Below, piece after piece: positions 1 to 45,114 of a stretch of 45,114 bases of DNA. The position numbers were made by a program, and so were the translations under genes. Origin of the DNA: Paludibacteraceae bacterium. Lineage in GTDB: Bacteria; Bacteroidota; Bacteroidia; Bacteroidales; Paludibacteraceae. The stretch is taken from contig JAFNUD010000015.1 in assembly GCA_017384225.1 (NCBI GenBank), forward strand, positions 1-45,114. Direction: 5' to 3'. The notes under the pieces are model-generated. The model saw nothing but the letters and a program-made list of their open reading frames with translations. It searched no databases and had not been told where the DNA came from. Each line of letters opens with the position of its first letter. Within the stretch, counting starts at the first letter, position 1.

Positions 1-50
1 GTTAATTCGTTGCGTTCTGCAACGATGAACATATCGGCGTGGGCATTCAT
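1..50 (-). CDS. Possible divergent partial ORF running off the left edge
   Basis: On the minus strand an ATG at 50 opens a frame reading MNAHADMFIVAERNEL that is still open at the window edge. In the copy at 17970-18020 the same start is present (MNAHADMLIVVDTTN) but a one-base length change brings a stop after 15 codons. Either copy A retains a real divergent gene start and copy B carries a broken stub, or this is chance coding across a regulatory element. Weakly supported. Confidence 0.2.
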   Translation of the reverse strand, partial: MNAHADMFIVAERNEL

Positions 51-170
51 TGTTTATTCTTGTGTGTAGGGTCTTGCAGGAACCTCAGAGTAGAGAATAA
101 GCAAAAAGAGGTTCCACGCTTTTTCTATATTTATACCAACGGGGCGTTTGGAGCCAACTTCCCACAATAA
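39..170 (+). CDS. Candidate upstream leader ORF (43 codons) inside the cassette
   Basis: GTG-initiated frame that ends ten bases before the lipoprotein ATG. The middle of the predicted peptide (ENKQKEVPRFFYIYT) is identical in the second copy of the cassette at 17843-17984, and one of the few differences there is synonymous (ACC to ACT for Thr). The second copy has no stop in the same place and reads into the next gene in another frame, which weakens the case. It may simply be a conserved regulatory RNA that happens to be open. Confidence 0.25.
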   Translation: MGIHCLFLCVGSCRNLRVENKQKEVPRFFYIYTNGAFGANFPQ

Positions 171-179
171 CTAAAAACA

Positions 180-2162
180 ATGAAAAAACTCAGTTTGCTC
201 CTGCTCACGCTGACTGTATGCTTCTTCACAGCGTGCCACAAAGACATTTGGGCAGAATTGGAAAACCTCGACCAACGAGTAACCAAACTTGAAGAACTCT
301 GCAAAGAGATGAACACCAACATTACTTCTTTGCAAACTATCGTCTCTGTACTTCAATCCAACGACTTCATCACAGGTATCGTTGAAATCAAGAAGAATGG
401 TGAAGTGATTGGCTATACCATTACTTTCGGCAAACACGATCCAATCACCATTTATCACGGACAAGACGGTAAAGACGGAGCAGATGGCAAAGATGGTCAA
501 GACGGACAAAACGGCTCTGCTAATACCCCTGTAATTGGTGTTGCACAAGATACTGATGGCGTGTATTATTGGACATTGAATGGCGAGTGGCTATTGGATG
601 ACAACGGCAACAAACTCCCTGTTTCTGGCAAAGACGGTCAAAATGGCACCAATGGCTCTAATGGTCAAGATGGTGCTGATGGTAAAGACGGACAAGATGG
701 CGAGAATGGAAAAGATGGAGCTGACGGTCAAGACGGTCAAGATGGTATTACTCCACAACTGAAGATTGAGGACGGCTATTGGTATATTTCATATGACAAT
801 GGTGCTACTTGGACACAACTCGGCAAAGCCACTGGCGAAGATGGCAAAGATGGAGTTGATGGCGAGGATGGTAAAGATGGACAAAACGGTACAGATGGAA
901 AGGATGGTCAAGATGGCGATTCTATGTTCCAATCCGTAACCCAAGATGAGAACTATGTTTATTTCACGCTTGCTGATGGTACAGTAATTAAGATTGCAAA
1001 GGCCAATGGAGACAGTAATCAACCAAGTAATGAAGATATTATTGTTTTCCGAGATTTAGCAGTCAAATCTGCTTTGTTACAATTAGGTGTGGATACAACG
1101 GGTGATGGTGAGATTTCTTATGGTGAGGCTATTGCATACAAAGGTGAACTTACTATTACGAATAATCCCCAAGTGCTATCGTTCAAGGAATTTAGGTATT
1201 TCAAAAATATAGCATCGTTTAGTTTTTCTGCATGTAGTAATTTGTTTGAGTTTGAATTCCCTACGGAATTAACGGCAATAACTAATTACGCTTTTAGCGG
1301 ATGTTCTTCTCTCACACATATCACATTACCTTCTGGCATAACAAGCATTGGTAACTCTTCTTTTGGAGATTGTGCTTCTCTTAAAACAATTACATTGCCC
1401 GATGGTTTAATCAGTATTGGGGAATATGCCTTTAAAAATTGCTCCACATTGGTTTCTGCTGAGATACCTAATAGTGTTACTAGTATTGGCATGGAAGCAT
1501 TTTATAATTGTCCCCAATTAAAATCTTTTACTTTTCCCGAAAATCTACTGGACATCAAGCTGTTCTATAATGCTAATACTTCATATCTCAGTCTCAGTAC
1601 AATTTATTGGAATGCTATAAATATTAACAACTTCTATTTTCAGCAATATTCCCATAGTAGTGCGTTCTATGGATTGATGTATAGTTATTATAGTGATAGT
1701 GGATCGAACAGCTCAATCAAACAAGTTATAATTGGAGATAAAGTAACAAGAGTACCGTCTTATCTATGCCTAGGCTTATTGGGTGTGACAGAAATGGATA
1801 TACCAAATAGCGTAATAAGTATAGGAAATAATGCTTTTTACGGATGTGGTAATTTGACTTCGCTCACTATAGGCGATAATGTAAAAATCATTGATTCATA
1901 TGCTTTTTCTAATTGTAACAAACTAACAACGATGACAATCCCTAAAAGCGTTACTGAAATAGGTGTTTGTGCATTTACTGATATAAAATATTATAATACA
2001 GGTCCTAATAAAATTTATTGCGAGGCCATTAATCCACCTGTGATAAACGGCCAACCATTTAACAAAGGTGCAGTTATTTATGTTCCTCGTGCTTCTGTAG
2101 ATGAGTATCGTGTAATTTGGAGCAATTACGCTGATCGAATTGTAGGATATGATTTTGAATAA
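180..2162 (+). CDS. Surface lipoprotein: DUF4988 + collagen-like + BspA-type LRR protein
   Basis: 660 residues. The N-terminus is a lipoprotein signal (MKKLSLLLLTLTVCFFTAC) with the lipidated Cys at 19, so the protein should be anchored in the outer membrane and probably faces outward. Residues 25-60 form a heptad coiled coil; with the following segment up to about 95 this matches DUF4988, a common stalk at the start of Bacteroidales surface proteins. Three collagen-like G-X-Y stretches rich in GKDGQDG follow (about 95-113, 149-189 and 219-247), alternating with short beta-rich modules that contain YYWTLNGEW and YWYISYDNG. From about 343 to 640 there are BspA/LRR_5 repeats of the form LTSIGxxAFxxCxxL. 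Such proteins are usually adhesins or ligand binders; the ligand cannot be predicted. The ATG at 180 directly follows the leader cassette. The collagen-like DNA is itself repetitive and probably length-variable. Confidence 0.9.
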   Translation: MKKLSLLLLTLTVCFFTACHKDIWAELENLDQRVTKLEELCKEMNTNITSLQTIVSVLQSNDFITGIVEIKKNGEVIGYTITFGKHDPITIYHGQDGKDGADGKDGQDGQNGSANTPVIGVAQDTDGVYYWTLNGEWLLDDNGNKLPVSGKDGQNGTNGSNGQDGADGKDGQDGENGKDGADGQDGQDGITPQLKIEDGYWYISYDNGATWTQLGKATGEDGKDGVDGEDGKDGQNGTDGKDGQDGDSMFQSVTQDENYVYFTLADGTVIKIAKANGDSNQPSNEDIIVFRDLAVKSALLQLGVDTTGDGEISYGEAIAYKGELTITNNPQVLSFKEFRYFKNIASFSFSACSNLFEFEFPTELTAITNYAFSGCSSLTHITLPSGITSIGNSSFGDCASLKTITLPDGLISIGEYAFKNCSTLVSAEIPNSVTSIGMEAFYNCPQLKSFTFPENLLDIKLFYNANTSYLSLSTIYWNAININNFYFQQYSHSSAFYGLMYSYYSDSGSNSSIKQVIIGDKVTRVPSYLCLGLLGVTEMDIPNSVISIGNNAFYGCGNLTSLTIGDNVKIIDSYAFSNCNKLTTMTIPKSVTEIGVCAFTDIKYYNTGPNKIYCEAINPPVINGQPFNKGAVIYVPRASVDEYRVIWSNYADRIVGYDFE

Positions 2163-2170
2163 GAAATATT

Positions 2171-2563
2171 ATGTTTAAGAGAGGTTATGTTTATGAAGTT
2201 TGCGAAAATGGTCAAAAGATGCACCCCATAGTTGTTATGGAAGATGCACCTTCAAATAGCCAACTGATTAAAGCGGTTGCATTTACGCACAATGAAAAAG
2301 GAACTTCTATCCATTCTAATCAACCATTTCCTAAGGAATATGTGATTAAGAAGCATGCTAAAGGTATGTACAAATTTCAATGGCAAAAAACGAAAAAAGG
2401 TAGTACGAGTATCATAACAGATGGCTTCTTAAAAACAGCTACTATAATTAACCCTAAACATATCGGTCGTATTAAAAAACGTGGGCTAAAATGGATAGAG
2501 CCATTCGTTGGCAACCACTATGTGGAAATTCAAGGACATATTTATAACGCAAGAATAAATTAG
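2171..2563 (+). CDS. Small basic hypothetical protein (possibly PemK/MazF-like fold)
   Basis: 130 residues, eight bases after the lipoprotein stop, so probably co-transcribed with it. No signal peptide; lysine-rich and soluble. The order of motifs (KRGYVYEV near the start, HPIVVMED, then TATIINPKHIGRIKKRGL near the C-terminus) is loosely like PemK/MazF toxins, which begin with RGD-hydrophobic and carry a PxVVxxN-like strand. No antitoxin gene is visible nearby and the similarity is too weak to assign a function. The strong terminator at 2589-2633 closes this unit. Confidence 0.6.
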   Translation: MFKRGYVYEVCENGQKMHPIVVMEDAPSNSQLIKAVAFTHNEKGTSIHSNQPFPKEYVIKKHAKGMYKFQWQKTKKGSTSIITDGFLKTATIINPKHIGRIKKRGLKWIEPFVGNHYVEIQGHIYNARIN

Positions 2564-2588
2564 GAATACTTCTTCTACAATCAATTCT

Positions 2589-2633
2589 TTCACCCCACCA
2601 CTCATTTATTGAACTGGTGGGGTGAGTTTTTTT
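2589..2633 (+). terminator. Rho-independent terminator after the small gene
   Basis: Perfect 10-bp stem, CACCCCACCA at 2591-2600 pairing with TGGTGGGGTG at 2615-2624, followed by AG and seven T residues. It lies 28 bases after the stop at 2563. Confidence 0.85.
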
Positions 2634-2804
2634 AATCGCTTATCCTATACCAAAGGTATACTAAGGGTATACAAAAGGCAGGTAATTTCTTCGGCACAAC
2701 TTTCGGCACGAAGAAAAAAATAACAAAAAAAACACTCAAGCGGGCGGCGTTGGTAATCAACACCTTCCGCTTGCTTTAAGCACCTTTTTATGGCAAAATT
2801 TACA

Positions 2805-2843
2805 AATCTTCGGCACAAAACCCCTTCCGTGCCGAAGATTTTT
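2805..2843 (+). terminator. Terminator-like hairpin preceding direct repeat copy 1
   Basis: Perfect 12-bp stem, AATCTTCGGCAC at 2805-2816 with GTGCCGAAGATT at 2829-2840, 12-base loop, then more T residues. The T-run is also the first part of the 50-bp direct repeat at 2839. Confidence 0.5.
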
Positions 2844-2888
2844 GCAGCATTATTATAGAGACACGTTTATAGAAAGCCACCGAAAGCC
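2839..2888 (+). repeat. 50-bp direct repeat, copy 1 (flanks the DUF4143 ATPase gene)
   Basis: Fifty bases, starting TTTTTGCAGCATTATTATAG and ending ACCGAAAGCC, identical to 4912-4961. The copies bracket the ATPase gene and each sits directly after a hairpin. The inner word GAAAGCCACCGAAAGCC also occurs on the minus strand at about 16199-16215, so it belongs to a dispersed family. Confidence 0.85.
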
Positions 2889-2920
2889 AGCGCGCTTAGG
2901 GTAAGTCTTTTTTTATTATT

Positions 2921-3052
2921 ATGAAGAATGATACTGATAAACCTCTAGATTTCAACCAACAAGTACAATTATTGGAGGCAAACGAATTGACCTTTCAAAA
3001 CAAGAAAAACACCATGCTGCTTTCGTGGGGACAAATTGTCCCTAGATACTAG
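2921..3052 (+). pseudogene. Short ORF, possible remnant of a DUF1016-like N-terminus
   Basis: 43 codons starting at the ATG after the direct repeat. The peptide has a patch (VQLLEANELTFQNKKNTML followed by LSWGQIVPRY) that vaguely recalls the start of DUF1016/YhcG proteins, where an 'N-x-x-L-x-x-YW-x-IG' pattern is usual. It stops abruptly with no continuation seen in the other frames. It may be a decayed fragment or chance. Confidence 0.2.
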
Positions 3053-3150
3053 TGAATAATCTTGTTGTTACTTATTAGCAAGTCAACCTTCACTACAAAC
3101 CTTTCGCCACGATCTTCAGTATGAAAGGAAATAACCAAAATGCCAAAAAT

Positions 3151-3314
3151 GTGTAACTCTACACGGAAATATGTGCCAAAAATGTGCAAAGTCACACTTT
3201 TTCTATATTTTTATTTGCATATTTCAACAAAATATACTACTTTTGCACCATCAATTTGGTTGAAAACGTGCAAAAGTGCATCGTGATATCAATTGAAAAT
3301 GTGTAAACTAACAC
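3151..3314 (+). promoter_or_regulatory. Cluster of operator-like inverted repeats around the ATPase promoter
   Basis: Three 14-bp imperfect palindromes share the form GTGyAA-n4-ACAC: GTGTAACTCTACAC at 3151-3164, GTGCAAAGTCACAC at 3184-3197 and GTGTAAACTAACAC at 3301-3314. Each is preceded by AAAAT. Related half-sites (AAAACGTGC) lie at about 3263 and 3330. They surround the promoter at 3216-3247, an arrangement expected for a repressor, perhaps autoregulation. Confidence 0.5.
3216..3247 (+). promoter_or_regulatory. Bacteroidota-type promoter of the ATPase gene
   Basis: A TTTG (-33 element) is separated by about 20 bases from TACTTTTG (a TAnnTTTG -7 element). The start of transcription would fall near 3253, leaving a ~100-nt leader that carries one of the palindromes. 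Confidence 0.6.
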
Positions 3315-3350
3315 GCAAAAACCAATTGAAAACGTGCTAAATTTTATTTT

Positions 3351-4700
3351 ATGAAACGCAAAATATACCAACAACTTGCTGATTGGAAATTAGTTAGCAA
3401 TGGAAAAAGTGCACTTCTTATTGAAGGAGCAAGGCGTATAGGCAAAAGCTATATCGTAGAACAATTTGCAAAACAAGAATACAAGAGCTATATCTTGATT
3501 GATTTTAACAATGTAAAAACCGAAATAAAGAACCTATTTCTTAATTATCTTACAGATTTAGATACATTGTTTCAACTCTTGTCGTTGCACACTAATGTTC
3601 AATTGCACCCGCGCGAATCTGTTATCATCTTTGATGAGGTTCAGCAATTTCCGCCTGCCCGCGCGGCAATTAAGTATCTGGTTGCAGATGGAAGATACGA
3701 TTATATTGAAACAGGCTCACTTATTAGCATAAAAAAAAATGTTCAGAATATAGTCATTCCTTCAGAAGAACAGCATCTAAATATGTACCCAATGGACTTC
3801 GAAGAGTTCTTATGGGCAATGGGCGAACATGCTTTGTGCAACTACATATGCGAGTGCTTCACTAAGCGACAGCCAATGGGAACACTTCACCGCAAAACGA
3901 TGGAGTTGTTTCGATTATATTTGATTATAGGCGGCATGCCACAAGCCGTGAGTACATATATTAGCACGCGCGACTTCCGACAAGTAGAGAGTGTTAAGCA
4001 AGCCATCTTGCAACTCTATCGCGCTGATATTCATAAATATGCTACTGGAGCAGAAACGAAAGCAGCTGCCGTGTTTGAAGCTATACCTTCTCAACTTCAA
4101 CTACACGAAAATCGTTTTGTATTATCCGATTTGGAGCCTACTGCACGTTATCGCAATTATGAAAGTGCATTCTTCTGGCTAAGCGATTCTCGTATCGTTA
4201 ATATTGCCTACAACACTTTTGCTCCTACCATTGGTTTGAATATGAATACAGAACGCTGCACTCTTCGGTGCTATATGGCAGATACGGGACTACTTATTTC
4301 ATTAGCATTCAGTGAGCGTGGACAAATGCCAGCTGAAGTTTACGAGCGACTATTACACGATAAATTAGAAGTAAATTTAGGTATGGTTATGGAGAATGTA
4401 GTTGCACAAATGTTGGCAGCAGCAGGTAATCGTTTGTTCTTCTACAATCATGTTGATCGAGATGATGCCTCAAATGATATGGAGATAGATTTTCTGATAA
4501 CGAAATCCCATGTAACATCGAGAAAAAATATCTCTCCAATAGAGGTAAAATCCTCTACGCACTTTACGACAACTTCGCTGAATAAGTGTATGAGCAAATT
4601 CTCTCAAGCAATTGGAGAAGCTTTTGTACTGCATACCAATGATATTAGAATAGAGGAAAATATCTGCTATCTACCCCTCTATATGGCAGGCTTGTTGTAA
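3351..4700 (+). CDS. ATPase with C-terminal DUF4143 domain
   Basis: 449 residues, the family's usual length. Walker A is GARRIGKS at 26-33 and Walker B is VIIFDEVQQFP at about 90-100, so the N-terminal half is an AAA-type P-loop ATPase. The C-terminal half is DUF4143, with EIDFLI near 378 and PIEVKSS near 396, a spacing like the D...ExK core of PD-(D/E)XK nucleases. These proteins are abundant and often mobile in Bacteroidales; their role is unknown, with defence or DNA handling suggested. The gene stands alone, has its own promoter and palindrome cluster, and is enclosed by perfect 50-bp direct repeats, which suggests movement as a cassette. Confidence 0.88.
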   Translation: MKRKIYQQLADWKLVSNGKSALLIEGARRIGKSYIVEQFAKQEYKSYILIDFNNVKTEIKNLFLNYLTDLDTLFQLLSLHTNVQLHPRESVIIFDEVQQFPPARAAIKYLVADGRYDYIETGSLISIKKNVQNIVIPSEEQHLNMYPMDFEEFLWAMGEHALCNYICECFTKRQPMGTLHRKTMELFRLYLIIGGMPQAVSTYISTRDFRQVESVKQAILQLYRADIHKYATGAETKAAAVFEAIPSQLQLHENRFVLSDLEPTARYRNYESAFFWLSDSRIVNIAYNTFAPTIGLNMNTERCTLRCYMADTGLLISLAFSERGQMPAEVYERLLHDKLEVNLGMVMENVVAQMLAAAGNRLFFYNHVDRDDASNDMEIDFLITKSHVTSRKNISPIEVKSSTHFTTTSLNKCMSKFSQAIGEAFVLHTNDIRIEENICYLPLYMAGLL

Positions 4701-5084
4701 CGAAAATAATCATACTGACACTTTCCGACATCAAAGCACCAAAACGCTGAGTATTCAGCACCACTATAGTATATAGAGGCACAGGATATACAAATCCCAA
4801 ATTAGCGGCATAAGTAGCGGCAAACTCAAAATATTTTTCAGGTAGTAACAATCGCATGTTAGAAACCCTAAAACACAAATCGGCGGCAACTTTGCCCAAT
4901 ATTGCCGCTACTTTTTGCAGCATTATTATAGAGACACGTTTATAGAAAGCCACCGAAAGCCCACAGAAGTCCTAGAGATGTCCTACAGTGGTCGCCTAAT
5001 TTGCAGCACGCCTATTCTGTCAAAATACCAACAATCAAATGCCGGCTTGAAAATGCGACAAAAGTACGAGTTTATGCAAAAACA
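4701..5084. other. Intergenic interval after the ATPase gene
   Basis: I see no convincing gene. It contains a hairpin (GCGGCAA at 4883-4889 with TTGCCGC at 4902-4908) leading into T residues, then the second 50-bp direct repeat. The sequence after the repeat (CTACAGTGGTC near 4983) is shared with the minus strand near 16255-16265, next to another fragment of the same repeat. Confidence 0.5.
4912..4961 (+). repeat. 50-bp direct repeat, copy 2
   Basis: Exact match to 2839-2888, 2073 bp downstream and beyond the ATPase stop. It also follows a hairpin. The next bases (CACAGAAGTCCT) resemble the minus-strand sequence at about 16186-16197 (CACAAGAGTCCT), so this copy keeps more of the repeat family than copy 1. 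Confidence 0.85.
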
Positions 5085-5116
5085 TTTGCATATATCAAGG
5101 ATTTTCACTACCTTTG
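5085..5116 (+). promoter_or_regulatory. Promoter of mpl
   Basis: TTTG at 5085-5088, 20-base spacer, TACCTTTG at 5109-5116. This matches the Bacteroidota primary sigma factor consensus and lies 28 bases before the mpl ATG. Confidence 0.8.
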
Positions 5117-5143
5117 CAGGCTAATTAACAGCAATAAGGAACT

Positions 5144-6466
5144 ATGCGTATACACTTTATAGCAATCGGTGGTGCCGCCATGCACAACTTGGCGATGGCG
5201 GTGGCTACCAAAGCAGGATATGTGGTGACAGGGTCGGATGACGAGATCTTCGACCCTGCACGCACACATCTACAGGAGGCAGGTCTGCTGCCTGAGGAGA
5301 TGGGCTGGCATCCAGAGAAAATAACCAGCGACATCGATGCTATTATTTTAGGTATGCACGCGCGCGAGGATAATCCAGAGCTGGTTCGTGCACGCGAGTT
5401 GGGAATAAAGATCTACTCTTTCCCTGAGTATCTCTATGAGCAAACCAAAGATAAGATTCGCATCGTTGTAGGTGGCAGCCATGGCAAGACAAGCACCACC
5501 TCCATGATTCTGTATGTCTTGCAACACTTGGGCATCGAAGCTGACTATATGGTAGGAGCACAAATTGAGGGCTTTGAGCGCATGGTACGCCTCTCCGACA
5601 CAGCCAAATACGCAGTCTTTGAGGGTGATGAATACCTAACTTCTCCGCTTGATTTACGCTCTAAATTCCTATGGTATCACCCACATGTGGCGATACTCAC
5701 GGGTATAGCTTGGGATCATATCAATGTATTCCCAACGTTTGATGGATATGTGGACACTTTCCGTAAGTTCGTCGATGGAATCGAGGAAAATGGCACATTC
5801 ATATACTATAAACACGACTCTAACTTGTGCGAGATCGCATCTCAAGCACGACCAGATATTAAGCAACTTCCGTATGAGGCATACCAAGGAGATGTGGACA
5901 TGAAAATCTTTGGTAAGCACAATATGGAAAACCTTCAAGCCGCAGCATTGGCATGCGAACAGATTGGCGTAAAGCCAGAGGATTTCTACCGCGAGATTGC
6001 CACCTTCACTGGTGCAAGTAATCGCCTCGAACTGATTGATGAAATCGGCACAAATGTAGCATATAAGGACTTTGCTCACTCTCCTAGTAAACTCCGCGCT
6101 ACGGTGAACGCCGTACGCGAGCGCTACCCTGAGAAGCAATTGGTAGCAGCTATGGAGTTGCACACTTTCTCCAGTTTGATGGCAGACTTCTTGCCTCAAT
6201 ACGAGGGATGTATGGCACAAGCAGACAAAGCATTTGTGTATTTCAATCCGAAAGTATTGGAGCACAAGAAACTCCCTGCTATTTCCGCAGAGGAGGTGCG
6301 GAAGGCTTTTGGCACAGAAAATGTAGAGGTGTTTACTGATAGCCAACAACTGCAAGCGCGCCTACGCGAGATTGAATATAAGAATACGGCTCTATTGATG
6401 ATGAGTTCGGGTAATTTTGATGGCGTGAACATCCCTGAATTTGCAAGAGAACTGATTAGTTGGTAG
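5144..6466 (+). CDS. mpl: UDP-N-acetylmuramate:L-alanyl-gamma-D-glutamyl-meso-diaminopimelate ligase
   Basis: 440 residues. This Mur-ligase-family enzyme joins the recycled tripeptide L-Ala-gamma-D-Glu-meso-DAP to UDP-MurNAc using ATP, in cytoplasmic peptidoglycan recycling. The N-terminus has the Rossmann start IHFIAIGGAAMHNLAMA, which is more typical of Mpl than of MurC. The ATP-binding loop is GGSHGKTSTT at about 109-118, and the central domain has the FEGDEYLTS and GIAWDHINVFP motifs of the family. Length is close to the usual ~450. It has its own promoter and is followed by a 281-bp gap, so it is probably monocistronic. Its presence implies meso-DAP peptidoglycan. Confidence 0.92.
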   Translation: MRIHFIAIGGAAMHNLAMAVATKAGYVVTGSDDEIFDPARTHLQEAGLLPEEMGWHPEKITSDIDAIILGMHAREDNPELVRARELGIKIYSFPEYLYEQTKDKIRIVVGGSHGKTSTTSMILYVLQHLGIEADYMVGAQIEGFERMVRLSDTAKYAVFEGDEYLTSPLDLRSKFLWYHPHVAILTGIAWDHINVFPTFDGYVDTFRKFVDGIEENGTFIYYKHDSNLCEIASQARPDIKQLPYEAYQGDVDMKIFGKHNMENLQAAALACEQIGVKPEDFYREIATFTGASNRLELIDEIGTNVAYKDFAHSPSKLRATVNAVRERYPEKQLVAAMELHTFSSLMADFLPQYEGCMAQADKAFVYFNPKVLEHKKLPAISAEEVRKAFGTENVEVFTDSQQLQARLREIEYKNTALLMMSSGNFDGVNIPEFARELISW

Positions 6467-6600
6467 TTTGAAGGTAGAAACCAATCCTTCCTCACCGACT
6501 TCGCTACGCTCACCCACCTCGAAAGTGCAGTAAAAATGTAGCCTATGCTCCATTGTGCGAGCAATGTATGTGCAAATATCGGTTGCTCCTCTTTTATTTC

Positions 6601-6648
6601 CCTATCAACATCCATATGTAAGCAGAGCTTCCCATGGATGTTGATAGG
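6601..6648. repeat. Perfect 15-bp inverted repeat
   Basis: CCTATCAACATCCAT at 6601-6615 and ATGGATGTTGATAGG at 6634-6648, separated by 18 bases. There is no T-run on either side, so it is not a standard terminator. It lies midway between the mpl stop and the next promoter. A protein-binding palindrome or an RNA 3' end are both possible. Confidence 0.7.
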
Positions 6649-6697
6649 TCTATGAGATAGATTACATCTATCATTTTATAAATAATTGTTCGCTTTT

Positions 6698-6729
6698 CTT
6701 GTGCATATACATTTTTTTTTGTACCTTTG
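6698..6729 (+). promoter_or_regulatory. Promoter of the rluA-sulP-phosphatase unit
   Basis: CTTG at 6698-6701 (one mismatch to TTTG), 20-base spacer, perfect TACCTTTG at 6722-6729; the ATG follows at 6748. A run of T residues lies just before the -7 element. Confidence 0.7.
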
Positions 6730-6747
6730 CACGCAATTAGTAATTAA

Positions 6748-7680
6748 ATGATGAGACGCAAACAAGATACATCTTTTCGAGTGGAGGCAGCAACGGAGTT
6801 GATGCCTTTTCTACTATCTAAATTGGGCGGAATGACCCGCACTAGCGTGAAACAGCTACTTAGTCAACGACGTGTGACGGTCAATGCAGGTATTCAAACC
6901 CGTCATGACACCCCACTCAAGGCTGGCGATATGATCAATATCCTACAAGGTCGCGGAAACGTAGAACTTCGTCACCCTAAACTGCGTATTATCTACGAAG
7001 ATGATGCGCTTATCGTAGTGGAGAAGAAAAATGGATTACTTACTGTGCCATATAATCCTAAGAGCAGCGAGATGACTGTGCTCTCTATACTGAAAGACTA
7101 TGTGAAGAAGCAATCTCGCAAGGCCAATGTGTACGTGGTACATCGTCTTGACCGCGAGACGAGTGGTGTATTGGTGTTTGCCAAATCGCCTGAACTACAG
7201 GAATATATGCGTACATATTGGCGACAATTGGTAAGCAAGCGTACTTATGTGGCATTGGTAGAGGGAATACTGGAGAAGAAAGAGGGAATCATCACCTCTT
7301 GGCTCACCGAAGATCAGCAAACTCTGATGGTCTATTCGTCGCAAACCGACAACGGCGGACAAAAAGCTATTACCCACTACAAGGTAGTGAAAGAGAGTGC
7401 GATGCCATCAGCGGAACAAGACTTGGCTACTGAATATTCATTGGTGGAACTCAACCTGGAAACAGGTCGCACTAATCAGATTCGTGTGCATATGCAGAGT
7501 ATAGGTCATCCTGTTGTGGGTGACCGCAAATATGGCAATGGCAACGAGAGTTCGCCTGTGGACCGCTTGTGCTTGCACGCTAAGGTGCTGGAGTTTATTC
7601 ACCCAATGACAGAGAAAAAAGTACGTTTTGAGGCTGCGGCGCCAAAAGAAATGCTGCGAATGTTTAATTCCAGCCTCTAA
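6748..7680 (+). CDS. RluA-family 23S rRNA/tRNA pseudouridine synthase
   Basis: 310 residues. It isomerises uridine to pseudouridine in structured RNA. Residues about 30-75 form an S4 RNA-binding domain (SVKQLLSQRRVTVNAG). The catalytic signature HRLDRETSG is at about 131-139, with the catalytic Asp in HRLDR, and the RluA-type motif LETGRTNQIRVH lies further on. Length and order fit RluC/RluD-like enzymes, but the exact target uridines cannot be assigned from sequence alone. It is first in a run of three genes with 29-30-base gaps. Confidence 0.88.
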   Translation: MMRRKQDTSFRVEAATELMPFLLSKLGGMTRTSVKQLLSQRRVTVNAGIQTRHDTPLKAGDMINILQGRGNVELRHPKLRIIYEDDALIVVEKKNGLLTVPYNPKSSEMTVLSILKDYVKKQSRKANVYVVHRLDRETSGVLVFAKSPELQEYMRTYWRQLVSKRTYVALVEGILEKKEGIITSWLTEDQQTLMVYSSQTDNGGQKAITHYKVVKESAMPSAEQDLATEYSLVELNLETGRTNQIRVHMQSIGHPVVGDRKYGNGNESSPVDRLCLHAKVLEFIHPMTEKKVRFEAAAPKEMLRMFNSSL

Positions 7681-7709
7681 AAAGTAGATGTTTAACAAAT
7701 CAAAAAGAT

Positions 7710-9434
7710 ATGAAATTATCCTTTAAAGGTGTTTTTCAACCCAAACTATTCCACACGCTGAAGAATTATAGCAAGCAAAAATTGCTGCAAGACTCTGTGG
7801 CGGGTTTCATTGTAGGTGTAGTGGCAATTCCGCTTGCCATTGCTTTTGGTATTGCCTCTGGTGTGGGGCCTGCAGAAGGTCTAGTAACAGCCATTATTGC
7901 AGGATTCATTATCTCTACCTTTGGTGGTAGCAAAGTGCAGATAGGTGGTCCTACAGGTGCGTTTATTGTGATTATCTATGGTGTGATTCAGCAGCATGGT
8001 TTGACAGGACTGCTCATTGCGACTATTATGGCAGGTATATTGCTGATCCTCATGGGATTATTCAAGTTGGGTAGTATTATTAAGTTTGTACCTTACCCTG
8101 TGGTAGTAGGTTTTACAGCGGGTATTGCACTCACAATATTCTCTACTCAGATGAACGATTTGTTTGGTATGAACATTGAGGGTGTACCAGCCGATTTTAT
8201 CCACAAATGGGTATGCTATGCAGAGCATTGGAAAGATATCAACTGGTGGGCATTTGGCATTGGTGTTGTGTCTTTAGTTATCTTGATTTGTATGCCAAAA
8301 ATCAGCAAGAAAGTGCCAGGTTCGCTTGTTGCTATCATCGTGATGACTCTTATCACATGGCTCTTGCGCCGATATGCGGGCGTGGATAGCATCAAGACTA
8401 TTGGCGACCTCTATACTATTCCCAGCGGAATACCTGCTCCTCATTTGCCTTCTTTTGTGTTGGCAGAGGGACAGACTTTTTGGAGTCTGGTGCAGAGTCT
8501 CTTCCCCGCAGCATTCACTATTGCAATGCTTGGTGCTATCGAATCGCTCCTTTCAGCGATGGTGGCTGATGGTGTGATAGGCGATAGGCATAACTCTAAT
8601 ACCGAACTCATTGCACAGGGCATGGCCAATGTGGTGGTGCCATTTTTTGGTGGTATTCCAGCCACTGGTGCTATTGCGCGAACCATGACCAATATCAATA
8701 ATGGCGGTAAAACTCCTATTGCTGGTATAGTACATGCGCTTGTGCTTTTAGCTGCGTTATTGTTTTTTGGTCCGCTTGTGGCACTGATTCCCATGGCATG
8801 TTTGGCAGGTATTCTCATCATAGTGAGCTACAACATGTCGGAGTGGCGCTCAATCGTTTGGCTTGCCAAGAACCCTAAGTCGGACTTTCTCGTGATGCTC
8901 GTGACCTTTATTCTCACTGTGCTTTTCGACCTTACGATAGCTATTGAGGTGGGATTGCTCTTGGCAGTAATACTCTTTATCAAACGTACAAATGAGTCCA
9001 CTACGGTGCAATCATTTACCAACGAACTTGACCCTACGCATAACAATGATATTCGTCTGCATGGACAAGATCTAGAGACTCTCAAGATACCTCCTTTCAC
9101 AGAGGTGTATGAGATAGATGGTCCGTACTTCTTTGGTATAGCCAATAAGTTTGACGATATATCTCGTCGCATGAATAGCGGCGAGCAGAAAGTACGTATC
9201 ATCCGTATGCGCAAAGTGTCGTTTATCGACTCTACTGGTATTCATAACTTGGAGCAACTGCACAAACGCTTGCAGCGAGCAGGTATCCAACTCGTGCTTT
9301 CGGGAGTGAATGAGAAGGTATTTAACACACTGGATAAAGCTGGGTTTGTGAATAAAATAGGTCGCGAGAATGTGCGTAACCATATCAATGGTGCTCTTTC
9401 GCGTGCAGAAGAATTAGTAAATGCTACTGTTTAG
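7710..9434 (+). CDS. SulP-family anion transporter with STAS domain
   Basis: 574 residues. The N-terminal ~430 residues contain about ten to twelve hydrophobic helices with the SulP start DSVAGFIVGVVAIPLAIAFG and the conserved GPTGAF segment. The C-terminal ~130 residues are a STAS domain (FIDSTGIHNLEQL). Family members carry sulfate, bicarbonate or other anions across the inner membrane; the substrate here is unknown. Position between a pseudouridine synthase and a phosphatase, with gaps of 29 and 30 bases, suggests co-transcription but gives little functional hint. Confidence 0.9.
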   Translation: MKLSFKGVFQPKLFHTLKNYSKQKLLQDSVAGFIVGVVAIPLAIAFGIASGVGPAEGLVTAIIAGFIISTFGGSKVQIGGPTGAFIVIIYGVIQQHGLTGLLIATIMAGILLILMGLFKLGSIIKFVPYPVVVGFTAGIALTIFSTQMNDLFGMNIEGVPADFIHKWVCYAEHWKDINWWAFGIGVVSLVILICMPKISKKVPGSLVAIIVMTLITWLLRRYAGVDSIKTIGDLYTIPSGIPAPHLPSFVLAEGQTFWSLVQSLFPAAFTIAMLGAIESLLSAMVADGVIGDRHNSNTELIAQGMANVVVPFFGGIPATGAIARTMTNINNGGKTPIAGIVHALVLLAALLFFGPLVALIPMACLAGILIIVSYNMSEWRSIVWLAKNPKSDFLVMLVTFILTVLFDLTIAIEVGLLLAVILFIKRTNESTTVQSFTNELDPTHNNDIRLHGQDLETLKIPPFTEVYEIDGPYFFGIANKFDDISRRMNSGEQKVRIIRMRKVSFIDSTGIHNLEQLHKRLQRAGIQLVLSGVNEKVFNTLDKAGFVNKIGRENVRNHINGALSRAEELVNATV

Positions 9435-9464
9435 TGTTTAGAGAATAATTTAAAACGAAGAATA

Positions 9465-10850
9465 ATGAAAAAACTCCTTTTTTCCATTGCTTTCCTATGT
9501 ATTGCCATCTTGTCGATGGCGGAGGCCAAGTATGTATTCTACTTTATTGGTGATGGTATGGGACCTAACCAAGTACTCAACGCTGAGATGTATCAAGCCG
9601 CTATTAAAGGTGAGAACGGTCGTGTGCCTCTGTTGATGAGTCAGTTTCCTTATTCAGGTCAAGCTGCTACTTTCTCTGCTTCTGACGGTATCACAGACTC
9701 TGCTGCGGCAGGTACGTGTCTGGCCTCTGGCAAGAAAACGAATAATGGTATGATTGGACAAACACCTGACGGCATATCCGTTGTCAGCGTGGCATCTATG
9801 CTCAAACAAGAGGGGTGGGGAATAGGAATTATGTCCACTGTTCCTGTGGATCATGCTACTCCAGCATCTCATTATGCGCATGCAGAGAAACGTAGTAACT
9901 ACTATCTTATAGGTACTCACCTTGCTGAATCTAACTTTGATTTCTTTGGTGGTGGCGGTTTTCAACGCCCTATTAATAAAGACGATGCTTCTGCACCTAA
10001 TCTCTACGAACTCTGTAAGAAGAAGGGTTATACGCTCGTAGGCAGTTACGTTGCAGCGCAAAAAAACATCAAAAAAGAGAAACTGATATTAGTTCCACAA
10101 ATCAATATAGACAATCCCAACAAGGGTGCTGAGGCATTACCATATGCCATAGATCAACAGGAGGGTGATCTCAATTTGGCGCAGATAGTGGATATTGCTA
10201 TCCAACACCTCGAAAAACACGACAGCTTTTTTATGATGGCAGAGGGAGGCAAAATTGACTATGCTGGTCATGGCAATGATGGGGCTACGAATATTCACGA
10301 AGTGATAGATTTTGATAAGGCAATTCAGGTGGCATATCGTTTCTATGAGAAACATCCTGATGAGACTCTCATTGTTGTTACTGCCGACCATGAGACTGGT
10401 GGTTTGGCATTGGGTAATAACCAACCTTTGCGTTTGGAGCGTTTGGCATACCAAAAGTGCTCTTCTGATACTTTGTCTGCTCGCCTTTCTGGATTGTGTC
10501 AGCAGTATGCTGAAGAGCTTACATGGGAGCAAGTCAAGGCGTTTTTGGCAGAAAATACGGGGTTGTTTGATGGATTGGCAGTTACCACCGAAGAAGAAAC
10601 GGCTTTGCAATTGGCCTTCAGTAATATGATGCGTCAACAAGAGTCGTTAAAAACGCTCTATGCCGACATTAATGCATTGGCTGCTAAAGCTAAAGATTTG
10701 GTAAACCAAAAAGCAGGGTTAGGTTGGACAACTCATAGCCATACTGCTACAGCAGTGCCTATTTTTGCAATAGGCGTAGGTGCAGATCAATTTACAGGTT
10801 GGCATGACAATAGTGAGATTGCTCCGCTCATCTATCAAGCTACACGATGA
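9465..10850 (+). CDS. Alkaline phosphatase (PhoA superfamily), exported
   Basis: 461 residues with a signal peptide (MKKLLFSIAFLCIAILSMAEA), so periplasmic. It hydrolyses phosphate monoesters. The metal-binding FIGDGMG is at about 27-33, the nucleophile motif TDSAAAGT (Ser near 78) follows, and ADHETGG near 307-313 supplies further metal ligands. Length is standard. It ends the three-gene rightward run and converges on the DUF486 gene with a 25-base gap. Confidence 0.92.
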   Translation: MKKLLFSIAFLCIAILSMAEAKYVFYFIGDGMGPNQVLNAEMYQAAIKGENGRVPLLMSQFPYSGQAATFSASDGITDSAAAGTCLASGKKTNNGMIGQTPDGISVVSVASMLKQEGWGIGIMSTVPVDHATPASHYAHAEKRSNYYLIGTHLAESNFDFFGGGGFQRPINKDDASAPNLYELCKKKGYTLVGSYVAAQKNIKKEKLILVPQINIDNPNKGAEALPYAIDQQEGDLNLAQIVDIAIQHLEKHDSFFMMAEGGKIDYAGHGNDGATNIHEVIDFDKAIQVAYRFYEKHPDETLIVVTADHETGGLALGNNQPLRLERLAYQKCSSDTLSARLSGLCQQYAEELTWEQVKAFLAENTGLFDGLAVTTEEETALQLAFSNMMRQQESLKTLYADINALAAKAKDLVNQKAGLGWTTHSHTATAVPIFAIGVGADQFTGWHDNSEIAPLIYQATR

Positions 10851-10875
10851 AATATAGGAGTTTCTGCTGAAGGAT

Positions 10876-11244
10876 CTACTTGAATCCGAATACGAAATAT
10901 ACAGCTGCAATGAGGCAGAGAGCGGCGGCGATGTGGTTCCACTTGACTTGCATGTTGAAGGCAATCACGGAAAAGACTACAAAGATGACCAATGTAATCA
11001 CCTCTTGCAGTACCTTCAACTGCATAATAGAGAAAGGTCCGCCATTGCCCTCAAAGCCAATCCTGTTGGCTGGCACCTGCAAGCAGTACTCGAAAAAGGC
11101 AATGCCCCAAGAAAAGGCAATCACCGCAATCATAGGCAACGCCTTGAACCATGAAAACTCCGCCATCTTTAGATGACCATACCACGCCAAGGTCATAAAT
11201 ACGTTTGACGCTACTAAAAGCAATATTGTATAAAAACTGTTCAT
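10876..11244 (-). CDS. DUF486 small membrane protein (DMT-like)
   Basis: 122 residues, four predicted transmembrane helices, with the sequence LPMIAVIAFSWGIAFFEYC characteristic of DUF486. Half-sized relatives of the drug/metabolite transporter superfamily; they probably act as oligomers, but no substrate is known. Transcribed leftward, converging with the phosphatase gene. Confidence 0.85.
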   Translation of the reverse strand: MNSFYTILLLVASNVFMTLAWYGHLKMAEFSWFKALPMIAVIAFSWGIAFFEYCLQVPANRIGFEGNGGPFSIMQLKVLQEVITLVIFVVFSVIAFNMQVKWNHIAAALCLIAAVYFVFGFK

Positions 11245-11257
11245 AATTCTTTTTTTA

Positions 11258-11299
11258 GTGTAAAGTTGAGGGTGTAAAGTATAATGTGTAAAGGAAGGG
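11258..11299. repeat. Heptanucleotide array (intergenic)
   Basis: Six consecutive 7-base units: GTGTAAA, GTTGAGG, GTGTAAA, GTATAAT, GTGTAAA, GGAAGGG. Same period and style as the arrays found elsewhere in the window. It lies between the DUF486 gene start and the ttcA stop. Confidence 0.7.
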
Positions 11300-11364
11300 G
11301 ATGTTATCTCGCATTCGCTCGAATAATCAATTATATGGTGAGCGGAATTGTTGTTGGGTTTAAT

Positions 11365-12174
11365 TTATATTCTGTGTTTGTTATCACTTTTTACCTTTTG
11401 GGGTAGATAATCTGCCTTAATGTTTTCCATTGCTGCCCAGATGCTATCGCGCACGTTCGGGTTGAGTGCTTCGAGTTGCTTGATGAGTTGCTTCACCTCC
11501 GCACGACTGCTGACTTTCTCCAAAGGGCATAGTTTAACTTGTTTCTCGTAGTTACTCAAGAGAGCATAGTGCTCAATATCTTTTTCCTCTATTAAGCACA
11601 AGGGACGAATCATCTGAATAGGCATCTTCTCCATTTGTAAGAGTGGAGGAATCGTGCTAATGCTGCCTTGGAAAATTAAGTTCATCAGTAGTGTCTCCAC
11701 CAAATCATCTTTATGATGCCCCAAGGCAATCTTATTGCATCCTAATTCTTGTGCTACATCAAACAATGCCTTTCGCCGATACCATGAACACAAAAAACAG
11801 GGGTGCTTTTCTTTTGCCTCTTGCTTTTCACTTTTTCGCCTTTCGCCTCTCGCTTCATTGACTATCTCCGTGTCACGCACGACGAAAGGTACGCGTACAC
11901 GTGCGCAGAAGTTCTCCAGATAACTCAGGTCGGAGTGGTAGTCACGCTCTTTAATACGAATATGTACGGCAGTTACTTTGAAGCGAGGTACATATACCTG
12001 TGCGCGCTTACCCAAGAACTCTACTAACGCCAATGAGTCTTTGCCACCACTGAGTCCGATGAGAATATGATCGCCGTCGGCAATCAGTCCGTAGTCGGCA
12101 CATGCTTTGTGGAACTGTTTAGTCAGTCGTGATTGTAGGCGGATGAGTTCTATTTCTTGTGGAGTGCGTTGCAT
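11365..12174 (-). CDS. ttcA: TtcA-like tRNA 2-thiocytidine synthetase
   Basis: 269 residues. TtcA thiolates C32 of certain tRNAs using ATP and an Fe-S cluster. The PP-loop SGGKDS is near residues 44-49, followed by the CFLCSW segment (CxxC, near 125) expected for cluster binding; a further region LGHHKDDLVETLLMN matches TtcA. Between DTEIVNEA and HPCFLC there is an insert of about 15 residues (GERRKSEKQEAKEK), encoded by degenerate 7-base units at 11812-11855, which ordinary TtcA proteins lack. TilS is excluded by the CxxC pair and the motif order. No promoter was recognised; the upstream gap holds another heptamer array. Confidence 0.85.
   Translation of the reverse strand: MQRTPQEIELIRLQSRLTKQFHKACADYGLIADGDHILIGLSGGKDSLALVEFLGKRAQVYVPRFKVTAVHIRIKERDYHSDLSYLENFCARVRVPFVVRDTEIVNEARGERRKSEKQEAKEKHPCFLCSWYRRKALFDVAQELGCNKIALGHHKDDLVETLLMNLIFQGSISTIPPLLQMEKMPIQMIRPLCLIEEKDIEHYALLSNYEKQVKLCPLEKVSSRAEVKQLIKQLEALNPNVRDSIWAAMENIKADYLPQKVKSDNKHRI
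11812..11855 (-). repeat. Heptanucleotide array inside ttcA
   Basis: On the coding strand: GCGAGAG, GCGAAAG, GCGAAAAA (8), GTGAAAA, GCAAGAG, GCAAAAG. It is translated in frame as a charged GER/KSEK/EAKEK segment just before the CxxC motif. Confidence 0.75.
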
Positions 12175-12188
12175 GGGGGTATTTTTTT

Positions 12189-12223
12189 GGGCTATTGGTT
12201 ATGAGCAATAGGCTATGGGCTAT
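12189..12223. repeat. Heptanucleotide array upstream of ttcA
   Basis: Five 7-base units: GGCTATT, GGTTATG, AGCAATA, GGCTATG, GGCTATT. Intergenic, 15 bases before the ttcA start codon, on the 5' side of the gene. Confidence 0.75.
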
Positions 12224-12329
12224 TTGTGAGTGGATTTTGTTAAAAACGGTGCAAAGTTAGTGAAAAAATGGCAAATATTGCACAATTTTATAGAAAAATG
12301 CACTTTTTTTGCATTTTTTTCTCAAAATA

Positions 12330-12361
12330 TTTGGTCGGTTCAAAAAAAAGCAGTACCTTTG
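12330..12361 (+). promoter_or_regulatory. Strong promoter of the tRNA cluster
   Basis: TTTG at 12330-12333, 20-base spacer, TACCTTTG at 12354-12361. The 32 bases match the SRP RNA promoter at 27280-27311 except at one spacer position, which suggests a common stable-RNA promoter type. Confidence 0.85.
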
Positions 12362-12401
12362 CACCCGCTTTCGAAATGATAGCGATGTTCTTTAACATTC
12401 T

Positions 12402-12474
12402 GCGGCAATAGCTCAGTTGGTAGAGCACAACCTTGCCAAGGTTGGGGTCGCGAGTTCGAGTCTCGTTTGCCGCT
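12402..12474 (+). tRNA. tRNA-Gly (GCC)
   Basis: Complete 73-nt cloverleaf. The acceptor GCGGCAA pairs with TTGCCGC and position 73 is T. The anticodon loop TTGCCAA gives anticodon GCC. The T-arm has GTTCGAG. CCA is not encoded. A hairpin terminator follows directly. Confidence 0.97.
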
Positions 12475-12484
12475 CTATAGAAAT

Positions 12485-12512
12485 GAGCAGGACATAGTTC
12501 CTGCTTTTTTTC
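12485..12512 (+). terminator. Terminator after tRNA-Gly
   Basis: AGCAGGA at 12486-12492 pairs with TCCTGCT at 12499-12505, followed by a run of T residues. Confidence 0.8.
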
Positions 12513-12585
12513 TAAAAATGCTCTTTGAATACACTTCTAATAACTAAATCAAAATAGACATGTCGGTTTTGATTTAAGAGGAGGA

Positions 12586-12640
12586 ATCGCTGCGAGCTAA
12601 ATGCGCAAAGCGCATTTCTTTCTCGCGAGCGAATTTCGAC
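12586..12640. repeat. Mini-hairpin-rich spacer between tRNA genes
   Basis: Contains an 8-bp hairpin with arms AAATGCGC and GCGCATTT around an AAA loop, plus CTCGCGAG and CGCTGCGAG palindromic words. It resembles the mini-hairpins in dxs and after rubrerythrin. No promoter is obvious here for the following tRNA-Leu genes. Confidence 0.5.
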
Positions 12641-12643
12641 GAA

Positions 12644-12725
12644 GCCCAAATGGCGGAATTGGTAGACGCGCTCGTTTCAGGTGCGAGTGTTGAGAGACGT
12701 GCAGGTTCGAGTCCTGTTTTGGGCA
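12644..12725 (+). tRNA. tRNA-Leu (CAG)
   Basis: 82 nt with the long variable arm of a type II tRNA. The acceptor GCCCAAA pairs with TTTGGGC and the discriminator is A. The anticodon stem CTCGT/GCGAG encloses TTCAGGT, giving anticodon CAG. The D-loop has GGTAGACGC, as usual for Leu. CCA is not encoded. Confidence 0.95.
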
Positions 12726-12790
12726 CAACCTGATTCCGTTGAGGAAAAAAGTGATCTTAGAATAAATGTCGGCTTAGTTGCTGATGCAAA

Positions 12791-12874
12791 GCGCAGGTGG
12801 TGAAATTGGTATACACGCTACTTTGAGGGGGTAGTGGTCGCAAGACCGTGTGAGTTCGAGTCTCATCCTGCGCA
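12791..12874 (+). tRNA. tRNA-Leu (GAG)
   Basis: 84 nt, type II. The acceptor GCGCAGG pairs with CCTGCGC and the discriminator is A. The anticodon stem CTACT/GGTAG encloses TTGAGGG, giving anticodon GAG. It has a long variable arm and a T-arm with GTTCGAG. CCA is not encoded. Confidence 0.95.
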
Positions 12875-12878
12875 CGAA

Positions 12879-12916
12879 GAAGAGGAGTTATGAAAATAAT
12901 TGCCTCTTTTTTTTGT
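12879..12916 (+). terminator. Terminator after the tRNA-Leu pair
   Basis: Arms AAGAGG and CCTCTT with an AT-rich inner stem, followed by eight T residues. It separates the tRNA genes from the nuclease gene. Confidence 0.7.
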
Positions 12917-12942
12917 TTACAGATTATAAAAGTGCTAAATTC

Positions 12943-14226
12943 ATGAAGAGAACAGTTGTTTTAATGGCAATGTTCCTCCTTTGTACTGTACTTTCTGCTG
13001 CGGAGAAAGTGCAGTTCCCGGAGTCGTTTGCCGATGGTTGGGATGCATATGTGGGTAAGATGGTGCAGATAACTACACCGCTTTATGTATGCGGAAATTA
13101 TTACGACTCTTTAATATTGTCGCCAGAACGCTTATATGTGCCCGAAGAACGAGCATATGGATTAGCAGAGGGCGATAGTACTCAATATTGGGCAATCAAA
13201 GATGCTAATCGCGAGAATAGTGTGCGTTTGTCGTGTAAGATTACCAACTACAAAGTGCGTACAGGAGCAGTGCTGAAGAATCTGACTGCTCGCGTGGTAG
13301 CGCCTGGTAGGTTGGTGACAGGCAATGCACCTAAATTCCTCAATAACAAACCCGAGGCAATGCCCAAGATGCCTAAAAATGGTCTGTTGATTTGCGCAGC
13401 GAATATCCAGAACTATTTTTATGACTTAGGTGGTTATGCGCACCCCAAGACTACTAAAGCGCAACAACGCTTACAGACGGAGAAGATTTGCAAAGCGTTT
13501 AAGCAGATAGATGCCGATATATATGCGCTCTGCGAGATTCAGAAAGGCGATAGTGCAGCGCAAATGTTGGTAGATGCGATGAATGCGCAAGCCAAGAAGG
13601 AAGTGTATGCCTACGTGTCGCAGGGGTGGAGTAATGGCGATATGTTGTCTTGCGGGTATGTGTATCGCACGGATCGTGTGCGTCCGTATGGCGACTTGCA
13701 ATACGCGTATCAAGACAAGAGTAATCACTACCACTATCGCTTGGTAGCCTGCGGTTTTGAGGAGGTTGCCAGTGGGGAGCGTTTTGTGCTGAATATCAAC
13801 CATCTTCGCTCAAAGCGAGGTACAGGAGAAGAGTCCAATACAAAGCGTATGGCGAATGTGGATAGCTTGTTGGTGATGTTGGATAAGATAGACAAAGAGC
13901 AGGTGTTTGGCGATTCGGATGTGCTATTGGTAGGCGATTACAACTGCTATGCTCAAGAACAACCTGTTCAGAGGATTGTGCGTGCGGGCTATGAAGATCT
14001 AGTCGTGCGCGATGATTCGGATGGTTATTCGTATGTCTATCACAGCGAAGCGGGCTATTTAGACCGCGTGTTTGCTTCGCCAAGCATGGCAGAGCAAGTG
14101 AAGAAAGTAGCAGTGTATCACCTGAATACCGACTATTTCTATAGTCGTGGGTATAAGCGTGGACTGGATGATACGATGTTTCGCTATGCCGACCACGACC
14201 CGATATTGATTAGCGTGGACTTGTAG
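12943..14226 (+). CDS. Secreted endonuclease/exonuclease/phosphatase (EEP) family protein
   Basis: 427 residues from the ATG at 12943; an in-frame start at 12850 lies inside the tRNA-Leu gene and is rejected. The signal peptide MKRTVVLMAMFLLCTVLSAA points to export. The first ~110 residues form a beta-rich domain, like the OB-fold domain that precedes extracellular EEP nucleases. The catalytic part starts near residue 145: AANIQNYF, LCEIQ (metal-binding Glu), LVGDYNCYA and a final ADHDPILI (catalytic Asp-His). The fold cleaves phosphodiesters or phosphomonoesters; nucleic acid is the likeliest substrate. It stands alone after the tRNA terminator. Confidence 0.82.
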   Translation: MKRTVVLMAMFLLCTVLSAAEKVQFPESFADGWDAYVGKMVQITTPLYVCGNYYDSLILSPERLYVPEERAYGLAEGDSTQYWAIKDANRENSVRLSCKITNYKVRTGAVLKNLTARVVAPGRLVTGNAPKFLNNKPEAMPKMPKNGLLICAANIQNYFYDLGGYAHPKTTKAQQRLQTEKICKAFKQIDADIYALCEIQKGDSAAQMLVDAMNAQAKKEVYAYVSQGWSNGDMLSCGYVYRTDRVRPYGDLQYAYQDKSNHYHYRLVACGFEEVASGERFVLNINHLRSKRGTGEESNTKRMANVDSLLVMLDKIDKEQVFGDSDVLLVGDYNCYAQEQPVQRIVRAGYEDLVVRDDSDGYSYVYHSEAGYLDRVFASPSMAEQVKKVAVYHLNTDYFYSRGYKRGLDDTMFRYADHDPILISVDL

Positions 14227-14260
14227 ATTATTGGCTATTGGTAAAGGGGTATGGGGATTA
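14226..14260. repeat. Heptanucleotide array between convergent genes
   Basis: Units GATTATT, GGCTATT, GGTAAAG, GGGTATG, GGGATTA fill the whole gap between the EEP nuclease stop and the LytTR gene stop. Confidence 0.65.
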
Positions 14261-15061
14261 TAGCCATTTGGCGAGTTCGTCGTAGTAGCGTGGGGAGACA
14301 GGGATGGGTTTGAGATACGGATTGGTGAGCTCTGCGGTAATCATTCCCTCTTTATCGCGACGCAGGACTTTGATGTGCTGCGGATTGATGTAATAACTGC
14401 GTTGGCAACGGATGAGTCCATGCTTGTGCATCAGTTCTTCTAATGACTTCATAGACGCTCGTAAGGGGTATTCTTTGAGGCGTTCGCCTTCCAGATAACA
14501 AATATGTACATAGTTCTCTTCTGCTTTGATATACTGCACCGCAGAGGAAGCAATCATTAGTTTGACGCGTTGGGTGTTATCCACAAAGCGCATGAGTGAG
14601 TCATCGTAGGTGGCTTGCTCTTCTTTTTGTGCCATATAAGCCACTGAGAGATTGAAGATGACATAAGGATAGATACAGATGATGAGTAGCGCATATAGCG
14701 ATTGTCCCACTACATGGAAGTAGGGGAATGCTCCTTTGTACATCAGTGTTAGATAGAGTGCCGTGAACATACTCATGGCAACGAGTTCTGCCACTTCCCA
14801 ATACACATAGCGTGCCCAATTGAGTCGCAATTGATGGTGCGAGAGTACCATCATCAGTGCGCGGGAGATGAGCATCACACCAAGCAGAATGCACATGATA
14901 ATGGTGGTGTTGAAGCTGAGCATTCCTTGCTCCATTTGGAGTAGGGTGGTGGCGTGCGATGGTTGGTAGATGAGCACGAAGCAGAGAAAGAATGTTGGAA
15001 TGCCCAATATGTAGAGCAATTGGTTGCTCAGTTTGCGGAGAATAGCGGATAGATTGTTCAT
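14258..15061 (-). CDS. Membrane-anchored LytTR-family transcription regulator
   Basis: 267 residues. The N-terminal ~150 residues contain four hydrophobic helices. The C-terminal ~100 residues are a LytTR DNA-binding domain (YIKAEENYVHICYL, then LIRCQRSYYINPQHI). There is no phospho-receiver domain, so it is a one-component membrane regulator rather than a classical two-component response regulator. The upstream region carries two pairs of TTTTGTCAC-like repeats with 19-20-base spacing (15107-15198), which fits the paired direct repeats bound by LytTR proteins. It therefore probably regulates itself and the divergent GDSL gene. Confidence 0.85.
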   Translation of the reverse strand: MNNLSAILRKLSNQLLYILGIPTFFLCFVLIYQPSHATTLLQMEQGMLSFNTTIIMCILLGVMLISRALMMVLSHHQLRLNWARYVYWEVAELVAMSMFTALYLTLMYKGAFPYFHVVGQSLYALLIICIYPYVIFNLSVAYMAQKEEQATYDDSLMRFVDNTQRVKLMIASSAVQYIKAEENYVHICYLEGERLKEYPLRASMKSLEELMHKHGLIRCQRSYYINPQHIKVLRRDKEGMITAELTNPYLKPIPVSPRYYDELAKWL

Positions 15062-15106
15062 AATTTAGTCAATTTAGTTGGTGTGACGAAATAGCAGATA
15101 GGGTGA

Positions 15107-15198
15107 TTTTGTCACAAATATTCGTATTTTGTCACTATATTTGTGTTTTTAGCAAAAACCATGCCATACTATCACAAAAGTTTGTGTAGGCGACAAAA
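15107..15198. promoter_or_regulatory. Two facing pairs of LytTR-like binding repeats
   Basis: TTTTGTCAC occurs at 15107-15115 and 15127-15135 (20 bases start to start). On the other strand TTTTGTCGC (15198-15190) and TTTTGTGAT (15179-15171) are 19 bases apart. The rightmost copies surround the -33 element of the GDSL promoter. Assignment to the neighbouring LytTR protein is an inference from spacing and location. Confidence 0.55.
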
Positions 15199-15212
15199 TG
15201 GCAGTACCTTTG
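15181..15212 (+). promoter_or_regulatory. Promoter of the GDSL hydrolase gene
   Basis: TTTG at 15181-15184, 20-base spacer, TACCTTTG at 15205-15212. The leader to the ATG at 15286 would be about 68 nt. Confidence 0.8.
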
Positions 15213-15285
15213 CAGCGGATTTTGAGGCGATCCTACGCTGGGCGCGAGAAATCTAAATTATCTAAGCTAATAAAAAAGAAAGAAT

Positions 15286-15972
15286 ATGAAACTTGTGGCA
15301 TTAGGTGATTCGGTTATAAAAGGTGTGCTTTTGCATAAAGAAGGTGAGAATAGTCGTTATTCTTTAGCAGATAAGAGTATCGTGGAGTGCTGTGCCGAGA
15401 AGTTGGGTGGCGAGTGCCTTAACTTGGGCAAGATGGGCTGCACTATTGAGGCGGGTGAGCGTATATTAAATAAGTATTTAGATAAGTGTTCTGGGGCGCA
15501 GTATGTGTTGCTGGAGTATGGTGGCAATGATAGTGATTACAATTGGCAGGAGATTGCCGAGTCGCCAGAGAAAGAGCACTTTCCACGCACACGTTTGGAG
15601 GTATTTGAAGAGGTGTATGAGCGTGTGATCAATAAGATAAAAGCGATGGGGGCGATACCGCTTGTGCTATCCTTGCCGCCCATGGATGCCGAGCGGTATT
15701 TTGCCTTCTTTTCCCAGAAGTGGGAAGAGGGGTTTCGTGCGAATGTGATGCGTTGGTTGGGAGGTTCGACCAATACGATTATGTCGGGTCATGAACTGTA
15801 TAATCTGGCAACGATGCGTATCGCGCAACGAACTGGTGCACAGTGGATTGATGTGACGAGCGAACTGCTCAAGGAGCATAACTTTCGCGCTTATCTATGC
15901 GATGATGGTATTCACCCTAACGAACAGGGACAGCGCAAAATGGCAGAGGTGATACTCGCCGCGATGAAGTAG
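15286..15972 (+). CDS. SGNH/GDSL-family hydrolase
   Basis: 228 residues, no signal peptide, so probably cytoplasmic. Block I is VALGDSVIKG with the catalytic Ser at 9. Block III is EYGGNDSDYN, and Block V is DDGIHPNEQG, giving the Asp/His of the triad. The family cleaves esters of lipids, sugars or acyl-CoA; the substrate is not predictable. It is divergent from the LytTR gene across a region of paired repeats, which suggests that regulator controls it. Confidence 0.85.
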   Translation: MKLVALGDSVIKGVLLHKEGENSRYSLADKSIVECCAEKLGGECLNLGKMGCTIEAGERILNKYLDKCSGAQYVLLEYGGNDSDYNWQEIAESPEKEHFPRTRLEVFEEVYERVINKIKAMGAIPLVLSLPPMDAERYFAFFSQKWEEGFRANVMRWLGGSTNTIMSGHELYNLATMRIAQRTGAQWIDVTSELLKEHNFRAYLCDDGIHPNEQGQRKMAEVILAAMK

Positions 15973-16100
15973 GTGTATATAGGATGTAAAAAATTATAGA
16001 ATATTGTCCAATATTATTTTAGAGTAACCAGTCTAAATAATTTTCGGGGGTTATGATAGTGGTTTCTTTTATGGGATACGCTTTTAAAACATGCAAACTT

Positions 16101-16170
16101 TTTGGATTGTATTCCGAAAATTTATTCGATTTTTTGGATTATATTCCGAAAATTCGTTCAAAAATTTGGA
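16101..16170. repeat. 32-bp-period tandem repeat
   Basis: The word TTTGGATT recurs at 16101, 16133 and 16165, exactly 32 bases apart, and the first two are followed by a near-identical block containing ATTCCGAAAATT. About 2.2 units. It could be an operator or iteron cluster, but no adjacent gene claims it. Confidence 0.6.
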
Positions 16171-16404
16171 TTAGCACAATAAATAAGGACTCTTGTGGGC
16201 TTTCGGTGGCTTTCAAATCACTCTCAAGTTGACTGCGGGCTAGGTGACCATTTCGGGACCACTGTAGCATATCTATGGGCTAGTTGTGTCTTATCTGTGG
16301 CTGTTAGGTTTCTAGTTTTCAGTTTTCGTTTTTGCCGAAGGGATACCGAACCCTTGCCGAAGGAGCGCTTGAATACGAGCATTGATACGAGAAGAATAAC
16401 AATA

Positions 16405-16445
16405 TAAAAAACTCACCTCGCAAATCCAATGACTTGCAGGGTGAG
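16405..16445 (-). terminator. Terminator of the FISUMP operon
   Basis: On the minus strand CTCACC and GGTGAG arms, extended by TGCAA/TTGCG pairs, are followed by six T residues. Confidence 0.7.
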
Positions 16446-16510
16446 AAATATTGATTACATATTATCCAATTTTGTTGTGGCTACGCCTGCGAACAAAAGC
16501 GAGATGCTTA

Positions 16511-17386
16511 TTACAAATCCTTAACAAGACGGACGGAATAACCGAAGCAGCGATCGTAATTGGACCTGTTTGCCCCGTAAGAGCCGATGTCGAGGTAATG
16601 CGCGAAGTAGTCATAGCAATCACTAGCAGACCAATAGTAACCGAAGTCCTGCACTTTGTTCACAGTGGATCCGTAGCGGTTGCCAGAGGCAGGGAGGAAA
16701 ACTGCACCTACGGCTTCTAATTTCGTCCACTGCTCTGCTGTAAAGGTTTGGTGGGCTGCATAATCAACATCAACCCTCCAGTCACCACCTGATTTGAATG
16801 TTACACCTGCTGGGCATGTCCAATTATCTGGCAACAAAATCAAACCATTGATTCCATTTACTTGTGCCACACCATTCAATTCATAGGCGTTAGTACGATT
16901 AGTTAGAAGATATTCCCACTCATCCTTTGACAAAGTACGCCATGTATTAGGAGCATCATTACCTATCTTATTCGTACCCCAATCTACAAATGAACCACTA
17001 TAATCGCTATCGGAAGTAGAAGTACTCACACCAAAATTGGTAGTACTAGTACTCCAACCGAACAAATCAACCTTATCTGCCAAAACATCGGCATCTATTG
17101 CAATATTGGCTTCGCCGAGATAATCATACTGATTCTCAGCAAAAGACCATATATTGGTAGATTGCGTGTATTGCAAATTTCCCTTCGAGAAAGTCACTTG
17201 TTTGTCTGCGGACACAGAGAACACACCAATACCTGCAGAAGGGTTTGGTTGCTCTGGCTCCCCTGGCGCTACCATACTGATACTATCTACCTTGATGACA
17301 TTGCCATCACTACAATAAATATAAAACTGTGCAGAAGCACTAATCGTCATCATTAAGGCGATGACTGCCATAAACATCTTTTTCAT
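16511..17386 (-). CDS. Secreted FISUMP/C-lectin-type protein with possible DGR variable region
   Basis: 291 residues with a signal peptide (MKKMFMAVIALMMTISASAQ). After a short unique N-terminus (YIYCSDGNVIKVDSISMV), residues 53-291 match the Bacteroidota FISUMP/formylglycine-enzyme-like fold: FSKGNLQYTQ, DWGTNKIGNDAPNTWRTLS, DEWEYLL, and near the end GYYWSASD ... GYSVRLVKDL. This is a C-type-lectin-like fold used by many binding proteins. The last ~40 codons are dominated by codons with variable first and second bases and a pyrimidine third base (TAT GAC TAC TTC, CAT TAC, GAC ATC, TAC, AAT TAC GAT) and are richer in G and C than the rest of the gene, as in diversity-generating-retroelement targets. 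Second gene of a leftward pair, 57 bases after the upstream gene. Confidence 0.8.
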   Translation of the reverse strand: MKKMFMAVIALMMTISASAQFYIYCSDGNVIKVDSISMVAPGEPEQPNPSAGIGVFSVSADKQVTFSKGNLQYTQSTNIWSFAENQYDYLGEANIAIDADVLADKVDLFGWSTSTTNFGVSTSTSDSDYSGSFVDWGTNKIGNDAPNTWRTLSKDEWEYLLTNRTNAYELNGVAQVNGINGLILLPDNWTCPAGVTFKSGGDWRVDVDYAAHQTFTAEQWTKLEAVGAVFLPASGNRYGSTVNKVQDFGYYWSASDCYDYFAHYLDIGSYGANRSNYDRCFGYSVRLVKDL

Positions 17387-17443
17387 ATTGTTGAATTTTA
17401 ATTGTTTTTGATTAAGGAATAAGGAACAAGGAGCAAAGACTTT

Positions 17444-17842
17444 CTACAACCTAATACCCATTACATCATACCAAACCTGCTTGCCATCAGGCATGGTGGC
17501 ACGGATAAATAATTTACCATTAAACAAAACTTTGTCCGTCGTGGCTTTGTCCAAAGAAGTAACATCTTCCAACGAATTGGTGATCTCATCCTGCTTTACC
17601 ATGGCAAAAGTGATACTACGCACACCTGTCACATCCGCCTCAGGCACACTGACAGCAAGACTCCCCTTGCTGCATAACATACTAAAGTCTGTCACTGAGG
17701 TGTAGTCCAATTGCACCACCTGCTTGCTGCCATCTGCCAGTTGCACCACCATCGCGGGCACAAGTTCGGAATCTTGAGCAAGAATAGGTACACTCATACT
17801 ACATAAGTACAGACTTAATAGAAATAAGGATAACTTTTTCAT
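17444..17842 (-). CDS. Small secreted protein of unknown function
   Basis: 132 residues from the ATG at 17842, chosen because a typical signal peptide (MKKLSLFLLSLYLCSMSV) begins there; an upstream in-frame start at 17875 would add a charged tail. The mature part has the pattern VVQLADGSKQVVQLDYTSV near the N-terminus and ends with KLFIRATMPDGKQVWYDVM, resembling the short C-terminal modules of Bacteroidales cell-surface proteins. It shares the leader cassette and the MKKLSL start with the lipoprotein at 180, and is probably co-transcribed with the FISUMP gene. Confidence 0.7.
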   Translation of the reverse strand: MKKLSLFLLSLYLCSMSVPILAQDSELVPAMVVQLADGSKQVVQLDYTSVTDFSMLCSKGSLAVSVPEADVTGVRSITFAMVKQDEITNSLEDVTSLDKATTDKVLFNGKLFIRATMPDGKQVWYDVMGIRL

Positions 17843-18020
17843 GTAGTTTTTCTTTTTGTGGGACATCGGCTCCAAACGCCCCGTTAGTATAAATATAGAA
17901 AAAGCGTGGAACCTCTTTTTGCTTATTCTCCAAACAGAGGTTCCTGCAAGACCCTACATACAAGAATAAACAATGAATGCCCACGCTGATATGCTAATCG
18001 TTGTGGACACAACGAATTAA
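17843..18020 (-). promoter_or_regulatory. Repeated leader cassette, copy B
   Basis: Inverted copy of window positions 2-170. It has a first hairpin with arms TCGTTGT and ACAACGA (17998-18004 and 18009-18015) and a second with arms GGAACCTC and GAGGTTCC (17908-17915 and 17937-17944). Compared with copy A, one base pair of the first stem changes from C-G to T-A, keeping pairing. The promoter at 18155-18186 would place the whole cassette in a ~300-nt transcribed leader. Confidence 0.7.
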
Positions 18021-18154
18021 ACACACCATGGGGCATTTACCGCTCTCTTGTTTCGGGTATATGAAATTTTGCAGGATTTCTGTTTGCCAAAACAAGCGCC
18101 AATAAACGCCTTTTATATTATGTCTGCCAAACCGATTGCTCGGCTTTGCGACTG

Positions 18155-18186
18155 CAAAGGTACTATATTTTTTTCATTCTTGCAAG
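18155..18186 (-). promoter_or_regulatory. Promoter reading left into leader cassette B
   Basis: On the minus strand CTTG (18186-18183), 20-base spacer, TACCTTTG (18162-18155). The -33 element coincides with the first bases of a 50-bp direct repeat. The interval 18021-18154 between the promoter and the cassette holds no gene I can see. Confidence 0.65.
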
Positions 18187-18232
18187 TACATACACAAAAA
18201 AATCGCCACTCATGTCCGAAAACATAAATGGC
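18183..18232 (+). repeat. 50-bp direct repeat flanking the DUF1016 remnant, copy 1
   Basis: Matches 18839-18888 at 48 of 50 positions. It contains an imperfect palindrome (GCCAC-TCATGT ... ACATAAATGGC). It lies 26 bases beyond the DUF1016 stop. Confidence 0.85.
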
Positions 18233-18257
18233 GGTAAAGGGATGAAAGTAGAGTAGG

Positions 18258-18830
18258 TTAGTATTCCTTCTCAGACAAGAGGTTGCGGAGTTGCTCTATA
18301 TCAGGCAATGCATTGCGCAAGTTGTCAGGCATATCAGCTGCTGTAGTATAGGTAGCTACACCCATCGGTTTGCTATAATCCTTGATAACAAACTGGACAT
18401 AATCCTTGTTGGCAGAACTCCAAAGTGTATGAATCTTTGAACATCATCACCGCCTTGCGTGCTAATGAGGAGTTGGATAAGGTTTGTACAAAGTTATTGG
18501 GAGCTTTATCTTGGTGCTCATATGCCTGCTGCTTAATAAGGTGTTCCAATTCTTCTACAGACAAATGTTCTTCTGCTGTACGGTGGATATAGTAGTAGCG
18601 TCCTTGCTGTTCCTTACATTGACTTATAATTTTAGAATGATGTGTGAACGGAACTGTAAAGAAATCTTCAACTGGAAAATCTGCAATATTCGGAATTTGT
18701 ATGGTGTTAAATATATCTATTTGATTTTCTGATTGTTGTAATTTTACGGTTGTGACCGGAATTTTTTCGGAGCACTCCGTAGTATCCATAATATCAGATT
18801 CTACGGTCGTAACCGTAATATTCGAATCTA
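18258..18830 (-). pseudogene. DUF1016 (YhcG-type) nuclease pseudogene with internal deletion
   Basis: The minus strand encodes an N-terminal DUF1016 part containing DIFNTIQIPNIADFPVEDFF, IPFTHH-like VPFTHHSKII, RYYYIHRTAEEHLSVEELEH and MFKDSYTLEF. It then breaks at about 18411-18422 and continues in another frame with the family's C-terminal sequence (SANKDYVQFVIKDYSKPMGV, then LPDIEQLRNLLSEKEY, stop at 18258-18260). The middle, which carries the PD-(D/E)XK nuclease core in intact proteins of ~330-380 residues, is missing. The in-frame extension upstream to 18906 reads through the flanking repeat and is not genuine. DUF1016 proteins are predicted nucleases often found in mobile or defence loci. 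The remnant is bounded by 50-bp direct repeats. Confidence 0.8.
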
Positions 18831-18838
18831 AAAATAAC

Positions 18839-18888
18839 CAAGTACATAGACAAAAAAATCGCCATTCATGTCCGAAAACATAAATGGC
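18839..18888 (+). repeat. 50-bp direct repeat flanking the DUF1016 remnant, copy 2
   Basis: Second copy, 656 bases from the first, on the 5' side of the pseudogene. Between this copy and the rubrerythrin gene (18889-19095) I see only a possible promoter. Confidence 0.85.
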
Positions 18889-19023
18889 AATCTTAATAAA
18901 TAGCACTTTTGGTAGTTGAGGAGTTCTGTCGGAGTTCGCTCGATAGAATTAGGCAAGGTATAAAAGAGGTAAATAAGATAGGAATCTTAATAAAAAGCAT
19001 TTTTTTTAATCTATCGCATATTC

Positions 19024-19040
19024 TTGGCATGATTTTTGTA
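19024..19040 (+). promoter_or_regulatory. Possible sigma-54-type promoter of rubrerythrin
   Basis: TTGGCATGATTTTTGTA resembles the -24/-12 pattern TGGCAC-n5-TTGCA, with GG and TTG at the right spacing but T instead of C at the -12 element. No TTTG...TAnnTTTG promoter is evident upstream of this gene. Confidence 0.3.
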
Positions 19041-19095
19041 CGTGTATTGATGAAAGAATAAACTATTTTTTAACCATAAAAAACAAAAACGAATT

Positions 19096-19644
19096 ATGAC
19101 AAAGAAATTTATTTGCCCAATATGTGGTTATGTACACGAGGGCGCACCTGCACCAGAGCGTTGTCCACAATGTAAACAAGTTGTAACATGGAAAGAGGTA
19201 GATGAGTCTGCTGGTATCGCATTCGCTTGCGAGCACATCATTGGTGTAGCTAAAGATACTGACGAAGAAATGATTAAAGATCTCAATGCACACTTCATGG
19301 GTGAGGCTACTGAGGTGGGTATGTATTTGGCAATGTCGCGCCAAGCAGACCGCGAAGGATATCCAGAGATCGCAGAGGCATTCAAGCGCTATGCTTGGGA
19401 AGAGGCAGAGCACTGCTCTAAGTTTGCAGAGTTGCTTGGCGAGGTAGTTTGGAGCACCAAAGAGAACCTCGAAAAACGCATGATGGCTGAGGCAGGTGCT
19501 TGCGATGATAAATTGCGCATCGCTAAACGCGCAAAAGCTATGGACTGGGACGCTATCCATGATACCGTACACGAAATGGCGAAAGACGAAGCTCGTCACG
19601 GAAAAGGATTTGAGGGCTTGTACAACCGCTACTTCAAGAAATAA
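19096..19644 (+). CDS. rbr: Reverse rubrerythrin (rubredoxin domain first)
   Basis: 182 residues. It reduces hydrogen peroxide in anaerobes using a di-iron centre fed by a rubredoxin-type iron. The rubredoxin domain is at the N-terminus ([10 protein letters not shown] at 6-15 and CPQC near 24-27), the reverse of classical rubrerythrin. The four-helix bundle follows with [23 protein letters not shown] and [10 protein letters not shown], supplying Glu and His iron ligands. No signal peptide; cytoplasmic. Its gene stands alone and points to a strict or microaerotolerant anaerobe. It is followed by mini-hairpin and heptamer repeats. Confidence 0.93.
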
Positions 19645-19646
19645 AT

Positions 19647-19725
19647 CGCCACTTTGTGGCTCGAAGATCGGCGCAGGGCGCCTGTAGATGGTAGATCGCT
19701 GCGCTGAAGATAGCAGTAGATAGAA
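19647..19725. repeat. Mini-hairpin string after rubrerythrin
   Basis: Successive short hairpins (GCCACTTTGTGGC, GGCGCAGGGCGCC and GCTGCGC) are joined by linkers containing GATC and TGTAGAT or TGAAGAT. The same grammar occurs inside dxs. Confidence 0.6.
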
Positions 19726-19761
19726 AGAAAGAGAGTGACAACAATCACTCTCTTTCTCTTT

Positions 19762-19880
19762 TATCCAATATCCGATACCCAATACCCAATACCCAATACC
19801 CAATATCCGATATCCGATACCCAATATCCGATACCCAATATCCGATACCCAATACCCGATACCCAATATCCAATACCCGA
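19762..19880. repeat. Long heptanucleotide array (17 units)
   Basis: Seventeen consecutive 7-base units of consensus TAYCCRA, without any length interruption: mainly TACCCAA, TATCCGA, TACCCGA and TATCCAA. It lies between the convergent rubrerythrin and metallo-hydrolase genes, ending two bases before the latter's stop. Confidence 0.95.
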
Positions 19881-19882
19881 AA

Positions 19883-20425
19883 TTACAGATACGGATTATA
19901 CATCTTCTCATGGGCAATCGTAGTGGGGTAGCCATGTCCAGGATACACCTGCGTGTCTTCGGGCAAGAGGACTAACTTCTTCAACGAACGAATCAACGTT
20001 GCCATATCGCCGCCTGGTAGGTCGGTCCTGCCAATAGACTCTTGAAAAAGCGTATCGCCCGTGAAAAGCAGTTTTTCAGCAGGCAGGTAATAGCAAACGC
20101 AATCCTCCTTGTGTCCGGGGGTAGTGATGACCTCAATATGACAGTCAGTGGAGGGCAGAGGCAAGACGCCCTCTTGGGGTTGAATGATAGGAATGAGGTT
20201 GTAGGTCTGTTGCAAAAAGTCTATGCCGCACACATGGTCGGGGTGCGCATGCGTGATGAGCAAAGCAACGGGGCGTAGGTTTTGCTTTGTGAGATACTCG
20301 GCAAAACGCTGCTGCTCGCGCTCCTCATACATACCTGCATCAATGATGATGGCTTGCCCCGCTTCATTGGAGAGTACATAGGTGCACTCGCGATAGGGAT
20401 TGAAATAAAATGTCTTTAATGTCAT
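19883..20425 (-). CDS. Metallo-beta-lactamase-fold hydrolase (glyoxalase II-like)
   Basis: 180 residues from the ATG at 20425 (MTLKTFYFNPYRE); a longer frame from 20452 would translate the heptamer repeat upstream and is rejected. Zinc ligands are THAHPDHVCG (HxHxDH), the His in TTPGHKED, the Asp in FTGDTLFQ and the His in YPGHGYPT. The family cleaves thioesters such as S-lactoylglutathione or acts on other esters; size and motifs fit the glyoxalase II-like subgroup. It follows rsmG in the same direction, with a repeat-filled 67-base gap. Confidence 0.85.
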   Translation of the reverse strand: MTLKTFYFNPYRECTYVLSNEAGQAIIIDAGMYEEREQQRFAEYLTKQNLRPVALLITHAHPDHVCGIDFLQQTYNLIPIIQPQEGVLPLPSTDCHIEVITTPGHKEDCVCYYLPAEKLLFTGDTLFQESIGRTDLPGGDMATLIRSLKKLVLLPEDTQVYPGHGYPTTIAHEKMYNPYL

Positions 20426-20440
20426 TTCCTCTAACTTTTT

Positions 20441-20490
20441 GCCTATAACCAATAGGTGCTAAGCACCGTCCAATAGCGTAGCGTCCTATA
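20441..20490. repeat. Heptanucleotide array interrupted by mini-hairpins
   Basis: GCCTATA, ACCAATA, then the 14-base hairpin GGTGCTAAGCACCG, TCCAATA, the palindromic GCGTAGCG, TCCTATA, ACCTACA. The hairpin length is exactly two units. This site combines the heptamer and mini-hairpin repeat styles. Confidence 0.65.
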
Positions 20491-20492
20491 AC

Positions 20493-21146
20493 CTACAAAG
20501 GCAGATACACTACGGATTTCTCTTTGTACCAATCGCCAGCAAAGATTTGGGATATATCGGTGATTTCCACATACTTGCGGTATGGTTGTGTCTCGCCGTC
20601 TAAGTTTCCCCCTTTGAGCACCATCAGTCCGTTAGGCATAGCGTTTTGGTGGTTATTGCTCACGTTCTTGCGGATGAGTTTGACCAGATCGCCCAATGGC
20701 ATCACAGCACGGCTGATGATGAAGTCAAATTTGCCACGCTCCATCTCGGCACGCTCTTGGATACAGGTGACATTGCTTAGCTCAATGGCTTTGGCAATCT
20801 CGCTGGCGACTTTGATTTTCTTGCCGATGCTATCAATCAAAGTGAATTGGCATTGTGGAAACAATATTGCCAACGGAATACCTGGGAATCCACCGCCTGT
20901 ACCCACGTCAAGTAGGGTGGTCCCTGGTTGGAAATTCAGCACTTTGGCAATAGCCAACGAGTGGAGAATATGATGGGGGTATAAATTGTCAATATCTTTG
21001 CGCGAAATGACATTGATTTTCGCATTCCATTCTCGGTATAAGGCACCCAATGCCGCGAATTGTTGCATTTGCAGAGGCGTCAGGGAGAAATGTTCCCTGA
21101 TGCTCTCTACACCTGCCATATCTAATTGATTAATAGCTTCACTCAT
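20493..21146 (-). CDS. rsmG: 16S rRNA (guanine-527-N7)-methyltransferase
   Basis: 217 residues, the usual RsmG/GidB length. It methylates N7 of G527 of 16S rRNA using S-adenosylmethionine. The N-terminal helix LYREWNAKINVISRKD is characteristic, and the SAM-binding motif LLDVGTGGGFPGIPLAI lies near 78-94. FDFIISRAVMPL follows in the catalytic region. It is part of a leftward run of genes with the YebC-family and metallo-hydrolase genes, though repeat-filled gaps separate them. Confidence 0.95.
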   Translation of the reverse strand: MSEAINQLDMAGVESIREHFSLTPLQMQQFAALGALYREWNAKINVISRKDIDNLYPHHILHSLAIAKVLNFQPGTTLLDVGTGGGFPGIPLAILFPQCQFTLIDSIGKKIKVASEIAKAIELSNVTCIQERAEMERGKFDFIISRAVMPLGDLVKLIRKNVSNNHQNAMPNGLMVLKGGNLDGETQPYRKYVEITDISQIFAGDWYKEKSVVYLPL

Positions 21147-21163
21147 ATATCCTTGCTTTAACC

Positions 21164-21198
21164 TATATCCAATACCCGATAACCGATAACCGACACCC
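21164..21198. repeat. Heptanucleotide array upstream of rsmG
   Basis: Units TATCCAA, TACCCGA, TAACCGA, TAACCGA, CACCCCT, between the yebC-family stop and the rsmG start. Confidence 0.65.
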
Positions 21199-21200
21199 CT

Positions 21201-21917
21201 CTAACCTATATTGGTAAATACGTTTTGCACGTCTTCGTCTTCCTCAATTCGGTCAATGAGTTTTTGTACACTCTCCATCTCCTCGTCGCTGAGGGTTTTA
21301 GTATCGTTAGGAATGCGTACAAACTCGCAAGACTGAATCTCAAAGCCGTTATCCTCCAAATATTTTTGCATTTGTGAGTATTGGTTGAAATCGCCATAGA
21401 TGACAATTGTACCCTCTTCCTCGTCGTGAGCCAACTCTTCTACGCCGAAGTCGATGAGTTCGAGCTCAAGTTCGTCAAGGTCAATACCATCTTTTGCAGT
21501 TACAGTGAAGCAAGCTTTACGGTCAAAAAGGAATTGCAAACATCCTTGTGTGCCAAGACTACCACCATGTTTGGTGAAATAGCTACGAATATTGGCAACA
21601 GTACGCATGTTGTTGTCGGTAGCTGTTTCTACGAATATAGCTACACCGTGAGGACCGTATCCCTCGTAGCAAATCTCTTTGTAACCCTCAGAAGATTTGT
21701 CGGTTGCTTTTTTGATAGCACGTTCGATATTGTCCTTAGGCATATTCTCCTTCTTACATTGTTGCATCAATGTACGCAGGCGAGGATTGCTATCAGGATC
21801 TGGTCCACCGTCGCGTGCTGCCATTGTGATTTCCTTACCTAATTTTGTAAATACTCGAGCCATGTGGCCCCAACGTTTCATCTTGGTTGCTTTGCGATAT
21901 TCAAACGCTCTTCCCAT
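21201..21917 (-). CDS. YebC/PmpR-family protein
   Basis: 238 residues, typical length. The N-terminus is MGRAFEYRKATKMKRWGHMA and conserved segments include ITMAARDGGPDPDSNPRL, NMPKDNIERAIKKA and YEGYGPHGVA. The family acts as DNA-binding regulators, and some members bind stalled ribosomes to ease translation of difficult sequences. Cytoplasmic. No local clue on which role applies. Confidence 0.93.
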   Translation of the reverse strand: MGRAFEYRKATKMKRWGHMARVFTKLGKEITMAARDGGPDPDSNPRLRTLMQQCKKENMPKDNIERAIKKATDKSSEGYKEICYEGYGPHGVAIFVETATDNNMRTVANIRSYFTKHGGSLGTQGCLQFLFDRKACFTVTAKDGIDLDELELELIDFGVEELAHDEEEGTIVIYGDFNQYSQMQKYLEDNGFEIQSCEFVRIPNDTKTLSDEEMESVQKLIDRIEEDEDVQNVFTNIG

Positions 21918-21954
21918 AATAAATTGATTTTAATAATGTTTATGTTATAGTAGT

Positions 21955-23901
21955 TTATTCTATTTCTGTTGCTTCCTCTAATGATTGGATATGCTCAGGA
22001 GCAAGGTCTATGGTAGTAATAGACAGCGTATCCACAATTGTATCTAAAGACAACGTGGTTGTATCTAAAGGTAGAGTAATTGTGTCTAAAGACAATGTGG
22101 TTGAATCTAAAGGTAAAGTAATTGTGTCTAAAGGCAACGTGGTTGTATCTAAAGGTAGAGTAATTGTGTCTAAAGACAACGTGGTTGAATCTAAAGGTAG
22201 AGTAATTGTTTCTAAAGACAACGCGGTTGTATCTAAAGGTAGAGTAATTGTGTCTAAAGACAATGTAGTTGAATCTATAGGTAGAGTAATTGTGTCTAAA
22301 GACAACGTGGTTGTATCTAAAGGTAGAGTAATTGTGTCTAAAGGCAACGTAGTTGAATCTATAGGCAATGTGATTGTGTCTGTAAGTGTATAAAGAGAGG
22401 TGTCAGAAGTGATTATAGGTTGTTCTAAAAGGTTTTGTTCGCGTACAATCTCTTGATCCATATCCTTAGTTGCTTTTTTTCTTTTTCCGTTGGTTCCCGT
22501 GACAATGGCTATACCAAAGGCTAGATTAAAACCACTGGTCTTGTATGGTAGAATATATTTATCAACAGAAGGAAGATATGCATACGATAATGGTACGTAA
22601 TCAGCTGCTATAGTTAGCATAAAAATATCGTATGTTGCAATAGAAATGGCGGCACCAATGTTGCTCCACTTACCATTCATAAAAGAATAAGATGTAGCTA
22701 AATGAAACCAATTGAACGGACGGAAAGCTGCACCTAATGTCAATTCCTCGCTTACACTTTTGTTATGAAAACGAGTGTGTGAATAGATACCAACTCCAAT
22801 ACGATTTTTCCAAAAGTTAGCATCTATACCGACATTTAAATGAGCATTTAATACCTGATTAAAACTTTGAGCAGTAATATCTGTAATATGCAAGATATTG
22901 CGGTATTGTGATAAGTTGTCTTTGATATCATTTACGAAACTATTTGTTTGGAAAGAGCCGTTGTGTACATAATCTTCATACACAAAATCGCCAAATCCAG
23001 TAAATGTGGTGTCTATTCTTAAAGAAGCAGCACTACTATTATTCCAGTGGATTATTCCCAAATCTGATACAGCTGCTGTAATTTGCAAATTAGTAATAGG
23101 CTTGTAGGTTACACCCAAATCAACTGCGCCACCATAACCTGCAGGTTTAATGTAACTGAGTATGTTTTTTTTGCTATTGCTATCATTGATTCCCCCTATT
23201 ACTATATCTTCTACAATGCCAGCCATTTGTAATCTGCCTTCACCTATCAAAGAGGCTATTTCAGGGGAAGATGTAAGTGATAATTGGTCAAAAATACCTC
23301 TCGCGTACGTTTGACCCAATAAGAGTTTGAGTTTTGCACCTACAGTCCATTGATCATTGATGTTATGGGAATATCCAAATGATATATCTGTGTACACAGA
23401 GGCAGAGGCATTTGATAAGGTTAGATTGATATTGGCTAAGTCTATTTTTTCAGTATTACCGAAAATAGTTTTAGGTATTCCTGCTCCGAAGGCGATACGT
23501 TCTGACATATTGAAATGTGCATAACCTTTATCGTGAACGCGCCAGCCAAAACTTAGTATGTTGGTATGTATGTCAGCATCTATAGTAAGCATTTTTGGCA
23601 ATTTTTTCCACAAATCGCCTTTTACGCTTGGATGTAAAGCTGTAATTGTTTGTCCTGATTCGTTGGTGAATATGATATCGCTCATTGTTAGACTATTGCC
23701 TCCCAACCACACACTGGTGTATCCAATGACAGGCAGGGTGAAATAGAAATTGCTTACGGGTTGAAACGCAGGGTTAATGGTATGCCGCATGGGGGCATTT
23801 TCTAAGAAGTATAGTGTATTTACTTGCTGTGAAAATGTACCAATACTGACACCGATAAAAGCGATGAGAAGAACAAAACTTCGTACTCTATGTAGTTTCA
23901 T
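21955..23901 (-). CDS. DUF5723-family exported protein with repetitive C-terminus
   Basis: 648 residues with a signal peptide ending in IGTFSQ. Residues 25-480 are rich in beta-strands and aromatic residues (LENAPMRHTINPAFQP, VIGYTSVWLGGN), as in DUF5723 outer-membrane barrel-like proteins of Bacteroidota. Residues about 500-620 are a low-complexity tail with a 7-residue rhythm alternating TITLPLD and TTTLSLD, encoded by 21/42-base repeats at 22030-22390. The gene follows the 619-residue lipoprotein gene by 28 bases, so they are probably expressed and act together. Function unknown. Confidence 0.75.
   Translation of the reverse strand: MKLHRVRSFVLLIAFIGVSIGTFSQQVNTLYFLENAPMRHTINPAFQPVSNFYFTLPVIGYTSVWLGGNSLTMSDIIFTNESGQTITALHPSVKGDLWKKLPKMLTIDADIHTNILSFGWRVHDKGYAHFNMSERIAFGAGIPKTIFGNTEKIDLANINLTLSNASASVYTDISFGYSHNINDQWTVGAKLKLLLGQTYARGIFDQLSLTSSPEIASLIGEGRLQMAGIVEDIVIGGINDSNSKKNILSYIKPAGYGGAVDLGVTYKPITNLQITAAVSDLGIIHWNNSSAASLRIDTTFTGFGDFVYEDYVHNGSFQTNSFVNDIKDNLSQYRNILHITDITAQSFNQVLNAHLNVGIDANFWKNRIGVGIYSHTRFHNKSVSEELTLGAAFRPFNWFHLATSYSFMNGKWSNIGAAISIATYDIFMLTIAADYVPLSYAYLPSVDKYILPYKTSGFNLAFGIAIVTGTNGKRKKATKDMDQEIVREQNLLEQPIITSDTSLYTLTDTITLPIDSTTLPLDTITLPLDTTTLSLDTITLPIDSTTLSLDTITLPLDTTALSLETITLPLDSTTLSLDTITLPLDTTTLPLDTITLPLDSTTLSLDTITLPLDTTTLSLDTIVDTLSITTIDLAPEHIQSLEEATEIE
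22030..22390 (-). repeat. Coding tandem repeat, 21/42-bp period, in the DUF5723 gene
   Basis: Alternating 21-base units encoding (T/S)TLxLDT and TITLPxD. Seen as repeated ATCTAAAGGTAGAGTAATT and TGTCTAAAGACAACG words on the plus strand. The copies differ by scattered substitutions, so length change by recombination is possible. Confidence 0.85.
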
Positions 23902-23929
23902 ATGTAAATGACGGAATAAGAATTAAATA

Positions 23930-25789
23930 TTAGTTCAGTTGCTTCAAATCTACAATCGCATCAAAATCAGCAGTTAAACCTATTGCAATGCGCATCGTAG
24001 CATCTGGGGTGAGGCTTACTGAATGATAATTGTTGCCTAATGTGGCGTGGAAGAAGATATGCTTGACGGATGATAATTTTGAAAAATCTTCTTTCCTAAT
24101 CTTGAGTACAGGCATGTGATTGATACTTGGGATTGATGCTACATTATTAGAAATCTCGTATGGGTAATCAATAGCAATCTTAAAAGATGGCTCTTCCATC
24201 GTGCTTAGTTGCACTACATTATTCATTGTATCAATTAGCGTGAATTCTCCTTCTATATCAAATGGAATACCATTCTCTATCGTAACGTATAATTGAAGTT
24301 CTGCTTCCTCTATATCGTTGATCAACTCTATTTCTTGCAGCATTGAATCCAATTGTATTTGTGTGAGATTGATGTTGCGAAGTGTGTCGCTATATGTAAT
24401 GTGGACGCTATCGTGGAAAGCAAACGGAATATGCAAGATAGCATCAAGATTGATATTTGTGTTGTCTGTAATACGAAATTGCTTCACATTACTAGTGGAA
24501 TCTGTAGATACGCTAAAAAGATACGACACGCTGTATGGATGGATTGTTAGTAAGGTGTCGATGTTTCCATTAGAAGGCGTATAATCCAAAAGAATGGTAT
24601 CAAAAGCATGCTTGTCCAGTGGGTCCGTCACTGCAATTTGCATAGGCCAATGGATACTTTTGCTTCGTAAGTTCTTACTCTCGTCAAAAGTGGCGTAGCG
24701 TATTTCTCCTTTCTCGGATTGAGCTGATATACTCTGCAAATTCACAATCATAGGGACAGCCAGTGTATGATCTACAATAAACTTCACACTTGGCTCGCTC
24801 ACGGGTAATATCCAACCTTGAAAAAGATTCCAACCACTCCACAACTCATGAATAGGCTGATTGATAAACTCATCCTGCATCAAATCAGAAGCAGCAAAGA
24901 AGCCAAACATGGCGCTATAATCTATGAAACTAAGCTCGAAATCGTAACGAATATAGGAGTCCTTATAAATAACTAAAGGACTAGTATTCTCAATCTTGAA
25001 ACGAATTTTCAAATCAATGGTTTCTACAATATTATCGCCGCTAGACTCTCCATTAGGGTCGTCCATCAATATTAAATGAAATTTGCTAACTTCAATTGGC
25101 ATCGCTTCACCAAAATTCTTACCAGGTTGTAGCAAATCCAACGTGTCGCCTTCTTCACGACGAAAATTTTCATTCAAAATCAGTTGAATATTCTTAATGC
25201 AACTCCAATCAAAATCGATGTTGTGAAACGTATATCGCGATGTGAATAGGGCAGAATCTACAATCAAACTATCAACTCGCTGGTAGGAGTAGTCGATGTT
25301 GAGTTTGCGCAAATCCAACGTGACAGGAAATTCAAGGTCAAATGTGGCTCCACCAGGAATCGTGATATGGTCGAATAACTCGAACCACAGATCTAAATCA
25401 ATATCAATATCAACACCTAAATCATGGTCGTTTAAGATATCTTCTAATTTCTCACCCAACTGATATAATTCGTCTGAGATATTCCATGTTGCACTTGTTT
25501 TGGAGACATAATCCGCCAAATTGATAGGGTGATACGAACGAGAAACACTGATGGTATCCGAAAAGAGATACCTGCCTTGTTCGTCAATACTGATTTGCTT
25601 AAAACTATTCGTACCAAGAAAATCGCCAAATTTAGCAGATACAGAACCTAAAGGCAAGGATAAATGGGCACCTACTGCTGTAGTCATATCCACATCATTC
25701 AAATCCACATCTGCTCTTAAATTGCAACTTGTCAAACTACAAATCAGAATGGTCGAACAGATGAAGCAAATGTAAAATACATGTTTCAT
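23930..25789 (-). CDS. Hypothetical lipoprotein, partner of the DUF5723 protein
   Basis: 619 residues. The lipoprotein signal ends in SLTSC with the Cys near 22. The rest is rich in beta-strand, with long alternations of polar and hydrophobic residues and no recognised catalytic motif. It has its own promoter and is followed directly by the DUF5723 gene, suggesting a common envelope function. Not recognised beyond that. Confidence 0.7.
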   Translation of the reverse strand: MKHVFYICFICSTILICSLTSCNLRADVDLNDVDMTTAVGAHLSLPLGSVSAKFGDFLGTNSFKQISIDEQGRYLFSDTISVSRSYHPINLADYVSKTSATWNISDELYQLGEKLEDILNDHDLGVDIDIDLDLWFELFDHITIPGGATFDLEFPVTLDLRKLNIDYSYQRVDSLIVDSALFTSRYTFHNIDFDWSCIKNIQLILNENFRREEGDTLDLLQPGKNFGEAMPIEVSKFHLILMDDPNGESSGDNIVETIDLKIRFKIENTSPLVIYKDSYIRYDFELSFIDYSAMFGFFAASDLMQDEFINQPIHELWSGWNLFQGWILPVSEPSVKFIVDHTLAVPMIVNLQSISAQSEKGEIRYATFDESKNLRSKSIHWPMQIAVTDPLDKHAFDTILLDYTPSNGNIDTLLTIHPYSVSYLFSVSTDSTSNVKQFRITDNTNINLDAILHIPFAFHDSVHITYSDTLRNINLTQIQLDSMLQEIELINDIEEAELQLYVTIENGIPFDIEGEFTLIDTMNNVVQLSTMEEPSFKIAIDYPYEISNNVASIPSINHMPVLKIRKEDFSKLSSVKHIFFHATLGNNYHSVSLTPDATMRIAIGLTADFDAIVDLKQLN

Positions 25790-25817
25790 AATTTTAACAA
25801 AAAATTGGATTCGCCTG

Positions 25818-25849
25818 CAAAGATACGATTTTTTTTTGAAATAAACAAA
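25818..25849 (-). promoter_or_regulatory. Promoter of the lipoprotein/DUF5723 unit
   Basis: On the minus strand TTTG (25849-25846), 20-base spacer, TATCTTTG (25825-25818), 29 bases before the ATG. Confidence 0.8.
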
Positions 25850-25856
25850 TGTTTAT

Positions 25857-27266
25857 TTATTTTTTTGCAAGATTTGTTAATAAATATACTCGTTCAGTGG
25901 CACGTGTGACGGCTGTATATAGCCATCGGTAGTAGTTTTTACCATGCTCCTCCACTGGAATTTTGCCAGGGTCAATAAAGACGCGTTTCCATTGACCACC
26001 TTGTGCCTTATGGCATGTAACAGCATAAGCAAAACGCACCTGCAAGGCATTGTAATAGGGCGATTCATAGATGGTTTTTATCAGTTTTTTGCGATTGTGT
26101 TGCAATTCGGGATAGTCTTCGCTGATACGATCGAAGAGTTGTCGGTGTAATTGATTGTTGATTTCTGGCGAATCAGTAATAAGTGTGTCCAGCCACAATA
26201 TCACATCTATCTCCCAATCGTAGTCTATGGCGCGTAGCGAAGCGTCGGCAAACTGAAAACCGTATATCTCTCTGCAATTACGTAGCCGAACAATCTCCAT
26301 CATATCGCCATTAGCGAGAAAAGGGATGTCCTCGTAGTCTTGTGTCCAGAAATAATTGTTTTTACTAATCATCAATCTATCGCCAGTAGATATGGCATCT
26401 TCTTTCCACAAGATACGTGCTCGTACACCTTGGTTGTAAAGATTGGTACGTCGGTTGGTACGGGTCAATATGATGGTATCTTCTGTGCCCACCTCTCGGT
26501 AGGATTGCTCTAATAATTCTAAAAAATCGACACCACTAAACTCTTGAAAATCAGTAGTGAAATGATAAATGGTAGATGCGGAATCTGTGGATAGAGGCGA
26601 TTGCTGCATGAGCAGATTGCGGATTGTAGTTGCATTGTGTAAAATACCGCTATCTAAGGCTTGGCGTGCCACTTGCGTGAGTGTGTATGAAGTGATGCTT
26701 AATCCGTATCCTGATAGGTAGTCTATGTCTAAAGCAGGTGAGAGTTCGCTACCTACAGGAGGTAACTGAGCGTCATCTCCTAATAGTAGTAAACTGCATC
26801 CTTCACCTGAATACACGTATTTAATCAAATCATTGAGCAAGATGCCTGTTCCAAATGTGCCATTATCACGTTCGCTGGAAATCATAGATGCTTCATCAAC
26901 AACAAAAATGGCTTGGCGATGTGGATTATACGACAAAGAAAAGTCCTCTGCTCCTAATTTATCTTGGCGGTAGATATACTTATGGATAGTATAGGCGGGT
27001 GTGTGTGCGTATCGACTCAATACCTTGGCAGCCCGTCCTGTTGGAGCTAACAACACAATAGACTGCTTTAATTCTTGCATAGCTCGTACGAGTGCTGCTA
27101 TGATACTGGTTTTACCTGTACCCGCATAACCGCGCAATACAAAGGCTTTGAAATCTGTTTTTGAGACAACAAATTGGCTTAAAAGATCTAATAATTCCCC
27201 TTGTCCTTCGTTTGGAGCGAAGGGCAAAGCATTCAATATTCTATTTTTTATGAATTTTTCGAGCAA
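25857..27266 (-). CDS. RecD-like superfamily 1 DNA helicase
   Basis: 469 residues. The P-loop GYAGTGKTS lies at about 44-52, Walker B VVDEASMIS near 120-130, LLGDDAQLPPVG follows, and the C-terminal motif VRFAYAVTCHKAQGGQW with YTAVTRATE completes the UvrD/RecD-like helicase core. It lacks the long N-terminal part of RecD2, so it is a compact stand-alone helicase. Probably hydrolyses ATP to unwind DNA in repair. It is divergent from the SRP RNA gene. Confidence 0.85.
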   Translation of the reverse strand: MLEKFIKNRILNALPFAPNEGQGELLDLLSQFVVSKTDFKAFVLRGYAGTGKTSIIAALVRAMQELKQSIVLLAPTGRAAKVLSRYAHTPAYTIHKYIYRQDKLGAEDFSLSYNPHRQAIFVVDEASMISSERDNGTFGTGILLNDLIKYVYSGEGCSLLLLGDDAQLPPVGSELSPALDIDYLSGYGLSITSYTLTQVARQALDSGILHNATTIRNLLMQQSPLSTDSASTIYHFTTDFQEFSGVDFLELLEQSYREVGTEDTIILTRTNRRTNLYNQGVRARILWKEDAISTGDRLMISKNNYFWTQDYEDIPFLANGDMMEIVRLRNCREIYGFQFADASLRAIDYDWEIDVILWLDTLITDSPEINNQLHRQLFDRISEDYPELQHNRKKLIKTIYESPYYNALQVRFAYAVTCHKAQGGQWKRVFIDPGKIPVEEHGKNYYRWLYTAVTRATERVYLLTNLAKK

Positions 27267-27279
27267 AATGCACTAAAAA

Positions 27280-27311
27280 TTTGGTCAGTTCAAAAAAAAG
27301 CAGTACCTTTG
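27280..27311 (+). promoter_or_regulatory. Promoter of the SRP RNA gene
   Basis: TTTG at 27280-27283, 20-base spacer, TACCTTTG at 27304-27311. Identical to the tRNA-Gly promoter at 31 of 32 positions. Confidence 0.88.
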
Positions 27312-27316
27312 CAGCG

Positions 27317-27426
27317 TCTTAGGGTAAGTCCTACACGACCAGCTCCCTCTGAACTCCCCCAGGTCTTGACCGAAGCAAGGGTAAGAGGTTGTAGCGGTGC
27401 GATGTAGTCAGCTTACCCTTTTTTTT
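27317..27426 (+). ncRNA. ffs: Signal recognition particle RNA (small, 4.5S type)
   Basis: About 105-110 nt. It is the RNA scaffold that, with Ffh protein, targets nascent membrane proteins. The conserved apical core is CCCCCAGGTCTTGACCGAAG followed by CAAGGGTAAG, which gives the CAGG / AAGCA symmetric loop where Ffh binds. The ends pair (AGGGTAAG at 27321-27328 with CTTACCCT at 27412-27419) and the closing run of T residues terminates transcription. The apical loop is made from GGTCTTGACC rather than the GGAA tetraloop of E. coli. Its 3' end overlaps the stop region of the convergent subtilase gene. Confidence 0.92.
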
Positions 27427-28825
27427 GTCCCATTAGATTGTATAAATTGCCTTGATAGTCTATCCAAAGTTCTCCATTGATAAGCAATTTTGTGGCGGAT
27501 TGTTGAGGATGACTGATTTGGGGTAGGTGAGTAGCATGTTGGTATGCTTCCCATGCATCTGGAATACCATATCCGTATTGCTCATGTGGGGAGTGGTATC
27601 TATTAGCAGAACGGATAATCATTTCTCGGATTTCCATATTATTGGCATTAGGTATAGCTGACCATAGGCAGGCAGCCATACCTGCTATCAATGGACATGC
27701 AAAACTGGTTCCATTGCCTTTTACTACGCTGTTGTTTACTGGGTTAATAAGAGTTGTTTGATAGCCTACAGCACACACTTCGGGTTTTACTCTTCCGTCA
27801 GCAGTAGGTCCCCATGACGAGAAGGGAGCAATGCTATCATAGATATCTACTGCACCTACGGTGAGTATGCTATCTGCATCGGCAGGTGATGCTATATAGT
27901 GCCATGGCTTGTTGCCGTCGTTGCCAGCTGCTACAACCATCAACATACCTTTTCTGCTGGCAATAGTAGCTGCGCGACTACTGCGCGTGCTTTGCCCATC
28001 CATATCAGCATACGAGAGCGTAAATTGGTTGTCATCAAATATGGAATATCCTAATGATGTAGATACTATGTCCACACCCAATGAGTCGGCTAACTCAATG
28101 GCTGCTACCCAGTTGTCCATTTCTTTTGGACTTTCAGTCAAATTTTCTTCACTACGAATAAGGTAGTATTGTGCTTCGATGGCGGTACCATGGTAGTCAT
28201 CTGTGATGGCCGCTATGGTGCTGAAACATTTGCTACCATGATTGCCTGTTTCGCCCGTAATGCTATCTATGTCATCGGTCATATCATAGATGCCCAAAAT
28301 TCGTTTTTCTTCGTGTGCTGCTGAAAATGCACCGAGGGTATCTACATGTTGAAATCCGCCATCAATGATGCACATGGTGATACCTTCTCCTCTAAATCCA
28401 GCTTCGTGTAGCAGGTGTAGGTTGAGCAACTCTGTTTGTACGTCAGATGCTTTTTGTCCATTGTCTATAGCCCATTGTCCATTACTCATAGCCAATAGGT
28501 CATTCTTCATGGTCCATTGCTCTTTTTTTCTTGTCATTTCCACTTTCTCCACAAAACTCCATTGTGCAATAGTTTGTATGGTAATGGTATCTGCTTCGAT
28601 GGTGGCACCGTTCATCCATCTTGAGGTGTGGTAGATATGGCAACCTATCTTGCGCAGACTATCTATGTAGATAGGTGATACTGCATAGTCCATAGAGTCA
28701 AGGGCTATGTTGCGTTCGGCTCTTTTGTCGAGAGCTTGCTGACTGAGGGCTATATGCTCGCTACCTGCTTTGTCCGTAAACTGAACGAAGAACGCGAATA
28801 ATATGATAAGTAGTGGTGTTGCCAT
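27413..28825 (-). CDS. Secreted subtilisin-like serine protease (S8)
   Basis: 470 residues with a signal peptide (MATPLLIILFAFFVQF). Residues about 20-100 look like a propeptide. The catalytic Asp is in MCIIDGGF, the His in GNHGSKC and the Ser in GTSFACPLIAGMAA near 385. The family degrades proteins outside the cytoplasm. Between the propeptide and the catalytic domain (about residues 103-124) is a stretch, MSNGQWAIDNGQKAS and neighbours, encoded by a heptanucleotide array. The C-terminus (LYNLMGQKKG) resembles a cut-short sorting tail of Bacteroidota secreted proteins. The last codons overlap the SRP RNA terminator on the other strand. Confidence 0.88.
   Translation of the reverse strand: MATPLLIILFAFFVQFTDKAGSEHIALSQQALDKRAERNIALDSMDYAVSPIYIDSLRKIGCHIYHTSRWMNGATIEADTITIQTIAQWSFVEKVEMTRKKEQWTMKNDLLAMSNGQWAIDNGQKASDVQTELLNLHLLHEAGFRGEGITMCIIDGGFQHVDTLGAFSAAHEEKRILGIYDMTDDIDSITGETGNHGSKCFSTIAAITDDYHGTAIEAQYYLIRSEENLTESPKEMDNWVAAIELADSLGVDIVSTSLGYSIFDDNQFTLSYADMDGQSTRSSRAATIASRKGMLMVVAAGNDGNKPWHYIASPADADSILTVGAVDIYDSIAPFSSWGPTADGRVKPEVCAVGYQTTLINPVNNSVVKGNGTSFACPLIAGMAACLWSAIPNANNMEIREMIIRSANRYHSPHEQYGYGIPDAWEAYQHATHLPQISHPQQSATKLLINGELWIDYQGNLYNLMGQKKG
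28456..28518 (-). repeat. Heptanucleotide array inside the subtilase gene
   Basis: Nine 7-base units (plus strand): GTCCATT, GTCTATA, GCCCATT, GTCCATT, ACTCATA, GCCAATA, GGTCATT, CTTCATG, GTCCATT. In frame in the linker between propeptide and catalytic domain. Confidence 0.85.
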
Positions 28826-28853
28826 TTACCTACAAAGGTTACAAAAATGCCTG

Positions 28854-30260
28854 TTACTTTTTCTCTAATAGCACCACGTTCTCTACGTGGTGAGTGTGTG
28901 GGAACATGTCCACAGGTTGCACCTTCACAACACGGTACTTGCTATCAAGCATGTTCAAGTCGCGTGCCTGCGTAGCAGGGTTGCAACTGACATACACGAT
29001 GCGCTGAGGCTCGGCAAAAAGAATAGTATTGATCACGTCCTCATGCATACCTGCGCGTGGCGGGTCAGTGATAATCACATCGGGACGACCATGTTGCGCA
29101 ATGAAGTCTTCGTTCAAAATGTCTTTCATGTCGCCAGCGAAGAATAAAGTATTATCCAAGTTGTTAATCTTCGCATTTACTTTAGCGTCCTCAATCGCCT
29201 CTGGCACATACTCTATACCAATCACTTGACGCGCTTGGCGCGCTACGAAATTGGCAATCGTACCTGTGCCAGTATAAAGGTCAAACACCAGCTCATTTCC
29301 TGTCAAACCTGCGAACTCGCGCGCTACTTTGTAGAGCTCGTATGCCTGCAAGGTGTTGGTTTGGTAGAAAGATTTAGGTCCTACCTTAAACTGCAAGTTC
29401 TCCATCTGCTCCATGATATGGTCCTGTCCGTAGAAGACATGTACGTCTTGGTCGCCAATGGTGTCGTTGAACTTGCGGTTGACGACATACAGCAAGCTGA
29501 TAATCTCAGGGAACGAGTCGCGGATATACTCCATCACACGCATGTCGGGTTCGTCTGCCCACACTACGATGAGCATGATCTCGCCCTTGTGGTTGGAGCG
29601 CAGGATAAGTGTGCGTAATTGTCCCTCGTGCGCGTGCTCGTTATAAAAGGTGATGCCCAACGAGCGTGCGTACTCGCGAACGCCGTTACGTATGCGGTTG
29701 TTGATCTCGGGCATGAGGTGGCACTCGGTGATATCGAGCACCTTGTCAAAGCAGTTAGGGATATGAAAACCAAGACCGTGGGTATTGTCCAAGTTCTCCA
29801 ATCCACCTGCTGCGCGGATGGTTTCCCAACTGAGCCATTTGCGGTCGGAAAAAGTGAACTCTAATTTGTTGCGGTATTCGTAAATCTCTTTGCTACCTAA
29901 AATAGGAGAAATCTCTGGCAACTCCACTTTACCAATACGGGTGAGGTTGTCAATAATCTGCTGTTGTTTGTGGCGTAGTTGCTCCTCATAGGGGAGTATC
30001 TGCCACTTGCAGCCGCCACATTCGCCATAGTGCTTGCAACGAGGTTCGCAACGAATGGGCGATGGTTTCACAATACGCTCCACGCGACCTTCCATAAAGG
30101 AGTGTTTCTTTCGCGTCACTTGTATGTCCACAATATCCCCAGGCACGCAGTATGGCACAAATAGCACCATATCATCCACGCGCGTGAGGGCTTTCCCCTC
30201 GGCCGCAATGCCTGTAATCTCAATGTTCTCTAATAAAGGTAAGTTCTTTTTTTTCTTCAT
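28854..30260 (-). CDS. rlmD: 23S rRNA (uracil-5-)-methyltransferase RlmD-like
   Basis: 468 residues. It uses S-adenosylmethionine to methylate uridine C5 in 23S rRNA. Residues about 10-65 form a TRAM RNA-binding domain. The iron-sulfur ligands are CEPRCKHYGECGGCKW near 75-90. The SAM motif DLYTGTGTIANF and the catalytic Cys in VYVSCNPATQARDL complete the enzyme. RlmD, RlmC and TrmA paralogues cannot be told apart with certainty from motifs; RlmD is the usual name for this Bacteroidota type. Confidence 0.88.
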   Translation of the reverse strand: MKKKKNLPLLENIEITGIAAEGKALTRVDDMVLFVPYCVPGDIVDIQVTRKKHSFMEGRVERIVKPSPIRCEPRCKHYGECGGCKWQILPYEEQLRHKQQQIIDNLTRIGKVELPEISPILGSKEIYEYRNKLEFTFSDRKWLSWETIRAAGGLENLDNTHGLGFHIPNCFDKVLDITECHLMPEINNRIRNGVREYARSLGITFYNEHAHEGQLRTLILRSNHKGEIMLIVVWADEPDMRVMEYIRDSFPEIISLLYVVNRKFNDTIGDQDVHVFYGQDHIMEQMENLQFKVGPKSFYQTNTLQAYELYKVAREFAGLTGNELVFDLYTGTGTIANFVARQARQVIGIEYVPEAIEDAKVNAKINNLDNTLFFAGDMKDILNEDFIAQHGRPDVIITDPPRAGMHEDVINTILFAEPQRIVYVSCNPATQARDLNMLDSKYRVVKVQPVDMFPHTHHVENVVLLEKK

Positions 30261-30274
30261 AAATTTTCTTTTGA

Positions 30275-30310
30275 GTCAGACACGTCTGACATGTCCGACG
30301 TGTCTGACAT
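30275..30310. repeat. Four-unit 9-bp palindromic repeat
   Basis: GTCAGACAC, GTCTGACAT, GTCCGACGT, GTCTGACAT in a row. The first and third/fourth units together form a 12-bp hairpin (GTCAGACACGTC with GACGTGTCTGAC). It fills most of the space between the amidase stop and the rlmD start; no T-run, so termination is uncertain. Confidence 0.75.
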
Positions 30311-33246
30311 TATTTCATTAACCAGTTTATACTTGTTTTGTACAGTGTACTGAATTCATGCGCGCTCTCGAGCATGATACTCCAGCATAGTGTCTTGCTG
30401 CCGCCTTCGGCAGTTGCATCGTGCGCAATGGCTGCTGCCACGTTAGCCTCTGGGAAACGAGCCACTACTATACCACCTTCTGTTGGATAGATACCGTCAG
30501 GATTCTCGGTGTGAATCATCTCTTCGTTAGGCTCCATACGGAAAGTATAGACACCATTAGGCAGTTGACGCTCGATACGAATTTTGCCTGTGCGCGAAGT
30601 GTGGGTGCTACGGAATTCGTAGTGCAATTGATTTTTCGTGAAGGCTGCATCCTCTTTGCTTTGCATGTCGCTGGCGATATGTGCACCCGAGAGCAGGAGG
30701 CGACCACCGTGTTGTAGATAGTGGGTTAGTGCTTGTTGCAAGTTCGTTGGCATGCAGTGGAAGGATGTGTCGTTGCCCATGATATAGGTCTTTTGCTTGC
30801 CAAGGATAAGATCCACTGCATCGTATCCGGCAATAGTATCCAAAGCTGCTACGCTGGTGCTGACGTAGGAGTATCCCATCTCTGCAAGGATTTTACCGTG
30901 CATGGCAGGATAATCGAAGGTGTTGCCTACTGTAGGGTGGTTCATGTGGTCGCTGTAGCACATTCCCCAACCGCAGTTGTCGTCAGTCTTCCATTCGTTG
31001 CGGCTGTCGAAGTCATATACTTCACCGATATAGTTCACGCCCTTGCCATATGGCACAGCATGGCTGGCAGGACGGATACCGCCGTAGATACTATCGCTCC
31101 ACCATTCTGGACCGCTCACGCGATTAAAACCGTTCACAATAAGCACATTGCCTTTCTCTTCAGGAGCAATATATGCAGAGAGTACTTCGCTTCGGAAACT
31201 CAAACCACCTGCGTTACCTGCTGCTACACAGATGTCGTAGCGTGTGCCAGGAGTTGCAGTAAGGGTGTATGTCGGATTCGTAACGCGTACACCATTATCC
31301 CAATCACCATCGTTGATGCGTGTATATACCACGTAATAGGATGGAGTGGCAGTTGGTTCGAGAGCGTCCTCAGTTGGATTCCAAGAAACTTTGATCTTCT
31401 CGCCTATCGCCTCATCGCCTAATCGCCTCATCGCCATCTCTTTCACTGGCAGTGGTTGTACTGCGTACTCTGTACCATATTGCTCATGGATGAACTTCAA
31501 GAAGGATTTGTAAATCGCTCGTGAGATGGTGAAGCGCACGCGGGGGTCAAGACCATAGCGCATGTCGGTCATGTTTTGGTGAGAGAGCAACTCAAGCAGT
31601 ACTGCTGGCACTTTAGGGTGGCGTGCTTCAGCATAGGAAGAGTTGTTCAGTTGGCGGCGTGTCCACTCTGGTGCATATAGGGCACGCATGTCCTCTACGA
31701 TTTGCGTTTGCATATAGTCCGCGAGGTCGCGTGCTATGATACGACTCTTGCCTGTCGGGAATTTTTTATTTTTCTCATCGTCGTGATCCTTGTATATGAT
31801 AAGCGTACCCACCACTTCATCTTTCACACCAGCATCGGTGTGGAATGCGAGACTGGCGTGGAGTGGGATACCCAATCCGGGCTCGTTCGGGTTAGCCGCA
31901 CTACCACCTGCGAGGTAGTTCACCCAGATACCGCGAGCGGCGTAATCATCCACGTAGTCGTTCTTGCTGTCGGTGTAGTTGTAGATACTGTCTGGAATAC
32001 CCGAATATTGCATCCAATAGCGTGCTGCTTCTATGTAGCGTGGCAAACCGCTAGTGACTGCATTTGCTTGATTGGCAAGCAATTGCGTGCTGTCAATGAT
32101 AGCTGTGTCGCTCTTAGGTAGTTCTTTGGATGAAGGTACATTCTCAAAACTGTCGGGCTGTTTGTAGCGAGCTACACTACCCATACCGCCTCCAAATTTT
32201 ACCGCGTCGGTAGTGACGATCTCTTTGCCGTTGGTAGTAGCGGTCACGCTGACGTAGTTATTCGCTTTGTCGCTATCGAAACTGAAAGTGCCGATATATA
32301 CCCATGTACCACCACCCATCTTTTGATTGACTGCAAAAGTGGTCTTTTGCCCTTTGTGCACAACAGTGTATTGCGCTTTGCTGGTGCTATTAGGCAGGGT
32401 CTTGTAGCTCACATATACTGCGTAATCGCCCGCTGGGAGTGATGGGGTGTAGATAATCTCACCTTTGTTCTTCTCCTCGCATTTCACTTCGGCGGTGTAG
32501 CGACCTTGCTCAAATGGGTTCTCCCCTTCGAGTAGATGTGTGGTAGGGGTGGCCCAACCTGTGCCTTCACCGATAGCCCATAGACCTTTGATAGTAGCTT
32601 CGGAGTCATCTACTACTTGCTCGTAGGTCTGTGTGTCGCGTTCGCGTGGCTGCACCACTACGGCACCTGCGTTCTCAAGCATAGGCACCAGAAATGGCAT
32701 GGTGTAACTGCTTGTGTATAAATCTTCTACGGTGCTCCATACTTTGGCTCTTTGCCACCGCCAAGACTCTGTAGGTTGATGGAAATACTGTCCGTGACTA
32801 CCCCAAAGGGCAATATGTTTGCCGTCCAAACCTTGTTTGGCGGTGTATGGGCGTGAGGTGTTGGTCACCCATTGGGTAGTAGCGGGTAGGGTATAGCGCG
32901 CATTCTTAGCACGATGGCGATAGAGACTGGTGACCAATTCACCTATCTCATAACCATCGGTGTAGATGGTCACTTTGCCATTTTGGTGACCAAAGACCAT
33001 TTGGCTTACGAGTTTGCGAAGTTCCTGTATATCTTTGTCTGAAAGCGATATTACGCTCAACGCTTTGTTGGTATATATGGTCACATAACTATTTTTCACG
33101 CGAACATTGCTGATTTTCACGTTCTCTACGTATGCACGCTGGTGGACAAAGTGTGAAAGGGTATCTGACAGCGCTTGTTTGTCTAATGCCATAACGGGCA
33201 GGCAAATGATTGCTGCCAAAAGGATGACAATAAGTGTTCGTTTCAT
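30310..33246 (-). CDS. Secreted N-acetylmuramoyl-L-alanine amidase/golvesin-domain protein
   Basis: 978 residues with a signal peptide (MKRTLIVILLAAIICLPVMA). After an N-terminal region come a golvesin/xanthan-lyase-type beta module (about 235-350: FEQGRYTAEVKCEEKNKGEI, GDYAVYVSYKT) and an amidase_3-type catalytic domain (about 405-590: GIPLHASLAFHTDAG, VPAVLLELLSHQN with the Zn and Glu residues expected). A fibronectin-III-like domain (about 616-700) and a C-terminal domain of unknown role follow. It probably trims cell-wall peptides or is a surface hydrolase; annotation as 'xanthan lyase' is common for this architecture. Just before the FN3-like part, residues 603-616 (RRLGDEAIGEK) come from a heptamer/octamer array. 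Confidence 0.8.
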   Translation of the reverse strand: MKRTLIVILLAAIICLPVMALDKQALSDTLSHFVHQRAYVENVKISNVRVKNSYVTIYTNKALSVISLSDKDIQELRKLVSQMVFGHQNGKVTIYTDGYEIGELVTSLYRHRAKNARYTLPATTQWVTNTSRPYTAKQGLDGKHIALWGSHGQYFHQPTESWRWQRAKVWSTVEDLYTSSYTMPFLVPMLENAGAVVVQPRERDTQTYEQVVDDSEATIKGLWAIGEGTGWATPTTHLLEGENPFEQGRYTAEVKCEEKNKGEIIYTPSLPAGDYAVYVSYKTLPNSTSKAQYTVVHKGQKTTFAVNQKMGGGTWVYIGTFSFDSDKANNYVSVTATTNGKEIVTTDAVKFGGGMGSVARYKQPDSFENVPSSKELPKSDTAIIDSTQLLANQANAVTSGLPRYIEAARYWMQYSGIPDSIYNYTDSKNDYVDDYAARGIWVNYLAGGSAANPNEPGLGIPLHASLAFHTDAGVKDEVVGTLIIYKDHDDEKNKKFPTGKSRIIARDLADYMQTQIVEDMRALYAPEWTRRQLNNSSYAEARHPKVPAVLLELLSHQNMTDMRYGLDPRVRFTISRAIYKSFLKFIHEQYGTEYAVQPLPVKEMAMRRLGDEAIGEKIKVSWNPTEDALEPTATPSYYVVYTRINDGDWDNGVRVTNPTYTLTATPGTRYDICVAAGNAGGLSFRSEVLSAYIAPEEKGNVLIVNGFNRVSGPEWWSDSIYGGIRPASHAVPYGKGVNYIGEVYDFDSRNEWKTDDNCGWGMCYSDHMNHPTVGNTFDYPAMHGKILAEMGYSYVSTSVAALDTIAGYDAVDLILGKQKTYIMGNDTSFHCMPTNLQQALTHYLQHGGRLLLSGAHIASDMQSKEDAAFTKNQLHYEFRSTHTSRTGKIRIERQLPNGVYTFRMEPNEEMIHTENPDGIYPTEGGIVVARFPEANVAAAIAHDATAEGGSKTLCWSIMLESAHEFSTLYKTSINWLMK
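31397..31437 (-). repeat. Heptamer/octamer array inside the amidase gene
   Basis: Coding-strand units GGCGATGA, GGCGATTA, GGCGATGA, GGCGATA, GGCGAGAA at the boundary between amidase and FN3-like domains. Confidence 0.75.
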
Positions 33247-33293
33247 TACGATGTGTATTTTATTTCAGTTTTGTGGAGTTTTGAAAATTGCTG

Positions 33294-33325
33294 CAAAGGT
33301 ACAACAAATATTTTATATTTGCAAT
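33294..33325 (-). promoter_or_regulatory. Promoter of the amidase gene
   Basis: Minus strand ATTG (33325-33322), 20-base spacer, TACCTTTG (33301-33294); the ATG is at 33246. Confidence 0.7.
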
Positions 33326-33404
33326 AGAGAGAATGAGTTTATCCCTGCGAAAAAATGCTCTCTTGAGCCAAAATGCAAAAATATGAGTTCTTAATGATAA
33401 AAAG

Positions 33405-33436
33405 TTTGCGTATCTCATTTTTTTTTTGTACCTTTG
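33405..33436 (+). promoter_or_regulatory. Promoter of the cdd operon
   Basis: TTTG at 33405-33408, 20-base spacer, TACCTTTG at 33429-33436; divergent from the amidase promoter. Confidence 0.8.
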
Positions 33437-33471
33437 CGCACCAAATAGATAGTAACATTATTTTTTTGAGT

Positions 33472-33954
33472 ATGAAGCAAATAATTATAAAAACGCCAGT
33501 ATCCGTTTGCTCGTTTGATGAGTTGGATAATGATTTGCGTATTTTGGTAGAAAAAGCCAAAGCGATGACGCAGAATGCCTATTGCCCTTATTCGCATTTC
33601 CACGTAGGAGCTGCTGCTTTGCTGGAGAATGGTCAAATAGTGGCAGGTAGCAATCAGGAGAATGCTGCCTATCCCAGTGGCTTATGCGCAGAGCGAACTG
33701 CACTTTTTGCTGCGAATGCAAACTATCCGCATACGCCTGTCGTAGCGTTGGCTATAGCTTGTTATGCTAATGGACATTTTTCGAAAAATATTATCAGTCC
33801 ATGCGGTGCTTGCCGACAAGTGATGTTGGAGACAGAGCATAGATTTGCGAAGCCGATGAAAATAGTGCTTTATGGAGAAGATATGTGCTATATCTTTGAT
33901 AGTGCAGCAGATTTGCTTCCCCTGAACTTTGTGGCAGAAAATTTACAGGCTTGA
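33472..33954 (+). CDS. cdd: Cytidine deaminase
   Basis: 160 residues from the ATG at 33472. An earlier in-frame start at 33373 lies upstream of the promoter and is rejected. It hydrolyses cytidine or deoxycytidine to uridine in pyrimidine salvage. The zinc site is formed by CAERTALF (His replaced by Cys, as in tetrameric forms) and PCGACRQVM, and the substrate-binding FHVGAA segment precedes it. First gene of a tight rightward operon. Confidence 0.93.
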   Translation: MKQIIIKTPVSVCSFDELDNDLRILVEKAKAMTQNAYCPYSHFHVGAAALLENGQIVAGSNQENAAYPSGLCAERTALFAANANYPHTPVVALAIACYANGHFSKNIISPCGACRQVMLETEHRFAKPMKIVLYGEDMCYIFDSAADLLPLNFVAENLQA

Positions 33955-35462
33955 ATTGGATAAAGAAAATAGATACCTACTTGCTCAGACACTTTTTGGG
34001 TTTGCTGAGTGTAACGTTTATGATTTGCATCTTCATTCTGCTGATGCAGTTTGTGTGGATGCACATTAAGGATCTTGTGGGTAAAGGCGTAGAAATCGGC
34101 GTTCTGGCTGAGTTTTTTGTCTATGCCGTGGCTTCTGTGGTGCCTTTGGCTTTGCCTTTGGCTATTCTATTGGCTTCGCTGATGACCTTTGGTAATCTTG
34201 GCGAGAAAACCGAGTTGACAGCCATGAAAGCGGCGGGTGTTAGTCTTTTTCGCATTATGCGTCCGCTGACTATTTCTATTATGCTGATATGCGGAGGGGC
34301 ATTTCTGTTTTCTAATTATGTACTGCCAGTATCGCAGGTTAAGTTATGGGCGTTGATATTCTCACTGCGTCAAAAATCACCTGAATTGGATATCCCGCAA
34401 GGTGAGTTTTATGACGGTATTGATGGGTATAATATCTATGTGCGCCACAAGAATCCTAAGATAGGTATGCTCTACGATATGATGATTTATGACTATTCCG
34501 AGGGTTTTCAGAACGCTACGGTCATGGTTGCAGATTCGGGACAGATATTTTTTACTGCTGATAACAAGTATTTGCTCTTGCGCCTTTATAGTGGAGAGTC
34601 GTTTGAAAATCTTGATCGTCAGCAAAAACGTGCTACACAATCAGAGAAAAATATACCCTATCGTCGTGAGAGCTTTATGCAAAAGCAATTGCTTATTGAT
34701 TTTGATACAGAGCTTAACCGATTTGATGAGAAAGCACTCAACGACCAGCATGTCTCTAAGAATGTAGTTGAGCTATTACAGTCTATTGATTCTGTACAAA
34801 CATTGGCACATGACCGTAGTGCGGAGCAGAGTGCGGTAATTGTCGAAAATCGCTATTTTGGTCGTGAGCGTCAATCAGGACGCAATGTAGAGGAGGGGGC
34901 AATGGGCGTAAGTGATAAGGTGTATGATATAGATACACTCCTATCCATGCTAACAGATGAAGAACGTTATCGTGCTGCTTCTACAGCCTTGGAGAAGGCT
35001 CAAGCGCAGCGCGATCAGATAGACTACAATGCACTGATGCTCAATGATTACCAGCGTTATATACGCCGTCATGAGATTGAGCTGCACCGCAAGTTTACAT
35101 TAGCATTCGCATGCCTCGTCTTTTTCTTTATCGGAGCTCCGTTGGGGGCTATCACGCGCAAAGGAGGATTAGGTATGCCTGTGGTCATTTCGGTAGTCAT
35201 GTTTATTGTGTATTATATTATTGATAATACGGGATACAAAATGGCGCGTGAGGCTTTGTGGCCATGTTGGGCAGGTATGTGGCTCAGTTCGATGGTACTG
35301 CTGCCCATTGGTGTGTTTCTCACCTACAAGGCTGCTACAGACTCTGCATTATTTAATCCTGATGCATGGCTGAAAATGTTACTAAATTTGAAACGATTTA
35401 TTTATAAAATATGGATACAATTGAGAAAGCACTTGAGGACATTCGCGAGGGTAAATTCGTGA
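33951..35462 (+). CDS. LptF/LptG-family permease
   Basis: 503 residues, initiated with TTG that overlaps the cdd stop (TTGA). Two blocks of transmembrane helices (about 10-120 and 380-480) enclose a large periplasmic domain, the LptF/LptG (YjgP/YjgQ) layout. These inner-membrane permeases pull lipopolysaccharide from the membrane with LptB ATPase. Only one paralogue is present here. The central segment is longer than in E. coli (~360 residues), as is usual in Bacteroidota. Its last 52 bases overlap ribBA. Confidence 0.85.
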
Positions 35463-36643
35463 TTGTCGTAGATGATGAAGATCGTGAGAACGAAGGCGAT
35501 TTTATTATTGCAGCTGAAAAAATAACGCCTGAGAAAGTCAACTTCATGCTGCAGCATGGACGTGGTGTGCTTTGTGTGCCACTGCTGGAAACACGTTGTG
35601 CAGAGTTGGGATTGATACATCAGGTGGCTAACAACACATCTATGTTGGGCACACCTTTCACGGTGACGGTGGATAAGTTGGAGGGTTGTACTACAGGTGT
35701 TAGTGTAGAGGACCGTGCGGCTACCATTCGTGCGTTGGCTAATCCTGCATCTAAACCAGAGACGTTTGGTCGTCCTGGTCATATCAATCCGCTGTATGCG
35801 CAAGAGCGTGGTGTGTTGAAACGTGCAGGTCATACCGAGGCGGCAGTGGACTTGGCACGTTTAGCAGGATTGCAACCAGTGGCGGCGCTTATTGAGATTA
35901 TGAACGAGGATGGCACAATGGCGCGTATGCCTGATTTGGAGAAAGTGGCTGATAAATACGGACTTAGTTTGGTGTCTATCAAAGATTTGATTGCTTATCG
36001 TTTGAAGCATGATTCTCCTATATCCAATAGCCAATCACCCATTGCCAATAGTTTGGTAGAGCGTGGTGAGACGGTTAGTTTGCCTACGGCGTATGGTGAG
36101 TTTATGCTAACGCCTTTCCGCCAATTGAGCAATGGATTGGAGCATATCGTGTTGCAAAAGGGCGAATGGGCTGATGATGAGGCTATCTTGTGTCGTGTAC
36201 ACTCTTCCTGTATGACGGGCGATATATTTGGTTCTAAACGCTGCGAATGTGGTGAGCAATTGCACAAGGCCATGCAGATGGTGGAGAAAGAGGGGAAAGG
36301 CATTATTGTTTATCTCAACCAAGAAGGTCGCGGTATAGGACTGATGAATAAGATCAGAGCTTATAAGTTGCAAGAACAAGGTGAGGATACCGTGGAGGCA
36401 AACGTACATTTGGGCTTCCAACCCGATGAGCGCGACTATGGAATAGGTGCACAAATACTGCAACTGATGGGTGCAAAAAAGCTTCGACTCATGACCAACA
36501 ACCCAGTCAAAAGAGTAGGATTGGAAGCATTTGGCATAGAAATTGTAGAAAATATACCAATAGAGATAGCTCCTAATCCATATAATCTGCGATATATGCA
36601 GACGAAGAAGGAGAAAATGTATCACAATTTAAATTTGGTATGA
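35411..36643 (+). CDS. ribBA: Bifunctional DHBP synthase/GTP cyclohydrolase II (riboflavin)
   Basis: 410 residues. The N-terminal domain (1-200) makes 3,4-dihydroxy-2-butanone 4-phosphate from ribulose 5-phosphate ([19 protein letters not shown]). The C-terminal domain (about 215-400) opens the GTP ring ([20 protein letters not shown] with the Zn cysteines, [11 protein letters not shown]). Both feed flavin synthesis. The linker contains [13 protein letters not shown], encoded by four 7-base units (36024-36051) not expected in RibBA. The start overlaps the LptF/G gene by 52 bases and its stop overlaps the next start (ATGA), so translation is coupled. Confidence 0.93.
36024..36051 (+). repeat. 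Heptanucleotide array in the ribBA inter-domain linker
   Basis: Units CCAATAG, CCAATCA, CCCATTG, CCAATAG. In frame. Confidence 0.8.
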
Positions 36644-37989
36644 TTATGAAACGAATTCTTTTTTATGCCTTTATTGTAGGCGCTTTGCTTATGGTTCATA
36701 CCACAGCCTATGCCGATGAAACCGTTACAGTTACGGCTACCAACTCCGATATCTCTCAAGATCTCGATCTCAAGATGGTGGCTACACTTTTTGCTCAAGC
36801 CAAAGACCTTGAGGAGTTTGAGAAAGTACTGAATAATCCCGATTCCGCTTATTCTAACCTTGATCTCAATGGCGATGGTGATGTGGACTACTTGCGTGTA
36901 ATAGAAACGGCTGATCAAAATCGCCATTTAGTGGTTATACAAGCTGTTTTAGCTAAGGATATTTATCAAGATGTAGCTTCTATTTTTGTGGATAAAGATC
37001 CTGAGACAGAGTCTATCACGGTACAAATCATAGGTGATGAGTATATCTATGGTGCCAATTATATCATTGAGCCAGTCTATATTTATCGTCCTTATATCTA
37101 TGATTGGTTTTGGGGTCCATCATGGGTAGCATGGCATTCGCCATACTATTGGGATTATTGGCCAGGTTGGTGGCATCCTTACCATTGCATAGCACATCAT
37201 ATGTATTGGGAGCATATGTATTGGCATCACCATCATCATCCATATTGCTCGTATCGTACAGCTTATCACCACCACCCACATTATGCTAACATGCATCGTC
37301 CTGTGAGTCGTGTGGATTACGCTACTCGCCATCCAGAGCGTTCGTTTGCTGCGCGCAATGCTTCTACACGGATGACCAATGCGCGTGAATTGGATCGTAC
37401 ACGTCAAACTGCAATGCGAGCTGCTGCTGGTGCTACGCGTGCTGAAGCGTCAAGAACTGCTAATACACGTATCTCTGCTGCCAGCACACGCAACGCTACT
37501 TTTGGCAGCAGCAATGTTCGTACTGCTACTACCACCAACCGCGCTACTGCTACGACTTCACGCGCTTCTGCTACGACTTCTCGTACAGCTACCGCTACAC
37601 GAGGCAGTGCTACAGCTGCGTCTTCGCGTATTGCTACTACCGCTACACGAGGCAGTGCTACAGCTACACCTTCGCGTTCTGCTACTACTGTTACACGAGG
37701 CAGTGCTACAGCTACGCCTTCGCGTTCTGCTACTATGAATACTAGTCGGACAACGTCCAACTCCTCTGTTATGCGTTCGTCTAATAGTTCCGCTGTTCGT
37801 TCGTCAGGTAGTTCTGCAGTTCGTTCTTCAGGTACTACTGCTCCACGTACGTCCAGCAGTTCTGCAGTACGTTCATCCAGTAGTTATTCGCCTTCACGTT
37901 CTTCTGCTGGATATTCTTCAGGAGGCTCAATGCGTTCTTCCTCCTCGTCGTCTTCGTCTCGTGGAGCAAGTTCAGGTGCACGCAGATAA
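36640..37989 (+). CDS. Secreted His/Tyr/Trp-rich protein with long Ser/Thr/Ala/Arg tail
   Basis: 449 residues; the signal peptide starts at MKRILF (36646) or two codons earlier at 36640, where ATGA overlaps the ribBA stop. After the signal (to about 27) comes a domain with an acidic [13 protein letters not shown] loop, resembling a calcium-binding EF-hand-like turn. Residues 140-220 are packed with W, H and Y ([20 protein letters not shown]), and residues 235-449 are low complexity, made of repeated ATTSR, RGSAT, RSSxSSAVR words. The tail could be a disordered linker or a binding surface. Not recognised as a known enzyme. It converges with recQ, overlapping its stop by 18 bases. Confidence 0.7.
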
Positions 37990-39744
37990 TTTCGCTTTTA
38001 ACCTGCACACGTCGCAACTTCCGCAGGCATCAGCATCATGTTCGCCAAAATAGGATAGCAGTATTTGTGAGCGGCAATAGTGCTGATTATCTGCGTATTC
38101 AATCATTGCTTTGAGTTTATCAACATATTGTTGTTGATGCTTTTCGTATATATCTGTAGATAGGAAAATATCTGTTTGTCGTTCTTGCGTAAAGGTAAAC
38201 GTGTTTTCTACGCTGCGTGGGATATAGGTCAGTATATTGCGTTGTGCGAGAGATACGAATAGTTCGTGCAATTGGTGTGATGACCATTCGGTGCATAGAT
38301 TGTCGAAGTGGATATATTGCAGTTCGGTAAAGATACCCGTGTACTTGCGCATGAGTGTTTCCAATAGTTGCAATTGTGACTGACTGAGTCCGTAGTCGCT
38401 AATCTCGCGACGTGGCACACGGATCATAGCCCGTGGGTGTATTTCTTGTTCCTCTTGAAAATGGATATATCCTGCTTGTGTAAGGAGGTGTAGGGCAGCG
38501 TATGTCTGAAGCAAAGGTAGATGCATGATTCGGCATAAGTCGTTGATATGCAGTATGTAGGTGTTTCCTAATCCACTACCTGCACCAATGCCCAAAAAGT
38601 CGCAAGTCTTATGATAGACATTCTCTATAAACGCTTTGGGTGGATAGTTGTCTGCTACGCGTTTGCGTGCTTTCGCTTTATCGGTAGTTGGATCGTAGAG
38701 CAATACAGCAAAGGCTTGGCGTTCGTCTCGTCCTGCGCGTCCCGCTTCCTGAAAATAGGCTTCTATGGTATCGGGCAAGTCGTGGTGAATCACAATCCGT
38801 ACATCGGACTTGTCAATACCCATGCCAAAGGCGTTAGTGGCTACGATGACACGTGTGGAGGGCAATTGACGATTGGCGGTTGGTGATGGAGTATGCTCCC
38901 ACCTTTTCCATGCTTCCTGCTTTTCGGTGCGCTCTTTGGATGGGAGGCCTGCATGGTAGAAGTCAGCAGATATGCCTTGCTCGTTGAGGTAGGCGGCTAT
39001 CTCTTGTGAGCGTTGACGGTTGCGTACATATACAATAGCACTACCTGGCACTCGATTGAGAATATGCACAATCTCGTCTGCTTTTTTATTGGTTTGACGC
39101 ACCACATAACTGATGTTTGGTCGGGCGAAACTCTTGCGCAGCACATTCTTCTCGCGAAATGCCAATCGTTCTTGTATATCATCCACCACATCGGGCGTGG
39201 CTGTGGCTGTAAGTGCCAAGATAGGCACTTCTGGTCTTTCGCCTTTCGCCTCTCGCCTGATAACCTCTCGTATCTCCGCTATCTTTAGATAACTAGGACG
39301 GAAATCATATCCCCATTGTGAGATGCAGTGTGCTTCATCTACGGCGATGAGGCAGATAGGCAGACGGCTTAGTCGCTCGCGAAATTCTTCTGACTCTAAT
39401 CGTTCGGGAGATACATAGAGGAAGCGATAAGGTCCCCACATACAATTGTCCAGTGCCACTTTTTGTTGGTCGTAGCTCATGCCACTATAGATAGCAGCAG
39501 CACGTATATCGCGCTTTTTGAGGTTTTCCACTTGGTCTTTCATCAAGGCAATCAGTGGCGTGATTACCAGACACAAACCGCCCATGACCAGCGTAGGTAT
39601 CTGAAAACACAGGCTCTTGCCTCCTCCTGTAGGCATCAATGCCAGCGTGTCGTGACCTGCAAGTACAGATTGAATAATTTCCGCCTGTAAGGGACGGAAA
39701 TTATCGTATCCATAATATGTTTTTAGTATTTCCTGTGCGGTCAT
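37972..39744 (-). CDS. recQ: ATP-dependent DNA helicase RecQ
   Basis: 590 residues from the ATG at 39744 (MTAQEILKTYYGYDNFRPLQ); the longer frame from 39864 runs into trkH and is rejected. RecQ unwinds 3'-tailed DNA in recombination repair. Walker A is LMPTGGGKS, the DEAH box is AVDEAHCISQWG, and NAFGMGIDKSDVR is typical. The zinc cysteines (CGSCDVC) stand at the very C-terminus, after a winged-helix-like region, without an HRDC domain. Two in-frame heptamer inserts occur near residues 162-169 and 283-294. Last gene of the leftward dxs-trkA-trkH-recQ set. Confidence 0.9.
   Translation of the reverse strand: MTAQEILKTYYGYDNFRPLQAEIIQSVLAGHDTLALMPTGGGKSLCFQIPTLVMGGLCLVITPLIALMKDQVENLKKRDIRAAAIYSGMSYDQQKVALDNCMWGPYRFLYVSPERLESEEFRERLSRLPICLIAVDEAHCISQWGYDFRPSYLKIAEIREVIRREAKGERPEVPILALTATATPDVVDDIQERLAFREKNVLRKSFARPNISYVVRQTNKKADEIVHILNRVPGSAIVYVRNRQRSQEIAAYLNEQGISADFYHAGLPSKERTEKQEAWKRWEHTPSPTANRQLPSTRVIVATNAFGMGIDKSDVRIVIHHDLPDTIEAYFQEAGRAGRDERQAFAVLLYDPTTDKAKARKRVADNYPPKAFIENVYHKTCDFLGIGAGSGLGNTYILHINDLCRIMHLPLLQTYAALHLLTQAGYIHFQEEQEIHPRAMIRVPRREISDYGLSQSQLQLLETLMRKYTGIFTELQYIHFDNLCTEWSSHQLHELFVSLAQRNILTYIPRSVENTFTFTQERQTDIFLSTDIYEKHQQQYVDKLKAMIEYADNQHYCRSQILLSYFGEHDADACGSCDVCRLKAKLSACT
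38861..38895 (-). repeat. Heptanucleotide array in recQ, site 1
   Basis: Plus-strand units GGCAATT, GACGATT, GGCGGTT, GGTGATG, GAGTATG, encoding HTPSPTANRQLPS just before the conserved VIVATNAFGMGID. Confidence 0.8.
39236..39258 (-). repeat. Heptanucleotide array in recQ, site 2
   Basis: Units of CTTTC GC, CTTTCGC, CTCTCGC type on the plus strand, encoding RREAKGERPE between two helicase motifs. Confidence 0.65.
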
Positions 39745-39776
39745 ACAAGATATAGAATCACATGATTGCTTAGGTG

Positions 39777-41246
39777 CTACTTTTTCCACAATGCTCTTGT
39801 AAAGAGTAGCAATACGGTGAATATTTCCAGACGTCCGATGAGCATTACGATACTCATCACCCATTTTGCTACGATGGGGAAATCAGCGTATGTGCCTGAT
39901 GGACCAAACTGACCGATACTAATGCCCACATTGCCCATAGCTGATACAGCGCTACCAATAGCTTCATCAAAATTCACACCGCAAGCGCAGAAGATCACTA
40001 CTGTAATGGCAATGATAAACACGTAGAAAATCAAAAATGCCATGATATTGTTGATTGTCTGCTGTGGAACAGCTTTGTCGTTGAGTTTGACTGGGATAAT
40101 CGCATTGGGGTGAATACGGCGTTTAAACTCTGCCACGCCATTCTTCAAGATGATAGATAGGCGTACCCACTTGATTCCACCTGCGGTACTACCAGCGCAT
40201 GCCCCCGTAAGCATCAGGAAGAAGATGACTACCCATGCTACTACAGGCCAATACATATAGTCAGAAATGGTGTATCCAGTAGAGGTCATAGCACTAATCA
40301 CTGTGAAGATACTATCGCGGAAAGCCCGCTCCATATGTAAGGCAGACCATCCTGGACGAGCTATATATAGTCCCAAGGTAACAAGCATCGCAAATAGTAC
40401 TACAGCTACGCTATACCAACGCAATTCTTCATCGTGGAAGAAATTGCGCGCTTTACCACGAACCAAATAGATGAGTATCACGAAGTTGATACCAGAGATG
40501 AACATAAAGAATGTCACCATATAGTGGATGGCTGCAGAGTCGTAGAATGCTAAACTATTATTTTTTGTTGAGAAACCTCCCGTGGCAATTGTGGAGAAGG
40601 AGTGGCAGACCGCATCAAAAATAGGCATGCCGCAGAGCCAAAGTCCGATTACTTCTGTTGCTGTCAGTATGAGATAGGTGCTCCACATCATTTTAGCTGT
40701 GTCGGCAATACGTGGCGATAGTTTTTCATAGGTGAGTCCTGACACTTCAGCAGCGTAAAGCTGCATGCCATTTAAGCCGAAGATAGGTAGGATAGCGATT
40801 GAGAGAACGATGATTCCCATACCTCCGATCCACTGTGTGAGCGAACGCCAAAAGAGTAGTCCATGTGTTATGCCGTTGAGGTCGGGGATGATAGTAGCTC
40901 CCGTGGTGGTAAATCCTGACATACTCTCAAACCAAGCGTCCGTAAATGTAGATACTTGTCCGCTGAGATAATAGGGTAGGAGTCCAAATGCAGAGAATAC
41001 TACCCACACCATTGCCACGATCACATAGCCTTCTCGTTCACCCATGCGTGATTCTGCACGACGACCGACTAGCAAACCGATGATACCTGCCAGCAGTGTG
41101 ATGATGGTGGAGATGAGGAATACGCCATTATCGGCTTCGCCGTACCACAGACTCACACCCATGGCCACTGCCATAAACAATGCCTCCATGAGCAGCAGTG
41201 CGCCCATGGTGCGGAATACCATCCGTGTGTTGAACGTACGCGTCAT
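39777..41246 (-). CDS. trkH: TrkH-family potassium uptake membrane subunit
   Basis: 489 residues, about ten hydrophobic segments, with the filter-like loops GFTTTGATI, TGGFST, TSTGYT and GNVGIS in the order expected for the four K+-selectivity repeats. It forms the inner-membrane K+ channel that TrkA gates. The start overlaps the trkA stop by four bases. Confidence 0.95.
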   Translation of the reverse strand: MTRTFNTRMVFRTMGALLLMEALFMAVAMGVSLWYGEADNGVFLISTIITLLAGIIGLLVGRRAESRMGEREGYVIVAMVWVVFSAFGLLPYYLSGQVSTFTDAWFESMSGFTTTGATIIPDLNGITHGLLFWRSLTQWIGGMGIIVLSIAILPIFGLNGMQLYAAEVSGLTYEKLSPRIADTAKMMWSTYLILTATEVIGLWLCGMPIFDAVCHSFSTIATGGFSTKNNSLAFYDSAAIHYMVTFFMFISGINFVILIYLVRGKARNFFHDEELRWYSVAVVLFAMLVTLGLYIARPGWSALHMERAFRDSIFTVISAMTSTGYTISDYMYWPVVAWVVIFFLMLTGACAGSTAGGIKWVRLSIILKNGVAEFKRRIHPNAIIPVKLNDKAVPQQTINNIMAFLIFYVFIIAITVVIFCACGVNFDEAIGSAVSAMGNVGISIGQFGPSGTYADFPIVAKWVMSIVMLIGRLEIFTVLLLFTRALWKK

Positions 41247-42577
41247 TTGAAGAATTTCTCTAATTGTCTAATTACTTGGTTCTTACAGAAAACCACCACT
41301 TGGTCGCCTTGCAGTATTTGTGTGTCGCCATTGACGAGGATACCTTCTCCTGCACGGACTATGGCACCGATATTAGCATCAGCAGGTAGGCGCATGTCGC
41401 GTATTTTACCTTTGGTGATGCGGCTACCTTCTTCTGCCATAAATTCCACTATCTCGGCATCAGCGGTCGTGAGGTTGCGCACATTCAATACACTGGCATC
41501 CAGTAGCATCTGATAGATGTAGGATGCTGCGATTGTCTTTTTGTTGAGTACGGTACCTATATCCAGACCTTCTGCCATGGTGATATAGTCGATATTCTCC
41601 ACCTCGGCAATAGTTTTTTTCACGCCAAAGCGTTGTGCTGCCAGACAGGCGAATATATTGGCTTCGCTACTGTCGGTGACTGCTACAAACGCATCTACAT
41701 CCTCTATGCCCTCATCTTTCAGTACGGCCATATCGCTTCCGTCAGCATTGATAATCAGAGCGTTGTTGATTTTTTCGCTGAGGAGATAGCAGTGCTCGCG
41801 GTCAGATTCTAATATCTTGATATTGAGATCGTCTGGCAAATTTTGTACAGTCTTTTGTGCTATCTTGGATCCGCCAAAAAACATGATATTTTTGATATCT
41901 CGTTTTTGCTTGCCCATTTGTTCGCGCAGCACTTTTTTGTTTTCGCTTGTACATACGGCATAAACCATATCATTTGCCATAATCTCATCTTGTCCTCCTG
42001 GAATAATGGTTTCTTGTCCGCGTTTAATGGCTACTACGCGATAGAGTCCATGGCTGAAGTAGCCAGAAATGAATTTTTGTCCGATGACCTCAGCGCCTTC
42101 CCGTACTTTCACTACACACAACTCCAATGCTCCATTGCATAGGGTGAGGTGATAGCGCATCCAATTGGTCTTGAGCGAAGCAGTAATCTCTTGTGCTGCT
42201 AATAGTTCGGGGTAGATGAGGTGGTTGAGTCCCATCTGCTCAAAAAGACGTTTATTTTCGGGTAAGAGGTACTCGTAGTTATCGATTCGTGCCAATGTCC
42301 TTTTGGCTCCTAATTGGTTGGCAAGCAGACAGGCGGTGATATTTTCGTGTTCGGATGGTGTGACTGCTATAAAGAGATCCACATCCTTCACGCCTATGCT
42401 TGTCAGGTCGTGTATCGAACTGGGACTTCCCACTTTGGTTAGCAGGTCGTAGTTGGCATCTAGATCGCCGAGTCGATCTTGACGCTCATCAATGAGACTA
42501 ATGTCCATATCCTCGCGCGAGAGGAGTTTCGCCAAATGGCGTCCTACTGCTCCAGCGCCTGCAATAATGATTCGCAT
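41243..42577 (-). CDS. trkA: Trk potassium uptake regulatory protein TrkA
   Basis: 444 residues. Two tandem RCK units: Rossmann motifs IIIAGAGAVGRHLAKLL at the start and IMFFGGSKIAQKTVQNL near 235, each followed by a RCK_C part. Binds NAD(H)/ATP and controls TrkH. The gene overlaps dxs by 34 bases and trkH by four, so translation of the three is probably coupled. Confidence 0.95.
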   Translation of the reverse strand: MRIIIAGAGAVGRHLAKLLSREDMDISLIDERQDRLGDLDANYDLLTKVGSPSSIHDLTSIGVKDVDLFIAVTPSEHENITACLLANQLGAKRTLARIDNYEYLLPENKRLFEQMGLNHLIYPELLAAQEITASLKTNWMRYHLTLCNGALELCVVKVREGAEVIGQKFISGYFSHGLYRVVAIKRGQETIIPGGQDEIMANDMVYAVCTSENKKVLREQMGKQKRDIKNIMFFGGSKIAQKTVQNLPDDLNIKILESDREHCYLLSEKINNALIINADGSDMAVLKDEGIEDVDAFVAVTDSSEANIFACLAAQRFGVKKTIAEVENIDYITMAEGLDIGTVLNKKTIAASYIYQMLLDASVLNVRNLTTADAEIVEFMAEEGSRITKGKIRDMRLPADANIGAIVRAGEGILVNGDTQILQGDQVVVFCKNQVIRQLEKFFK

Positions 42578-44682
42578 ATACCTTCTTTATCTAATTTTAG
42601 TAGGTGATACAATTCTTTCGTACTTCCGTGCTCCACGAACTGGTCGTTCACGCCCAAACGAATAACCCTCGGCTGTCTTCCAACTACAGGCGTAGCCAAT
42701 CTTCCATCTTCAAGGCTGCAAGCCGATCTATTAACTACATACTCCGCCACAGCGCTACCCAGCCCGCCATTGATGACGCCATCTTCCACGGTCACGATAG
42801 TGTCAAAGTTTTCAATTACTTCTCGGAGTATATCTTCGTCGATTGGCTTCAGCCATCGCATATCGTAATGCGCTATTCCCTCTACAGGCGAAGCCGATCT
42901 TCCATCTTCAAGGCTGCAAGCCGATCTTCCATCTTCAAGGCTGCAAGCCGATCTTCCACCTAAACTATCTATCGCCTCAGCCACGGTATTTCCAATCGCA
43001 CCTATACTCAGCACAGCCATTCTCTTGCCTCTCGCCTCATCGCCTGAGCGGGGTCCCCGACAAACTTCGTGAGTTTGTGGGGTGCTCTCTCGCCTCATCG
43101 CCTCTCTTAGGCACACTCCCTTTCCAATAGCCCATTGCCCATCGCCCATCGCCAATTGCCCATCGCCCATATCCGCTTTTCCTCTCGGATAGCGTATTGC
43201 TATTGGTCCGTTGTGGTCTTGTGCCAGGCGCATCATCTCTCTCAGGTCGTCGGCTGTCATTGGTGCGCCAATGACCATGTTGGGTATAGGACGCAGGTAT
43301 GCCAAGTCGAGCAATCCGTGGTGCGTAGCACCATCGTTGCCTACTATACCTGCTCGGTCGATGCAGAACACTACGGGTAGTTTGGGCAGTGCCACATCGT
43401 GTATGATATTGTCGTATGCACGCTGTAAGAAACTGGAGTAGATATTGCAGTAAGGTCTCATGCCTGCTTTGGCGAGTCCTGCGGAGAAGGTTACGGCGTG
43501 TCCTTCGGCGATGCCGACATCAAATACGCGTTCGGGCAATTCTTTCTGCATGATGTTCATGCTGCATCCGCTGGGCATAGCGGGTGTGATACCTACCACG
43601 CGCTTGTCTTCTTTCGCCAGTTCGAGTAGTTGCTCGCCAAACACCTCTTGCCATAATTGTTCCTGCCTTTCACCTTTCACCTTTAACCTTTCACCTGTTT
43701 CTATGAGGAACTCTCCAGGGGCGTGCCAAGTTGTTTGGTCGTTTTCGGCAGGTTCGTATCCTTTGCCTTTTTTGGTGATTATATGTAGTACTTTCGGACC
43801 TTGGTAGTCTTTTATTTCGTTGAATATGCGTACTAATTCCAGTACGTCGTGTCCATCGGCGGGACCGAAGTATCGGATATTGAGTCCTTGGAAAATGTTG
43901 TTTCCTTGTTTGGTGAGCAGTGCTTTGATGTTATTGGTAATGCGTAGTACGCGTCCTTTGTTGTCGTCGTTGAGAATATGCAATTTGCGTGCCACTCTGT
44001 ATCCCCACCAGCGCCAGCGGTTGTATCGTTCGCTGGTTGTTATGTCCACGAGGTATTGTGTGAATCCGCCTTTGATGGGGTCGATGGCCATATTGTTGTC
44101 ATTCAGTACGATGAGTAGGTTGTTTTTGAGCATAGAGGTGTTGTTGAGTCCTTCAAATGCTAATCCGCCTGTCATTGCTCCATCGCCGATGATTGCCACT
44201 ACTCTTCGCTTCTCACCGCTGCTGACTACAGGCGTAGCCGAACTACAGGGCTCTGCCCGATCTACAGCCGCTTCAGCGGCGATCTCTTCCCTAATGGCAA
44301 TTCCCAACGCAGCGGATATGCTATTGCTGGCATGTCCTGCGATGAAGGCATCGTATTCGCTTTCGGCGGGGGTAGGGAAGGGGGCTATTCCTTTGAATTG
44401 TCGGTTGGTATGGAATCGTTCTCGTCTGCCTGTTAGTATTTTGTGTGCGTATGCTTGGTGTCCCACATCCCATACGAGTTGGTCGTTGGGTGTGTCAAAT
44501 ACATAGTGTAGTGCCACGGTGAGTTCTACGGTTCCAAGCGATGAACCCAAGTGACCAGGATTTTTACTCAGTTGTTGAATAATGAAATCTCTCACTTCGT
44601 CGCACACTTGTGGTAATGCTTCCTCAGGCAGCTTTTTCAAGTCGCTGGGGTAGTTGATGGTATGTAAATATTTGTAGTCCAT
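42544..44682 (-). CDS. dxs: 1-deoxy-D-xylulose-5-phosphate synthase, extended by repeat inserts
   Basis: 712 residues against the usual ~620-640. It condenses pyruvate and glyceraldehyde 3-phosphate with thiamine diphosphate, the first step of the MEP isoprenoid pathway. Motifs: DVGHQAYAHKILTGR, the TPP site GDGAMTGG, and DRAGIVGNDGATHHG. The extra residues fall in loops and are encoded by repeats: DRAEPCSSATPVV (about 131-152), ERLKVKGERQ (about 329-340), MGDGQLAMGDGQWAIG (about 503-519), the segment STPQTHEVCRGPRSG (about 524-553), RSACSLEDG repeats (about 574-600), and RSACSLEDGRLATPVV (about 651-666). All are in frame, and every core motif is intact. It heads the leftward operon. Confidence 0.93.
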   Translation of the reverse strand: MDYKYLHTINYPSDLKKLPEEALPQVCDEVRDFIIQQLSKNPGHLGSSLGTVELTVALHYVFDTPNDQLVWDVGHQAYAHKILTGRRERFHTNRQFKGIAPFPTPAESEYDAFIAGHASNSISAALGIAIREEIAAEAAVDRAEPCSSATPVVSSGEKRRVVAIIGDGAMTGGLAFEGLNNTSMLKNNLLIVLNDNNMAIDPIKGGFTQYLVDITTSERYNRWRWWGYRVARKLHILNDDNKGRVLRITNNIKALLTKQGNNIFQGLNIRYFGPADGHDVLELVRIFNEIKDYQGPKVLHIITKKGKGYEPAENDQTTWHAPGEFLIETGERLKVKGERQEQLWQEVFGEQLLELAKEDKRVVGITPAMPSGCSMNIMQKELPERVFDVGIAEGHAVTFSAGLAKAGMRPYCNIYSSFLQRAYDNIIHDVALPKLPVVFCIDRAGIVGNDGATHHGLLDLAYLRPIPNMVIGAPMTADDLREMMRLAQDHNGPIAIRYPRGKADMGDGQLAMGDGQWAIGKGVCLREAMRRESTPQTHEVCRGPRSGDEARGKRMAVLSIGAIGNTVAEAIDSLGGRSACSLEDGRSACSLEDGRSASPVEGIAHYDMRWLKPIDEDILREVIENFDTIVTVEDGVINGGLGSAVAEYVVNRSACSLEDGRLATPVVGRQPRVIRLGVNDQFVEHGSTKELYHLLKLDKEGICESLLQALEQ
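42684..42729 (-). repeat. Mini-hairpin string in dxs, site 1
   Basis: Plus strand: CTACA, hairpin GGCGTAGCC, linker AATCTTCCATCTTCAA, hairpin GGCTGCAAGCC, GATC. Confidence 0.75.
42882..42960 (-). repeat. Mini-hairpin string in dxs, site 2
   Basis: CTACA, GGCGAAGCC, then two exact 27-base units built from linker GATCTTCCATCTTCAA and hairpin GGCTGCAAGCC. Encodes tandem RSACSLEDG. Confidence 0.85.
43021..43110 (-). repeat. Hairpin insert with flanking 16-bp direct repeats in dxs
   Basis: A 16-bp word TCTCGCCTCATCGCCT occurs at 43030-43045 and 43088-43103. Between them is a hairpin with CCCC/GGGG and ACAAACT/AGTTTGT arms (43055-43066 and 43072-43082). The repeats are themselves heptamer-like. 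Confidence 0.75.
43124..43172 (-). repeat. Heptanucleotide array in dxs, site 1
   Basis: Seven units: CCAATAG, CCCATTG, CCCATCG, CCCATCG, CCAATTG, CCCATCG, CCCATAT. Encodes MGDGQLAMGDGQWAIG in frame. Confidence 0.9.
43661..43695 (-). repeat. Heptanucleotide array in dxs, site 2
   Basis: Five units: TCCTGCC, TTTCACC, TTTCACC, TTTAACC, TTTCACC. Encodes GERLKVKGERQ. Confidence 0.85.
44225..44290 (-). repeat. Mini-hairpin string in dxs, site 3
   Basis: Three hairpins with different stems, GGCGTAGCC, GGGCTCTGCCC and GCCGCTTCAGCGGC, each preceded by CTACA and followed by GA(TC). Encodes DRAEPCSSATPVV. Confidence 0.85.
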
Positions 44683-45114
44683 AAATGTGGATTATTTTCC
44701 CTGTTATATGTGCTTCTAGCTTGATTACAAGCGTTCTTTCTTTGTATTCTTTGATTTTGTTATGCTCTCCAAATGCGACACCGTTGCATTTCATTTTGAG
44801 CAGAACAAAAGCGAACAATCTTTATTTTTAACTATTTTTGTAGCGCAGCGTATTTTTGTTTTTTATAAAATTCGTGCTATCATTGACAAAAATTGACATT
44901 CAAATTGACGCTAATTGTCTTCAAAATATTATTCCGTGTCAACATAGTTTTCTTTTTTGTATTCTTTGATTTTGTTGTGCTTTCCAAATGCGACGGCGTT
45001 GCATTTCATTTTGAGCAGAACAAAAGCGAACAATCTATATTTTTAATTATTTTTGTAGCGTAGCGTATTTTTGTTTTTTATAAAATTCGTGCTATCATTG
45101 ACAAAAATTGACAT
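44683..45114. other. Upstream region of dxs, to the window edge
   Basis: No convincing gene; small open frames here only reflect the repeat. It consists mostly of two copies of a ~165-bp unit spaced 215 bases apart (44735-44899 and 44950-45114), the second cut by the window end. Confidence 0.6.
44735..45114. repeat. 215-bp-period tandem repeat at the right edge
   Basis: Two copies with about 95% identity by eye. Each carries a 9-bp hairpin AAATGCGAC/GTTGCATTT with a different loop (ACC in the first, GGC in the second). The unit ends in TTGACAAAAATTGACAT, with further TTGAC words. The array may continue outside the window. Confidence 0.85.

Follow-up and report, generated by a model that had tools for sequence, protein, structure and literature searches.

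Tandem arrays of 7-base units lie both between and within the genes of a stretch of Paludibacteraceae bacterium DNA (45,114 nt, contig JAFNUD010000015.1 of assembly GCA_017384225.1; hereafter the window), which raises the question of how a step that is not a multiple of three comes to occupy open reading frames and how such units spread. Heptamer arrays are known from cyanobacteria, Xanthomonas, Beggiatoaceae and five Bacteroidetes genomes, including Paludibacter, and the published accounts treat them mainly as intergenic features, regulatory sites or quadruplex elements (PMC4679880; PMC4692102). The heptamer arrays of the window and its relatives are real, occur in as well as between genes and stand far above chance. 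This gut bacterial genus offers a natural experiment in which numerous words share one step length and a typical unit number, close species show fast turnover and essential genes show a clear reading-frame filter.

Reality of the Period-7 Signal

The original prediction named fifteen heptamer sites in the window, one of them a split site in dxs that was tested as two stretches, giving 16 stretches in all. Each was compared with Markov-resampled copies of the window that kept its dinucleotide composition, 60 of them for lag 7 and 30 for lag 8; the measure was how many lag-7 segments at least as good would be expected in 45 kb. Eight of the fifteen exceed chance at lag 7, with expectations of 0.0 for the ttcA array, 0 for the arrays at 19762, 21164, dxs 43124 and dxs 43661, 0.017 for both the subtilase array and the recQ array at 39236, and 0.17 for the ribBA array. 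The amidase site proved to be of period 8 (expectation 0.0 at lag 8 and 24 at lag 7), and six sites are non-significant alone at lag 7: 12189 (1.2), recQ 38861 (3.0), 11258 and 14226 (8.8 each), 20441-20490 (70.5) and dxs 43030-43103, where the better half gives 3.0, the other half holds no lag-7 segment and both give 9.9 at lag 8. Across the window 10 lag-7 segments score at least 10, where the resampled copies average 0.43; the same threshold is reached by 2 segments at lag 11, by 1 at lag 8 and by none at lags 5, 10 and 13. Two of the ten lag-7 segments (16308-16333 and 17410-17439) are additional to the sites first listed (Table 1).

The picture of strictly heptameric arrays needs amendment, as 8-mers and mixed arrays exist. 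The count of 17 units at 19762-19880 is correct for the degenerate word TAYCCRA, the units differing in their Y and R columns, and some of the words first taken as different consensus sequences read as strand or rotation variants of one family. Just before this array, at about 19724-19760, a terminator-like inverted repeat was seen by eye.

Table 1. Repeat arrays in the window, with the strand of each and the residues concerned where an array is coding.
Feature	Position	Strand	Remarks
Longest array, 17 units TAYCCRA, intergenic	19762..19880	+	unit differences in Y and R columns, for the 16/17 units listed
TAACCGA/TACCCGA array, intergenic	21156..21198	+	lag-7 expectation 0
dxs linker array AGGTGAA AGGTTAA AGGTGAA AGGTGAA AGG	43666..43696	-	residues 329-339, between DXP_synthase_N and Transket_pyr
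dxs array, ATGGGCG/ATTGGCG units	43124..43170	-	residues 505-520, after Transket_pyr
dxs mixed 7/8-mer GAGGCGAT-like remnants	43022..43104	-	interrupted by palindromic insert, about 43048-43087; weak at lag 7 and lag 8
recQ array AGGCGAG AGGCGAA AGGCGAA AG	39236..39258	-	residues 203-210
recQ degenerate insert	38861..38895	-	residues 324-335; lag-7 signal weak alone
ribBA linker array	36016..36049	+	residues 202-213, between DHBP_synthase and GTP_cyclohydro2
ttcA array, GGCGAAA/AGGCGAG units	11811..11856	-	residues 107-122, length-variable segment of PP-loop domain
Subtilase array, about 9 units degenerate TNGYCMA	28454..28517	-	residues 103-124, before Peptidase_S8 domain
Amidase-like protein, period-8 AGGCGATG-like array	31400..31435	-	residues 604-616, flanked by weak matches to Amidase_3 and fn3
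TAGCCNA array, intergenic	12189..12223	-	weak alone; 1.2 expected by chance
CCTTATT/CCTTGTT array, intergenic	17410..17439	-	lag-7 segment; not in original prediction
AAAACTG-like units, short intergenic array	16308..16333	-	lag-7 segment; not in original prediction

The same step dominates among relatives, these being records titled Paludibacteraceae or Bacteroidales and, by title, nearly all metagenome bins. In 40 genus loci near dxs, lag-7 arrays occur at 27.0 per 100 kb, with 0.7 at lag 5, 2.2 at lag 6, 3.5 at lag 8, 2.2 at lag 10, 5.7 at lag 11 and 0 at lag 13. The loci were drawn from genomes with the best dxs matches, most of the DNA coming from a single region around dxs in each genome, together with recQ, and own-genome stretches were chosen where matches to a repeat word already occurred. 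Outwards from the genus the array density fades, arrays being present also in other genera of the family (outgroup loci 20 + 20 + 20, hand-picked from match tables). A survey of 96 dxs genes, including the 80 nearest records, some perhaps outside the genus, yielded 114 lag-7 arrays, almost all in four loops, against 0-3 in ten codon-order shuffles; at lags 4, 5, 6 and 13 there were 0 arrays and at lag 8 there were 21. A single dxs loop carries different 7-mers in different species, the conserved GER codons are sometimes part of the array, and the same loops hold arrays in bins of many different project names.

Placement in Proteins and Reading Frame

By simple ORF calls coding arrays outnumber noncoding ones (259 vs 102, with 28/389 unclassed), at a lower density (1.64 vs 6.71 per 10 kb). 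Noncoding arrays reach 10.4 per 10 kb of gap between tandem genes, 5.0 between divergent and 3.0 between convergent ones. Coding arrays had been expected in linkers or loops, the label “loop” being based on domain limits and alignment gaps, and those at dxs 328, dxs 504, ribBA, the subtilase and the amidase are indeed next to Pfam domains or between two of them, the matches to amidase and fn3 falling under Pfam’s cut-offs. The ttcA array and both recQ arrays, on the other hand, are inside a domain, in segments of variable length among relatives. Compared with most of 29 relatives, the recQ array at 39236..39258 amounts to about 8 additional residues and the one at 38861 is an insertion, where some relatives hold different inserts, one of them an 8-mer array; at the ttcA array the alignments of genomes G007 and G009 break. 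The dxs linker array is identical in one relative (L196) and replaced by other 7-mers in other species, and the loop of residues 505-520 holds an 8-mer array in L196. Loops in relatives are often without periodicity, and no case was found of the same residues being encoded without period 7.

The claim that coding arrays stay in frame was supported: among inserts facing an empty or near-empty relative 68/73 coding ones are multiples of three, against 13/30 noncoding ones. Frame-keeping length is expected for any surviving indel in a working gene. The commonest length class is 28-34 nt, with 156/279 coding arrays and, more weakly, 38/112 noncoding ones; 127/279 coding arrays measure 30-33 nt and 3 measure 29 nt, while among noncoding arrays there is no sharp 30-nt peak (23/112 at 30-33 nt). 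Insert and length counts use a stricter trim (112/499 arrays, vs 135 under a looser trim). Because coding arrays are typically about 30 nt long, that is 4x7+2 nt or ten codons, the puzzle of the frame is largely resolved.

Words, Phase and Turnover

The 389 arrays contain 158 distinct canonical words, and 8-mers and 11-mers are present too among the sampled arrays. Three consecutive AAAGTCR units occur in 62/121 genus genomes and are absent from 59/121, reaching 73 positions (overlaps counted) on both strands in genome G161, against a reversed control with 0 in 110/121 genomes and a maximum of 5. In the own genome three TAYCCRA units match at 26 positions, overlaps included, vs 1 for the reversed pattern; across the 121 genomes there are 84 matches in 14 genomes and 172 in 29 for the reversed word, which is itself a heptamer word in the genus and hence unusable as a genus-wide control. 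In 36 thinned genomes with 67 arrays, the same unit is found in arrays more than 1 kb apart in 12/151 same-genome pairs (11 on the same strand) vs 16/2037 between-genome pairs. Within one genome, the same polymorphic columns appear at several loci (9 arrays, Y variable in 7 and R in 6).

Phase is shared as well. Among 84 pairs of arrays from one genome that have the same unit but unlike flanks, the start phase coincides in 27, the end phase in 32 and both in 11, with 12, 12 and 1.7 expected; some phase-sharing pairs at different loci also share an internal deviation, the pairs are not independent, and the shared phase could stem in part from the edge procedure or from old duplications. A larger test gave 293 and 331 of 894 pairs vs 128 expected, and the smaller one is preferred because the larger could have counted one gene position in several species.

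Turnover is fast among close relatives, the closest genome pairs being about 95-96% identical in dxs. In 13 close pairs, 57 assessable array observations (a site in both sisters being counted from both sides) comprise 29 with the same unit, 6 with another unit and 22 with the array absent. Of the 29 same-unit orthologous arrays 26 are of equal length; one differs by 17 and two by 7 nt, the latter being one event counted twice (L104/L169). The words AGTCGAA and AGGTGAA differ in all units at once with the four-unit form kept. In arrays of at least 42 nt, unit similarity is 0.852 at lag 7 and has dropped to 0.754 by lag 28.

A weak common syntax runs through the units (4.01 bits vs 3.48 +- 0.09 for random 7-mers). 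In GC-matched tests of the units, purine asymmetry and CpG gave no signal, min(G,C) fell a little below expectation (z -2.8) and 4-bp palindromes showed no enrichment (0.293 vs 0.337 expected). It was noticed post hoc that, among arrays of 29-33 nt with a single deviation, 26/46 have it 12-14 bases from one end.

Comparison with Known Repeats

Cyanobacterial STRR are short tandem heptanucleotides. Compared by description only, they share this form with the present arrays, which differ in often lying in housekeeping genes at frame-keeping length; head-to-tail, near-identical 7-base units above chance, as in STRR and long simple sequence repeats, were found here, whereas a mostly intergenic placement was not. 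The Rickettsia palindromic elements are small and dispersed and sit in frame in protein genes where the fold tolerates them; the in-frame inserts described here resemble them in this respect, yet consist of heptamers in direct repeat, about 30 nt in all, and not of longer palindromes.

Three STRR heptanucleotides are mentioned for Calothrix (PMC4692102). The GGGNATC and GGGGA(T/C)T heptamers of Xanthomonas and Nostoc are described as G-rich, quadruplex-forming and mostly intergenic, with intragenic shares of 11% and 7% in xanthomonads and 68% intergenic in Nostoc (Rehm et al., 2015; PMC4692102). As far as that description goes, GGGNATC repeats and the present arrays are alike in their head-to-tail order, genome-wide occurrence, four-unit preference and the bias of noncoding copies towards co-directional gene gaps; they differ in the number of words, in G-runs (three-G quadruplex motif in 9/389 arrays here and in 2/198 of 28-35 nt; two-G runs in 89), in the excess of coding copies and in the rarer gaps, which are divergent there and convergent here (PMC4692102). 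Selection for G-quadruplexes was set aside on the scarcity of the three-G motif. The TAACTGA repeats of Beggiatoaceae, cyanobacteria and five Bacteroidetes are reported, for the main genome, to lie mostly immediately upstream of start codons, with some in coding sequence and with indels between two close strains mostly in 7-nt steps (MacGregor, 2015; PMC4679880). They too are heptamer direct repeats, partly coding, and are known in the family relative Paludibacter propionicigenes, but they are described as one word, whereas here the words are many, linkers in genes are occupied and the modules are short, with about four units each (PMC4679880). The new part is the frequent placement in housekeeping genes at frame-keeping length. 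A four-unit preference in arrays mostly without three-G runs calls for an explanation other than the published one, and since close relatives differ in array content, the spread of short tandem repeats and the seven-base step become directly testable.

Origin of the Arrays

The explanation preferred here, at about even confidence, is that the arrays are dispersed elements of about four heptamers, spread by template switching and frame-filtered in genes. The data show that the arrays and their period are real, that words are dispersed within genomes, that arrays turn over between close species, that lengths in genes keep the frame and that linkers or variable segments are preferred. A module would comprise about four heptamers, or about 30 nt in genes, and modules would form many-copy families within one genome, with family-specific words and phases. 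The best guess for the spread is that new copies form by template switching, associated with replication, into an existing array; arrays would supply repeated microhomology for the switch, and a few target bases would be replaced. Unit slippage, mutation and loss would bring later change. In genes a copy would survive only if it is open, has a net length divisible by three and lies where it is tolerated, a filter through which the ten-codon form would remain.

The one-unit difference between L104 and L169, the drop of unit similarity with distance, which slippage also predicts, the large number of distinct words and the GER codons within some dxs arrays all fit growth of each array by slippage from a local 7-base seed, as in ordinary long simple sequence repeats, without dispersal. 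Such growth does not account for one word at many loci, for words with the same polymorphic columns at several loci per genome or for phases and internal deviations common to different loci, and it gives no reason for 7 over 5, 10 or 13; it is judged rather unlikely. That the arrays are functional DNA or RNA sites, selected for periodic contacts in protein binding or regulation, appears improbable: the density between tandem genes, the reported preference of Xanthomonas and Nostoc heptamers for aligned genes (PMC4692102) and the weak common syntax point that way, while the predominance of coding over noncoding arrays, the variation of the word at one site between species, with 28/57 observations lost or swapped in close relatives, and the rarity of the quadruplex motif argue against it.

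A dedicated machine with a 7-base step, whether an RNA-templated or a terminal synthesis enzyme, could write the modules with a constant period and variable sequence, and the difference in every unit at once between AGTCGAA and AGGTGAA, together with the post hoc position of the deviation, would suit it. Against this, RVT_1 was found in 15/61 genomes, many of them incomplete, being present in the array-rich G015 and G018 but not detected in the own genome (G000) or in G035, which has the richest stretch, and 8-mers and 11-mers occur as well; such a machine is likewise improbable. It is similarly a long shot that a dedicated, sequence-agnostic activity with a 7-base step makes modules of about 30 nt, rewriting all four words in concert, keeping four units, the inner deviation and fixed ends, and adding ten-codon inserts to housekeeping proteins; if true, these would rank with the smallest known mobile units of the interspersed kind. 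Chance or assembly artefact, for which the reliance on metagenome bins and the six individually weak sites might be cited, is almost certainly not the explanation, as shuffled sequence yields almost no arrays, the same dxs loops carry them in bins of many projects and other genera of the family have them.

Carriers and Flanks

A reverse-transcriptase writer was set aside on the inconsistent presence of RVT_1 in array-rich genomes. Plasmids gave no match for window positions 19700-20000, a search in which the BLAST low-complexity filter may mask the array. Viral contigs contain 29 stretches with four AGTCRAA units and 7 with four GGTKAAA units; in 20/29 of the former the repeat continues (TCG) past the final AG, and phages are provisionally not taken as carriers because these 20 run past the usual end point in the genus. 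Transposition with target-site duplication, as by transposon-derived miniature elements, was rejected, flanking direct repeats of at least 3 nt being at shuffle level (5/184 arrays of 29-33 nt vs 4.3 +- 2.0). Just outside the array ends there is an excess of T, with 133 observed vs 106 expected.

The heptamer signal in the window and its genome

Arrays of short units arranged head to tail, mostly heptamers, were scored as lag-7 self-match segments against resampled sequence. The draft genome comprises 2.17 Mb in 140 contigs (88% complete), the window being one of these, and 384,755 of its bases, including the window, were sampled (21,880 read N). At a threshold of 10, lag 7 gave 54 segments, including 10 N runs which are present at every lag, while one resampled set returned just these 10. 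Outside the N runs this leaves 44 segments against none. With N excluded the density is 12.1 per 100 kb, in a sample biased by stretches selected for prior pattern-search matches. Fifteen heptamer sites had been proposed in the window. Eight of them stand out clearly at period 7, one, in the amidase gene, has period 8, and the other six fall short of significance individually. By reading, their supposedly different consensus words reduce to a small number of families when strand and rotation are allowed for, namely TAYCCRA/TAGCCNA, CTTTCRC (equivalent to GCGAAAG) and CTTTACA.

Heptamer repeats are already described as TAACTGA heptamers of Beggiatoaceae, cyanobacteria and five Bacteroidetes, Paludibacter among them (PMC4679880), and as G-rich heptamers, mostly intergenic, with four units preferred (PMC4692102). 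Searches of one open-licence library yielded no report of heptamer arrays in Paludibacteraceae housekeeping genes.

Distribution across relatives

The 80 records nearest to the window's dxs protein carry Bacteroidales or Paludibacteraceae titles, with the name Candidatus Colicola in three and Paludibacter sp. in one; nearly all are metagenome bins, and samples from the gut of ruminants or horses are the source of many. Around dxs, lag-7 arrays occur at 27.0 per 100 kb in the genus (40 loci), falling to 5.9 among the family's other genera, 3.1 among the order's other families and 1.5 in the remainder of the phylum (20 loci each). The corresponding densities are 3.5, 2.4, 1.0 and 1.8 at lag 8, 5.7, 1.9, 0.5 and 1.0 at lag 11, and 0, 0.8, 0.3 and 0.5 at lag 13. 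Arrays of period 11 (examples in the table) likewise reach a higher density in the genus sample than in that from elsewhere in the phylum, some containing around four units. At least one lag-7 array is present in 32 of the 40 genus loci and none in eight, with 17 inside 20 kb of one locus (L126). Two loci from outside the genus, L216 and L240, harbor very long composite heptamer arrays, along which the word shifts as the 7-base phase is maintained. A contig classed as viral (L331) contains 15 lag-7 arrays within 14.4 kb.

Dispersed word families

Same-genus genomes other than the window's own numbered 60 in one set and 120 in the word searches (121 with own). Three consecutive AAAGTCR units are found in 62 of the 121, on both strands and at up to 73 positions (relative G161), with the reversed pattern, used as control, absent from 110. 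Of 393 genomes sampled from the order, 3 contain the four-unit form, G161 of this genus being one. In the own genome, triple TAYCCRA matches at 26 positions, overlaps counted, and its reverse at one. Across the genus it gives 84 matches in 14 of 121 genomes against 172 in 29 for the reverse (summed counts), which is itself a heptamer word and hence no valid control there. The same two columns vary across nine TAYCCRA arrays of the own-genome sample (Y in seven, R in six). Among 67 arrays from 36 genomes thinned for relatedness, a unit was shared by 12 of 151 same-genome pairs more than 1 kb apart, 11 on the same strand, compared with 16 of 2037 between-genome pairs.

Loops of dxs and recQ

The window, genus loci and nearest records provided 96 distinct dxs genes, duplicates dropped. 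At a threshold of 9 these contain 114 lag-7 arrays, distributed over 60 genes, and 21 at lag 8, with none at lags 4, 5, 6 or 13; ten codon-order shuffles gave 0–3 at lag 7. Four variable segments (window residues ca. 130–159, 330–339, 490–559 and 570–599) hold 113, the remaining one lying near residue 650. One linker carries GGTGAAA in the window, and GGGTTAC, GGAAAAC, AGTCGAA, GGAATCA and CAATGGA in relatives L092, L094, L100, L107 and L126, respectively. A similar pattern is seen in recQ, where 30 genes contain nine lag-7 and four lag-8 arrays confined to a few points, and the window's inserts are absent from most relatives. For five arrays the proposed placement in linkers or loops agrees with Pfam limits, those at dxs 328 and 504 and in ribBA, subtilase and amidase lying between or beside domains.

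Other repeats occupy dxs as well. L128 has a near-identical copy of the palindromic insert GGGGTCCCCGACAAACTTCGTGAGTTTGTGGGGTGC at the same place as in the window, though the genes are only about 77% identical. L196 lacks the extra AAGCCGATCTTCCATCTTCAAGGCTGC copies of the fourth loop, a 54-nt in-frame difference from the window. Short palindromic repeats, e.g. GACCGGCTTCGCCTGACAGA and GATCGGCTTCGCCTGTAGATGG, sit in dxs loops or at relatives' heptamer-array sites in L092, L132, L159, L162 and L164.

Array length and reading frame

Array length peaks at 30–32 nt (125 of 379), as in the four-unit modules AGTCGAA AGTCAAA AGTCGAA AGTCGAA AG and CTGACGG CTGACAG CTGACGG CTGACGG CT. Coding arrays of 29, 30, 31, 32 and 33 nt number 3, 35, 36, 34 and 22; noncoding lengths are broadly spread. 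For 112 of 499 arrays of periods 7 and 8, some relative had the site empty or nearly so (14 bases or fewer between flanks), and 103 of the 112 were classed. Among coding cases 68 of 73 inserts have a length divisible by three, compared with 13 of 30 among noncoding ones, bearing out the claim that coding arrays remain in frame and confirming them as tolerated inserts in open genes. The same is expected of every indel that survives in a functional gene. That seven is not divisible by three had appeared puzzling, to which about four heptamers plus two bases, i.e. thirty bases or ten codons, offers a simple answer.

Turnover and proposed mechanism of spread

Thirteen close pairs provided 109 array observations, 57 anchored on both sides (sites with arrays in both sisters being counted from each side). 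The sister site held the same unit in 29 of these, another unit in six and no array in 22. L104 and L169 differ by a single unit in one array, and at some sites where one species has a heptamer array, its sister carries a palindromic repeat.

Within single genomes, arrays of the same unit that lie at separate loci and have dissimilar flanks formed 84 pairs, in which phase is common at the start in 27, the end in 32 and both in 11 (expected 12, 12 and 1.7). A less strict test covering all genomes gives a concordant result, but may take in one gene position across species. L182 and L155 each carry near-identical 30-mers at two loci with an internal deviation in common. Direct repeats of at least 3 nt are not in excess at array flanks, the arrays have little quadruplex capacity, and a search for reverse transcriptase came up empty in 46 of 61 genomes, among them the own genome and that with the richest stretch (G035). 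The favoured explanation is spread by template-switch copying, in which new copies would arise from existing arrays and subsequently be altered by slippage, mutation and loss, with a filter probably acting on copies surviving inside genes.

Other repeats

Coordinates of repeats other than simple heptamer arrays
Locus	Position	Repeat	Setting
Window	463-917	nine-base repeats (GATGGTAAA-like); collagen-like look by eye	ORF 180-2162
Window	22036-22381	42-bp unit, about eight copies	within ORF 21955-23901
Window	37540-37885	overlapping 21-, 24- and 48-bp repeats	near end of ORF 36640-37989
Window	42891-42958	tandem 27-bp unit AAGCCGATCTTCCATCTTCAAGGCTGC	dxs, fourth loop
Window	ca. 43048-43087	palindromic insert GGGGTCCCCGACAAACTTCGTGAGTTTGTGGGGTGC amid 8-mer units	dxs
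L091	9376-9436	period 11	genus locus
L096	9719-9762	period 11	genus locus
L100	13651-13721	period 11	genus locus
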